Notes under the pieces: model-generated
Databases searched by the model: none
Seen by the model: the letters and a program-made list of their open reading frames with translations, nothing else
Told to the model about the DNA's origin: nothing
Shown here: piece after piece, positions 1 to 64,000 of the stretch
Layout: each line of letters starts with the position of its first letter
Position numbering within the stretch: position 1 is the stretch's first letter
Assembly: GCF_965363235.1 (NCBI RefSeq)
Contig: NC_134843.1
Coordinates: 62,349,865-62,413,864, forward strand
From: Mytilus galloprovincialis
Lineage: Eukaryota; Mollusca; Bivalvia; Mytilida; Mytilidae
Direction of reading: 5' to 3'
DNA: 64,000 nucleotides
Position numbers and translations under genes: made by a program

Positions 1-1
1 G

Positions 2-154
2 TTTAAAGCTGTTCACATTTTGTCAAAGGACAATGCAATTGCTGATGCATTATCTCGTGCAAATTTTCAGAAATTTCGACGTCTAGCACCACTAGCCAAC
101 GATCATCCACATCCAATTCCAGTGGAGTTCTGGAACCTTTTAAAGACGAAGTGA
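2..154 (+). CDS. 3' end of reverse transcriptase/RNase H ORF of a Ngaro/DIRS-type retrotransposon (partial)
   Basis: The frame is open from the window edge to a TGA at 152-154. The peptide contains the end-of-RNase-H signature HILSKDNAIADALSR, seen in DIRS, Ngaro and gypsy-like polymerases, where DNxxADxLSR closes the RNase H domain. About 28 residues follow before the stop. The rest of the polymerase lies outside the window. The stop overlaps the recombinase frame that follows, which is open in the -1 frame from 46 onward. The two ORFs therefore overlap by about 109 bases, as is usual in this retroelement class. RNase H identity is inferred from the short motif; the retroelement assignment is firm because of the neighbours. 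Confidence 0.75.
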   Translation, partial: FKAVHILSKDNAIADALSRANFQKFRRLAPLANDHPHPIPVEFWNLLKTK

Positions 155-1053
155 ATAAACTTTTACAGCACTCTGTTTCTTCAAATACAACGAATGTATA
201 TGCAAATGCTATCTGTTCATTTAATAAATTTCGGACCAGTTTCCAAATAGAGGAAAGTTGGCCACCGCCTGTTGATCACATAATTAACTACGTTGCATAT
301 CTTTCAAAAAATGGTTATTCCTACACCACTGCAAAAACATACCTATCAGGAATTAATCATAAGTTGAAAATTAATAATTGGAATGATTATAGCAAATCAT
401 TCATTTTTGGAAAAATGTTAAAAGGTATGCAGCGTTTGGGTAAAAGAGTTGATTCAAGAAAACCTATTACTGTTGATGTATTGAAACGGATTATATTAAT
501 TCTTCATCATGTTTGTAAGTCAAATTATGAGACAAAACTATTTAGGGCAGCATTTGCTTTAGCCTTTTTTGGATTTATGAGAATTGGAGAAATCACATAT
601 GTTAACAAAAATGCTGATAATCATGTTTTAAAAATATCTGATATTAAATTTAATGATATTGATTCTGAAGTTTTTGTTACAATAATGTCTTCAAAGACAG
701 ATCAAATTGGTTGTTCAACAACTTTAATATTGTCTTCAAATGTTAATGATAACGAACTGTGTGTTGTCAAAATGTTAAAAGATTACTTACAGTTACGTCC
801 AGATTCTCAAGGTCAACTTTTTTGTCATCTTAATCATAATAAAATGACTCGTTTTCAGTTTTTAGCTGTTTTAAGGTCTGCTTTAAATTTCATTAGTTTG
901 AATCCTGAGGATTTTAATACGCATTCATTCCGGATAGGGGCTGCAACAACTGCAGCCTTGGAAGGCAAAACTGATGAAGAAATACAAACCCTGGGGAGAT
1001 GGAATTCTAATTCTTTTAAATCATATATAAGGCTAAGTCGTTTGGTAAATTAA
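46..1053 (+). CDS. Tyrosine recombinase of a Ngaro/DIRS-type retrotransposon, apparently intact
   Basis: This is a tyrosine (phage-integrase-fold) recombinase. In DIRS/Ngaro elements it replaces the DDE integrase and inserts a circular cDNA. Counting from the GTG at 151 (300 residues), the catalytic set is complete: R144 in FMRIGE, K182 in SSKTDQ, H258 and R261 in THSFR, W284 in GRW and the nucleophile Y292 in SYIR. The N-terminal core-binding part includes the typical AxTYLSGI stretch at about 61-68. The frame is open back to 46 without an ATG; the first in-frame ATG is near residue 89. Expression therefore probably needs frameshifting from the upstream polymerase or a non-AUG start. No internal stop or frameshift is present, so this copy may be young. 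Confidence 0.85.
   Translation, partial: CIISCKFSEISTSSTTSQRSSTSNSSGVLEPFKDEVNKLLQHSVSSNTTNVYANAICSFNKFRTSFQIEESWPPPVDHIINYVAYLSKNGYSYTTAKTYLSGINHKLKINNWNDYSKSFIFGKMLKGMQRLGKRVDSRKPITVDVLKRIILILHHVCKSNYETKLFRAAFALAFFGFMRIGEITYVNKNADNHVLKISDIKFNDIDSEVFVTIMSSKTDQIGCSTTLILSSNVNDNELCVVKMLKDYLQLRPDSQGQLFCHLNHNKMTRFQFLAVLRSALNFISLNPEDFNTHSFRIGAATTAALEGKTDEEIQTLGRWNSNSFKSYIRLSRLVN
61..67 (+). promoter_or_regulatory. Candidate -1 ribosomal frameshift heptamer (A AAU UUU)
   Basis: In the polymerase frame the bases read A AAT TTT, which fits the X XXY YYZ slippery pattern. A -1 slip here enters exactly the recombinase frame (next codon at 67). The site sits inside the 46-154 overlap. Downstream RNA structure was not assessed, so this is a candidate. 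Confidence 0.35.
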
Positions 1054-1063
1054 ATAATTTTAA

Positions 1064-1675
1064 TTGTTTTCAGGGAATTTTGTGGTTTGGATTATTGGAT
1101 CCTCCTTGGTTGCCAAAGCCTCATCACATAGTCAAATAAGACCTTTGGGAAATGATTTGGGGTTGCATAAGGTAGGCTACAAGTTGATGTGGGCAGGAAT
1201 GTCCGGTATGTCAGTTTATAACGTTGTACCAATAGTAGAGAATTTGATACATTGTTGCGGTTTACCAGATGCTGTTTTGCTTCACTGTGGTGGCAATGAT
1301 ATTGGACTTGTTAACTGTGGAAAACTTTTGTTTGACATTAAATTTATGTTAGATATAGTTGTACGTATGGTGAATGGTGGTAAAATTATGTTTTCAAGCA
1401 TTTTACCACGGTTGAAATGGAGATATTCCAAAGATGTTAAAGCAATGGATGCAACCAGGAAACGCATAAATAGGGGGGTTAAATCTCACTTAAATGAAAC
1501 TGGGGGTTACACTATAACTCATTCTGATTTTGAAGACAAACACCAATCTTTATTTAGTGATGATGGTGTCCATTTGTCGTTTATTGGCAATGATATCTTT
1601 TTGAATTCATTTCAAACTGCTTTAGAACAATTTTATTATGTACCAAATAATGCTGTTTATCCGATGCATGAATGA
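1064..1675 (+). CDS. SGNH/GDSL hydrolase-like ORF of the Ngaro-type element
   Basis: The ORF has about 203 codons and shows the SGNH block layout. Block I is VVWIIGSSL (GSS at about residues 12-14), block III is GGND at 76-79, and block V is DDGVHLS with the D167/H170 pair. SGNH-type hydrolase ORFs are a known optional third ORF of Ngaro-like tyrosine-recombinase retrotransposons; their function in the element is not settled. There is no ATG at the true start: the frame opens around 1064 (TTG), directly at a 3' splice-site-like stretch (TTTTCAG, 1067-1073). Translation may therefore rely on splicing or on a non-AUG start. It lies 10 bases after the recombinase stop, in the polymerase frame. 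No internal stop was seen. The block I serine is GSS rather than GDS. Confidence 0.75.
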   Translation: MFSGNFVVWIIGSSLVAKASSHSQIRPLGNDLGLHKVGYKLMWAGMSGMSVYNVVPIVENLIHCCGLPDAVLLHCGGNDIGLVNCGKLLFDIKFMLDIVVRMVNGGKIMFSSILPRLKWRYSKDVKAMDATRKRINRGVKSHLNETGGYTITHSDFEDKHQSLFSDDGVHLSFIGNDIFLNSFQTALEQFYYVPNNAVYPMHE

Positions 1676-1819
1676 TGTTGTTTGTTTATTTTGTTGTTTG
1701 TTTATTTTGTTGTATGTTGAAAAGAATAACAACTAGTTGATTAATTTCATTAAATTTATGCTGCTTTAATTGTCATGGCGGATTAGCATTTGATTGAGAG
1801 TTCACTAAAATGCCAATTT
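1676..1819 (+). other. Spacer between hydrolase-like ORF and repeat B1
   Basis: A short T/G-rich direct repeat (two copies of about 17 bases, TTGTTTGTTTATTTTG) lies at 1679-1713. Nothing else is recognised. Confidence 0.4.
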
Positions 1820-2133
1820 TGGCAGTGATTTATTCAAATATCGTTCATTAAGCTGTTATGGATCTGCCCAGCAGCTAGAAATTATTATGCATTTACTGTT
1901 GGTTTCCCTTCAGTGACCAATTGTCATCAAGTTTTAACTTGTTGGCCAGTTTGTTGATGTTGGTTGTTTGTTGGTTTATATTGTTGAATACTGTTGAATA
2001 AATGCCATGACAAATAATTAGCCAAATTTCAAATTTCAATTGTTTGTTTGTTGTTTATATTTTTCTTGCGAAAGAATGAAACAAAACAATTCTGCAGTTG
2101 TATATTCATTGCGCACATTGAATATGCAATAAT
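1820..2133 (+). repeat. Split direct repeat copy B1 of the Ngaro-type element
   Basis: This stretch recurs almost identically at 2644-2897 (from TGGCAGTGATTTATTC to ATATGCAATAA). It has about 62 extra bases near 1915-1977 that the second copy lacks. A direct repeat after the last ORF, repeated once more about 500 bases on, is the B1-A2-B2 arrangement of Ngaro split direct repeats. Confidence 0.7.
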
Positions 2134-2643
2134 AAAATTTAATGATCTAATAATTAAATTGATTTATTGCATTAAAATTACATTAAGTTGTTTATTGTGT
2201 TTTAAATGTACGTCAGTCCATTATTTACGTTTTGCCATTTAAATAATTACAACCATATATTTAAACATACGAAAGACTATGCTTTGAAGCGCCTCGTTGA
2301 GTGGTCATATAAAAACACGTGCTCCCGCTAAAATTTCATTCCACGAGTATTTATCAACAAGATTGCACAACCCACCCTCCCTCCCTTTAATAAACAAAAT
2401 TGCTGCTGTTTTTAGTTTATTTTTCAGATTACATGGTGAACAGGTCCAAATGTGTTGAATGTTCCTATTAGATTGTCATGTATCATTAAAAGTGTCAGAC
2501 GTTTCAATATTCATCGGAAGATCCAATGAAACCTAAATATTCAAGGAATTTGCAGGAATAATAATAAAAAAAAAGTGTCTATCGTCATGGCATTTCGTTC
2601 AATATGGAAAGTGCATTGGATGTCATCATCAACATGTTTCAAC
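2134..2643 (+). repeat. Probable A2 segment of the Ngaro-type element, with a TATA-like motif
   Basis: The segment lies between B1 and B2. In the Ngaro scheme it should be a copy of the 5' terminal A1 repeat, which is outside the window. It carries CATATAAAAACACG at 2306-2319, a good TATA-box candidate, and AATAAA near 2389. This is consistent with a region that supplies the element promoter in its A1 copy. That role is inferred. Confidence 0.5.
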
Positions 2644-2897
2644 TGGCAGTGATTTATTCAAATATCGTTCATTAAGCTGTTATGGATCTGCCCAGCAGCT
2701 AGAAATTATTATGCATTTACTGTTGGTTTCCCTTCAGTGTTCATATTGTTGAATATTGTTGAATAAATGCCATGACAAATAATCAGCCAAATTTCAAATT
2801 TCAATTGTTTGTTTGTTGTTTATATTTTTCTTGCGAAAGAATGAAACAAAACAATTCTGCAGTTATATATTCATTGCGCACATTGAATATGCAATAA
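2644..2897 (+). repeat. Split direct repeat copy B2 of the Ngaro-type element
   Basis: Near-identical to 1820-2133 apart from one block of about 62 bases that is absent here. It probably marks the 3' end of the element at about 2897. Confidence 0.7.
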
Positions 2898-2999
2898 ATG
2901 ATAAAAAAACTTCAGAATAAATTACAGACTTCATATATTAAAAAAGCATATTATATCAATATTTGAAAAATACATATAATTTTTCATTTTATATTATTA

Positions 3000-3148
3000 A
3001 TATACATGCATTTTTCAATGTAATTAATTAAATTACCATTACATGTAATTAAAAAAAAATGCTCAATTACACATTACATTCAATTACATGGAAAATTGTA
3101 ATGCATTACACTTAATTACCATTACATTTTAATTACCCCATCCCTGCC
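3000..3148 (-). mobile_element. hAT-like element terminal fragment
   Basis: The stretch is built of ATTACAT/TAATTAC repeats and closes with ACCCCATCCCTG at 3134-3148, the complement of a CAGGGATGGGG end. CAGGGxTGG is a typical hAT terminus. The opposite end was not found, so the call is tentative. Confidence 0.35.
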
Positions 3149-3784
3149 CTAAACATAATGTAACCCTTATCATAACCATATATCTTACCCGTGTCCTGAT
3201 TATATCTCTAGCATTATCCTTATCATAACTCTACATGATAAAACACATGTTATATTTCAAACTCAATATATTTGCTTTTATATATATATTCGACATTTGA
3301 ATTCTTATATGATTTTTTTATGATTAATACAACTGTCTGTTATGATATTCCGATACAGTTATTTTAGGCATACTTTCAAGACAACAATGATAGAAGTTAT
3401 TCAGATGGTTTACCTCTTGAACTTTGGTATAAACTATTAAAACCAAATACGTTCATCTTTTTGAGAGTTCTGGTATTTGAATATTGTATTGAAAACAAAC
3501 TCAACCAAAATGGAGATGTCAGAAGAGTGGTTGTAACTGTGAAGTTATTTTTTGCGTCTTTTCGGATCATTTACTGAATAAGGTGTTGATTTCATAATTT
3601 GGGGTGTATCAAGGGAGATGTGTGGTACTTATGTAACAATATATATAAACATTTATCTCCCAAAGTATCTTTTCTTTCCCAACTTGACTGATTATTTGTG
3701 ACAAAGATATTACTGTATTGGATATGCAAATATTTCAGTTTATAAGATTAACACATCCATCTTGCTTCCGAAAACTTTAGTCAT
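3149..3784. other. Intergenic stretch, nothing recognised
   Basis: AT-rich DNA with no supported exon, RNA gene or clear element end. Confidence 0.4.
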
Positions 3785-4105
3785 TGAATTGCAGTCCATT
3801 GACTTTTACTAATAAATACACTCATCATAGATACCAGGATTGAAATTTTGTAGTTGCGCCAGACGCACGTTTCTTCTACAAAAGACTCATCGATGACTTG
3901 AATAAAAAAAAAGTTAAAATGACTAAATAAATTACGAATTTGAAGAGCATTGAGGACCAAAAATTCCAAAAAGTTTTGCCAAATACAGCTGAGGTAAAGT
4001 ATTCCTGAGGTAGAAAAGCCTCAGTAGTTCAAAAATTCTAAGTTTTGTAAACAATTAATTTATAATTATGACCATATCATGATAATTCATGTCAACACAA
4101 AAGTG
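3785..4105 (-). repeat. Dispersed repeat family B copy
   Basis: Family B is marked by GACGAAACGnGCGTCTGGCGTA next to a run reading GTCACTGATGAGTCTTATG, followed by a GTGTTGACATGAATT motif. Here it reads on the minus strand. The same family occurs at 8838, 16869, 37625, 47840, 48370, 52797 and 53083 in this window. I recognise it as common in Mytilus sequence; its class is unknown to me. Confidence 0.7.
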
Positions 4106-4267
4106 GTAAACGCTTTCTTACAACGAATCGATGTCTGGGAAAAAAGTATTATGAGCCAGAGTTAGTCAGGGAAAGTCTCGACCTGTTTGTCAAAATGTTC
4201 ATTTGCAAGACCAAATAGATACAAATTCAATTTTTATTTCACAAATAATACAAAATACTAGTATATT

Positions 4268-4565
4268 TATGTGCCTGTCCCAAGTCAGGAGCCTGTTATT
4301 CAGTGGTTGTCGTTTGTTTATGTATTACATATTTGTTTTTCGTTCATTTCTTTAAAATAAATAAGGCCGTTTGTTTTCTCGTTTGAATTGTTTTACATTG
4401 TCATTTCGGGGCCTTTTATAGCTGACTATGCGGTATGGGCTTTGCTCATTGTTGAAGGCCGTACGATGACCATTTATATAGTTGTTAATTTCTGTGTTAT
4501 TTTGGTCTCTTGTGGAGAGTTGTCTCATTGGCAATCATACCACATCTTCTTTTTTATATTTAGTC
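4268..4565 (+). repeat. Dispersed repeat family A, fullest copy
   Basis: Family A is marked by TTTATAGCTGACTATGCGGT, GTTGAAGGCCGTACG and GAGAGTTGTCTCATTGGCAA, ending ACCACATCTTCTTTTTT. Copies also lie at 7911, 10044(-), 28543, 32160, 47325, 48195, 51295, 51570 and 63440. The short T-rich end could mean a retroposed element, but no RNA promoter was recognised. Confidence 0.7.
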
Positions 4566-4617
4566 AAAGATTCTAGGTGATGAAGCTGAAAACCCGGTTC
4601 AACTCACTATTTTCTCC

Positions 4618-4700
4618 GCAAAATGACTGTACTAAGTCAGGAATATGGTAGTTTTTTTCCTACTTTTTCTGTTGATTGATATCGTCTTATTTTGTCAGTT
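4618..4700 (+). repeat. Dispersed repeat family C, fragment
   Basis: It contains the CTGTACTAAGTCAGGAATAT signature shared with 9735-9830(-), 16040-16215 and 32020-32160, which run on into ATTTGATTTTGCCATTTGAT and GGACTTTCCG. Confidence 0.55.
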
Positions 4701-4733
4701 TATATCGACGTCCCCTTTTGAAATTGCCTTGAA

Positions 4734-4964
4734 GGTGGTTCTCATTGGGGTCTAAGCGTGACGCGGGATTGCCGATTTTTCACGTTGTAAGCGTGACACG
4801 TGAAAGTCAAATTATTGTGGCGTGAAAACGGGAAATGAGGTCTTGCGGGACCCGGGAAATGACCAAAAAAAATGAGAATTGCTTACGTACATAGTGTAAG
4901 CGGGATACGGGAATCTGACAAAACAGTAAGCGGGATCCGGGATCGGAAGCCCCCAATGAGACCC
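4734..4964. mobile_element. MITE with 7-bp target duplication CCTTGAA
   Basis: CCTTGAA occurs directly before (4727-4733) and after (4965-4971). The inverted ends share TCTCATTGGGG (left) against CCCCAATGAGA (right). The inside is GC-richer than the surroundings and repeats GTAAGCGGGAT and GCGTGACnCG modules. Confidence 0.7.
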
Positions 4965-4971
4965 CCTTGAA

Positions 4972-5528
4972 GCTCGGTAATTTTGTTATTTCTTTTTCTA
5001 ATACGTACCCAAGTGTTACGTTGGCTTTGTGTTCAAAAATTTTATTTTACTGAAAATAAGAGATAAAAAATAACCTCAATTTTAATCAGTATTTTATTAG
5101 TATTATTTGTAACGGTCAGTAATTTTATCAGAATTTTAATACAGTTGTACCAAGAGCTATTTTCTAAAACACTTGTATGAGATTCATAGTTTATACCGAT
5201 GATGTACATTCAATGTTTACATTTAAACATACAAACGTATGCATGGGTTTGTTTTGAATAGCAGTTTTGATAAACATGTATCATACACACATCCCCAGCA
5301 TAACTTTGAGTTTCAAACATTGTTGTATGATAGTGCATAATTTTGATTGCATAGGTATCCTACATGTACACCATATGTATACATTACTAGTATATATACC
5401 AATTATAAAAAGTCAAACATTTTCTAAACAATATTGTTACGACCATTTAGTCCTTTCAATCTAAAGCTTATTGTACTCTTTTGTCCAAACTTATTTGATA
5501 TATCGTATGAACAGATAGATTAACTCTC
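4972..5528. other. Intergenic stretch downstream of the lectin gene
   Basis: Nothing recognised beyond AT-rich DNA. It would hold the 3' UTR or poly(A) site of the minus-strand lectin gene, but no single AATAAA could be chosen with confidence. Confidence 0.3.
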
Positions 5529-5711
5529 AATTGGCCGTTTCAGAATCTAAAGAATCATGGGTAATTTCATTCTTCGTACCCCAAAATGAAAATAACGTCA
5601 CGACATTGGTTGAATTTCCATTGTTTATGACATTTTTAACCAATCACGACGTTTTGGTGTACAATTTTGAAAATATTACCCAGGATGCATTAGATTCTGA
5701 AACGGCGAATT
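5529..5711. mobile_element. MITE copy 1 (AATTsGCCGTTTCAGAATC ends) abutting the lectin stop codon
   Basis: The ends are inverted repeats: AATTGGCCGTTTCAGAATC on the left, and the complement of AATTCGCCGTTTCAGAATC on the right, extending to a shared GGGTAAT. Two further copies lie at 29728-29910 and 36890-37065. Its right end supplies two of the three bases of the lectin stop codon (see 5710-5939). Confidence 0.8.
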
Positions 5712-5939
5712 AGTATTCACAAACAAATGAACAGCTATAAAGGAAAGATGTTATACAATTACGATCCATCCACATATCACCAAGTGATGTAGCTTTTATA
5801 ACAATACAACGCTGAGTCGCAGACTCTGGTTGTCCAGGGTACCAGTTAAAATATGACATAGCGGTGCCGTCTTCTAATTTCCAACTTCCGTCTGGTTCCT
5901 CGTTACCTGCTATACATATTCTGACATGGGGTCTATCAG
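5710..5939 (-). CDS. Lectin gene exon 3: C-terminal half of the C-type lectin domain
   Basis: The acceptor is ACCTTTTCAG at 5949-5940. The peptide opens DRPHVRICIAGNE and includes WYPGQPES, QRCIVIK, MWMDRNC and YSCSFVCEY before TAA at 5712-5710. The spacing of C3, C4 and the last cysteines matches long-form lectin domains. The stop codon straddles the edge of the MITE at 5529-5711. Confidence 0.85.
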
Positions 5940-8900
5940 CTGAAAAGGTAATTTATGTGAGACAGTAGAAATTTTAAATCCTAGCTAAAATTCAGTGAAA
6001 AAAAAAGTTATAAAACCAATTTAAATCACTCATGCTAAAATAAAAAATATCAAGATGAAAGTGTATTATATATTTTATTGGCGTTGAACTTCTTAGATCA
6101 GAATAAATTATATAGGATCAAGATACTTAAAAGCGACCCCCCTAAAAAAAACAAAAAAAAAACAAAAAACAAAAAACAAAAAAACAAACAAACTTTTTCG
6201 TATCTTTCCAATGGATTTTACAGATTTTTTTTAATGAAACAAAAAAGCATTTTGGTCTTCAAATATTTTACACAATATCATTCACTGTATGCATAAAAAA
6301 TGTAATAAGCTAAATTATTTTTAAAGATAAAGGTTGAACGTTAACTTTTTTCTCATAAAACTGTAAACCAATTCTTCCAACATGTCAAAATAGTAAGGGT
6401 GATTATTACACATTTGGTTTAAAACTCAACACTGCCGTATATTGTCTCTCTATTGACCAATTCTAAAACTCATTACAGAACTGGTGATAATGTGTATCTG
6501 ATTGACGTTAATTAATACTCGTATATATTCATGTCTCGTAAAATTGCACTCTATTAAAATGACACGTCTTATTTCTATGAATCAGAATTAAAGTATCACG
6601 TGTTCTTCATGTTCTTTCAAAATAGCTTAAATTCATTTTTTTTCTTTGAACGTTCTGTTCAGAAAAAAATTCATTGGCTTTGATAACTTTTACTAAATAT
6701 ACATCTGCAAAGATAATACTTTTACCTAGAAAGTTCGTGAAATAATCTTGCATTTCTTGAGAAGTCACAGCAGCTAGCTTTCCGCCTCTCGCAGCACATA
6801 AGGCATGTGTGTCATTAAAATTTATTGAAGTAATTTCATGCACACTGTAGCAAAACTGAAGTGGTCTGTAGTAATTGTTTTCTGGAGAACAGGTGCCTGT
6901 AACTAGAAACAATCAGGTTAATTAAAAGAACTCAGAAATATGTTTTTGAAACATCACTTGCTCTAAAAGTCACATTAATTTTCAAATATAGTTCTTATAC
7001 ACTGTAGAAAGGATGTAGAAGTATGGCTTCCATACATTTTGGCTTCTGGCAGAGGGAGTCATATTGAGACCATGCTTAATCTATTTACATAGTCATCGCC
7101 GATATAAAAGGAAGAATTTTAATTTATAAAGGCATTGTGATAAAAAATGCTCACTCCATTTATGTATCCATCTACACAGCTACTTTTGCATAGGTACTAT
7201 TCATGTACTATTTATGTACCACAAATCTGTAGTACTGGAAATCAACTTTTGATATTCAGTACTATTGTGTTACTTACGAATTATTGTAATATTTAAGTAC
7301 CTGTATTTTACAGTACTTGATTTGTACTTGAAATTTAAGTACTACAGATTTTTGGTTGCACGGTTACATTTTCAGCATTTTGAACGTTTGTCTTTTTAAA
7401 ATCTCATGAAGTGATGATGTTCAAACATGGAATACTGTGAAAATTGTTGGTATCATTTTCGTACCAATATTTTGAGTACAAATCAAGTACTCGAAAATAC
7501 AAGTACCTAAATATTACAATAATTTTAAAGTAACGAAATAGTACTAAATATTACAAGTAAATTTCCAGTACTACAGATTTTAAGTACAGAAATAGTACCT
7601 ATGCAAAAGTAGCTGTGTATACGACTGTTATCTTGAACAATTAAACGAACGACACTCTTGCAGGTCAGGAATCTTCTTGATTATAGTGGCATAACAAATT
7701 TTAAGGCATAACTAAAAGTAAATTTGAGGTATACTAAATGAGAAAGCAGGCGACATAACAAACATACTGACCCCCCCCCCCCAATAGATAAAAATAAGAC
7801 AAAACATTGAAATCAATTATACATGTAGTAACATGAATGAAGATTTAGCAAAATGAACTCTTTCAATCGCTAGTGCTCATGACAACTACAGTTTTACATT
7901 TGATTTTCGATGCCTTTAGAATCTGCCTATGTGGTATGGGTTTTACTCATCTGTGAAGGCCTTACGGTGACCTATTATTGTTAACTTCGGTGTCATTTGG
8001 TCTTTTTTGGAGAGTTGTCTAAATGGTTATCATACCAGATCTTCTTATTTTCATATTATACAAACTAGTGACACACAGTACGTCGAAATCGGTGTAAGTA
8101 TAATGAGAATAGGAGAACTGAATATTCGTAAGTAGTATATCACGGCAAAAAGTTTCGTTTGAAATCAGGGTTATTCATGCCGTTGTCAGTTTGTTTTCGA
8201 CTTGTGAGTTTGAATGTCGCTCTGAAAGCCATCTTTCGACTCTCGTTAAGATGTTATGATGCGAAGTACACGTCTAATAAATATGAACTCCACTATTCAA
8301 GATGCAAAAAAAAACAACAACAAAAAAACGGATGTAAAGGCAAAATGGATAGTTTATCAAACCGTTAGCATAAAAACATTTATTTGTTGTGAAGAAGGAA
8401 TTCATGTTTCGCCTCTCTTGAAGATGTTATGATGCGAAGTACACGTCTAATAAATATGAACACCACTAATCAAGATGCAAAATAAAAACGGACGTAAAGG
8501 CAAAATGGATAGTTTATCAAACCGTTGGCATAACTACATTTATTTGTTGTGTAGAAATAATCTTGCAATTTGATTATTTATTTGCCCGGATGTATGCACA
8601 TTGTAACACACCATTTTAGTTCACGGATATAATTTTGCCGAACTTTAAAAAAAAATAAAAAATAAAATCAAAAACCCGTACAAAAGACGACTGACAAAAG
8701 TTTGCTAGCGACGAGTCAAACTCCATGGAGTTTCAATTCATCTCCTTTTCCATAAGAGCTTTTGATTTACATCTTGCAATGACCAAGACAATTATTGGGA
8801 AAATGGTTAATTAATAGTATATAATCTAATCATAGATAACATGCTTACAATTTTATACGACAGACTCGCGTTTCATCTACAAAAGACTCATCAGTAACGC

Positions 8901-11900
8901 TCGAATAAAAAAATTTATAACGGCCAAATAAAATGCGAAGTTGAAGAGCCTTGCAGACCAACAATACCGACAAATTATACTGGGAAGAAATACAAATGTT
9001 CCTTTCAGTTGGTTGCATATGAAGATGCATCAAACATGTCAAATATGTACACTAGTCAACAAAAGAAACGATACAAGGCAATGTATTTTCCAAATATAAT
9101 GAAATTGGATACAATTTACCAAGGTAAATAATTGCCCAATTTGCCCAATTTGTCTATTTTTTACAAAGTGTAATTTCTTATTAAAATCATTGATTTAAGG
9201 CAAAAATTATTTCAAATATTCGATATTACAACTTAAAATTTAAACTTAAACATGGTCTGCTTAACATTTGAATGCCGTTGCAGATATTTGAATACCTAAT
9301 TCTCATCTTCGAAATTAAGTGCCGACTATTGTCATCATTTTCCGCAAATTAAATTTGCCCCCTGTGTTTAATAACTCGATATCTTCCAACTTTCCAATTT
9401 GGCCAAATTCTTTTAATCATATGCATTTGCTTCGTAAATGAATGTTTTCCATTGTATAATGTAACAGTTTTTCCTATTTATTATATTTTATGATAAATTG
9501 GAGTTCAAACTTGTGTATCGTTTCTTCTGTTGACTAGTATATTTGTTTTACAAGGTTTATTTATCGATCAGACATCAAGACCGCCAAACGTCTGGCCATT
9601 GTACATATCATCACAATTGCAACCAGACAAGCTCTAGAAGTGACCAGGAAGCTTATGAAAAAGCTATAAAAAAGCAAATTACAAAAATATCGAACTCTAA
9701 AATGTAAATTCAAACCGTCAAGGCCTTTATTAAATGGCAAAATAAAAATAAACTAATCATGACAAGCACATCAAACGAATTGAAAACAACTGCCATATTC
9801 CTGACTTGGTACAGACATTTCCTTATGTAGAAAATGTTGGATTAAACTTGGTTTTATAGCTGGCTAAACCTCTTAGTTGTATGATAGTTGCATACAATTT
9901 CATTATTTTGACAACAATATGTGAGCAAAACAAACAGACATAAGAGGTACAAAATGTCAACATTGTGTTATAATCTTAATCATTATAAAAACATACAACA
10001 TTAAACAACTAGGTAAAAAAAAATGGCATATAGAAATAAGATGATGTAGTATGAGTGCCAATGAAACAACTATCTATCCCAGTCACAATTTATAAATAGT
10101 AAACAATTATCATTTATAGCCTTGGCCCACACTGAACAGCAAGCTATAAAGGGCCTCAAAATGACTAGAATAAGTGTAAAACAATTCAAACAGGAATACC
10201 TACGGTCTAATCTGTGTAAAAATCAAGAAATACTTATGAAGCACAGCAACAAACGACAACCACTGAACAACAGGTTCCAGACTTAGGACAGATGCCAACA
10301 TATGCAGCGGGTTTTAACGTCACAACAGGCGCCAACCTTCACCATAATCTGACACAGTAGTCAACAATACAACATAGAAAGACACACAATAAAATATCTA
10401 TTGAAATGGCTTAACTCAATCGAAATGACATATTAACAAAAACAAGTAAACATACACTGAACGAATACATTTGATCTATGCCACAATATAAATACGATAT
10501 TAATAATAAAGATGGAGATGTAAAACAATGGCAAAATACCAACTATAACCTTAGACAAATGGCGTTAAATAAAAAAAACTTGCACAAGTAAATTTAAATT
10601 TAACAATTGTGTTGTTAGAAGTACAGAAATATTAAAAACAAATTGTTGTTCATAGTAAGAGAACAGGAGCGAAAATTCTTTAGTCAAAGCACATACGAAA
10701 AAAAAATGAGAAACAAAAATACAAAACATCACAATAGCACAATAACACAATGGCGGCATGTAAAAATACCGAGCCACGCCAAAAGAATATTTTTCAACAA
10801 GGTCTTTGCATCTTAAGAAAAAAATACGAGAAGTTCTTTGACATAACCCTGGTTCGTCAACTTTCTGCTCAGACAATGGGGATGTTTTACAAAGTCTGAG
10901 TAGCATTTATGTATTGTTTTGATTGGCTTGTTTGATAATTGCCATGTATTTACTCTACAGTTTTTTATAACGTACTAGTCCACAGGAAGACACGCCACTC
11001 TACTGAAGACATATTATTCTCATTCTTATCGTGTCAATTTTGAGTCTTTAAAAAGAAAAGAAAGCATAGTCTGGAAGAGCATTCTATTTCGTACTAAGAT
11101 ACTCAAAGTTATAAAACATAAAATGAAGCACGATCACTCGACTCCTTCTACAATTAACAATATATTATATGAACATTTTCCAGCAGACTGAACCAAAAGC
11201 AGTTATTGAACATCATATAAAGTTCCTACTATGTATTGGCGTCCTAAATTACACAAGAAATCTAAGTCTAATTTATTAAGAAATTATTCAACAAAACATA
11301 TTCCGTTTATTCTTTCTTGTACTCTTATTATCGTTTCGGTAAATCTTAATCAAATAGTGTAACAGAGCTTGTGTAAAATTGGTAAAGGCAATTTGTGGAG
11401 CGTCAACAAACTCTTTAATCCAGTCTTACGACCCTGAAACAAAAAATAAAATAAAAAACAAATCAAAACGGTTGCAATCTATGTTACAGAACTGCACAAA
11501 TCATTAAAAGTTATTTCACTTATTTGCAAAAAAATGTTTTTGTTCTTTAATATTAATCATTTCCGTGATAACACTAATCACCGTATAAATGTGAGAAAAT
11601 GTTTTTGAGCCAAAAATGAAAATTATTCAATACGGTATAGATTGTATGTGTCCGAAGCACTTTTCTTGATTAACATTTATCAGGAAGTCAATGATGTTTA
11701 AGAACCGAAACAAGTGAAAAGCTTAATATCAAAAATGCCAAAAAAATAGCCAAATCAATTAATGTCATGATGGTCATAATTTTATCAAAAATCGATCAAA
11801 TCTTCTTTTCTGTTTTAAAGAGTCCATAGAAGGAAATGCGTCTTTTTGTCTTCTGTCGAAAGTGCAAGATGAGTAGTCTTACCATCTTCTGTGAGATAAT

Positions 11901-12213
11901 ATCTCCATGCAGCTCCTGAACCACTTGGTACCGGAAACGATGGTGAGTCGAACTGTTTATTATGCATTACGCACTCTTTCAAGTCCACATTGTAGAAAAC
12001 AGAAAGACATTCTCCTTTAGCTTCGCAGTCTCTAATGCATCGAATTTTGTTGTCAGCAAGAGTTATTCCAACAGCACCAGATTTTTCAAACAATTCATTC
12101 ATCTCAAATTTCAATTTTGCTTTAAAAACCAAAATCCCATCTGTCAAAAAAAGAATTCCGAAAAACATGAAAATTCTAAAAAATACTTTGAAAGTTTTAT
12201 AGAGGTTTTCCAT
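5710..12213 (-). CDS. Secreted PAN/apple-like plus C-type lectin protein, 3 exons, 245 aa
   Basis: Exons on the minus strand are 12213-11883, 6902-6726 and 5939-5710 (331+177+230 = 738 bases, 246 codons with the stop). Both introns are phase 1 with GT/AG borders, and the joined frame has no stop. Residues 1-27 form a hydrophobic signal peptide. About 50-108 is a PAN/apple-like module (RCIRDCEAKGEC, then YNVDLKEC). About 112-245 is a C-type lectin domain with the six expected cysteines. The canonical WIGL stretch reads VRICIAG. The calcium/sugar motif is QPE rather than QPD or EPN, and WND is replaced by MWMDRNC, so sugar binding is uncertain. A TATA box lies about 70 bases upstream of the ATG. 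The role in pathogen or glycan recognition is inferred from the family. The 5-kb first intron is full of repeats; extra exons inside it cannot be excluded. Confidence 0.8.
5940..6725 (-). other. Intron 2 of the lectin gene
   Basis: AT-rich intron with A-rich tracts near 6145-6190. No exon or element recognised inside. Confidence 0.6.
6726..6902 (-). CDS. Lectin gene exon 2: N-terminal half of the C-type lectin domain
   Basis: The acceptor is TTTCTAG (to 6903) and the donor is G|GTAAAAG at 6726/6725. It encodes GTCSPENNYYRPLQFCY, THALCAARGGKLAAVTS and QDYFTNFL, the standard first half of a C-type lectin domain with two of the core cysteines. Frames join to exons 1 and 3 in phase 1. Confidence 0.85.
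7175..7617. mobile_element. Foldback MITE with TA target duplication
   Basis: The ends are CACAGCTACTTTTGCATAGG and its complement, flanked by TA on both sides (7173-7174, 7618-7619). Long imperfect inverted arms rich in AGTACTT-type words cover most of its 443 bases. TA duplication suggests Tc1/mariner mobilisation. It sits in lectin intron 1. Confidence 0.75.
7911..8050 (+). repeat. Family A repeat, 5'-truncated
   Basis: Matches the 3' half of the 4268-4565 copy (GTGAAGGCCTTACGGTGACC, GGAGAGTTGTCT, then ATCATACCAGATCTTCTT). Confidence 0.65.
8234..8570. repeat. Tandem duplication, unit about 173 bp
   Basis: 8234-8406 and 8407-8570 are close copies, both running from AAGATGTTATGATGCGAAGT through GATAGTTTATCAAACCGTT to TTTATTTGTTGTG. 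The first copy has an A-rich insertion. Confidence 0.75.
8838..8990 (-). repeat. Family B repeat fragment
   Basis: Carries ACGACAGACTCGCGTTTCAT and AAAAGACTCATCAGTAACGC, the minus-strand form of the family B core. Confidence 0.6.
9051..9539. mobile_element. MITE with ACTAGTCAACARAAGAAACG inverted ends
   Basis: The left end ACTAGTCAACAAAAGAAACG is mirrored at the right by CGTTTCTTCTGTTGACTAGT. The interior is AT-rich without coding potential. It appears inserted next to a family B fragment, in lectin intron 1. Confidence 0.75.
9735..9830 (-). repeat. Family C repeat fragment
   Basis: On the minus strand it reads CTGTACCAAGTCAGGAATAT followed by a CGTTTGATGTGCTTG stretch, matching 16040-16215 and 32020-32160. 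Confidence 0.55.
10044..10337 (-). repeat. Family A repeat, near full length
   Basis: Minus-strand copy containing AGTGCCAATGAAACAACT, GCTATAAAGGGCCTC and CCACTGAACAACAGG, the complements of family A landmarks. Confidence 0.65.
10338..11200. other. Intronic stretch with no supported gene
   Basis: A 113-codon minus-strand open frame at 10565-10906 is hydrophobic and has no recognisable domain. Part of the surrounding sequence looks repetitive. Confidence 0.35.
11205..11440 (+). mobile_element. Reverse-transcriptase fragment, upstream (fingers) region
   Basis: Translation of 11227-11283 gives PTMYWRPKLHKKSKSN, a motif typical of the region before the catalytic palm in Penelope-like and related reverse transcriptases. 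Further similar pieces appear after frameshifts (CKIGKGNLWSVNKLFNP). It is a decayed fragment in lectin intron 1, opposite in strand to the gene. Confidence 0.55.
11625..11760 (-). repeat. Family B-related repeat (variant tail)
   Basis: Minus-strand copy of the tail seen at 47640-47780 (GTCCGAAGCACTTTTCTTGA, AAGAACCGAAACAAGTGAA); another lies at 45900-46080. Confidence 0.5.
11883..12213 (-). CDS. Lectin gene exon 1: signal peptide and PAN/apple-like module
   Basis: The ATG is at 12213-12211 and the donor is GATG|GTAAGAC at 11883/11882. The first 27 residues are hydrophobic (FFRIFMFFGILFLTDG). Then come GAVGITLADNKIRC, a close cysteine set (IRDCEAKGEC, LKECVMHN) and SGSGAAWRYYLTED at the end. 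The AWxYY close is common in molluscan PAN modules. Confidence 0.8.
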
Positions 12214-12282
12214 AATTTATGCAGATTTGATGGCAATTCCAATGGCTAGAAATGCACTATTAGATAAACTTCACAAACGTCG

Positions 12283-12290
12283 CTTTATAA
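12283..12290 (-). promoter_or_regulatory. TATA box of the PAN/lectin gene
   Basis: The minus strand reads CTTATAAAGC here, about 70 bases before the ATG. This would place transcription start near 12255 with a short 5' UTR. Confidence 0.5.
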
Positions 12291-12299
12291 GTTTGAGCA

Positions 12300-13930
12300 A
12301 TGAGATCTGTCATGTAGCTTTCTTTGCTTTTCAAATGTTTATATCGATAAACATGTTGATATAGTTAAAGACTTTTGAAACAGACATATTATATTATGTA
12401 AAATATCAAAATTTTAACAGAAAATCATTCAAAACAGATATTTGTATAAGTAAAGGTTCAAAATGGAATTTGATTTAAAACAAATAGCAGTAGTATTTAT
12501 TTATTTGGTTTAACAAAAATTGTTATTAGTCGTAATAGTCATTAGTATATCTAAAAGCTTTTCTGAAAGAGACATTCAAGACCTATATTTGTAATACAGC
12601 CATCTAATTATGAAATATGAATTAAACGTAAATATCAATTAATTAATAAACCAATATCTAATTCTGACAAGACTTGGTCTCAATTTCATTGAATCAAATA
12701 AAAATGCAAATACAGTTACGAGAGTTTAATTTGTTTCGCAGGGACACAATGTAAATGTTCTGCCTGTATTTACAGATTGTTTCCCCGTTCCAACACAACC
12801 TAAAATAGTGATTTACAGTTACATTGTATCGTCATGAACATGTATACTTGATGTGGGTCACACGACATAAATTGCTAGTTCTATCTATTACTTAAGTGGT
12901 GACAAGACGTTTTGTATCCTAAATATCCCCCGAGGTTGATTTCACAATGAAGTATACATCTTCGTCCTTTTATTTTGTATATATCGAGTTTCTTACCCTT
13001 ATAGCTGAAGATATATTCCCACCACTATTTAGTAAAACAAAACCCGGAATGCACGCCGTTTAAAAGTGACTTAACGTTCATATTTTGGGTTTTCTATCAC
13101 ACTACCTGGTTGTCCCTTAGAAAGCAAAATGTTCTATTCCCCCTCAAATATATTCAGAAGGGTAATTTAAAAACAAAACTCTTAAAATTACTAAAATTTA
13201 CGCTTGTACACGCAGCAAATAATTTTTCTCTTGTCCAATCCCTTCGCATACTAGTATATAACTAGTATCTGATAAATTTCGATTTTAACAAATCCTTATT
13301 AATGACATCATTTAATCTAATACAACATTGTAAATATATATATATATATGAGTCTGAAAGATTGTGTAACAATACCGATAAATAGATGGAAAACAAAACA
13401 CTAAAAAGTGTTGAATATCATTGCACAAAGATGGAAAAACTGAACAGATATAGACTCTATATATATATATATATATATATAAATATATATGTTTTGTTTA
13501 TTCTAAGTGTGTCAGGATCATTAATTGGTATTATTGAGTGTAAGTGTGTCTGTTGATTTATCTCAAATGTAGTTTTCATGTACTAAATTGATAAAGAAAA
13601 CTATCTTTTAAATTTAAAGTACTATAAGGGAATATTTATTTCTAATCGAATTCGAAATGAAAATATTCCTAGAAATCTTCTAACTATTTATCATTTCATC
13701 TTCTTAAAAAAAATGGAGAAGGAAATGATTTGTACCAAATATGAAAACAAAAATTCGAAATCAGGAAATTTTCTAAAATAGAATGTAAATAATTATCTGA
13801 TTACTGTTCCTGTCACCATAACACAGATGCGGAATATACAAAAGTAACATTTAAAATGTACATGAAATAATTTCCTGCTACATCATATTTCTATGTAATC
13901 GAAAAACGACAGTTATTGATAATTGAGAAC
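12300..13930. other. Intergenic region between divergent lectin and receptor genes
   Basis: The two genes are transcribed away from each other across about 1.7 kb. Two TA microsatellites lie at 13333-13349 and 13457-13490. No exon was recognised, and no convincing TATA box was found close to the receptor ATG. Confidence 0.5.
13457..13490. repeat. (TA)n microsatellite
   Basis: Simple TA repeat with one AAA interruption. Confidence 0.9.
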
Positions 13931-13933
13931 AGA

Positions 13934-14000
13934 ATGGAGTTCATACACATTTTGTTAATTTTTTGCCTTGGTTTTCTTTCTTTTTTCTTGCTGGCAGCTG
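13934..14000 (+). CDS. Receptor exon 1: signal peptide
   Basis: ATGGAG preceded by AACAGA. It encodes MEFIHILLIFCLGFLSFFLL and AA, then a phase-1 donor G|GTGAGT at 14000/14001. The strongly hydrophobic core suits a secretory signal. The next phase-compatible exon found is at 20791. Confidence 0.75.
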
Positions 14001-17000
14001 GTGAGTATTCTTAAAACTATTTGTTAGTTACGTAAACAAATAAATACTAAACACGTACAAAAGAGATTTTTAATTAACATGCCAAAAGATTTTTAAAACA
14101 ATACTTATTATAGGCAGATGCAAGTACTATGACATCATTGAACGAATCAGATATAAAATATATATTCTTAGATTACAACACGTTGTTTTCGTGATTCAAT
14201 CGAATGCAATGTTGACAATGTACTGCAGAGACATATTAATATAAATTATAACATTGGTTGCAATCAACTACATTGATTTCCCAGTTTAATAAAAACCGAT
14301 AATTTCACATGTGAAATAAACGTGGTTATTTTACTCCCCGACGTCATACAACAATAGGCGTTGTCAAGACGTTGATAACGCGGATCAAAACAAATTGTGA
14401 ATGCGTAGAAAAAAAGATATAGTTCCTTACAGGTTTTGCATTAATTTCTTTAAATAAAGCCATTTGCCAATGTAATAAAAAGAATAACTAATCGAAGAAT
14501 TCAAAAAGAGAAAAATATTCAACGAGTAAACGAACAACACAATAATTCACGAATGCGCGTAGCGCATGATTTAATTATCAGTGTTGTTCGGTCACGAGTT
14601 GAATATTTTTCTCTATTTGAATTCTTCGATTAGTTATTCTATAATTAAACTTACAGTAAAGTTATGATATAATTATGTATATGATGATCGTTGATGATTA
14701 TTATGAGCAGGTACTGCATATCCATATGTTGAACGTTCGAACCGATAAAAGAGGGACGAAAGAAACCAAAGGGACAGTCAAACTCATAAATCTAAAACAA
14801 ACTGACAACGCCATGGCTAAAAATGAAAAAGACAAACAGAAAAACAATAGTACACATGACACAACATAGAAAACTAAAGAATAAACAACACGAACCCCAC
14901 CAAAAACTAGGGGTGATCTCAGGTGCTACGGAAGGGTAAGCAGATCCTGCTCCACATGTGGCACCCGTCGTGTTGCTTATGTGATTACAAATCCGGTAAA
15001 TAGTCTAATTCGGTAGGTCACATTCATGAAAGGGAAGGGGATTGTACTTACGACGTAAGGAACATATCCGATATCATTTGTGAAACGGTTATTCCATAAC
15101 GGTCAACCAACTCGTGATGGCGTCCGTAAAATTTACGAAGGGATGATTTCAACTTCACCATTTGGAACTCTTGGTTTAATATCTTCCTTGTGAGCAGTAA
15201 CCCTCTATCAAGAAAATCATGATAGGAAATGCAAGCACGGGAATATCGTATCAATTGGGAGATATATACCCCGTATGCAGGTGCTGCTGGAATGTTGCTA
15301 CTTAGAAATGGAAAGTTCACAATTGGAAAGCTGAAATCATCTATTTTGTCGTAAAGTTTTGTTTTCAACCGACCCTTATTGTCAATTTCTAGATGTAAGT
15401 CAAGATATGAAGCCGACTTAACTGTATCTGTAGTATCCTTTATCTCCAATTCGATGGGATAGATGCGTTCCACCTAGTCACCAAATTTTGAATTGTTTAG
15501 TGAAAGAACGTCATCTATATAGCGGAAAGTAGAGTTAAAGGATATTGCTAACTTCTTATCTTTCTTCCTAAGAAGTTCCTGCATGAAGCCAGCCTCATAA
15601 TAATAAAGAAACAAGTCGGCAAGTAGAGGGGCACAGTTTGTTCCCATTGGGATGCCGACAGTCTGTTGAAAAACACGTCCTCCGAACGTTACAAATATGT
15701 TGTCAATCAAGAAATCAAGCATCTTGATAATATCGGTTTCAGAGAATTAATGTTTCGTCGATGTTAGGAAAACGAGAAAGAGGTTGACAGGCGTTTATGC
15801 TGAAGTTGGCCATTAATTAAAGTAGGAAGCTCCTGCGGTTTTTACATATTTATTTATCAGTGACTTTCAAATATTTGTAATTCAGCGTTCGTCATGAAAA
15901 TAAATCGAGAAAAGCGCAGGTGACGGACAAATACTGAATTGTCGCTTTACCTATTGTGTCTGTTTGTTTTGTTCACGCACCATTATCAATATTACTAAAT
16001 TCGATGCGATTGTCGTACAAGTGAGAGGTTTAGCGCTATAAAACCAGGTTCAATCCACCATTTACTACATTTGAAAATACCTGTACCAAGTCAGGAATAT
16101 GACAGTTCTTGTCCATTCGTTTTTGATGCGTTTTGTTATTTGATTTTGCCATGTGATTATGGACTTTCCGAATTGATTTTCCTCTAAGTTCAGTATTTTT
16201 GTGATTTTATTTTTTATTGGCACTTATTGGTTTATCAAATTGAAAAAGTAATTTTTAAAGTCATGTATGAATATATATAACCGAGTTAAGTTTTGCATCT
16301 AAAATTCATCTTTCAAGTTTGCATGCATTAACCAGAGACATTAACAAAAATAAAAAATAAAAGATATACACACACTAACTTGCGAATACATATTTTAAAA
16401 AGTAAATAAAAAAATCGAGTATATTAAGGTAGAACTACAGTCAGAATTTTCTGACTCCAACCAACAGTCTTTAATGATTAATTTCTCCAAAACTACTCAA
16501 TGAATTTTTAAAGCTAAAATATTACTCCTTCTTAATCTGTAGATAAATTTTATTTTTGCTATGATTGATCTCATAATATAGCTCATTAATTGCAGAAAAA
16601 GTGGTCTTCCAACTTGGATGAAAGTGGCACATTCAGGTCAAATGTGTTTTTATCCATTTAATCAACCATTCACAGTCTTCAAAGCGTGTCTCAGATTTTT
16701 TATAAATGGCTCCAGTAAGAAGATACATTGATTTAACTGCTGGGTGCCAAACCTCATTTCACCTTTCATCTTTAGACACCTATAAATTCATTTAGAAACA
16801 AATTATCCAAAAACTGGGACACGGTATTGTAGAAAATCCTCCCTTTAATCACATATGTCAAAGTCAAACCTAAAGGATGAGTCTGATGTAGACGAAACGT
16901 GCGTCTGGCGTATTAAATTATAATCCTGGTACCTTTGATAACTATTTAAACCACTGGGTCGATGCCACTGCTGGTGGACGTTTCGTTCCCAAGGGTATCA

Positions 17001-20000
17001 CCAGCCCAGTAGTCAGCACTTCGGTGTTGACATGAATATCAATTATATATGGTCATTTTTAAAAAGGAGTAGGTCCGGTCAGGGCCGATTTTGGCCTAAA
17101 ATTTCAGGTTCATCTGACGAAAGATTTTCAACACTTTTTAAACACTTAAGTGTCTATTTCAGTTGATTCAATTAGTGTATGTGAAAGATTTTAACTGATT
17201 TAGTCATTCAAAACGCTCCGATTCAAGCTTAAATATGAAAAATCTATAAAATATGCCAAACAATGTCACTTTTCAGATGTTTTTTGTCAAAAATGAAAGT
17301 GGCCGCATCCGTGTTCATCATCAACCTTTATATATGTTATGTATTATCATCAAATACAACTTACATTTCAATAGAAAGAATGAACACAAATGCGGCCACT
17401 TTCATTTCAGACGGAAACTGTCAAAACTTTAACTAAAATGCTAAAATTGAGGAGATTTCAGTAATTTATCATAACTTAATGATGCTAACCCGATATATGT
17501 GCATTGTATTGTAAAAAACAGCCCATATTTATGTAGCAGAAGCATTCTTCTTTCCAATATATAACTAAAAGTTTACATTGTAACAATTTTGTAAAACTAC
17601 TATGTTTTGGGGCCAAAAAGGAGCCTTACTACTCCTTTCCTGTTACAAAACTTTGAATTTTTCCAAAAGCTAAGGATTTTCTTATCTCCAGGAATAGATT
17701 ACCTTACCCGTATTTGGCACAACTCTTTTGGAAATCTGGGTCCTCAATGCTCTTCAACTTTTTACTTGTTTGGATTTGCAACTTTTTTTATCTGAGCGTC
17801 ACTGATGAGTCTTATGAAGACGAAACGAGCGTCTGGCGTATTAAATTATAATCCTTGTGCCTTTGATAACTATATCCCCCTTAGAACCCCTATAAAAGCT
17901 ACATAAATACAAAAATGCCACTGAGAACACCACAGGAGTGTTCTGACAACATTATTTTGTCAATAGAACCACACACTTTGTGTCTTTGATGCTCTAATAC
18001 TGTAAATTTTGCATTATGAGTGCAATGACCAGCACTAACTTGGCATTTGGCGGGAGTTTGACGTCACATATATGACCAACATCTGTGATGTAGTAATTAA
18101 ATATAGACAAAGCTCCGCCTCTGAACAGACAGTCTAAAATAAGTGAATAACAAGATACATATAATCAATATTTAACCTAATTATTATCACTAAAAAGATG
18201 ATTTCCATTTGTATTTTAAAAAGAAATATACTATGAAATTAGCTAGAACATGCAATTAAATTATGCAATAAAAGACATGTTTAAAAAAGATCAAGGCCAT
18301 ACCCTTCCTGAAAATAGACTGTCCCACATGATTTTAGAGTTTTATTGAATTGAAAAATTTCACATAAACTTAAAATTAGTTAAACTGCCTAAAACTCCTA
18401 ACAGAAGACAGATTCAGAGACATGTTTTTCTTGTTTGTAGTAAGAACCTTAACAGTTTGTCAGAGGCTATCAAAGAAATTTCACATTCTCATCCATAAAA
18501 AAGATTTATTCCTTTTGGTTAGATTTTCTCCCTTTTGATTTTCTCCTTTTCGCACCTTTCTCTGTTTACCTCCATGTGGTATAACTTACTTCTGTTGCAA
18601 TACACATGATATAATGAGATAAGACTACACTATTTATCTTGTGGTCATGGATTAACAGCTGGACACTGGTATCAACAGATGATCGACATATTAGCCCCTC
18701 CTAAATGCCTTTATATTTAGATTGATTTCCATGTGCTTTTACTTACAAAAGTTCATTATCAGTTTACTCCCTGTTGTGATATGATAATGACTTTGGGATT
18801 TTTACAAACTGTGCAGAAGAACATTAACTTCAAAATTAACGAAAAAAAAAATCTTGAAAAAATCACTGTTAGACTGTAGTGCAACCTTAAAGTGGTCTTC
18901 CATTTTGAACAGTTTGTGTTGTGGTTCAAATCTTTTTTAAGCAATATTTTTATCAGATAACATAAAACACAACGACGATAAAGTGAATTCCATCTATTAT
19001 TTCAGAAGCATTATGTATATGCAAAAACTTGCAAAAAATGGGGGAAAAAAATAGGCGATAAACATTACTGCATTTTCCTTTTGTTCATACAAAGCAAATA
19101 TAACATCTTTGGTCAACTGTCAAAAGTCATGATGAGGTTCACTTAACCACTGAATGTACATGTAAGATATACCATGCTAAATATATAAATATATAAATGG
19201 TGTTAATTGTGAAAGATGAAAGTCGAATACAAATGAGTAATTTGAAAAACTGTTCATCAATTTTTATTTTCAAGTTTGTTATTTATTAATGATTTTTTGC
19301 CTTGTATAGTTTCGTGTTAAGTTTTTAAACATAATTGATAACTTTCGATAGGAGTACGTTCCCAGAAAAAAAATATATAAATAGTGCTACAATGTAAATA
19401 ATCTATAAAAGATAAAATACAAAGAAGTGATTGTTTCGGGGAAAACAAATTTCCTGTTGTTTTTATTGATTGATTACATTTTGTCGGAAAAAACTTTCAC
19501 ATGCATTGAACAGTTAAAATCACATAATATATATATAAAAAAATGCTCCCTTAGGTCTATCAATTCTATTCTAAAAACAGATATCAACCTTAGCGTTGAA
19601 ATAATATTAATTCTAAAATAATCTTTATCCTATTAACAATTGATTAATTAAAACAGCCAACATAAACAAATAGCTAAGTTAAATTTAATCGAAAACAATA
19701 AAACAAAAGATGCGTAATTGTAGAGTCAAACATCAGATTTTCCAAAGGATTTCCAATAATCTAATTTACATGATTTATAAATTAGTATATTGTTTTACGT
19801 AATACCCTATTTTGGACAATGGTACTTGTAGCTGTTCCAATTTATTGTATTATCCCATTCACAACTTAAAAGTTTAGTTACATGAAAAGTTTTATATTAA
19901 AATATTGAGATCTAGTTTGATTGCAAATCAGTCAACAATCTACAAAAAGTTCAACTGTTTCACCTACAAGGAATTCAATGTTTAGACGATTTATGCAGTT

Positions 20001-23000
20001 GTAGTGAAGCTATGTATGTATAAGTCCAATAGTCAATAAATTGAGGTTGATTTGGTTTGAATAAAGCATTATCGAGAGCTACTTTGAGCTTAAAATTGAG
20101 TAATACGTCAGAGTTCATTGACTATATGAGCACGAGATCGTTACATTTAACAAAATACAACCAAACATTACAACTTCTTTTTTTTATTCTTCGTTTTCAA
20201 ACTAAGATTTTGTACCTACATGACTTTTTTAAGTGCTTCTGAAAACATTATAAATCGAATTTTTGCGGTTTTGAAGTCAGTTTACTCAATTTAGACATTT
20301 TTATGCTCTTTTTTCAAATCGTCTTTTGACTTTATTTGTTTTAAGTGTTTTTTTCTTTTCTTTTTTTTTTTTTTTTTTATCTCTAAGGATTTAAAAGGAA
20401 CACACGGTATGATCGATTTATATTTTCAATGCAATTTTTAAAAACATCTTTATTGAACCAAATTCCACGTGGTAAACTTGTCGTCATCCCTTTGAGAGTT
20501 TTATGGACGCCATCACGAAGAGGTTGACCGTTATGCCATCTGTGTTAAAATCGCGTCAAATTTATCTTATCCACAGAATGCTAACATTCTATGCGGAGAA
20601 GGATCTATTTACACATTCGAAGCACACAGGATCGGCATTAGCTTTCGGAGGGGTGCGTGTTGCATATAATTCCTTTTTGCCATGGCATCGACTTGTGAGT
20701 TCAGTTTCTTCCACCTCTGTGTTTTAAGATAGTTTATTTTAGAGTAATATAAATAAAATAAATAAATAGGAACATTTACTTAATTTACAGGTGCACTAGA
20801 TCCACCAAGAGATATCAGAACAAGTGTATTCGGAAATGATGTACATATCTCATGGACAGTTACACCAATACAAGGAGAAACTTTCTCGCGGATTTCACTT
20901 TTCGACTCAAGAAGAAAAATAGTAGCTATAGATTCTTCAAACAACTATACAGATGTGAAATTTCCAATCACAGAATACAAGATTGTCAATCTAACGAAAT
21001 GTTTAGATTATATTGTCAAAATAGAATACCCAGGTCGTGGATTGAGATCAGGCGTCACCGAAAAAAGGTTTTGGATGACAGGTAAGTTTATATGTCTCTG
21101 ACTTAATCAAATAAGACAATGTTGTTATATATCACTTAGAAAAGTGTGTGTTTTTTTTTATCTTCTTGCTTCATATACCTGTGGCAATGATATTAGCATA
21201 GGTGACTAAATTTTAATAATCCAATGTTTTGTTCAGTTTCCTTATAGCATAAATTCAATGCTATAAATGCTATATGTGTGCCAGTAAATGAAATATCAGA
21301 AATATCGAATGACCGAAGTAAAAGGACGAAAAATCAAAAAAAAAAAAAAAAACCTACGCAATAAGCAAAAATTATGCATATTTGTATGTCATTATACATC
21401 TTAATATAATAATTAGTTGAAGGATTGCCAATAATATTCTAAATACTTCAATAAGAGTCTAAAATAATTCATGAAAATAGTTCATGTACAGACAAACTTA
21501 CGTTTAAAATGTTGAAAACCGAATGCAAAAATAAACCAAAAAACCTATAAAATATCATTAAATTTATGAATTTTCAAGTTCAAAGTGTAAAGTTTGTCGT
21601 CAAGGTTTTTGACAGAAATATAAGGGGTGTATCATTGACCGGTGTGAACATACTTGGAAAAATATGTTTTTAAAGTTTAGATTTTGCAGATAAAAGTTGA
21701 CGTTTAAGACCAAAAATCATTTTTTTGTGGTATGATGTTAGCGTAATGTTTTAAAATGTTTAGTGCACAACTAAATTGTGTAAATACAAGATGTTTAACT
21801 GGAATCAAATATAGACACAGAGCAAACATGACATGTCAACTGCTCCATAAGTTATTTGAGGTTATTGAAGTCTGTGCACTGGCGTTGTCATGTTTTAACT
21901 ATCGTTGTGTTGACACATAGTGTGGTGAGATATTGAGACGATTAATACAGTCAATGTAATGCGTAGCTGTTTCTCGATTTATTTTTGTGGACAAAAAGTC
22001 ATGAAGATAACATCTCCTCGTTTATTGGTGTTTGGGTTTGTGGTTGAAACCAATTCGTCCAAAACTACGAAGATTGGACCTTCATCATGCAGTTCATTGC
22101 AAATAGTTTGTCGCATCTCCTCTAGAATCATGTCCTGCCATCTGCGACAGCAAAGAAATAGAATGAGAAAATGACGGTCTCTCGTTGATGATGATACAAT
22201 TTCTATCGTTGCAAAACAGTTTGAAATCGATGTCACCGGTGACAATTTGTAGGAACAGGACTCCTCACTCGGCAAAAGTATTGGTTAATCGGCAATAGAT
22301 AGTATCAGTACTTACGTTTTTTGTGATGTGTTCAGCTTATATTTTGGCAAATGACGCACCTTTCCTGTCGTGTCATCGCAGTACATGGTCATCCATTGAT
22401 AGTTACGTTCTCATATTCTTTCAATGTGCGAACATGGTAGAAATTAACGCGCAATTTAGACATACAATGTAACTTTTATTCACGGGAAACATGTCCAAAA
22501 TGACGCAAAATTCTGGTCTGTTTTAAATTTTATTTATTCAAAGAATTCATAAATTTTGCTTGACATCGGAGAAAATAACCACACACCCAGACTTAAATGT
22601 ATGTGTGCTCTACAACAATAAGTGAATTATATATCAAATATGTGCGGTAGCTTGAACTGATTCGATAATGAAAAATCTCATTTTGCTGTTTTCTGTGTAA
22701 TATATCTGTACGTTTTAAAGTACAATCAATTATTGTGTGGACAAATGTGTTCTCTTTTCAGCAGTGTAGTTTCTCTAAAATATATAAAACATCTTTCAAA
22801 CATTAAATACAAAGTCATATTACAAAAATACTATGATATTTTTAGAAGGCTTATTTCGTGTTAAAGATTTGATTTTTATTTCAGCAGGAATGAGCATACA
22901 GGGATCACTAGAGGGTTTCTGGGCCTAAATCACGAAACTTTTTTTACATATCTATAAAATAAAAATGTGTTTCATACACATACAATCAGTCAGTACTGTT

Positions 23001-26000
23001 GATTACGACATTTATTCATTGTTGCAATCTTCAAAAAGAAGACAGTTAACTACCAAGCATAGTCTATAAAGATTATGCAGCCTGTCTAGACTTTTATAAA
23101 ACTATTAATACATCTCAAGAAGAGCCAAATGTATCTGCGATCAATGTTTAAAAGTTGCCAGCAAGCAGTATTTATTTTCTTATTGCAGTATTGATTTATA
23201 CATTATATTTTTAGAAAACATTATTTTTGCTGACATCAATGAAAATGTAACCATATCATGGACGACCGGTATTAAAGAGTTTTTCAGTGTCATGTCGCCC
23301 TCTTCGTCAGTTATTTATGAGACAGATATCGACAGTATCATCGATAATTCTCAAATGGTAAACTACAAATTTGATACACGTACAAATGATTTGAAAGCCA
23401 TAAACATTACCGTTATTAATGTCAACAGCAAAGATGGTGGGCTATACAGAGCGGTGAAGAGTGAAATTGTGGATGGATGTGCTTTGTTAGTTGTAAAAGG
23501 TATGATAAAAACATTATTAGAATTCAGCTTACATATTTGTTAAATCAAGTAACAGATTGGGAAGACTTTCGTTTTAAGTGAGGTGTATATAATTGGGTTT
23601 CAACTCTGAACTAAAACAATCTACTGATTTTAGTTCGAGTGAACATTTTTTTTGATCGTATTCTTTTAGAAAATAATCAGTTATCTTCAGGTAACTGTGG
23701 TAATATATTTAGCAACTTCATATTTGACACTGTTATTAGCGTTCCGTTTGTTAGTTGCTTCTCTAAAGACGTACATATATTTTTATTCAGAATAAAAGAA
23801 ATTAGAGTAAAAATCAAATGTATATGTGCGTAATATGCATTTTGTAATCTTTACATTGTAATAATCTTTTCCTTCCATTCATCTTCTTAATAGCTAAACA
23901 CGTTTTTTTTCTTTCTTATTTTCAATTGGTTAAAACGCCTTCATCATGTTCATATCACTGTCAACGTAGCATGCTATGAATGATCAGCTGCCCATTGTTT
24001 GCAATCAGTCTACAATTAGCAGATGCTTTTAGATAACTATAATGTATTTGTTCATCAATATTTTAGGAAAACCAATTAAACCAACTTTAACCCTTCAACC
24101 TGAGCATCCATTCGTTGGTGATGATATCACAATTACATGCTCTTCAACTGTACAACGATGGCCTGCAGGGTTCAAAACTTCAAACCTGAGATATGCATTT
24201 GATGGGAACTTTAGAGGAGTTATTAAGAACAATACGGTTACGACTCACACACTTACCAAAGCGGATAACGGAACATACATACATTGTCAGGCAACTGACG
24301 ATCTTGGAATAATATCGAACATGAGTAATACCGTTACATTAGATCCGTATTGTAAGTTGAAATATAAGTCTTGATAACAGCTGCATTGTTCTCGAGAAGT
24401 TGTTTTTGTGTATCCTTTTTGCGTTACACATTTTTTAAATATTAGCAGAAAATGTTGCGTGGTTAAATAAAATATGAAACTGATACACAATAAAACTAAT
24501 CACATTAACGGTATCCATTTTACTTCAAAAGCTGTTTTCGTGGTTGATTGATTTGGGTTTAACGGTCACTTTTACCACTATAGTTCTATTTTTTGGCGGT
24601 CAGTTTTCATTGATGGCGGAATGCCCGGAAAGAACCACAGACCTTTGGTAGAAAAATTGACAATCCTAGTCAATTAAGATTAGAATTGAGTGCACCTACC
24701 CACGTGCGGGATTCAAACTAGGAACCCTCGTTTTGACAGAATTGTGATGCATTAGTTTGACTACTTAGACCACTCTACCACCGCTTTATAAAATAGTGGT
24801 ATGTCCGCTCTTGACATATAAGATAAAACAAAACACACGCAATATATTATTTTGTTATTTTCATACAAGAAAAATAATAATGATAACCTGCATCCATTTC
24901 AAACATTATTATAAGTAAAGTTAGCATTAGGTAAAAAAATATAATTTTTTATAGAAATTTCAAATCAACATTATTGTTTAACTGTAATGGGATGCATGAG
25001 TTCATTAAGTATTTAAAATTTACATATACTTTTACTACTTCGATCAGTTATAAAGCACAATTATTTGATGACCAGCAAGTAGAGCATTAAAAAAAAGTAG
25101 AGACTTTTTGAAAAATACTGTGTGTTACATTTAGAGCACCATGGTATATAATCGGTTATGGCCATGTTTCTGTCACTTTGTACTTTTCTTTTCAATCGTT
25201 GAGGTGAATTTCGAATTTCGATTTTCCGCATTTTTGTACCGTTACGGTAATGTATCTTCATCTTCAATGTATGAATAGCTCTCTTGTACTTATCTTGTTT
25301 AAAGTTTGAATAAATGAACATATTTGTAAATACATTTTTAACTGGACTAAAAGGTTTTTTAAAATCTTGTAGATGGTCCTAATCAAATTGTGCTGGAACC
25401 TGCGAACACAGTTTTAAAAGTCCTAGAAGGAACTACATTAGGCCCTATACAGTGTACTGCAACCTGCTATCCTGGATGCAAATACAATTGGACACAAAAT
25501 TGGTCAGGACAATATACACCTGTTCCGAGCGAATTCATATCGAATCAAAACCAAAATATCACAGTTCCAAACATTCAGAGGAACCAGTCTGGAGCCTACC
25601 TTTGTAAGGTAGATCATTCTGAAGCTAAAAGACGTCAAGGAAATGAATTAAACATATCAGTGGATGTACAGTGTAAGTATTAACATTAATATCCCTGATT
25701 TCTATTTTATTGATATATTCTAGTCGATGTGTAATAACATATAAAGAGTCTTTTTATTTCGTAATATGAACTCTTTTTTTCATTGTAAAATAGCTTTTAA
25801 ATGCCATGTTTGTCCCCACCAAGCTTACCACTTACTTGTATCATTGAAATTAAAAGCGAATTGTTCTCAGGGAAAGCTTAGAGAGTATCAGTTCGCAGTG
25901 CAAGGTTTTTGAGATATTTATTTGGTGCAGGACACCTGGTACCACATTACATGTTATTATCATTGCAGATGGTCCTGAGGACGTTGTGTTGCAACCGAAG

Positions 26001-29000
26001 ATCACAGTTATCAATATATTGGAAGGAACTACTTTAGGTCCTATAAATTGTACTGCAACCTGCAATCCAAGATGTAAATATGATTGGAAACAAAATTTGA
26101 CAGGACATTTTCGACCAGTCCCAGCAGAATTTATTTCAAACCAAAATCAGACTCTTACTATTCCAGGAATAAAGAGAGCTCAGACCGGAACATTCAGTTG
26201 TCGCGTAGATCATTCTGAATCTAAAAGACATAACTCAACAAATTTCTCTGTGAATGTACAATGTAAGTATAAGCAGTGAAACGTTGAGTATGAGTAGCTA
26301 AAATTGATAACCATAAAACAAAATTGAAAAAACAACCTGAACAACTTTCAGCTTAAAAAACATTTATCAAGTGACAAAACCTTTTAAGTTCATTACTTAC
26401 ACACCAATGTCATGGCTTAAATAGTAATTCTAAGGTATACTGTTAATAGAAATTAACATTATATTTGGTCATCCAGAGTTAAATATTTCCATATATCTAG
26501 AAGTTGAGCCAAACTATACAAGTCATTTAAATATACAGGAGATTCCGAATATCAAAGTCCGAATTGTAGATTATTGGAATTAACGTACTGTAAATACATC
26601 GCTCCAAATTGCTCCAATAGTTTTTAGAATTTTTAAAAAAAAAAAGTGTTTCAGTAGAAAGTACTTGTAACAATTTCTAGAAGACTGGAGTTGTATACTC
26701 CTGAGAACACATCAAATTGAGAATTAAAACGGGGATGTATCAAAAAAGACACCAATCCGACCCATGATTAGAAAACAGCTCAAGACAATCACTGGTTCTG
26801 CAACGCAGCGAGACAATCCCGCACCCAGAGGCGGGCGTCAGCTGGATTAATTCCAAATAGCTCCAAATAAAAGAAAAATAAGAACCAAAATTAGGTCTCT
26901 TGAGAAATTACTTAGTAAAAATAAAGTTTTAAACTCCTTAGAACACATAGTCTATGCTTAGTCAAATTAGTTTTCGATTTTAACTCTCGTCCACCTTATT
27001 GATTTGTATCACAACTATAAACATGAAAAAGTAGCAATAATAGTAGACATAAATTTGTTAATCCGATCATCCTTACATCTTAATCCATGGAAAACAAATA
27101 TTTTCTCTCTGCAAATGTGCAGTTCGGTGAGCATCATTGCAAGTTTTTTACTTATTTACATTGCAGATGGCCCTGACAATGTGAAATTGGTGCCTAACAA
27201 CCAGATTATCAATGTTATAGAGGGAAGTACATTAGGCCCTTTATATTGTACTGCCACCTGCAATCCGGGATGTATATACAACTGGAAACAAAATTGGACG
27301 GAACGTTTTAGACCCGTCCCAGAAGAATTCATTTCAAACAAAAACCAAACTCTTACTGTTCCAGTAATGAAGAGGAATCAGACTGGAGAATACAGTTGTC
27401 ACGCGGGTAATACTAAATCTAAACGACACGAAACAACATTTATATCAGTGAATGTACTGTGTAAGTAAAGACTTTCAAAGTGTAATTATTAAACGCTTGA
27501 ATAGTTACCCAAAAAAAAGGGGGGGAAAAAAAGAAAAGAAAAGAACATGGATATCGTTATAACAGACGCATCATCATCATTTACCAACTATTTTTTTAGC
27601 TTAATTAACGATAAAAGAAAAACAGCTAATACATGATTATATCATATTTGGTCATCTGTTGTTAAATACTTTCAGAATTGTAGAATTTAAGCTTTAATAA
27701 CTAAGTCATGAACGTAATGAGGAGTGTCTGGATTTAAAAAAAGTCATGTGAATTGTAGCAATTGTGATGAGTTTAAAAAAAAGAAGATCTACGTATACAT
27801 TATTTTGTTGCATCAGTTGGCAATTCAACGTTTCACTTTTTTATCATTGTAGATGGTCCTGAAGATGTTGTGTTGAAACCAAATAATACAATTATCTATA
27901 TACAAGAAGGATTTACATTAGGTCCTGTAAACTGTAAAGCAATCTGCAATCCGGGATGCATATACAATTGGAATCAAAATTGGACAGGACGTTATCAACC
28001 CGTTCCAGAAAAATTCATTTCAAATCAAAACCAGACTCTAACTATTCAAGGAATAATGGGGAATCAGTCAGGAGCCTACAGTTGTCATGTTGATCATTAT
28101 GATAGCAAACGACAAATGAGAATAGAATTATTAGTCAATGTGAAAAGTAAGTGTTAACGGTAAAGTATAAGTTATTAGACGCAAATAATGTGATTTGTGA
28201 AGTGACAAAACCTTGCTTACTTACATATATATTATATACCTTATGGCTTAATCCTTTATTATGAGGAAAACTGCTAACAATAGATCTACATACATTATAT
28301 TTGGTCATCTAGTGTAAAGTATTGTCCAGATTATACGCCTAAATATACAAGTCATTTAAATATCTATGAGTTAACGAATTTGAAAGTTAGAATCGTAGAG
28401 TTAATTCAAAATAATTAGCTTAAACTTTATGTGCAACATTTTGCTCTCGACACAGACTTAATAATTGCTATGCAATCAACAAAAGTTCAAACATATAGTA
28501 TATAAATATCATTTACGTACTTTAACCCATATTTATTAAATTATGTTCCATTTTGGTCCCTTGTGAAGAGTTGTATCATAGGCAATCATACCACTTCTTC
28601 ATATTTTTATATTTAAGTCGAAGTGTTTAGGTTACCCTTTATAGGGGTATTCCCCTCTTATTTACTAGTATTTGAAATCAGTATTACTCCTCAACCATAC
28701 AAGCGAATGACCTGGAATCTTTCGATTTGAAATCACTGACTTATGATCTGAGGTCAATGTCAAATGTCAAATGTCAAATTTGACATTCTAGATATTGACC
28801 TTTGCGATAAATTCATACTGGTTCATTATAAAACTATTAGGGATTTTGCATCAGTTTGGTAGACATATAACCTTTAAAAAGGTCAACCGGAATAGACATT
28901 TTGTTAACCGAAAGTAGCCATTTTCTTACTAATTTGATGAGAAAGTGCATAGAAGCCTTATATGTTTAGTAGCAAGTTATATGAACCAGAGGGGACATCT

Positions 29001-32000
29001 TCTAATACCGTTTTAAAATAAAATAATCCTTTATCAACTAAGTTGAGGTGGAAAGACCCTAAATTGCTCTCTGAACAATTTTTTAATCTTAATAATTTTA
29101 TTTAATAAGAATAGGATTTGATTAAAAAATAATATGAGGCAGGCATTACCTGGGAAAGGGGACGAAGCCTGTATACATTTATTTTTTTAATTCATACATA
29201 TATTTTAACATCAAGCTCTGTTAAAAAAGAGACGGACATACCGTAACGTTTCCAATTTGGGTTCTGTTGTTAGGGACTTTAGTTGTGACGTTATTTTAGT
29301 TATGACGTCATATTCAATGTAAACAAAGAAACGCTATCGTCAGGTTAAGTTTTTGCAGATCAAAGAATAATTAAAAATGAATTTGGTATTGTGTTCCTTC
29401 CTTTATTTTACTGGACTTTATCAGTCCATTTCACTCACTCAAAGTCTCATGACAAACGAGACCGGAAGAAGGAAGTAGAACTTGAAAAATATCCGAATAA
29501 CTGCGTATACAGTGCAGTAACTTTGTTACTGGCATTCAAAAACAATAGAAGCGAACATACTTAAGTTTACCTTCCTTCAAATCTCGTAAATCGCATCGCA
29601 TAGGAAGACTCATGCATTCAATGTAACAAACGGAAGCAAGAAAAAAGCCGGAACTCTAAAAATAACAGAGACCGGAATCGTCGAAGACAGGGACAGCGTC
29701 TTCCGCTAAATCGAACTTTCTCTGTTCAATTCGCTGTACCAGAATCTAATACATTCTGGGTAATTTTTTCAAAAGCGTACACCAAAACGTTGCGATTGGT
29801 TTAAAACGTTCTTAACAATGAAAATTCAACCAATGACGTAACGTAATTTTCATTTTGGCGTACGAACAATTAGATTACCCATAGTCCTTTATATTCTGAA
29901 AAGGCGAATTGTTTCACATTCTGTCATGCCTGTGCTTATTATATATTATGGGTTTTGATCATGGTTGAAGGCTGTACTTATCATTGGAAAAAATAGATAA
30001 GTTTACATCATCGGTTTTAAGTGACTTTTTGATTGTTGAATCGATTGCAATAATGCAGATTCTCCTTCTTATATAATTTACTTCTTTCAAGTAATTCTTA
30101 TATCACGAGAAAAAAAACTGAAATAAAGTGTAACTAGAAATCTTATTTGAAATACATGTACATGCTTATAATAGTAGTTGGACAGATATAAAATAATACG
30201 CAGCGAAGCATGATATGATATTAGAATTTTGATAATCCCCTTTTTTTAAAAATAAAAGGGTTAAATGTAATTAAATGACTAATCTATTAGAAACAATTAA
30301 GGAAGTTGGCTTGTCATGTTTTGGGATTTTTGTCAAATTTCGGAATCCTCTGGTTTTATAAATTTGAACGCCTTAAACAAATATGCCCATTGACCCCCAT
30401 TTTTCTTTTTATAAATCTTTTACAAGTATGATGATAAGCCATATGTAAAAGTTTTATAAAATTTTATTAATTTTTTGATAGGTTTTGAGAACTTAAACTT
30501 GTCAATGATAAAAGTATGAAAAGTCAAAAGAGAATATTTTCCCGCTAAATTTTCAATGGCTGATATCTGGTACTCAGAAATCAGTATTATCTTATCTATA
30601 CTTATCTATGTTATTCCGTCCCTGAATTATGTGTGTAACAGACAACTCAAAAAAACAAAATACACGTGCTTTATGAAGAAAATCGATTTTCACTTTTTCT
30701 TAAGTCTAAAAGAAAAAGCGGGTAATATTCTGTATGTAAGCTATTCTCCAACAAATAATTTCAGCTATCTAGATTCGTAAAACCGAATGGTAATCAGCCT
30801 TTTACATTTCAGGGAGACAAACTAATGCCAAGTACTCACTTATAATGCTACTATCAATTGGCCTTGGTGGTTGTGTTCTGGTATTACTTGTAGTAATCGT
30901 TGTAGTGGTTTCTTTCAACAGACGGAATAGAGGAAACATTAGTGGTATGTTACTACAATATTACAAGATGTGATACATACTTCCATCAAACTACAACCAA
31001 AACACCCAGAAAATAATAATATTGAAGTCAAACATCTTACAGATTTCAATATTTTTAAACTATATTTTGGTAAATGGTTGCAGTCTAGAGAAGTTTAACA
31101 GAGATTAACACATATATCTGTGAAAGAAAACATACGTCACATTGACAGTAATAAAAACAAAACAGAAAAAAAACACGAAAAAAGCTTTTGCATTAAACAA
31201 TGGACAGAGGTCCTTTACAGACAATAATATGGGGAAGTAGCAATTACTTTAATTACTAGAGAATAACTTTCTGCTATCAACGGTAGTTCTTTGCATTACA
31301 ATAATTCTAAAATAAAGAGATGTGGTATCAATGCCAATGAGTCAATAATTAAAAAAATACTAATTGACAAAGATGTGAACAATGGCCAGTCACCAGTCGA
31401 CTATCAACAATGAACTTACCCATACAGTATAAGTTATTATTGACCTAGACTTCGGGATGACAAAACTTTGAAATAATTCAAACGAAAGAAACAACTGATT
31501 GATTTTTAATTTTACTTATTCTGACATTTTGATTGTACGTGAATTTGCATGCCAGGTGATGCATACATATAGTAAGAGAATAGACGTATTTACACTTGTA
31601 TGCAAATTTGTCCGCCATTACATATAATCACACAGGTTCCCTTAAACTTTGACATCATAATTCAAAACATTTGACGTCATAACTAAAAAGTGATTGTTGC
31701 TTGACGTCAAAAGGTCATTCGGAGGTGATATAAGGTCATTCGGAGGCAAAATACATCTAAATACAAAAAGTGTAAATACGTTTATCTTACCTTGTCGATG
31801 TACAAATGTACCCGATCTTGCACCTTTTAGAGTTCATGCGATTCACTTAATATTTTGTTCATGTTGTTTGTTTATAACCTTCATTTGTCTATTATTTGTC
31901 GATTTATGAGATCGAACATCGATATAATTCTGTTTCTTTCATAAACACTATTCTACCAATAAACGAGAAAATGTATGACACATAGCAACCATGCATGTTC

Positions 32001-35000
32001 TACATATATAAGAAAATGACTGTACCAAGTCAGGAATATGACAGTTGATATCAATTCGTTTGATGTGTTTGAGCTTTTGATTTTATTTTGCCATTTGATT
32101 ACGGACTTTCCGTTTTAAATTTTCCTCTGAGTTTGGTATATTTGTTATTTTACTTTTAGGGGTATTTAATGAAGTGGTTGCAGTTATTTTGCAGTTTGTT
32201 ACATTTGTTTATCGGTTACTTTTTCTCACAAAAAGAGGCCGTTAGACTTTTTAGTTTCAATTGTTTCACAATTGTCATATCAAGGCCTCTTAATGCAGAC
32301 TCAATGGGATAAGTTTTTCTCATTGTTAAGGGCCTACCGTGATCTATATTGGTTTCAATCAGCGTCAGTTTGGAAATTGTTGAAAATTGTGTCATTTGCA
32401 ATCATACTACATCTCTTAATTTGATATTATGATCTTTCAATTCTCCCTAATATAGGATATAGAAATAGATTTTAAATTTCGTTAATGTATAATGTTTAAT
32501 GTTCGTGTAGATACATGAATAAATATATATATAATAATGGGACTTTTTTTTTATACATATTAAAAAGTTTATAATAAACCAAACAACTTTTAACATCGCT
32601 ATTTGTTTATTAGACATTTGGCATAATTGAATTAAAGACCCTGCTATGTTCTGTGGTCATATGTTGATCATGATTTTTATTAAGTTAAAATATATTAGAT
32701 TTTTTTAATAGGCTTTTGATAAAAAATGTATGTTGCATAAATTATTTATAGAAAAATCACTTGATTTTCTTACCCCTTAACTGTATTTGTATGCGTTATC
32801 AGTCATTCACATCGTTGTAATAATCTTATTTCCCCCCATGAAACACGACGGGTAACAGTAGTGGAATAAAAGTAGTTGAAATTTCTAAACCCATGAGTTT
32901 AATCTCAGCTCAAAGATTTATGTGTGGTAATAGCAAGATTGTGATTTCTTTGCTTGGTATTCTCTTTTTGTCATTGAACTCCGGCATCCTTTACCAAAAA
33001 AAAGTAACTCACATCCGCGAAATAAAACAATTAGGATGAATGGGGCGTTCATCACCAATCAATCAATCAATATTTTTGTCATGTTGTTTTTTTGTCTTTT
33101 TGCGACTTATGTTTCTTTAATGGTAGTTTCTACCATCTGTCTGTTTCTGGGTTTTTTTATAATGGCCCGCAAGTGCTCGTTTTCAACTGTTTACAGAAAC
33201 ATATTCAGGCAGGTCTTCATACGAATTTGAAGCGTATTCCTGTGAAAGTTTAAGCGTAGATTTAAAGTTTTATTTATTCATCTGTTCTTTCTATTATTTC
33301 AGATCGAGAAGGGACAAATAGATCAGCTCCGTATGTATGAAATCAATGTCTCTATAGCATATGCTCAGTAGATAACCTAATTTACAAATTTACAAATTTT
33401 CATTGACATTTTAGAAGTTAATGCTTTAAATTTTTATTTGAAAAATGATGATGATGATTATTATTATTATTATTATTATTATTATCGGCACCCTGACCCT
33501 GTTGATTCATGCTTGTCTGCATTAGGTTGGTTTTATCTGACCGGGAATCGATCCGTAAATCTTCTGAATGTGTGACTCGAGGCTACTTTTATAGTCCTTT
33601 GAGGTGGTTCTGGTGTGTTAATCTATACTTTTCTACAAAAGGAAATGTTGTCTAGCTTCCTTCAAATTTTTATCCAAAGTATAAATTCCTCTGTTATATA
33701 TACCTTTATCGCTTTAGGTGGTTGCGTTTGTACCATTGTCTTTTTTAATCATGTTAATAATGACCGAATAATTGCATACTTTTTAATATGTAAATTTCTA
33801 ATTTACTACAAATGATTTTACTTTAGGGTAAATCCTGCGAACTTTGGATTTTCTTCCGTATGCGCTGTGGTTTTCTTCCCTATGTACTGTTATTAAGTGT
33901 TATGCACTTTTTATCTATACTTTCAATCTCTTCGTTCAATATAAACAAGGAATCGTGGTTATCGCTTATTAACTTCCTTTTCATAGAATGTCTTTCTCGT
34001 TTTCGTGACTCACACAGATGCCAAAAAATGTTAACAGAAAAGGTTGATAACTTTCATCATTGACCTTAGACCTAGACTTATAGGCAAGTGCCCTGTTTGC
34101 CACTCTTACGACTGAGCAATACAGAAAGGGTAGGCAATAAGATTTAAAATGACTTGAAATCTCATGGCATGTTAGGTTACTCTAAAGTAAGGGATTCTTT
34201 AACATATGTCACACAAGTATTACCTATTATATTAAACTGTTATTTATAATACTTGATAGAACAATAGGTATGCTTACAGCAGCAAGTATATATAGCCGGC
34301 ATTATCCAACATTTTTTATGTGTTTATCTTACAATTTCATAATTCGTTTTTTTTCTTCAAGAAGATCAAATAAAAAAATAATTTCTTTTCAAGTTCATTA
34401 ACAACTATGGAGAATAACGACTTACGAAACATTTTAGAAACTTTGTAAGACCAAATGCATATCGGATTTGTTTTATAGAGCTGGGGTGTTTACAGATTTA
34501 CAGAGAGGCAATTCGGCGTTTGCAAATGATTATTCTGGTCTGCAGTCTTTTACTGGTATGCATGCTTTATTAGAAATCTATTTTAAGGTGGTACAGTAGA
34601 GGGACATAACTCTGTAAATATCAGCTGGACGTTTTAATTACGTTCAATTTTAAGAAAATATTAGTAATCAAAATTAGTGTTTGTCAAACTGCTATATATC
34701 CAATGAAATTTTTTCCAATAAATAGTGGGGTTCATTTTTTTTAAATTGTCATATTTTTGTCAAAGAGTCGAAGACCTGCATTGTTAAAACGTTTTACATC
34801 AGGTAAACATATAAAACGAAGGCAAAAAAACAAAAACAAATACAAACTAAACTTATGATATATATCATCAGCTAATAGACAACAAATGTAAAGTAATTCG
34901 CTGTTTAATTGAACGTTGTTTGTATTCACGGCGTATTTTATGATAAACAAGTCTTATATATATAACAAAATATCGATGTGTTCTTAAAGTACTGCTGGCC

Positions 35001-38000
35001 TAATCTATCCATACACACAGGATATGAAATTATGTTTCGAATCCAACATATCACCCTATACATAGTTCACCTTCTCTTCTCAACAAAGGCTGTTAAGCCA
35101 ACAAAATAGATCTGTTAACCAGCAATTATTTGTTATATGTCGCCTATGATGTTGAAACCAGTACATATGAAATATGCATAAATAATTTCGGTAATACACG
35201 TTTCTTAATTTTCAGCATCAGTGCCTGTTCAGGACCACAGGTATATATAAAACAAATATTGAATACTTCTTTTTGTAATTTTATAGGGTTTTAAAAGCGT
35301 TGACCGTGCGCATCTTTTTAGAATGAAGCGCTTCCGCGCTTCATACAAAATGTACTTCGGTCAACGCGTTTACACCCCAATGAAGTTACAAAAAGAAGCA
35401 TTCAATTCTTAAGTGTTAACTTTTGATGACAGAGTCCTTTTATACAATACTGCGTAGGAGTATAATATGGTAATGAATGTTTGATATTAAGGATGTTCGC
35501 TTAACATGTTTTGGGATTTTTGTCAGATTTTCAGAATCCTCTGGTTTTATCCATTTAAATACCTTAAAAAAATTTGCCCATTGACCGTTATTTTTCTTTT
35601 TATAAATCTTTTATATGTATAGTTATAAGCCATCTGTTAAAGTCTTATAAAATCTTTGTTATTTTTTAATAGTGTTTGACTTGTCAATGATAAAGCTATG
35701 AAAAATCTAGAGAGAACATTTTCCCACCAAAATGCTATTGACTAATATCTCGAAAACAAGCACATTGACCTTAGGCTACATATTTTTTTTTGCTTTCATG
35801 GTTCCTTCATTAAACCCCTACCAATATATACTAGTGTTATGAAAAGCTTGTTATTTTGAAACTGAGTAGCGAACTTCCTTAAAATGAAATCATGAATTAA
35901 TTATTTAATCATAATTTATTATTCAAATACGGCAGTACCAATCTTGTTTTATCTTATTTACAACGTTATAACTGTCGCTATAAAAATAATAGTTATTAGC
36001 TTGCATGAAAAGTGCATTAAACGCAATCGGTAAAACAATTGATTCTTGGCAGTTATGGGCAAGCAATGTGTGATCAGATGATTGAAGCTATTAATTTTCT
36101 CCATGAAAATATTTCTGTACGTTTCCGCAACAGAGTTTATCGACAGGTTGTGTGTATTCTTATGGGCACCAATTGTCTCCCTTTAATAGCAGACTTGTAC
36201 TTGTACTGTTATGAATCACAGTGTATAACCAAACTCAGTAAAGACTAGTATAAATTTCATTTAATTGATCAATTCAAAAACACTTTCCGTTATCTTGATT
36301 ATATTCTTTCGTTAAATAATCAACAGTTTACTAAATATACTGCCAACAATTACCCATAGGAACTTGCTTTTAATAAATCAAACATCAATCAGTATTATTT
36401 GTTCTTTCCTTGTTTTAGCTATTTGAGTTTTACAAAAGAATCTGTTCTACAAAGGGACGATTTTTCGTTACCGATTGTTAATTTTCCTTTTTAAAATGGT
36501 GATGTTCCTTTGGCACAATCTTACGGTGTTTATATAACACAACTTGTTCTCTATGCCCGTGTCTGTTGTAACGTTATGGATTTTATAAATATTAAGATTT
36601 GATTTTGAAGTTGGTTGTACCTGTGGAAAACTAATTTCAATCGGGATTGCACATCCTAATTTTTACGGAGATGTTGTTTACCGAGGTCGGAAATTTAGAA
36701 ATGATCCAGGAAAACTTTTAAATAAACATTCTCAACCTTTCGTAACTAAATTGGTTTTCAGATCGGCAAAATAATATCTTGTTTTTAAACAATACTCTGA
36801 AGGTTTATTGTACAATGTGAGCTAGCAATCTTTTGACATATCTTCACATATCTAAATTACTGTATTAAGAATTACTTCCAATTGGCCGTTTCAGAAACTA
36901 AAGCATGATGATGGGTAAATTAGTTTTTCTTACCCCAAAATGAAAATAACGTCACGTCACTGGTTAAATTTCAATTGTTTATGACACTTTTCACCAATCA
37001 GGACGTTTTGATGTACAATTTTGAAAATATTACCGAGGATGCATTAGATTGTGAAACGGCGAATTAATCATTGATATTTGGTGTTTATATATATCGTTCA
37101 CAATGGCAATAGTAACCTTCTACATGTATACAGGTCTTAGGATTTTTATTTCACACACTGAGCATACCATTTTTCTGATATATCAAACAAGTGTGTAATA
37201 ACTTTGCCCCATATCGGATATAAGTTTAGCTTTGAAATTGTTTTCTTGACATTATTTTTCTCTTGTCTTTTTTGTTCTGTCTTAATTATTTAATCGCTGT
37301 TAAAATATCTGTTGAATAGTACATTTGGTTATGCATCTGATGATTGTGGAAAAACAGCTGGAGATGATGGATATATAGATATTGAAGACACGAGAAAAAA
37401 CGGTGAGAAATTATAATAAAATAATAATTCTTATACAGGAACTCTTTATTAGACGCAACTGGATAAGCAATATAAATAAAGCATACTTTATTTAGATATC
37501 TGACCTATTTAACAAGTGTGTACACACACTACAGTTCGAACGTTTAAGTTAAGTTGAAACTATTATCTGGTATAATTGAGATTTACCAAATAAGACAAAA
37601 TTTAATCATCTTTTACATCTGTAGGTAAAATAGTTATCAAAGGTACCAGCATTATAATTTAGTACGCCAGACGTGCGTTTCGTCTACATAAGACTCATCA
37701 GTGACGCTCATATTAAAATATTTATACAGCCAAAACAAGTTCAAAGCTGAAGATCCAAAATCCCATAAGGTTGTGCCGAATACGGCTAAGGTCATTTATG
37801 CTTCGGATAAGGAAATCCTTAGTTTTTCGAAAAAAATCCAAGTTTTATGATTATTTATTGATTTATTGATTATAATTGCAAATAATATTTATTTTCTATT
37901 AGTATGTATAAACAAATTCGGCAAATAAATAAACTTTGGTAATTTGCAGCTTTAATATCTCCTCAAGACCACAGGTATTTATAAAAATATTATGATATTC

Positions 38001-41000
38001 AATATTCATTTTCCAAATAGTGTATAATCATCCTATTATTTAAAAATTTACAGCAATAATTATATTGTTCTCTATAAAATACAGAATGGTAGCTTTTAAG
38101 AATAGTATTGTCAAAACACTCGGGAACACATCAAGAATGTCTGCATGCATTGGCAATAAAGTAAAGCAAACTATGGGACCAATTTTACTATACGAAAGTT
38201 AAGATGAAAAAAATATATTAAAGTATAAATACTTTTTTAAAGCATGGAGATCACACAGGCAAATTAGCTTGTTGTATTTAATTTTGCATCTGCATTTATT
38301 CGATAGCTCTTGGCTTTACAATGTTGATAACTATGTTGAAACGAAAATATTTATTGGCCTAATGTTCTATTTGCAGCATAAATTATTGGCCAATGTTTCT
38401 ATATGCTCCTCATAGTTCATATTCCCATTTATACTATCCAATGTCCTAACTCAATAACATGTGGGACATCCCAGGTCGCAATTACACGATAAATAGATTG
38501 TGGATGAGCATGGACATCTAGGTTTACAAATTTCATTAGACTTCATCAAACCATTAAGATTACCGGCAATTTGATAAAAAAAATCATCACCAGTTCACAT
38601 AGATTTTACCACTGATTATCAACATTCAACTGAAGCAAATCCAGCAGCAATCAACTTACCTGCAAAAACCATCTTCTTTCAACAGATCGTCTGGTGTGTT
38701 GAAAATATATGTTTTTGTGTTCGGTGGATTGATATTGCAACAGACAATCTGTATCCCAATTATTCTTGTTTGTTCGTCCGTACTGGACTATTTTTTTTTG
38801 TATTGTTATAGAACAGAATTTGTACATAACTCATGCAATTTTATGGTCACCATCACTAATTGTTTCACCTATACGATGTGTCAGTATCACAACTCTACAG
38901 ACATCTTTTTGTGATTAAAGATCTTTATATACAAAGGTTGTCGTCTGATTTAACTAATTAACCTTCTTTTTTTCCTTCATATTCATGATTTTTACATTTC
39001 AAATTTACTGTGGATTCGCATGGCGGGTGATGAACTCATGACAGGAGACGCTTACCACCTTATCTACCCACCCACACTTCTATTGTTTTGTTATGAATGG
39101 ACCGTTAGTTTTGATCCTTTTGCAGGTTTACAAGAGTTAATTGTATTGGTAATGCCCTTCGCAATAGAGAGGCCTGGCGTTTTGGCAATTATTGAATGCT
39201 GTTTTCATCTTTTCGTTTTTACCACGTATCAATTGTTCAATTACCAATTTCAATTTAAAGTATGATAGCATTTTGGTGTCGTCTGATGTTTCTTTCCCGT
39301 GGTTCGCCATTTTTATTATTTGCAAAAATAGCTGATCTCGATAAAGATTTTAGTATAAAAACCCGAATTTGATACGAAACGTTTGAGTATTCCCCCATTC
39401 AAACATGCATGCTTTCTTGTTTTAATGTATACAAGATATTTCTTGATATTCTTAAAATGTCAATGAAAATGTAACGCCTATGTCATTAATAGGTAAGTAC
39501 AAATAGAGCACTATTTATGATTTAAACAAACAATATGTTTTTAAACAACGTGTCACACTGATTAAAATCAGTGTGACACGTTGTTTCATCAATTATTAAA
39601 GTGTAACATTTAATGAACATGTATCAACATAATTAACTATACTCTATCACGTACTTAATTTTCGGATCTACAAGACAGTTTCTCCTTTTTGACAATAATT
39701 TGACGGTTTATTGTAAAATTTGATTAGGATTTTTCTAGTTATCGATGCTCCCACTGTATGTATTACTCTGCGTTTATCTTCATAACATCACAACAGTAGG
39801 TAGGGTAACACTTCAAACGGTATCAGAATTAAATTGTGTTTGGAATTATTTTCCTTGAACTGTTTTTTTATGCAAAACCTAGGGGCATTATATTTTTTGG
39901 TGTGCTCGTCCGTTTGTCCGTCCGTCCATCTGTCCCGCTTCAGGTTAGTTTTTTGTGTCAAGATTCAGGTTTAAAGTTTTTGGTCAAGGTAGTTTTTGAT
40001 GAAGTTGAAGTTGAATTGTAAATCCAAATTAGAGTTATTACCGAAATTTCACGGTCAACATAATATAGAAAATGATAGTGAGAGTGAGGCATCCGTGTAC
40101 TATGGACGCATTCTTGTTTTTCTCATCTATCTTTGCTGTTTCTTTGTTGAAACGCTGCAGATTATTTCTTTAGCAGTACATTAAGCCATGCATATGATGT
40201 GTTTGCATCAGAAGCTGATGATAACGGATACATAGATTTTACCGACAATAAAGGAAATGGTGAGACATTAATTGTTATATATTATTAAAAGGGATACGTT
40301 ATATGATATTTTATGTTTAAGTTAAGTTTGTATTTTAATCTTGAAAATGTTAGAAAACCTAAGTATATAAGTAAGTGACCACAGCCATTGCACCAGAAAA
40401 TAAACTGTTACTACTCTTCTACTCTAGATTCTGATAGTCCCATCCTAGAAAATATTCTAAAAGTAAGTTCTACTGTTGGACAGTTTTAGGTCAAGAATAG
40501 GGTAGTAAGGTCTTTTCATATTTTATTTTTGAACTTGTTTATTTGATTTGCATTACTTTATATATTTAGAAGATTAGTAAATTGTGTTCTGAAATAATTT
40601 AAACAAATTATTCTATAATTACGTTATAATTTGTTTTATGATTTTTTTTATTTTTTTTATTTTGTATTATTTTCGTAATGAAGTACTTTATTTCTCTATA
40701 ATTGTTGTACGGAAGCATATTCCTTAAATTACTACAATATACTAAACCACATATGTATCAGTTTTTAAGATTTTGTAATGTTGTAAACAATGTTCAGTTA
40801 TCTAATTTAATATTGTAGATACATTTACGTGTTATGCACTTCTTTAACGGTTAAAAGTTACAAAGAAAATTTAGTTTTAACAATTAACTGAAACATATTT
40901 TTTTCAACTGTTTTTGGCATTATTTAAATCAGAATAACTCACGCACAGACATACATCCAAGTATCACAAAGTTAAGTGCAAAGAAAATATTTTAATACTA

Positions 41001-41653
41001 GGAAAAGATAGAATTTGTTTTGATTTTAAGTTCTGGTATTTTATTCTGTAATTTAAAATATGTTGCACAGGAAAGTCCGGTTTCTATTCCCTTACTTCCT
41101 TACAGACAAGAACTGTTCTAAATCATTATCAGAGATCCGCTTATTATGTCATTTAGAACAGTTCTACCATAAAATAGATATTGACAATGATATACTACCA
41201 AAATTGTAGATAATTTGTCCATAGAACAGATAACAGATCTATCTGAGAAACGTTCAGACAGTTTTAACTGAGAACAGTTGGTTTTGGGGTTGAACTCTAC
41301 TTGAACAGTAAAGATCGATTTTATGACAGATTAGTCTTACAGTTCTAAAGAGATGTAAGAACTGAGCCAAACTGTATATGTTTTTCAAATCCTATAAAGA
41401 TTGAACTAACGTCATATTCTTCGACTGACATCGTAACACTATCAAAGTGCCCGCACAAAGTTCATATAATAAAACACGTGAATAAACTGAATAACCGATA
41501 TGCAACTGAAAAAAATATGAAAACATAAATTATGACTAATTTTTAAAAATAAATAATTATATTATCTTTGTTGGACGTCATAATGTGAATGAAACACTAT
41601 TTTCAGGTCAGGAATATATCACGATGAACCAGACGGTGTACACTAATATGTAG
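13934..41653 (+). CDS. Multi-Ig single-pass receptor with repeated tyrosine cassettes, 16 exons, 869 aa
   Basis: The exons are 13934-14000, 20791-21081, 23215-23499, 24067-24351, 25373-25672, 25969-26262, 27167-27460, 27853-28146, 30813-30944, 33303-33330, 34479-34555, 35216-35240, 37320-37402, 37950-37974, 40177-40259 and 41607-41653 (2610 bases). Every junction is GT/AG and the joined frame is open to TAG. Layout: signal peptide 1-22, FN3-like 23-119, Ig-like without core cysteines 120-214, Ig 215-309, four Ig domains with CxxxCxxxC at 310-703, membrane helix about 712-738, and a tail of about 130 residues. The tail has Y775, Y809 and Y845 in repeated cassettes, then Y858 and Y866 in two YxxM motifs. 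Many NxS/T sites are in the ectodomain. A cell-surface recognition receptor signalling through tyrosine phosphorylation is the inferred role. I do not know a named orthologue. Confidence 0.8.
14001..14480 (+). other. Start of receptor intron 1 (intron spans 14001-20790)
   Basis: No feature recognised here. Further on, the intron holds a palindrome, a Penelope-like copy, family B and C repeats, a nested MITE and a reverse-transcriptase tail. Confidence 0.5.
14481..14640. repeat. Long near-perfect palindrome
   Basis: Left arm 14481-14540 begins AGAATAACTAATCGAAGAAT and right arm 14580-14640 ends with its complement. About 40 bases lie between, containing the smaller palindrome ATGCGCGTAGCGCAT. 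It may be a foldback MITE. Confidence 0.8.
14745..15780 (-). mobile_element. Penelope-like/other reverse-transcriptase element copy 1, broken by an in-frame TAG
   Basis: The minus strand encodes the palm motifs GIPMGTNCAPLLADLFLYYY and FRYIDDVLSL (YIDD catalytic box). After these comes a long C-terminal part (SYLDLHLEI, FPIVNFPFLSSNIPAAPAYG, LVDRYGITVSQM). A single TAG at 15476-15474 interrupts the frame; the equivalent codon at about 47255 encodes tyrosine. A second break lies near 15725. The non-coding 3' tail runs to about 14745. The class is judged from the motif style only. Confidence 0.7.
16040..16215 (+). repeat. Family C repeat, fuller copy
   Basis: Contains CTGTACCAAGTCAGGAATAT, GATTTTGCCATGTGATTATG and CCTCTAAGTTCAGTATTTTT. 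Confidence 0.65.
16216..16868. other. Intron 1 stretch, unclassified
   Basis: Holds a short perfect palindrome AGTCAGAATTTTCTGACT at 16439-16456 directly after AAGGTAGAACTAC, possibly an element end. No partner end was found. Confidence 0.3.
16869..17061 (+). repeat. Family B repeat, left part of an interrupted tandem pair
   Basis: Runs from GATGAGTCTGATGTAGACGA through GGTCGATGCCACTGCTGGTG to ATATGGTCATTTTTA, where a MITE interrupts it. The continuation is at 17639-17880. Confidence 0.75.
17062..17638. mobile_element. MITE nested inside family B
   Basis: The left end AAAAGGAGTAG and the right end CTACTCCTTT are inverted, with a second inner pair, AATGAAAGTGGCCGCAT (17291) against ATGCGGCCACTTTCATT (17390). 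The flanks join into an uninterrupted family B sequence when it is removed (compare 52981-53025 on the minus strand). Confidence 0.75.
17639..17880 (+). repeat. Family B repeat, right part
   Basis: Continues TTACAAAACTTTGAATTTTT, then GCGTCACTGATGAGTCTTAT and CGAAACGAGCGTCTGGCGTA, i.e. enters a second family B unit. Confidence 0.75.
17881..20490. other. Remainder of receptor intron 1, nothing recognised
   Basis: AT-rich with a poly(T) tract at 20361-20378. No domain-bearing exon was found in either strand. Confidence 0.4.
20495..20740 (+). mobile_element. 3' tail fragment of the reverse-transcriptase element
   Basis: Shares CGCCATCACGA and GGTTGACCGTTATG with the 58451-58480 copy, then GGGTGCGTGTTGCATATAAT, a decayed form of the element's tail. 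Confidence 0.5.
20791..21081 (+). CDS. Receptor exon 2: FN3-like module
   Basis: Acceptor TAATTTACAG (20781-20790) and donor G|GTAAGT (21081/21082); phase 1 at both ends. The 96 full codons include PPRDIRTSVFGNDVHISW near the start and LTKCLDYIVKIEYPG near the end. This fits an FN3 B-strand tryptophan and a C-terminal YxVxI pattern. The FN3 call is moderate; a divergent Ig fold is the alternative. Confidence 0.75.
21082..23214 (+). other. Receptor intron 2
   Basis: A minus-strand open frame of 98 codons at 21979-22275 (with VVLDELVSTTNPNTNKRGD) has no domain I recognise. It may be a transposon scrap. Confidence 0.4.
23215..23499 (+). CDS. Receptor exon 3: Ig-like module lacking the core cysteines
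   Basis: Acceptor ATATTTTTAG, donor G|GTATGA. It encodes ENVTISW where a B-strand cysteine is normally found, and NITVINVNSKDGGLYRAV where the F strand would read DxGxYxC. The fold is Ig V/I-like by pattern, but neither cysteine is present. Several NxT/S sites. Confidence 0.75.
23500..24066 (+). other. Receptor intron 3
   Basis: Nothing recognised. Confidence 0.5.
24067..24351 (+). CDS. Receptor exon 4: canonical Ig domain
   Basis: Acceptor ATATTTTAG, donor T|GTAAGT. It has KPTLTLQPEHPFVGDDITIT followed by the B-strand cysteine, and NGTYIHCQATD with the F-strand cysteine. The end, DPYY after splicing to exon 5 and followed by GP, is a frequent linker between tandem Ig domains. Confidence 0.85.
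24352..25372 (+). other. Receptor intron 4
   Basis: Contains a minus-strand tRNA-derived SINE (24540-24790). No exon seen in the rest. Confidence 0.5.
24540..24790 (-). mobile_element. tRNA-derived SINE
   Basis: On the minus strand it reads GGTAGAGTGGTCTAAG (A-box-like) and GGTTCCTAGTTTGAATCCC (B-box-like with an insertion), spaced as in a tRNA head. A unique body follows, ending in an AATC-type tail. The head points away from the receptor's direction of transcription. Confidence 0.65.
25373..25672 (+). CDS. Receptor exon 5: Ig domain with CxxxCxxxC cluster, copy 1
   Basis: Phase 1 both ends (TTGTAG acceptor, GTAAGT donor). Core: EGTTLGPIQCTATCYPGCKY, PVPSEFISNQNQN and SGAYLCKVD. The B-strand cysteine is followed by two more at +4 and +8, giving four cysteines with the F strand. 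Confidence 0.9.
25969..26262 (+). CDS. Receptor exon 6: CxxxCxxxC Ig domain, copy 2
   Basis: Acceptor ATCATTGCAG, donor T|GTAAGT. Contains GPINCTATCNPRCKYDW, FRPVPAEFISNQNQT and TGTFSCRVDHSESKR. Very close to copy 1 in both DNA and protein. Confidence 0.9.
26263..27166 (+). other. Receptor intron 6, partly homologous to introns 7 and 8
   Basis: 26373-26575 matches parts of 28200-28405 (GTGACAAAACCTT, ATATTTGGTCATC, TACAAGTCATTTAAATAT). A decayed minus-strand family A-like piece may lie near 26725-26830. Confidence 0.5.
27167..27460 (+). CDS. Receptor exon 7: CxxxCxxxC Ig domain, copy 3
   Basis: Acceptor ACATTGCAG, donor T|GTAAGT. Contains GPLYCTATCNPGCIYNW, PVPEEFISNKNQT and TGEYSCHAG. The frame is also open upstream through the intron, which would give a false ATG at about 27004. 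Confidence 0.9.
27853..28146 (+). CDS. Receptor exon 8: CxxxCxxxC Ig domain, copy 4 (membrane-proximal)
   Basis: Acceptor ATTGTAG, donor A|GTAAGT. Contains GPVNCKAICNPGCIYNW, PVPEKFISNQNQT and SGAYSCHVD. It joins directly in phase to the membrane exon. Confidence 0.9.
28147..29727 (+). other. First part of receptor intron 8
   Basis: Holds intron sequence duplicated from intron 6 (28200-28405), a 3' end of family A (28543-28608), a small ATGTCAA repeat at 28757-28780 and a perfect TGACGTCA at about 29303. No exon was seen. Confidence 0.45.
28543..28608 (+). repeat. Family A repeat, 3' end only
   Basis: CATTTTGGTCCCTTGTGAAG, GCAATCATACCACTTCTTC. Confidence 0.55.
29728..29910. mobile_element. 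MITE copy 2 (same family as 5529-5711)
   Basis: AATTCGCTGTACCAGAATCT at the left and AAGGCGAATT at the right; the interior is the inverse complement of the 5529 copy (ACCAAAACG, CATTTTGGCGTAC). Confidence 0.7.
30301..30567. mobile_element. TTAA-flanked MITE, right end lost
   Basis: Starts TTAA|GGAAGTTGGCT and shares CATGTTTTGGGATTTTTGTC and GAATCCTCTGGTTTTAT with the complete copy at 35491-35878. Confidence 0.6.
30813..30944 (+). CDS. Receptor exon 9: transmembrane helix
   Basis: Acceptor TACATTTCAG, donor G|GTATGT. It encodes RQTNAKYS, then about 27 hydrophobic residues (LIMLLSIGLGG, CVLVLLVVIVVVVSF), then the basic stop-transfer FNRRNRGN. This fixes a type I topology, with the Ig domains outside. 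Confidence 0.9.
30945..32019 (+). other. First part of receptor intron 9
   Basis: A degenerate minus-strand family A piece at 31315-31420 and a direct repeat of AAGGTCATTCGGAGG at about 31709-31748. Nothing else. Confidence 0.4.
32020..32160 (+). repeat. Family C repeat
   Basis: CTGTACCAAGTCAGGAATAT, GATTACGGACTTTCCG. Confidence 0.65.
32160..32430 (+). repeat. Family A repeat
   Basis: AAGAGGCCGTTAGACTTTTT, CAAGGCCTCTTAATGCAGAC, CAATCATACTACATCTC; adjoins a family C copy, as at 4268-4700. Confidence 0.6.
33303..33330 (+). CDS. Receptor exon 10: first half of tail cassette 1
   Basis: Micro-exon of 28 bases between TTATTTCAG and CC|GTATGT; enters in phase 1 and leaves in phase 2. Encodes (D)REGTNRSA(P). 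Confidence 0.7.
33331..34478 (+). other. Receptor intron 10
   Basis: An (ATT)n microsatellite at 33457-33484 and otherwise unrecognised sequence. Confidence 0.5.
33457..33484. repeat. (ATT)n microsatellite
   Basis: Simple trinucleotide run preceded by (GAT)n. Confidence 0.9.
34479..34555 (+). CDS. Receptor exon 11: second half of tail cassette 1 (YSGL)
   Basis: 77 bases, acceptor TTTTATAG, donor G|GTATGC, phase 2 in and phase 1 out. Encodes (P)AGVFTDLQRG, NSAFANDYSGLQSFT. The tyrosine is cassette residue 19, with leucine at +3. Confidence 0.8.
35216..35240 (+). CDS. Receptor exon 12: first half of tail cassette 2
   Basis: 25-base micro-exon between TTTTCAG and AG|GTATAT. Encodes (A)SVPVQDH(S). 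It is the twin of exon 14. Confidence 0.8.
35258..35406. repeat. Foldback just inside receptor intron 12
   Basis: Outer arms ATTGAATACTTCTTTTTGTA and TACAAAAAGAAGCATTCAAT, middle arms GCGTTGACCG and CGGTCAACGC, and the central hairpin ATGAAGCGC-TTCC-GCGCTTCAT (35323-35344). Confidence 0.8.
35491..35878. mobile_element. TTAA-flanked MITE, complete copy
   Basis: GGATGTTCGCT at the left against AGCGAACTTCC at the right, flanked by TTAA on both sides (35487-35490 and 35879-35882). TTAA targets are typical of piggyBac-type mobilisation. A partial copy is at 30301. Confidence 0.7.
36030..36780 (+). mobile_element. Reverse-transcriptase element copy, strongly decayed
   Basis: Plus-strand pieces: RFRNRVYRQVVCILMGTNCL, PLIADLYLYCYE, FRYLDYILSLNN (YIDD box changed to YLDY) and DDFSLPIVNFPF, with several stops and frameshifts. 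Same family as 14745-15780, more diverged. Lies in receptor intron 12. Confidence 0.65.
36890..37065. mobile_element. MITE copy 3 (same family as 5529-5711)
   Basis: AATTGGCCGTTTCAGAAACT at the left, GTGAAACGGCGAATT at the right; the interior matches 5529-5711 in the same orientation. Confidence 0.8.
37320..37402 (+). CDS. Receptor exon 13: second half of tail cassette 2 (YIDI)
   Basis: 83 bases, acceptor GTTGAATAG, donor G|GTGAGA. Encodes (S)TFGYASDDCG, KTAGDDGYIDIEDTRKN. The YIDI tyrosine is cassette residue 19. Confidence 0.85.
37625..37850 (-). repeat. Family B repeat
   Basis: GTACGCCAGACGTGCGTTTC, AAGACTCATCAGTGACGCTC, minus orientation, in receptor intron 13. Confidence 0.7.
37950..37974 (+). 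CDS. Receptor exon 14: first half of tail cassette 3
   Basis: 25 bases, between AATTTGCAG and AG|GTATTT, the same size and phases as exon 12. Encodes (A)LISPQDH(S). Confidence 0.8.
37975..38689 (+). other. First part of receptor intron 14
   Basis: Nothing recognised. Confidence 0.4.
38690..38830 (+). mobile_element. Reverse-transcriptase palm fragment, very decayed
   Basis: FGGLILQQTICIPI and LDYFFLYCYRTEF resemble the palm region of the other copies. Confidence 0.4.
39543..39586. repeat. Perfect 21-bp hairpin
   Basis: Arms AAACAACGTGTCACACTGAT(T) and the exact complement, with a 2-base AA centre. Confidence 0.9.
39880..40115 (+). repeat. Dispersed bivalve-type repeat with CGTCCGTCC core
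   Basis: GTCCGTTTGTCCGTCCGTCC, GCTTCAGGTTAGTTTTTTGT, GGTCAAGGTAGTTTTTGATG, AAAATGATAGTGAGAGTGAG. I recognise this layout from other bivalve loci. No second copy in the window. Confidence 0.5.
40177..40259 (+). CDS. Receptor exon 15: second half of tail cassette 3 (YIDF)
   Basis: 83 bases, acceptor TTTAGCAG, donor G|GTGAGA, the twin of exon 13. Encodes (S)TLSHAYDVFA, SEADDNGYIDFTDNKGN; tyrosine at cassette residue 19. Confidence 0.85.
40428..40462 (+). other. Candidate alternative cassette exon of the receptor
   Basis: 35 bases between a good pyrimidine-rich acceptor (CTACTCTTCTACTCTAG) and a strong donor (AAAA|GTAAGTT). It enters in phase 1, encoding DSDSPILENILK, and leaves in phase 0. Including it would read exon 16 in another frame, with a TGA after VRNISR, and so remove both YxxM motifs. 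Confidence 0.3.
40463..41606 (+). other. Remainder of receptor intron 15
   Basis: AT-rich; the AGAACAGTT/AACTGTTCT words recurring at 41095-41345 suggest a decayed repeat. No exon recognised. Confidence 0.4.
41607..41653 (+). CDS. Receptor exon 16: terminal double YxxM motif
   Basis: Acceptor TATTTTCAG. With the preceding G it encodes GQEYITMNQTVYTNM and then TAG. YITM and YTNM are both YxxM motifs (PI3K p85 SH2 consensus). YTNM also has N at +2 (Grb2 SH2 consensus), like the YMNM of CD28. Confidence 0.8.
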
Positions 41654-41880
41654 ATTTAGCCATTAGTTAGAATAAGAGATTCCGGAATTGTATATATTTC
41701 TCTTTTATCTGTTAAACCACATCTCTGTCATCCATTTTGAATGATAATATCATCTTTTATTTTCTTTATAATGAATTTAGTATTGTTTTAAGTTCAATGT
41801 ATGAAAGGTGTAATTTTGTAGCTGATGCTACTAACATGCTTTGGTAAAACTTGGTAAACCATGCTTTTTTTCTAATTAAT

Positions 41881-41886
41881 ATTAAA
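41881..41886 (+). terminator. Possible poly(A) signal (ATTAAA) of the receptor gene
   Basis: ATTAAA about 230 bases after the stop codon, followed by a run of about 14 A at 41897. No AATAAA lies nearer. Confidence 0.25.
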
Positions 41887-41910
41887 TGCTGTATACCAAA
41901 AAAAAAAAAA

Positions 41911-43839
41911 TATCCCAAACATTTTTTTGGAGAAAATATACTATATACCATATTGTAAACTAAGACCATATTTAAAACTAAAAACAAACATGAATGCTCG
42001 GTCTATTTCTACTGCATGCTTCATGATAAATGTTACTCATTGTAAAATCAACTATTTGAAAACAAGAACTATCTTTAAAAAAGATATCCGACGTATTTAA
42101 ATTGGAGTATATTCACCAAAACCCCGCGGGAATCTCACATGCGTAGGTGCGTTCTAAAAGTCATGTACGTTCATACAACAAAGTTTACATAAAAAATTAT
42201 ATAATTGTCCCGAATAAACAGTTGTCATGGATGCATTGGAGTTCTGAACAATTATTTTAATAAAAATATAAATCTTTGTAAGATCTAGTTCAAATTTTTA
42301 TAGTTTTTCACTTGCTTTCCATCACGATATAATTAACGAGACGTTTTTTCAAACACAACTAAATCACCCACCATGACAGCATTTTGTCCAATCACAGAAA
42401 GGATTTTCGAGCATGCGTATTTTGTTGCCGTAGTTAAGCGTCCTTAAGTTCAAAGGGCACAAACCGAAACTATACCGACTACGTCGGAAAAAAAACAACT
42501 AAGTGTACAGTAAAACACATTCAGTATATCTGAAGTAAATGTCACACACAAACAACCACATTTATTTATTTCTAATTTAGATGAAACGTGTATTGTTAAA
42601 AAAATGAATATGTACAGTTTTAAATAGATATTATGCAATATTTGCATTAAATGTCAGATCAGAGATATCATTATTTTTATACATATATTAAGTGTAAATT
42701 CATATCAAAGCTATAGATTTTTCACCCAGAAACACATATTTTCAAAAAAGAATAATTTCACGATTATTTCAACAAGATGCAGACATTTTGTATAGAATTG
42801 AACAAATTTCATTCAATTCGAAAAAAGATTTTTTTAACATGTCATGTGTTTTTATGAGATATATAGGATACTGATATGTCTCTTGTTCGAATGTATTTAT
42901 TGGTCGGTATATCATGAAATATAAAAGTTAAACAGTTAATATATAATCAACTTGAATTTGCCATTGATGAGGGACATTCCGTTTTAAATTTTCCTTGAAA
43001 GTCGGTATTTTTGTATTTTAGTATTTTTTTAAACCGTTTGTAAATTAAAAACAGCATTGAAATCACATTTAAATGACATTGCGTAAGCCATTGATCTTCA
43101 GAGACCAGGTAGCATGCATAAAGTATCAATTGTATGTATCAAAGGACCCGTTGTTAAATACTGTCTTCTTCTATGATTACTATTGGGAATTCTCACCTGT
43201 ATATCTATGATTGTATCTATTCAACATAACCGCGATTGATGTGAACAGTCTTTTCATGTACATGTTGGACTGATCCAAACATTTGTAGACCGGTATGTTT
43301 TCCAAATAGTGATTATTTTGATTTGTAAATATTTAAGTAATCGATATCATTTAAATGTAAACTGGGAAAAAATTTACTTAATTTCCTGCCCTGGATGAAA
43401 TGTACAATGAACTTGAAAAATACACAATGAATGTTGATAGGCATGAAACAAAATTGTTTAAATGCCGAATTATCTGTATTATAATAGGTAATATTGTATT
43501 TGAAACTGATAACGAAGCTAAACTTCTGGGTGTGTAAAATTGATCGTTGATTGTTCTGTGATATGGTCATACCATATCGATATTTAACAAAAAAGATTCT
43601 AAAGAAAATGTGTGTATCGAACAGATAGAAGTGTTTCACCTTACCTGAAGTATTGAACTTTAATATTTTCCCCACATTTTAGTGATCGGTGAATTATCTG
43701 GTCAGGTGCAAAAATGATGTTGATATTACTAAAAATGTCAAGCTTCATATATAGAAGAACAGCACGATTACATTTAGAGGAGCGTTATATTATGACATAT
43801 ACATACATTTTTTAGATATCTGGGATCGATTCTAAAACA
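41911..43839. other. Intergenic stretch, no supported gene
   Basis: A 120-codon minus-strand open frame at 43313-43675 has no recognisable domain or codon pattern. A weak family C piece lies at 42955-43025. Confidence 0.35.
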
Positions 43840-44060
43840 GTAATTGATTGGCCATTATGACAAAAGTGTGTCAGAAATCATATCTGATATTCTTCCTAAG
43901 TCATAATAACCTTCCATCATTACCGAACTGAACAAAGAAATAACACGACGGATGCCGTATACGGTGCAGGAAATGCTTACGCTTCCGGAGCACCTGATTT
44001 CACTCCCGGTTTTTCGTGGAGTTCGTGTTGTTTCTTATTTCCTATTTGTAACTGTTGATG
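43840..44060 (+). mobile_element. Reverse-transcriptase element, 3' end fragment
   Basis: VSEIISDILPKS matches the C-terminal VSQMISDMFLTS of the other copies. The tail landmarks ACACGACGGATGCCGTATAC and GGAGCACCTGATTTCACTCC follow. Confidence 0.5.
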
Positions 44061-45109
44061 TAAATGTCTTTTGGTTTTATGAGTCTTTGTTAACTCATTG
44101 GTTTTGATTGTTATTGTCTTATTTGTAGTAGTATTTTTTTATTATTGAAATGTTTAATTCATGTTGTAATATATGTATTTAATGCAGAACTCTAGTAAAC
44201 TAATTTTTGGATTACATATGTTATCCTGTTGAAATTAAGGATATTATCAATATATAATTAAAACCAGGAATTGTCAAGTTTGCGGGCCTTTTTTAATCGT
44301 AGAAGGAAATATCGATGGGACCGTGAATACGTAATTTTACAATAGACTCAATATAAAAAAAGTTTCTAAACAAACTAATAGATAAATTGAATTTTGAATA
44401 CCAAATCAATAAACAAAAATCTCTCAAAATAGTGTAAAACGGCAAATTTATATGAACGATAACTATTTTGTCACGTTAAAGACTTCAAATTCACAGCATA
44501 AGTGATCTTTCTTAGGTCCCAAGATTATATCTACATATTAGTTTTTAAATGAATGGATCACAATCTAAAAAATAGATTTGAATAACTTTACTGCGTTTGC
44601 AATTTCATAGGCCACATAACGGCTTATATTTTAACTACTTCAACCTGAAATCATAATAGGATTTTTTTATAGAAAATTTCAACCTAGCTCTAACTTTTTT
44701 AATCTTAAACTAAATTTTAGTTTAAACTTAAAGTAATCCAATCTATAGCTTGAAATATTGCTTGTGCTATTGACGTATACACATCTTAATTGTGAATTGA
44801 GTTAAGTTAATTTTTTTTTAAATTTTAAAAGAATGTACCGTCACATTTAGATATCAAAATCCTTTAAACGCTATTACAAATTTCGAAATTCAGAGGTCCA
44901 AAGTTCCAAATACAGTGTTATCTTTGTGTATGTAATGTATTTAGTCTTGTTAATGACATTAGATATTTTGCGTGATTGATTAGTGATTGATTTACGTTTG
45001 GATATTTTGTATTATTGCTTCACATTTTCTGATTAATAAATTGAGTTAGCTTTAACATATTGTTATATTCAGTAAAAATGAGGCGTACAATGCTACATCA
45101 AAAATAGAA
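44061..45109. other. Intergenic stretch, nothing recognised
   Basis: AT-rich DNA only. Confidence 0.35.
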
Positions 45110-45800
45110 GTGTAACCGACAATGGCAGGTAAACAACGAAAAACAATTATAGACTTAAACCAAGGACCATAACCAAAAACCGGGGATGATATTAGGTGAA
45201 CACGGATCCTTCTCAATATGTGTTTCCCATCGTATTACCCACGAAAGGAGCAATTTTCATTTGGTAGAGTCCCAAACCGAAGAAAAGAGGACGAGATAGT
45301 GGCAACTGTTGCCTATCCATATACATCTGACATAATAGTGTGATCCGAACACAAAACTGCTCAGAAGAATAAAGTTTAAAAACAATACTAGAGAAGTTGT
45401 AAGGTCACCAATACAATCTGTTTGACTGACACGATATGCCGTGTGTCTGAACTCATTAGCGACATATTTTCGCAGGTTTCATATTCAATATATCAATACA
45501 GTCAACAATCTGTAATTTCACCGATTGTGACTTGAACGTCGCTTAACTACTGTCGCCTTGATATTTAAAAAAAACTATGATAATGTGGTCTTAAAATCTT
45601 TCGAACGGATGACTTCCACTTTACCACTCGGAAACCCTGGTTCAGTAGCTTCCTATTAAGATATTATTGAACTTAAGATTGGAAACGCAAGCTTTAGAGT
45701 ATAGCATCAACGGGAAGATACATTATCAACATGTAGGATATGCTACAATCATCCTGGATAGACATCATAGACATAGAATGTTTACAATTAGAACGTTAGA
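45110..45800 (-). mobile_element. Reverse-transcriptase element, decayed minus-strand copy
   Basis: Tail landmarks (AACCGGGGATGATATTAGGT, ACACGGATCCTTCTC) are followed by regions aligning with the C-terminal part of the 46525-47325 copy, with many changes. Confidence 0.4.
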
Positions 45801-45899
45801 AAGTTGTCAGTTTGTTTTCGATCTACGAGTTTGACTGTATTTTTCGTCCCTCTTTTAAACCTCAACCACCTTTTTTTGTAAATGAAAGTAAAAAATGAT

Positions 45900-46080
45900 A
45901 TCAACACGTAATAAAATCCTTGCGTCCGAAGCGCTATTCTGGATATACCTTCATCTCAACACTAAAAGCCAAATATTTGAAAGCCAAGGATGTATAAGAA
46001 CCGAAACAGTTGAAGAGCTTACTTTTAATTAAAGATATAACAGGATCAAAGGTAGATCCAGCTCGTCTATTAAACAATGC
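45900..46080 (-). repeat. Family B-related variant tail
   Basis: Matches 47640-47780 in reverse (TTGCGTCCGAAGCGCT, AGAACCGAAACAGTTGAAGA). Confidence 0.5.
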
Positions 46081-46339
46081 GCATATTGTCAAGCATTTCT
46101 AATTACAAGTGCGCATTCTCCGCATACAATCAATTGTTTAGGGGGGTTTCATAGTTAAAAAATTATGAGGATTAGAACACAACAGTCTCCGAGAGCTCTC
46201 CTGTTTGATTTAAAAAAAGACATGCACAACGTAGGTACACTTCCTAGAAAAATACGAAATGAAGTTAGGAATGACGATACAACAAAGCAGCAGCAATAAT
46301 ATTTTAGAAAACAAAAAAGAATTCATTAACATATCAGAC

Positions 46340-46500
46340 TTATAATTGTGAATGTCATACGCGCGTTTAGTCTATAATACAACTCACCAGTGACCTTGAA
46401 TAATAAAAGTTAAAAGGCGCAGGCCCTAAAAGTCTTTGTTTAAGAGCATTGAGAACCTGAAATAATTTATTCATTAGTTAGGAAACATTAGAAAATTCAA
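46340..46500 (-). repeat. Family B repeat, diverged
   Basis: CATACGCGCGTTTAGTCTAT, AACTCACCAGTGACCTTGAA and AAGAGCATTGAGAACC keep the order of the family B core. Confidence 0.45.
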
Positions 46501-46524
46501 GGTAAAGATAGTGCATTACCATTA

Positions 46525-47325
46525 TCATAATTCAGTGGACAGTCAAACTCATAAATCGAAAATAAACTGACAACGCCATGGATAAAACTGAAAAAGACAA
46601 ACAGACAAACAAAAGCACACATGACACAACATAGAAAACTAAAGAATAAACAACACGAACCTCACTAAAAACTAGGGGTGACCTCAGGTGCTCCGGAAGG
46701 GTACGCAGATCCTGCTCCACATGTGGCATCCGTCGTGTTGCTTATGTGATAACAAATCCGGTAAATAGTCTAATTCGGTAGGTTACATTCATGAAAGGGA
46801 ATGGGATTGCAGTTACGACGTAAGGAACATATCTGATATCATTTGTGAAACGGTTATTCCATTACGGTCAACCAACTCGTGATGGCGTTCGCAAAATTTA
46901 CGAAGGGATGATTTCAACTTCACCATTTGGAACTCTTGGTTTAATAGCTTCCTTGTGAGCAGCAACCCTCTATCAAGAAAATCATGATAGGAAATGCAAG
47001 CACGGGAATATCGTAACAATTTGGAGATATATACCCCGTATGCAGGTGCTGCTGGAATGTTGTTACTTAGAAATGGAAAGTTCACAATTGAAAAGCTGAA
47101 ATCATCTCTTTTTTCGTAAAGTTCAGTTTTCAACCGACCCTCATTGTCAATTTCTTAACTGTATATGTAAGATGTTATCAAGATATGAGGCCGACTTAAC
47201 TGTATTTGTAGTATCCTTTATCTCTAGTTCGATGGGATAGATGCGTTCCACATAGTCACCAAATTTTGAATTATTAAGTGAAAGAACATCATCTTTATAG
47301 CGGAAAGTAGAATTAAAGGATATCA
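46525..47325 (-). mobile_element. Reverse-transcriptase element copy 2, 5'-truncated
   Basis: The minus strand carries the C-terminal part (FSIVNFPFLSNNIPAAPAYG, SRACISYHDFLDRGLLLTRK, LVDRNGITVSQM) and the full 3' tail, close to 14745-15780. An insertion near 47155-47175 breaks the frame. It is cut at about 47325 by family A sequence, before the YIDD region is complete. Confidence 0.7.
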
Positions 47326-47840
47326 GGCCGTAAGTATTTTCGTTTGAATTGTTTAACGTTTTTCATGTCGAAGCTTTTTATAGCTGACACTGCGGTATAA
47401 CATTTGCTCATTATTGAAAGCCGTATGGAAACCTATAGTGTTAACCTATACCTCTGCTGGTGGACTATCAGTCCCCGAGGGTATCATCAGCTCAGTAGTC
47501 AGTGCTTCGGTACTGACATGATTAAACAAACTTTACTAAAATTGTCCGTTTATAAATTTTGAAATTATTATGAAACTAAGGTTTCAACTCCCTCAGGCAA
47601 AGTTGGCTTTAGATGAATTTGGCTATTTATTTTAGGTATTTTTAACATATAGCTCTTCAACGATTTTCGGTACTTATACATCTTCGGATTTCAAATGTTT
47701 GGCTTTGAGCGTTCCTGATGAAGGTAAATCCAGAAAAGCGCTTCGGACGCAATAAATTATTAAACGTGTTGTTTTATATTTCTATATCAATTGGTCTCTG
47801 GTTGAGTGTTGTCTCATTGTCAATTATACCAGTGATTATT
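47325..47840 (+). repeat. Family A repeat split by a family B variant
   Basis: The family A left part is at 47325-47445 (TTTTATAGCTGACACTGCGG). A family B variant follows at 47447-47780 (CTGCTGGTGGACTATCAGTC, TTCCTGATGAAGGTAAATCC). The family A end is at 47785-47838 (GTTGAGTGTTGTCTCATTGT). This is a nested arrangement. Confidence 0.6.
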
Positions 47841-48115
47841 TCGTCTACAAAATCATGAAAATACTCATCAGTGACGCTCTAATCAACAAGGTTTAAAAGG
47901 CCGTAATAAAGCACAACAATGAACAGCATTTGAACCCAAAGTTCGAAAAGGTTTTGCTGAATTCGCCATGGGTAATCTATATATATTCCTGTGGTTTAAA
48001 ATCTTCAATAACTGGAAAATAACAAAGTTTTGTAAACAGTTAATTTATAACTATAACCATATCAACGATTATCCATGTCAACACAAAAATGCTGACTACT
48101 GCGCTGGTGACAACC
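47840..48115 (-). repeat. Family B repeat
   Basis: ACTCATCAGTGACGCTCT, TTTTGTAAACAGTTAATTTA, TCCATGTCAACACAAAAATG, minus orientation. Confidence 0.65.
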
Positions 48116-48194
48116 TTAGAATGAAACCTTTTTCAGCACATGCAGCACTGGCATCAACCCCACTGATTCAAATAAACATTTTTTTAAATAGATT

Positions 48195-48355
48195 AGGGCA
48201 CTTGATAGCTTGTTGTTCGGTGTGAGCCGAGGCTCCGTGTTGAAGGCCGTCCCTTGACCTATATAGCTATAATGGTTTACTTTTATAAATTGTTATTTGG
48301 ATGGAGAGTTGTCTCATTGGCACTCATACGACATCTTCCTATATCTATATATCAT
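48195..48355 (+). repeat. Family A repeat, subtype with TAGCTTGTTGTTCGGTGTGA
   Basis: Near twin of 51570-51755 (GTTGAAGGCCGTCCCTTGAC, GGAGAGTTGTCTCATTGGCA). Confidence 0.65.
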
Positions 48356-48369
48356 ATATAACAGGCTAA

Positions 48370-48540
48370 ATTTGTAGGTTAAAAGCGCATTCCGTCTACA
48401 AAAGACTCACCAGTGACTGGCGAATAAAAAAAATTAGGCAAAACACTGTACGAAGTTATAGAGCAATATTGACCTGAAAAATCGCAAAATGTGTGCCAAA
48501 AATTGTTTCAAAATTGTTTTATTAATTTCATGATGAGCTT
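48370..48540 (-). repeat. Family B repeat, diverged
   Basis: CTACAAAAGACTCACCAGTG and GTACGAAGTTATAGAGCAAT. A further scrap of the core (GTACGCCAGAAACGCGTTTC) lies at 48864-48883. Confidence 0.5.
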
Positions 48541-48889
48541 CACCTAGGACCTTGGATATCAAAATGTAGTTATTTCTGTACGACTAAAGTCCTGTTAATA
48601 TGGAGCAAAACTACAGATAAGCAATGATAAGTGTGCTATTGGTGTCATCAAGACGTTTACTAAAGTATTCTATGTTCTAATTGATGAAAATGAATCTTAA
48701 AATATCTTTGTTTATATGGAGCTAAACTATAGTTAAGTGTGATATTGGTGTCATCAAGACGTTTACCAAAGTATTCTATGTTCCTATTGATGAAAATGAA
48801 TCTTTAAACTCTTTAAAATAATAGTAATAAGATAAATGCATCATATATACTAGGATGAAATTTAGTACGCCAGAAACGCGTTTCGTCTA

Positions 48890-49920
48890 CCCCAAAATAT
48901 GTCTGAAAACTTGAAAATCCCCACTTTTTAATGAATAAAATCCCATAACTCGGAAACGTAAAATTCAAAATTGATAAAAATCGAAAACGCTCACGTCATT
49001 AAATAGAAACAATTTACCAAAGTTTCATGCAAATTGGTTAAAGCGTTTTTAAGTTATTAGCCGACATGTTAGCGACGGATGAACGGACGTACAACGATAT
49101 ACCATCTTACGTCCCATGAACAGGCGTATACAAAACCCTGGGTACCAAACATTCATTGCTATAGACGGTTACTCTGTATTATCTCAGCATGGTCGATGTG
49201 TCAAATACTACTACACTGATATACTTGGGATATTATCGTATAACTGCGCTCTATTAGTTTTTTTCAGTCTTTTCCACTGTGAATGTTTTTTTTACGACAG
49301 TGACACATATACAACTTCAATACAGAATTAAACGTGGATTACGTTGTTAATTTATATATAACTTCCAAAAAGTCTATGCGGTTTACGTGAAACGGTAAAT
49401 AATCTCAACATATTCACAATCGAAGGATAAAACAAACCTTTAATACATTTTTTTTATTGGACGGTAATTGTAAAAGTTTTTTTTTGGTAACCTTAATAAG
49501 GAGACATAAATTTATCGATTTAATTTATATAAACATAATTATGTCTGTTCCCTTTACATCTGTCCCTTACTTAATTATCCGTAAAGAATAATGTAATACA
49601 GACGGTGAGAACAAGAAAATGTACGTGGATACGACAAAGTAACATAACATATAAATAAAAGTCATCACCATAAAGAGTAACAGACTGACACATTTATTTT
49701 ATTTAATTTATTTCTACTTGATTTTCTTTTATTGTCTTTCACTATCCTTGATTTAGTTTTTCGTTTTAATTTCTTTTCAATTATTGTTAAGAGACCACAA
49801 ACACTGAGATAACACGAGTTTTCATATCATATCATTTCTGCTACTGCATGTCGACACATTAAAATCAAATCATTCGTCGGAGATTTCTATTTTCAACTGG
49901 TTCACTTTTCTTGCTGCATT
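48890..49920. other. Intergenic stretch
   Basis: The part to about 49130 (CGACGGATGAACGGACGTAC) looks like a dispersed repeat tail. A 24-base direct duplication of CATGGACCAATAACTATAAG lies at 49931-49974. No gene supported. Confidence 0.35.
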
Positions 49921-50006
49921 TTAAAAATGCATGGACCAATAACTATAAGAAAACATGGACCAATAACTATAAGTTACTTATTTTCTTATGTATTTAAGTC
50001 ATTAAG

Positions 50007-50343
50007 CAGGGACTATCTATACTTAGGCAGCAACCATTTGATTTTCTGGGGGGGGGGGGCTATGGTTTTTTTTGGAAAAAAAAGGTTTGTTTCCAGTTTT
50101 TGGTGAAAAAAATAATTTGTTTTGGACCCTGAGAAAAAAAATTTGTCTGTTTCACCCTCAGCTGCCACTATATGTAATGCTAAAATTGAAAGGAAAAAAT
50201 TGTCTTCGGTTTGTCGTTAAAAAAATAGATTGTTTTTCGCCAAAGGCGAAAAAAAAAGTTTGTACAGAAAAAAAAAACATAGCCCCCCCCCCCCCCCCCC
50301 CCAGAAAATCAAATGGTTGCTGCCTTAGTATAGAAAATCCCTG
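50007..50343. mobile_element. MITE with CAGGGA ends, 7-bp target duplication and poly(G)/poly(C) tracts
   Basis: Flanked by CATTAAG on both sides (50000-50006, 50344-50350). The inverted ends run through AGGCAGCAACCATTTGATTT-TCT into a G11 run at about 50049-50059, and into a C20 run at 50283-50302 on the other side. Confidence 0.85.
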
Positions 50344-50350
50344 CATTAAG

Positions 50351-51290
50351 TCATTTTAATTGTGAAAAAAATGTGTTATGAAAATCGATAACGTATGAAA
50401 TGGATTGGAAATCAATATATATCTATCGCATGTATCGGGGTTGCTTTTTTGCTTGAGTGATTTACCTTACAAGTAGGCGTACACTTTAAAGTTAAAAAGG
50501 AATTAACATCGGTTTGAAATAGCTTAACGGGGGCGTGGCCTATTGGTTTGACAGAGATTACCCGGGTCTTAAAATATCTTGAATGACTGCAAGGGAATCT
50601 ATTTGACTGGTATTAAAATAGTTTAAAAGGGATTGAATAAGATAGAAACCTGTTTTTATTTTTTTTTTAATCTGATTCAATATTCCAGTAATCTTTTCTA
50701 AAGAGGGTTAAAACGTTTTTGTCTGTTTAAGCTAATTTCGGGTTACTAGTGATGTCATTGCAGCACAAATTATGAATGACAACTTTTAGAATGATATGTG
50801 AAGTTTGGTTTTCCCAACCTGCAACAAAGTAAAGGAACTATGAAGGTAATGCATACTAGTTGCCTAGTTTAGAACATAGTCTTGACATATTTCCAATTTG
50901 ACATTCAGCAAGCAGCAGGCAATAATTCAGCCGTGTAATTTGTGCAAAAAGTACAACGGAACATTCTTTCATCTGTTGAACCTTTGTAAATAAAGGTAAA
51001 CTTGCCAGTGTCTTTTTGTAACTTGTTTTTTTTTTTTGCTCTGTTTCCATCTTATAAGATAAGACCTTTCAAATTATTGTTATAGTTTGTTTATATGTAA
51101 TGGAGCTTCCACACTACCCCATGGTAGGAGGAGGGATGGTAACCCGCCACCCGTAAACAAGTGTAATCCCGTCACATAATATATGCGTCTGTCAAAAAAC
51201 TGCAATTCACTTGTAGTCGTTTTTTTTTAAATTTTGTATCATATCTAAGTGTTTTTGTTTAATTGATTTGTAAATATATTAAGACGTTAG
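50351..51290. other. Intergenic stretch, nothing recognised
   Basis: AT-rich DNA; no exon or element end identified. Confidence 0.35.
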
Positions 51291-51294
51291 TGTT

Positions 51295-51470
51295 CTAGTT
51301 TGAATTGTTTTAAGTTGGTTGTTTCAAGGCCTCTTATGCATGTAGTTAACAATACAGTATGGTTTTGCCCTTTGTTAAAGGCTATACGGTTACATTCATT
51401 TGTTAACTTCAATGTCATTTGGTTCTGGTCTCTGGTGGAGTGTTCTCTATTAAACCACCTTTTTTTAATA
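51295..51470 (+). repeat. Family A repeat
   Basis: TTTGAATTGTTTTAAGTTGG, CAAGGCCTCTTATGC, AAGGCTATACGG, TTTGGTTCTGGTCTCTGGTG. Confidence 0.55.
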
Positions 51471-51569
51471 ATAATATTGAAATAATCAAAATTTAATAAA
51501 CATAAAAATGAAAATACAATATAAAACCGACTATTTTTTTAATTTATTTTTATATATAGATTGGACCGT

Positions 51570-51755
51570 TGGATTTCCCGTTTGAATGGTTTTACACTAG
51601 TAATTTTGGAGCCCTTTATAGCTTGTTGTTCGGTGTGAGCCAAGGGTCTGTGTTGAAGGCCGTACATTGACCTATAATGGTTTACTTTTATAAATTGTTA
51701 TTTGGATGAAGAGTTGTCTCATTGGCACTCACACCACATCTTCCTATATCTATTA
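51570..51755 (+). repeat. Family A repeat, same subtype as 48195
   Basis: TAGCTTGTTGTTCGGTGTGA, GTTGAAGGCCGTACATTGAC, GAAGAGTTGTCTCATTGGCA. Confidence 0.65.
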
Positions 51756-52796
51756 ATGGAAACCTGTTGACATAAGTTTTGTTACTGTTGATACAATTTG
51801 ATCAAGTATCAGTGTTATCCTCAGGATGTAAACAATTACATTCAATTTGTGTTTTTCACAATTCGATTTTCTTCATTGTCTTTATTAAAGTTATATCTGC
51901 GTTTAAAGTACTCGTCTGTCTTAATTTAGAATTGTGTTCGATTCCTGCTACTGATACGTATAAAAAAATCAATTCAATTATAATGGTTTCGTTAAATATG
52001 TGTTATGGTAAACGGGAGAAACCATGTAATGGCCATGTTTGTCCTTTTCGTGTTTAAATATACATAAACTATTGTTATCATGTAATTTTGCTTAAAAATA
52101 TATCTTTTTAAGTGTAAGAATGTACGACAAATAATGCTTCTTAAGTTTTGTTTGCGATACAGGGTTACATAAGTTGTTTTTTTCCTTATTATTAAGTAGA
52201 ATTATTAAGAAGTCGAAGGTCGTATGATTACAGATGTAAGTTAAGATAACATGAGCTTCATAAACAGGGGTATGCTTATTACTCAACATCAACCTATAAC
52301 TAATTTGAAGGAAGAACATCCGAAATAGTCTCTATGTGAATATATAACATACCGATATGATTTGCAGGTGTCTGAACTTCTTAGCGGTATGTTATCGACT
52401 ATCTTAACATTTTTAAACCAGTGTGGTCGTCTGATTTGTAATTTTACCTGTGATCTATGACAATATTTAGTCTGATACGAAACAGCAGTTAAATGATGAT
52501 AATCCCAATGTTGTTTGGCAGATTCACGTATAATGCGAAAATAAAAAAAGCGTTATACATGTATATCTGTTCGAATCTAAAATTATGCTTGTAATAAAAT
52601 TTGTGTAATAATCTTTACAATTGAAATTTTGATATTTGCAGTTTTTTTATTCTTTTTAGGATCACAACCTATTCTGAATGCAAATATCTATTCTCTATAC
52701 CATACACCCAATGTTTTCTTGATGTTGAGCAATGCAAAATTTATTATCACTATGCAGTGCAGGTCTGATAATGCTTCAATTTGTACCTTAATAACT
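51756..52796. other. Intergenic stretch, nothing recognised
   Basis: Short open frames only, none with a domain. Confidence 0.35.
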
Positions 52797-53265
52797 ATTA
52801 AAGGTACCAAGATAAAAATTTAATACGCCAGACGCGCGTTTCGTTTACATAAGACTCATCAGTGACGCTAAGATCAAAATAGTTGTACCACCAAGAAAGC
52901 ACAAAGTTAAAGAGCATTAACAAGGACTCAAATTCCAAACAATTGTGCCAAATACGGCTAAGGTAATCCTAATTTTTCGAAAAATTTAGTTTTGTAAATA
53001 GGAAATCTATAAAAATGACCATTTAATTGATATGCATTTCAACATCGAAGTTCTGACTACTGGGCAAGTGATACCCCCGGAGACGAAACGTCCACCAGCA
53101 GTGGCATCGACCAAGTTGTGTAAATATATATCGACCCAGTGGTGTAAATAGTTATCAAAGGTACCAGGATTATAATTTCATACGCCAAACGCGCTTTTCG
53201 ATAACATAAGACTCATCAGTGACACTCAGATCAAAATAGTATAAAGCCAAACCATTATGCATTCA
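52797..53265 (-). repeat. Family B tandem pair, period about 357 bp
   Basis: The core TACGCCArACGCGC occurs at 52823 and again at 53181, each with AAGACTCATCAGTGACrCT after it. The part between carries GGAAATCTATAAAAATGACC and the CGTCCACCAGCAGTGGCATC block. Confidence 0.75.
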
Positions 53266-53940
53266 ACAATCAGTGAACTTCATGAGTGATAAATAAGGGA
53301 CCGGCATGGCCTCTTAGTCTTTTTGAACAATGCCGTTGTTAGTTTGTGCGACTTATAAGTTTGAAAGTTCCTTTGATACCTTTCGCCTCTTCTTTATACA
53401 CAATGATCATTTGGTTTATTTTAACGTACTTATAACGATTCTTTTAAAATGTAATCATGATCTTAAGCAATATCAAAGAAAGAAAAACAATATGTTTTTA
53501 CGCAAAGCAAGGGCAGATAGATAACTTGAGTGGTTAGGCTGCACAATTTACTTTAAACATATTTTATTTCAAAAAATCATTTGATCTTGAACTTTTACAA
53601 AAGAACTAAACGTATAGATTTGATACAAACCAGGACATTCATAATCACCCACCTGGGTTCAACGCAACTATGAATTAGTCAATCAATTTTTGAATGTTGT
53701 ATTTCTTTTATAATTCATTCGTGTCGGTTTGTTTTATTGACCCATCCTGCATATCTTAATTCGCCTCCATCTTAAATATAAACTAACCGCCATGTTGAAG
53801 TCTTAATGCAGTGCATTATGATAGATATAAATAAACATAAGTCGAATATTATTTTGTTTCAGGTAACTTGTATAAGCAAAGCTTAAACAACAAATCAAAT
53901 CAAACTCTTTAAAAAATTAACACTATAACAACATGGTAAG
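53266..53940. other. Intergenic stretch downstream of the TSP1-C1q gene
   Basis: Nothing recognised. Confidence 0.35.
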
Positions 53941-53941
53941 C

Positions 53942-53947
53942 TTTATT
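53942..53947 (-). terminator. Poly(A) signal of the TSP1-C1q gene
   Basis: AATAAA on the minus strand, 43 bases past the TGA stop; a natural position for a short 3' UTR. Confidence 0.6.
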
Positions 53948-53989
53948 TGATAGCTTTCACTTAAAGCCTTCATGCTATCATTTTGATAA

Positions 53990-54351
53990 TCAAACTATCC
54001 TAACTGCACTAAATGTGTTATACACATCAAAAAGACTGGATGCCTGATTGGTCATTTGTACCCAAATCCTGTCCCCTTCTGCCAGTTGAATGTTGATAGT
54101 TTGGGATGCCATATCATATTCTTTATTAGTGAATAACCACACCAAAATAGCTCCATTCTTCCTCAAAGTAGTGTGACATGTAACAGAGCCTGACATTATG
54201 GTAACAGATACCAAGTAAACACCGCCCATTCCAGGACGAACAGTAAAAATACCATTACTGTAACCACTATTGTCTAAAAGCTTAATCGGATATCCGATAA
54301 AAGCGCCGTTCTGATATGGATGAACACCTCCGGGTAATGTTGCTGTGAATG
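53990..54351 (-). CDS. TSP1-C1q gene exon 4: complete C1q domain
   Basis: Acceptor CTGTTTACAG. It begins (A)FTATLPGG and continues NGAFIGYPIKLL, GIFTVRPGMGGVYLVSVTIM, TLRKNGAIL, LAEGDRIWVQM and FSAVRIV-TGA. These are the aromatic and glycine positions of the C1q/TNF jelly roll. One exon holds the whole head. Confidence 0.9.
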
Positions 54352-57219
54352 CTGTAAACAGATTTTCAGAGATTTAAAAATTGAATGTATATATATACAC
54401 ATAAACAAAAGCGCACATTCAATTCTGCAGAATACATAATTTTTATGTAATACTCAATCTCTAGTACATTTTATCCTGCAGTTATCTGTTTACTGTTCGT
54501 TTTAATGGTCACTATCATAGTCTATTGACATTATGGATTCTGTACGTACAAGTGCATAGTTTGTATTGGCTGCCAGACAAATCACCTCATTCTGTCAAAA
54601 GTTAAGTTAGATAAATGATATTTGATATACAGTTGTATACGCATTCAATTTGATGCATACCATATCCATGGAGATTTCCCCCTGTCCCTTTAGTCTGCAG
54701 TATGCAGTTGAATTTAGCATTATCAGATTTTTTTCAAAAGACATTATCTTGATAAACTGATGATATACTTCCAGCAATGGTTATTTATTTACATTTGCAT
54801 ATTTTAAATTTCACATTGTATGAATATTTTTATTTTTATTCATAATTTTCATTTTTCTATGAATACAGGACATTTTCGTCTCAATGTCTTTAGATGGAGT
54901 ATGACAGAAATGCATACTTTACATATATATGTTTAATCTTTATACGTACAAGGCATATTTTCGATGATTCGATGAGCCTTATAGTCTTGCGTGTGTTTGG
55001 TTGTTTTGTTAGATTGTTAAGTACAACAGTCAATTTAAAATTTCTGCATTTGTTCCCAAATATTTCTTAATGATTTCAACATGTTCAATAAGTATTATCT
55101 CTCGACATGCCGAGTATGATGTTGCCACTTATGTGAAATTCCATGCCTTGTTTGATTTTAGAGCTTTACCTTAACTTTACTTCTTGTTATATTTGAAATC
55201 ATGAAGTATTCAGTCGAGGTTGTTCCAATATATAATATGGAAATTAAGGATAACAAAATACGAATTATTTAAATTGCAAACGCTATTTTGTAAATATTTT
55301 TTCTTTAATGAACACGCATTGATTTATATTCTCTTTAACTTTTTTTGCCAACGCTACATTCATTATCTATTATAACTTACTACTATTTAATGGTGGATAT
55401 ACATCTACAGCAATCATAATATAGAAGAAAATCAAGCGTGGCACGGACAAAATAAATAAATACTCAAACGAAGTCTTACCTGCACATACTTCAGTGTTAC
55501 AAATTTTTGAGCTAGTCTCTTCACCATCACATGGCTTTCCGTTCAGTGAAGGAGCAGGATCATTACAAATTCGACTTCTGTTTTGCAATCCTGTTCCACA
55601 TGTTACTGAGCATGGTTCAAAAATTCCCCATGGTCCCCAGTTTCCATCGACTGGAGAAAAAAAATGAATGTTTAAGATGTCTAAGAAATTTGGTTTAAAT
55701 TTGCTTCTTCAAAAAATCGTCATACCAAACATTTCTTGCTGATTTCAATAAGTGTTTTCTTTCGATATGACTGATATGTTACATTTCAAGTCAGAAACTG
55801 TTCGGTCGAAGTCGATCCATATGTATTATGGAAAGTATGCATGGAACAAATACAAACTTGTTTTGTAAATTATGAATACTTAAACAGACATGCATTGATT
55901 TGTCTTGGCTTGAACAATTTTTCCAAACGGTGTATACCTTTTTTTTAATATATAAAATACTAATATCTGAATAAGGGATACTCTTCTCGGTCAATTATAA
56001 TAGAAAGAATTAAATCAAACATGCGACGGAATAAATAAAGCAAAACTTAAAAGTAGTCTTACCTGCTGGACATGCAATCGTGAAACAAGAACTTTGCACA
56101 AGTTGCTTACCAAAACCAATTGTACCATAACAGGATGAACTAAGACAATTTCGTGTTCTTGTTTTTATTCCATTTCCACAAGTTACTGAGCATGTCCAAG
56201 GAGTCCATTGTGACCAAGTATCTCCATTGACTAAGGTTAAAATTAAAAATAATTTTTAATTTATTAGATAATTAGGAATTTTGATTCAGATTTGCTACTT
56301 GTCCAACAATTTATTTGACCAGATTGCAATAAGTGATTTAACTTGAGTATGATGTTGACAGCCATAAGAAATGCCTTGCTGTATTTAATTTCAGACCCTA
56401 AATATAGGCAACAGTAGTATACCGCTGTTCGAAACTCATAAATCGATAGAAAAAAAAATCAGGGTTACAAACTAAAACTGAGGGAAACGCATCAAATACA
56501 AGAGGAGAACAACTACACAACAGAAACACAACATTAAAATGTAACACACACAGAAACGATCTAAACATTTGACAAAATCCGATGCGAATAACACTTATAA
56601 CATCAAAATTAAATACATGAATTTGGGATAGAAAAGTGCCGTGACATGTCTTAACCTCATCACTCGTTACGTTACAAATCAGGTACTACTCGGAATTGGT
56701 TGTAACCATATGTAATGTTTAAAGTTAACATTATAGTTACTACTCATCTATAAAACTGCAAATTCTATTTTGTAACTAATCTATTCTTAAACACACACAC
56801 AGTGAATTGTCTTGACTTAAATCATTCTTGCCAACAGTAAACACATCGATTATCATAATCAGATGCTGGGATATGCTTTATATAAATTTTAATATTAAAA
56901 AAACCAGCACGGAATAAATAAAGCAAAACTTAATCGAATTCTTCATTGTATGTGTATATTATGCAAAAATATAAAAAAAAAATTATCTACGGATAGATTT
57001 TATTTTGCACATTATAATATTTCCATAATATATAATTAGTTAAGAATATAATTCCATTATTTTGTAGAAAAGAGTTTATTAAAGAGTTAGCAAAACTTCT
57101 CACTTGCAAGAACATAATTCAATTGAATTGACAACAATGTGTGAACAATAACAATAAGGTTATGTCTTACCTGTTTGAACAATCAAGAACATACAATACA
57201 TCAGAGTTTCCTGGTGCAT
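53990..57219 (-). CDS. Secreted protein with two TSP1 repeats and a C1q domain, 4 exons, 249 aa
   Basis: Exons on the minus strand are 57219-57171, 56230-56063, 55650-55480 and 54351-53990 (49+168+171+362 = 750 bases). All introns are phase 1 with GT/AG borders, and the frame is open to TGA. Residues 1-16 and the first residues after the splice form a short signal peptide (LMYCMFLIVQT). TSP1 repeats lie at about 17-72 and 73-129, and a C1q head at about 130-249. There is no collagen stretch between them, unlike classical C1q or adiponectin. C1q-domain proteins are hugely expanded in bivalves and act as soluble recognition molecules. TSP1 repeats bind matrix, glycosaminoglycans or complement factors such as properdin partners. 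A soluble opsonin-like role is inferred. A TATA box and a poly(A) signal bracket the gene. Confidence 0.85.
54352..55479 (-). other. Intron 3 of the TSP1-C1q gene
   Basis: Nothing recognised inside. Confidence 0.5.
55480..55650 (-). CDS. TSP1-C1q gene exon 3: second TSP1 repeat
   Basis: Acceptor TTTCTCCAG, donor G|GTAAGA. Contains DGNWGPWGIFEPCSVTCGTG, NRSRICNDP, KPCDGEE and SSKICNTEVC: six cysteines, a WxxW C-mannosylation motif and CSVTCG for O-fucose. Confidence 0.9.
55651..56062 (-). other. Intron 2 of the TSP1-C1q gene
   Basis: Nothing recognised inside. Confidence 0.5.
56063..56230 (-). CDS. TSP1-C1q gene exon 2: first TSP1 repeat
   Basis: Acceptor TTAACCTTAG, donor G|GTAAGA. Contains GDTWSQWTPWTCSVTCGNG, TRTRNCLSSSCYG and QSSCFTIACPA: six cysteines and the full WxxWxxW set. 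Confidence 0.9.
56231..57170 (-). other. Intron 1 of the TSP1-C1q gene
   Basis: Nothing recognised beyond AT-rich sequence. Confidence 0.5.
57171..57219 (-). CDS. TSP1-C1q gene exon 1: signal peptide
   Basis: ATG at 57219-57217, donor G|GTAAGA. Encodes MHQETLMYCMFLIVQT. The in-frame ATG two codons before YCM could also start translation. Confidence 0.7.
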
Positions 57220-57294
57220 GTTGCTTTTTTCTGTTCGACGTGTATGTTAAAACTTACTTTAACGAATAATGTAAGGTGGTGATTTACAATGTTG

Positions 57295-57302
57295 TTTATA
57301 AA
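57295..57302 (-). promoter_or_regulatory. TATA box of the TSP1-C1q gene
   Basis: The minus strand reads CTTTATAAACAAC about 80 bases before the ATG. Confidence 0.5.
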
Positions 57303-57661
57303 GTCAATTTGTTTTATAGTCACTGAGGACGCGTATGACTAGTATGTTTAAAAGGTATAAAATCAATAGAATATTTTAACAGATGTACATGTATTTGGAC
57401 ACAATAACTTTATGGATATATTTCTAAACTTTATAACTGTTATTCATTTCACTTTTAATTTTTAATGAATTAAAAACGCATTAATTGAACCTTATCTTAC
57501 CTTCTGTACATTTCTTTATTCCTAAATTTACTTTTTTAGAATACATTTTGTCTACACAGATGTGGTATGCATACAAATTCAAGAATAAAAACCAAAACTA
57601 TGTATATTTTTTTCAAATATAAGAGTTTTTATTATTCTAAAACAGACAATGTAAAAAGAGA

Positions 57662-57735
57662 ATAGTGACTATTTCTTCTGTGACTTTTCGTCTGTGACTT
57701 TTTGTCTGTGACTTTTTGTCTGTGATTTCTTGTTC
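57662..57735. repeat. Minisatellite, 16-bp unit, about 4 copies
   Basis: Repeats of TCTGTGACTTTTTGTC with decay at the edges; about 440 bases upstream of the TSP1-C1q start. Confidence 0.85.
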
Positions 57736-58194
57736 CGTGACAAACAGGTAACAGACAATAATTTATCTATCTTTTTTTTGCGTATATTTGAGAGCGAATA
57801 TTGGTATTTGACTATGCAAGTTAAAGTAAAATTAAAATGTTAAAATGACAACCTAAGGCCGACGTAATTTCAACTTCATTTTTTATTCTCTAGACTCTAG
57901 CCATCAACATAAAAATCTATTGAAAAAAGTGCCTTAGAAAATTGCCAAATAAATCTCTCAACGAGATTGTGACTTGAAAGACGCACATTAACATATAGCT
58001 GAGTATTTGTCCTCAAATTTTCATATTTTATTCAAGTGTTCTGTTATATAATTCAAGCTGGCGAAACGTTACCATAACCATGCTTTACCTGAATAAGAAG
58101 AGGAATACCAGTAGCATGTGTTGAAAATAAAATTGAAAGCGATGTATATTAAGTAAAAACATTTATACATATAGAGTTAAGTATTTGACAATTA
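57736..58194. other. Intergenic stretch, nothing recognised
   Basis: No exon or element end seen. Confidence 0.35.
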
Positions 58195-58850
58195 GGGTCG
58201 GTTGAAAACAAAACTTTACGAAAAAAGAGATAATTGCAGCTTTCCAATTGTGAACTTGCCATTTCTAAGTAGCAAAATTCCAGCAGCACCTGCATACGGG
58301 GTATATATCTCCCAATTGATACAATATTCCCGTGATTGCATTTCCTATCATGATTTTCTTGATTGAGAGTTATTGCTCACAAGGAAGCTATTAAACCAAG
58401 AGTTCCAAATGGTGAAGTTGAAATCATCCCTTCGTAAATTTTGCGAACGCCATCACGAGTTGGTTGACCGTTATAGAATAACCGTTTCACAAATGATATC
58501 GCATATGTTCCTTACGTCGTTACTTCAATCCCCTTCCCTTTCATGAATGTGACCTACCGAATTAGACTATTTACATGATTTGTTATCGCATAAGCAACAC
58601 GACGAGTGCCACATGTGGAGCAGGATCTGCTTACCCTTCTGGAGCACCTGAGATCACCCCAGGTGGGGTTCGTGTTGTTTATTCTTTAGTTTACTTTGTT
58701 GTGTCATGTGTACTATTGTTTGTCTGTTTGTCTTTTTCATTTTTAGCCATGACGTTGTCAGTTTATTTTCGATTTATGAGGTTGACTGTCCCTTTGGTAT
58801 CTTTTATTGTTGTGGCAACGGTTTTTAATTTCTTGTTACATGTGAAGTGC
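58195..58850 (+). mobile_element. Reverse-transcriptase element copy 3, 5'-truncated
   Basis: The plus strand carries FPIVNLPFLSSKIPAAPAYG, then a TGA at 58364-58366 inside DFLD, then QEFQMVKLKSSLRKFCERHH and the complete tail (GGAGCACCTGAGATCACCCC, GGTGGGGTTCGTGTTGTTTA). The 93-codon frame at 58575 is part of this tail, not a gene. Confidence 0.7.
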
Positions 58851-59450
58851 ATGTGAAGTATGCATGCAATGACCGTATCAAAACATCTGAAGTGATAATG
58901 ATTTTTTGTGTTATATTGAATGACCATAATGCATAAAGTATCAATGATCTACTAGACACATGTATAGTTAATAGTAAAATAACAAAATACCGAACTTGCA
59001 GGAAAATTCAAAATTATTCTCAGTCACTCAAACCATCATTTTTTTTTGTGTTGGATATAGTGTAGCTAGAGTAAAGAGTCCAGTCAGCAAACTATGAAAT
59101 TTGATGACGTCAATTAGTCTTCATCACATATACATGAGAAACATTCAAATAACAAAATTTATAAAAGTTTTATGTGCCTTTTCAATACCACACCATATAC
59201 ATTTTCCTAATAGAAAAAAAAACACTAGGCACTCTGTACTTTTCAACATAATTAATATTCAACGTTATTATTCATAAAAGTTTTTCAGAACAACCTCCAA
59301 TGTATGTAATTCATTCTATGTTATTTCCGGGACAAAACTGACTTTACAGGTACTTTTAAAAGTTCAAATCCTGAACAGCTGCTTAATACATAACAGTTGA
59401 GTCATTGGAAACCAAATTGCATCTTATTATTTGTTTAAGTATAGGTATTT
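58851..59450. other. Intergenic stretch, nothing recognised
   Basis: AT-rich DNA. Confidence 0.35.
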
Positions 59451-59454
59451 GAAA

Positions 59455-60045
59455 TCAAGTTTGGGTCATGGGATCATCTATTGTATTTTGGGCGGCCAGA
59501 AGCATTAAGAGAAGACCAGGGGGTCAAAACCTCGGATTACATCAAAAGGTTATAATTTTCATTGGTATGGCCAGCGACGGATGGAATGGAAAAATTTGTT
59601 ACCTCTAGTTGGGGAAAATCTTAGATGTTATCTACCTCCACAAATTTTGATCATACATTTGGGTTCTGACGATTTGGGTTTAATCAAAGAAAAGAGGATA
59701 TTGAGCAGATAAGGTTGGACATTATGCGATTACATGTGTTATTGCTAAATCTCTCATTGGTATGGAGCGAAATTTTGACTCGTAGATACTAGCACTTGGC
59801 GAGAAAATCAGGTGGCTATCAATTTGACCCGGAAACGAGTTAATGCAGCTATTCGTAATATATCCAAAGAAGAATTAAATCATGGCCTTGTAATTTGCCA
59901 TCCAAATATAAAAGCCCAAGAAAGAGATTTGTTCAGGCATGACTTAGTGCACTTGTCAGATGTAGGTAATGATGTTTTCTGAAATAATGTTCAGGAAGCG
60001 TTAGAGTCGTTTGCAAGTTCTGACCATCGAGTATTTCCTAATTGA
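59455..60045 (+). pseudogene. Decayed SGNH hydrolase-like ORF of a second Ngaro-type element
   Basis: Pieces in changing frames: VWVMGSSIVFWAARSIKRRP and GGQNLGLHQK (block I and after), then ILIIHLGSDDLGLI (block III, GSDD for GGND). The end reads FRHDLVHLSDVGNDVF (block V) and QEALESF. These parallel 1064-1675 in order, with frameshifts and stops. The recombinase ORF is missing upstream. Confidence 0.65.
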
Positions 60046-60650
60046 TGAGTTAATTGTATTTTAGTACGGATAGTAAACTCTTTTCGTTGGGGGATTAGAG
60101 TGTAAAGACCTTCTCATTTGGCGGGATCTGGCAAGATGACAGGTGGGTCATGACCCTATAATTCTACGTTAGACCATATGTTAAAACATTCTTCTGTGGT
60201 ACCACAGGAAAGTTGTGGTTTTTTTCATAAATGGCTTGCTTTTGTTTACCAGAGCGGCCGGTTTTGAATGTTATCCTCCGAGTACCGAGGAAGCGTTATT
60301 CACGTTATAGCCTTGCGTCAGTGTGTGGTCGTGCTCCTAGTTTACTATTATTTATTTACCAGAAGAACACCTTCTTTCAAATATTAAAAACGCCGGCGGT
60401 TTGTATCGTCTTGCCAGACCTCGTTTACTGTTTTTCCCCTGCGTCCGATTTTATTCCACTTAAGATTTCTTGAATAATTTAGTTTTAAGGAGCTGCGGAA
60501 TGATCGCCTTTGAGACAACTCAATTGTACAAACAAAGTTGGTATTAGTATCTAAGGGAAACCGTGCAACCTTCAACAATGAGCAAAACATTTACCATATG
60601 CGGCCGGTTTTATTCCACACATTATTTCTTGAATTATTTTAATCTTTAAT
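60046..60650 (+). repeat. Possible 3' repeats of the second Ngaro-type element
   Basis: GCGTCCGATTTTATTCCACT at 60439 recurs as GCGGCCGGTTTTATTCCACA at 60601, both followed by a TTTCTTGAATwATTT stretch. A direct repeat after the hydrolase ORF would fit a B1/B2 pair. Confidence 0.4.
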
Positions 60651-61751
60651 TAATTTGCAAAATTTGTTTCCCTAATTACTCGTTTGTTTGTATACATAAT
60701 AAAACAGGGCATTCGTACACATTCCCCATTGTTTCTTTGTATGATTCTTTGAAATTTCTTATCTATATTTATAAATACTAGTTCCAAATACTTATATATT
60801 ACAAAGCGATCAAATTATTAAATGTGATATCATAAATGTAGATAGTTTAACCTGTAAGACTTCATTAAGGTTATAAAACGGCTTACTTAAAATTGCTGAA
60901 TTCTATGGCACGTAGTACAATGGCAACTTATTCTGTTTGCACTTGATAGTTCTTAGAAGATGCATATCTGCGCCAAAAATAGTATGTTAAATGATGTGTT
61001 TGTAAGTCTTGAATTATAGTCCTGTTTTTACTAGAACGGACATCGACTGTTCTGAGTGTCCTCGGGGATGCTTATGATAGTGAAAAATAGATAAGATCAG
61101 GTAAGTGTTATGAGCCAATCATGCTGATATACAATCAAATTAATTACAAAATAAATTACATAAACTGAAATGATTAGAATGATTAGAATAAAGACACGAA
61201 TAGACATTTACACAAAGTACACAAATTATAAAATTATTATAAACCATAATATTGACAAAACATTGATTTATTTTAGAAGCAACTATGACCTGGAGAAATT
61301 TATAATTTTTCCCTAGATCACTTCCTATGATATATGTCCAAATTATACAATATAAGATCTAGAATTTTATAATGATTGTTTTCCAATTTCAGATGAGAAT
61401 TAAAATTATCCTCAGTCCTCACGTCAGGAATATTTGGAATAAGTTACCTTTATTTTTCTCTTGATCTAAATAAGACTATATCTACCGCATTAATCTAACA
61501 ATATATTTCATTTCCATGTTATAATTCCAATTTAAACAGATAAATCATCTTCTTTATAGATCCCAAAATTTATGATGAATGTTTTCAAAATCACATTTAA
61601 AGCCATAGAAATATGTTGGTTGGAATCACACTATTTCACCTTCTAGCATTTCAGCTTTTAATTTTTTTACCCTTTTACATAACTGAATTCAATCTTATGA
61701 AAATTACATTTCCTTTTATGAGAACTTATTTTATGCACAAAAGTCCAATTA
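60651..61751. other. Intergenic stretch, nothing recognised
   Basis: AT-rich DNA. Confidence 0.35.
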
Positions 61752-61966
61752 TACTGTGAAATGATTTATTTTCGTGGGTATCAATTTTCGTTGATTGCTG
61801 AATACTTGCATATTCGTGGATATTTGATTTCGTGGTCTTGACGATCTCTATATACAAATCCTAATATTTAAAATGTGTCATTGATAAAACATTGGAATTT
61901 GTAGTTGACCTGTTCCCACGAAACCCACTAAAGCTGGTATCGAACGAATATAATGAATCTACAGTA
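61752..61966. mobile_element. MITE with TACTGT ends
   Basis: TACTGTGAAATGATTTATTT at the left and AATGAATCTACAGTA at the right. The interior has TTTCGTGGGTATCA against CCCACGAAA and a second TTTCGTGG. I recognise it as a repeat common in bivalves. Confidence 0.6.
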
Positions 61967-63439
61967 ATATATTTCAAAGAAAAATACTGCAAGGTATACT
62001 CCAAAGTTATTTCGAATACTTCATGTACACATTAATGTAAAAGCCCAACTTAAAATTTTGAATGTATTATTATTATTTACTTCATGAAAATCCATTCTTA
62101 ATAAAAACTAAGTTAATTCTACGAAGCAAAATTAATATAAAAAGACATCTGAGAAGTGAGTTCAAATACAATAAATCGAAAAGTGTATGCAAATTGATAC
62201 CATTAGATTTCAGTAATCCAAATTAAAATCTTGAAGGGACATGCACAACATATTAATCTGAAAATTGAAACTGAAAAGACATGAATAGCTATTTCTTGCT
62301 TCACTTACAACAGGACAATACTATGTATGAAAGTTAACATTTTAAAGAATCATTTATCATGACTGTAAAAACAGTTTTTATTTTCACACATATTAATATG
62401 CAATCATCAAAATCTTTTACTGATTTGAACTTTTTGGTAGGAATTAGATGAATCATCTTTATTGGTGATTTAAAACAATAAAAACCAAAAATATTTTCAA
62501 TCCAATACATTTTTAATAGAATAATCCAAAACTTCAGGAAAAATGCATGGTGTGATAGTTGGTAAGTTGAATAAAAAACTGTTCAGCTAGCATCTAGGAA
62601 GACTCAACTCTAACAATACCAGCAAGTCAAATTAAATTTCCCTATTGTATTATAAATTTTACATTCTGGTTTAACAATAGGTAAAGGTAAACAGCAACAC
62701 CAATAGTCAAGTTACAGTATAATTGCAATTTGTACGAAATATACTATAGTTAAACTAATTTACAATTATTCTAATCAACGTGTGGTTGAGTGTGGTTAGA
62801 TGAGTTTTCTAGCAAAGTTACTGATTGAATCATACTATAGAGATAAAACAATCATGCTGACTTAGTAACAACCATACTATATATACAAAGAACACAAATA
62901 TCTCAAATGAAATGTACCTTTTTTCAATGCACCAAGTAAAATGGAAAAATTTTGTAAAAGCCGTAATAATTGTTTTAGAAATTGAATGACATTTGTATTT
63001 CTTTGCAACATATAATGTAGGTAAATATATAGTAGACCTTGTACTGATTCATTTATTCATTTGGCAATTCAACCTTTTTGGGCCCATTCTTCCTAAAAAT
63101 CAATATTTGTGTGATTGTCGTTGATATCAACAAATAATTAGCTTGGTTTAATGGTCACAACCTTTATCCGCTACCTGGATGATTCGAAACATACTCACAA
63201 TTGTTAGAGAATTTGAGAATTATGTGAAATGTGGAAGACATAAGAGTTTTAGATTTTCAACAATCATGAAAGAAAATTAATCTTCAGAGAAACAGATTGT
63301 TACAAAGTGACTCTTGCTGATTTGTTTGTTTGTTTGTAAAGTCAAAATTGATGAATAGGACAAAATACATCCGCTACTACATGTACTGATCACCATATGC
63401 GTGTCTTTCAAATATCACACTTCCTGAAAATAACAATTG
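61967..63439. other. Intergenic stretch, nothing recognised
   Basis: AT-rich DNA without supported features. Confidence 0.35.
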
Positions 63440-63545
63440 ATGGCCGTACGGTGACCTATAATTGTTTATGTCTGTGTCATTTTGGTCTGTTGTGGACAGA
63501 TGTCTCATTGGCAATCATACCACATCTTCTTTTTTTTATATATGC
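63440..63545 (+). repeat. Family A repeat, 3' half
   Basis: GATGGCCGTACGGTGACCTA, TTTTGGTCTGTTGTGGACAG, GCAATCATACCACATCTTCT. Confidence 0.7.
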
Positions 63546-64000
63546 ATACATAAATTTATCATTTAAATTTTAAACACTGGTTGATGTGTTTCATTTTTAA
63601 CGTTCGGATTGAGCACTTAGGTAATAATACTGAAATTAGTGTCTGGTGTGAATCAGCATAAAATGAAATACATAGTTTCTATAAATACAAATATGTTTTT
63701 GAAAAGTTTGAAATACACTTAAAGTGTCATCGTAAAGTTAAATACTGATTTTCTTACCATGCACTTTAAACAAGTGTTTGCAAATCTTTACAATAAATGT
63801 ACATCTCTTTGTTTATATATAAATGGTCTTTGTTTATATGAAAGGTCTTTGTTTATGTATAACAATAGAAGGAAATATCTTTAAACCTCCAGCTAAAGCA
63901 CACTTGTTTCCTTTTCTACTTAGAATAGTATTGAAAGTATAGATATCAAACAGATAAACAATTTGAGTTCATCTACGACTTCTTACTTAACAAACGGCTG
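63546..64000. other. Window end, nothing recognised
   Basis: Short direct repeats of GGTCTTTGTTTATAT near 63800-63860; no gene seen. Confidence 0.35.

Follow-up and report, generated by a model that had tools for sequence, protein, structure and literature searches.

On the forward strand of the window (the whole stretch of 64,000 nucleotides of Mytilus galloprovincialis DNA analysed here, corresponding to C6:62349865-62413864), sixteen exons between positions 13934 and 41653 were joined into a single-frame gene rebuilt from the DNA (Table 1). The reading frame starts with an ATG at 13934, contains no internal stop codon, ends with the stop codon at 41653, and codes for 870 residues, one more than the 869 given in a preliminary description of the locus. 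All 15 introns have GT...AG borders, with phase 1 at the first nine junctions and phases 2 and 1 alternating thereafter, which bears out the earlier statement that sixteen exons join in one frame. The chance of a single 95-codon stretch of this composition staying open was estimated at about 5e-4, and AATAAA occurs 560 nt past the stop codon. The predicted protein comprises a signal peptide, an FN3 domain, a cysteine-poor Ig-like module, five Pfam-supported Ig domains, a membrane helix and a tail with seven tyrosines; the proposal of one receptor-type gene with FN3 first, multiple Ig modules, a membrane helix and a tyrosine-rich tail thus holds for the rebuilt model.

Table 1. Exons of the predicted receptor gene, with positions in the window
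Feature	Position	Strand	Support
Exon 1: start codon and signal peptide	13934..14000	+	19-residue hydropathy up to 2.64
Exon 2: FN3 domain, outermost	20791..21081	+	Paralogue profile; Pfam fn3; paralogue splice phase
Exon 3: probable V-like Ig module lacking the canonical cysteines of strands B and F	23215..23499	+	Weak profile support
Exon 4: Ig domain	24067..24351	+	Pfam; paralogue splice phase
Exon 5: Ig domain, tandem copy 1	25373..25672	+	Pfam; dN/dS; cysteine pattern
Exon 6: Ig domain, tandem copy 2	25969..26262	+	Pfam; dN/dS; cysteine pattern
Exon 7: Ig domain, tandem copy 3	27167..27460	+	Pfam; dN/dS; cysteine pattern
Exon 8: Ig domain, tandem copy 4	27853..28146	+	Pfam; dN/dS; cysteine pattern
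Exon 9: membrane helix and stop-transfer residues	30813..30944	+	Hydropathy 3.07; same-phase hydrophobic exon in paralogue K
Exon 10: 28-nt microexon, phase 1-2	33303..33330	+	Splice signals; phase
Exon 11: tyrosine exon (DYSGL), phase 2-1	34479..34555	+	Splice signals; phase
Exon 12: 25-nt microexon (SVPVQDH), phase 1-2	35216..35240	+	Duplicate of exon 14
Exon 13: tyrosine exon (DGYIDI), phase 2-1	37320..37402	+	Duplicate of exon 15
Exon 14: 25-nt microexon (LISPQDH), phase 1-2	37950..37974	+	Duplicate of exon 12
Exon 15: tyrosine exon (AYDVF, NGYIDF), phase 2-1	40174..40259	+	Duplicate of exon 13; C8 copy
Exon 16: last exon, EYITM and VYTNM, stop codon	41607..41653	+	C8 copy

Together, the sixteen exons make up one plausible receptor gene. 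Support for this model is mainly comparative, from paralogues; its least supported parts are exons 10 and 11, for which a search of the window and the fetched loci returned no relatives. A first exon resembling exon 1 (16 aa, 75%, E 0.001) was found in locus L016, where it has the same GTGAGT donor and phase and sits about 0.95 kb before a relative of exon 2 at C6:62539949. The latter, which has another exon 2 behind it, may be a remnant.

Domains of the predicted protein

A Pfam scan of the protein identified five Ig domains in exons 4-8; exon 8 by itself matched Ig_3 at 8.2e-5, under the curated cut-off. The six Ig-like modules of the preliminary description thus become five Pfam-backed domains plus the weakly Ig-like exon 3. 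As single exons, exons 2 and 3 gave stray sub-cut-off matches (POLQ_helical, 0.025, and Phi29 SSB, 0.0058, respectively). The view that exon 2 codes for no known domain was dropped, as a profile built from 11 family members matched the FN3 domains of titin (best, E 6.7e-10), fibronectin, neogenin and gp130; nine of the 11 members also matched Pfam fn3. The family profile of exon 3 matched NCAM2 at 9.6e-4, and a V-set match was obtained for one of nine family members. D-x-G-x-Y, the signature of the Ig F strand, is kept in 8/9 aligned members, and the usual Ig cysteine pair is absent from exon 3. Comparison with the exon 5-8 family by hhalign yielded a probability of 0.5% for the exon 3 family and of 0.05% for the exon 2 family. 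AlphaFold modelling of exon 3 as a single sequence resulted in a pLDDT of 39; since the Pfam-clear Ig exons 5-8, modelled together, were likewise poor (pLDDT 48), the exon 3 model is uninformative either way. In view of the weak profile support and the hhalign value, exon 3 was not accepted as a proven Ig domain; it probably codes for a V-like module.

Exons 5-8 represent one Ig exon in four tandem copies (50-61% identical), which have two additional cysteines between the first cysteine and the tryptophan. Among them, dN (0.23-0.38) is below dS (0.65-0.87), which suggests coding constraint, reflecting history as much as the present.

Hydropathy indicated a single signal peptide and, at about residues 712-737, a single membrane helix. 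The tail consists of 132 residues starting from NRRNRG and is closed by two YxxM motifs, EYITM and VYTNM. YxxM is the pattern recognised by class IA PI3K p85, and YTN that of Grb2; both YITM and YTNM match YxxM, and the YTN of YTNM additionally matches the Grb2 pattern. A pattern search for the ITIM consensus [SIVL]xYxx[ILV], with T also allowed in the first position, had no hit in the 132-residue tail. Nor did the tail contain an ITAM, defined as two Yxx[LI] motifs 6-12 residues apart: YSGL and YIDI alone fit the half-motif, about 30 residues apart by hand count. With canonical ITIM and ITAM both absent, the tail would more likely be of an activating or adaptor type than of the classic inhibitory kind.

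Similarity extending into the flanks links exon 12 with exon 14 (73% over 85 bp, E 1.9e-9) and exon 13 with exon 15 (67% over 162 bp, E 8.6e-9), so that a microexon plus tyrosine exon, running from phase 1 to phase 1 as a unit, was duplicated as a two-exon tail cassette. A genome search with exon 13 returned exon 13 itself and no other match; exon 15 has one relative, at C8:56770628-56770711 (-; loci L049/L050). It belongs to a copy, about 3.6 kb in length and about 83% identical, of window positions 39048-42707, introns included. In this copy, exons 15 and 16 retain their splice sites, GYIDF and the two YxxM motifs; none of the other window-gene exons was found in the 20 kb read around it. 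In exons 15-16, 120/133 sites are identical with no indel, as against 2652/3201 in the surrounding DNA, which has 1612 gap columns (exons versus rest, Fisher p 0.024). The difference points to coding constraint on these two exons.

A family of modular relatives

The genome searched was the same 1.385 Gb assembly of 331 contigs. The general Ig_3 model gave 2376 candidates, and all of the 150 scored were above the cut-off (150/150). Ig exons as such are thus common in this genome, and it is specific exon types and their order that set the family apart. In protein searches of the genome with single exons, the window being included in each count, exon 2 matched 12 places, exon 3 matched 11 (two of which are pieces of one broken copy), exon 4 matched 18, and exon 6 matched 34. 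An order map of 73 rows was drawn up from matches to exon 2 (12/12), exon 3 (10/11), exon 4 (18/18), exon 6 (25/34) and a second FN3 exon (8/58). Left out were, for exon 3, the second piece of the broken copy; for exon 6, one second piece together with eight weaker Ig matches, all of them on C6 but beyond the mapped loci; and, for the second FN3, one broken copy and 49 weaker matches. Two of these weaker FN3 matches, C2:101795297 and C2:101807928, are situated where the order would place them, downstream of the C2 relatives. In every mapped locus, with rows grouped into genes by judgement, the modules follow the order FN3, V-like, Ig, Ig and (second FN3) on the same strand; modules are sometimes missing, never out of order.

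Seven gene-like loci, A (the window gene) to G, are arranged head to tail on the + strand over about 420 kb (C6:62.37-62.79 Mb). No match to exon 2 was found in locus G, and none to exon 3 in the C6 loci at 62.42, 62.47 and 62.51 Mb. Further family loci are located at C6:53.05-53.12 (two), C6:72.85, C5:65.45 and C5:64.34-64.36 (one without stops, one broken), and weaker ones on C2, C9 and at C6:1.24. Loci A-K and M have one to four matches each to the exon-5-type Ig. A neighbouring member at C6:62662981-62679368 contains the pair of exon 4 and Ig three times in tandem. Strong general Ig_3 matches also occur just outside the cluster, at C6:62818568-62831311 and C6:63870740-63874037 (+).

AG/GT borders and phase 1-1 were found for 10/11 other copies of exon 2 (in the eleventh, L020, the expected donor lies beyond the scanned range), for 8/8 other unbroken copies of exon 3, and for exon 4 in 8/8 loci scanned, window included (8 of the 18 matches). 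Two relatives are broken: C5:64344162-64344439, an exon 3 relative with an internal stop beside the member without stops, and C5:65496721, with four stops. The mapped family, i.e. the window gene and at least ten full or partial relatives, shows varying domains, domains gained or lost, and preservation of the frame. The window gene is a member of a modular, partly tandem receptor family in which Ig copies, the V-like module and the second FN3 are gained and lost; the receptor gene model of the preliminary description stands, but the gene is not an isolated one.

Paralogues K (C5:64.35) and E (C6:62.58) differ from the window gene in the membrane-proximal part. Following the exon-5-type Ig, both have two weakly Ig-like exons (Pfam I-set 0.04; Ig_3 0.014) and an FN3 exon, that of K matching Pfam fn3 at 1.6e-11. 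In K, the FN3 is followed by a hydrophobic exon of phase 1-1 resembling exon 9 (E 6e-4). The second FN3 occurs in eight places in seven family loci; the genome search did not find it at the window gene, its neighbours B, C and D, or the C6:72.85 locus. Since no counterpart of the membrane-proximal exons of E and K was found on the + strand of the window between 13 and 42 kb (best E 1.4), the window gene seems to have lost this part or never to have had it, and carries four copies of one Ig exon instead. Downstream in K, a tyrosine exon (2-1) and a 25-nt microexon (1-2) resemble exons 11-15; as a selection made by eye among 41 mechanical candidates, they carry little weight. The 15 kb fetched for E yielded no clear membrane exon; a hydrophobic stretch at position 12406 of the piece was not accepted as one.

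Divergence along the ectodomain was compared in the five genes which have all three of exons 2, 3 and 4 (A, E, F, I and K), i.e. in ten pairs. The sequences loaded were seven of exon 2, eight of exon 3 and six of exon 4, gene F being represented by the first of its three exon 4 copies. Mean amino-acid identity rose from 43% (exon 2) through 53% (exon 3) to 62% (exon 4), and mean pN fell from 0.340 through 0.276 to 0.225, in ten pairs which are not independent. Mean pS, partly saturated near 0.47, was 0.475, 0.477 and 0.467 in the same order. For gene E, the exon 2 at 62547853 was paired with the exon 3 at 62582701, 35 kb away, which is possibly a wrong pairing. The outermost FN3 is accordingly the fastest-diverging module of the three, at equal synonymous divergence. 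As pN is below pS throughout, relaxed or diversifying change is indicated, and positive selection is unproven. The sequence itself shows the gene model, all domains but exon 3, the family with its modularity, and this gradient.

Comparison with known receptors and proposed function

The best PDB match of the window protein is CEA (chain 1e07_A, E 3.9e-38, best stretch residues 347-684). CEACAMs are mammalian proteins with an N-terminal IgV domain followed by C2 Ig domains, whereas the window gene has FN3 first, and the match rests on the repeated Ig domains. Ig and FN3 domains and membrane attachment are shared with Dscam, nephrin and contactin, but the order in the window gene differs, and genes of this type are not known to form tandem variable clusters. 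The fibrinogen domain of FREPs is absent from the window protein (Pfam scan, E up to 1). Siglecs differ in their N-terminal V-set, the N-terminal domain here being FN3, and the ITIM of Siglecs, LILRB and oyster IgIT is missing from the tail, as is the correctly spaced motif pair of ITAM receptors. In the oyster, CgSiglec-1 is described as having two I-set Ig domains (PMC5877582).

By description, the closest published kind would be the clusters of Ig-FN3-TM genes of the pearl oyster, in which the number of Ig domains varies, a C-terminal FN3 and a TM are frequent, and copy number differs between the two haplotypes of one animal (PMC9646362). Clustering is common to both (here seven loci), and so are PF13927 Ig domains in varying number. 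The C-terminal FN3 and TM are not universal there; the window gene has a TM with no membrane-proximal FN3 found, and its FN3 is N-terminal. Paralogue E has the membrane-proximal FN3, and K, which has both FN3 and TM exon, looks like the pearl-oyster kind on this comparison. The relevant passages of that paper make no mention of a cysteine-poor V-like module or of repeated tyrosine cassettes. No mollusc receptor of exactly the present layout was found in the open-licence PMC literature, as represented by titles and abstract openings. Given the similar cluster in print, the earlier claim that no named family has this layout may hold for the exact layout alone.

According to a review, oyster CgIgIT2 combines five Ig domains with a TM and an ITAM and is credited with the recognition of LPS and Vibrio splendidus; the review also cites a paper on inhibitory IgIT signalling (PMC11999971). 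The window gene resembles it in coming from a bivalve and in having five Ig domains, one TM and a tail with tyrosine motifs, but the text on CgIgIT2 mentions no FN3 or V-like module, and the ITAM there contrasts with the lack of canonical ITAM and ITIM here. In a study on Pinna, multi-Ig 'hemicentin-like' proteins are called abundant in bivalves and largely of unknown function (PMC13093298). An expression atlas of another mussel's transcriptome lists Ig among the commonest domains, enriched in gill, mantle rim and muscle, and reports FN3 as enriched in muscle (PMC5549309); these patterns are no pointer to immunity.

With a probability of about 0.55, we propose that the window gene codes for a surface recognition receptor of a tandemly duplicated Ig-superfamily family, signalling via SH2 proteins. 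The product would be a type I membrane receptor whose fast-diverging tip of FN3 and V-like module most likely binds a changing ligand, such as a microbial surface or a self marker, with the row of Ig domains as a stalk. Src/Syk-type kinases would phosphorylate the tail tyrosines, on which SH2 proteins could dock: the terminal YITM/YTNM pair might perhaps recruit class IA PI3K p85, its YTN also Grb2, and the GYIDI/GYIDF cassettes may bind other SH2 or PTB adaptors. All ectodomain exons are in phase 1-1, and so is each two-exon tail cassette as a unit; modules can thus be gained and lost with the frame intact, and such changes may underlie the differences among family members. Expression, surface location, the kinases and binding partners, and a role in immunity rather than in adhesion alone are all inferred. 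The proposal has an analogy in the oyster receptor said to sense microbes and to signal via a tyrosine motif (PMC11999971). Points against it are that the best PDB matches after CEA and its relatives are adhesion proteins, e.g. contactins, and that the tail has neither a canonical ITIM nor a correctly spaced ITAM pair.

A cell-adhesion molecule of the nephrin, contactin or hemicentin type, acting in tissue building or the nervous system and expanded without an immune role, is possible, though we consider it rather unlikely. Expanded nephrin/contactin/hemicentin-like genes of Pinna have been tied to adhesion (PMC13093298), and the enrichment of Ig and FN3 in mussel muscle (PMC5549309) would fit this as well. 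So would the PDB matches to contactins, Robo and NCAM and the order Ig, FN3, membrane exon in paralogue K, but not the tandem YxxM motifs of the tail. Tandem clustering, modules gained and lost, and a faster-changing tip are unusual for conserved adhesion genes and likewise speak against this reading.

That the model wrongly joins two genes, one for the ectodomain and one for membrane helix and tail, or misses further exons between exons 8 and 9, is quite improbable. Exons 10 and 11 without relatives in the window and the fetched loci, the extra Ig-like and FN3 exons of E and K at the same place, and the recurrence of exons 15-16 on C8 without the others point that way. Its probability stays low because phase is continuous across the gene and because a membrane exon in the same 1-1 phase comes after the Ig and FN3 exons of K; relatives of the extra exons were not found on the + strand at 13-42 kb, and the similar tail exons of K add little, having been chosen by eye. 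Still less credit is given to the idea that the gene is decaying or unexpressed, with an intact sequence that is not used: the broken relatives on C5 and a reverse-transcriptase ORF piece inside intron 1 would be in keeping with decay, but 870 codons without stop or frame break, 15 intact introns, and dN below dS in exons 5-8, though the last reflects history as much as the present, speak against it.

In a bolder version of the recognition receptor, which we regard as doubtful, the cluster would serve bivalves as a complex for recognising microbes or telling self from non-self, with the outermost FN3, not an Ig V domain, as its variable element. The ligand end (Ig copies, V-like module, second FN3) and the signalling end (tyrosine cassettes) would both be shuffled as frame-neutral exon units, and individuals would carry different receptor sets. 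For the question of how a diverse receptor repertoire is maintained in animals lacking antibodies, the mapped family makes expression, haplotype variation and ligand binding directly testable. The frame-neutral shuffling of modules and the fast FN3 tip would seem worth a specialist's time, function being the inferred part.

Other features of the window

In intron 1, a reverse-transcriptase ORF piece lies at 15048-15746 (-); RVT_1 matched positions 15474-15746 at 5.6e-4, below cut-off, and 15048-15473 had no Pfam match. An ORF at 46813-47154 (-) is, by eye, much like the one at 15048. At 46-1675 (+), a tyrosine-recombinase-like ORF (Phage_integrase, 6.8e-8) is followed by a GDSL/SGNH-like ORF (1.3e-4, below cut-off), a pairing found in some tyrosine-recombinase mobile elements. 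C-type lectin pieces are present at 5710-6912 (-; Lectin_C, 2e-5, the second piece at 0.0034 being below cut-off), and an ORF at 11815-12216 (-) combines a hydrophobic stretch near its start with a PAN domain (5.9e-5). Downstream of the receptor gene, a C1q domain is encoded at 53990-54373 (-; 6.1e-8), and two thrombospondin type 1 ORFs are located at 55370-56255 (-; 1.8e-12 and 1.4e-6).
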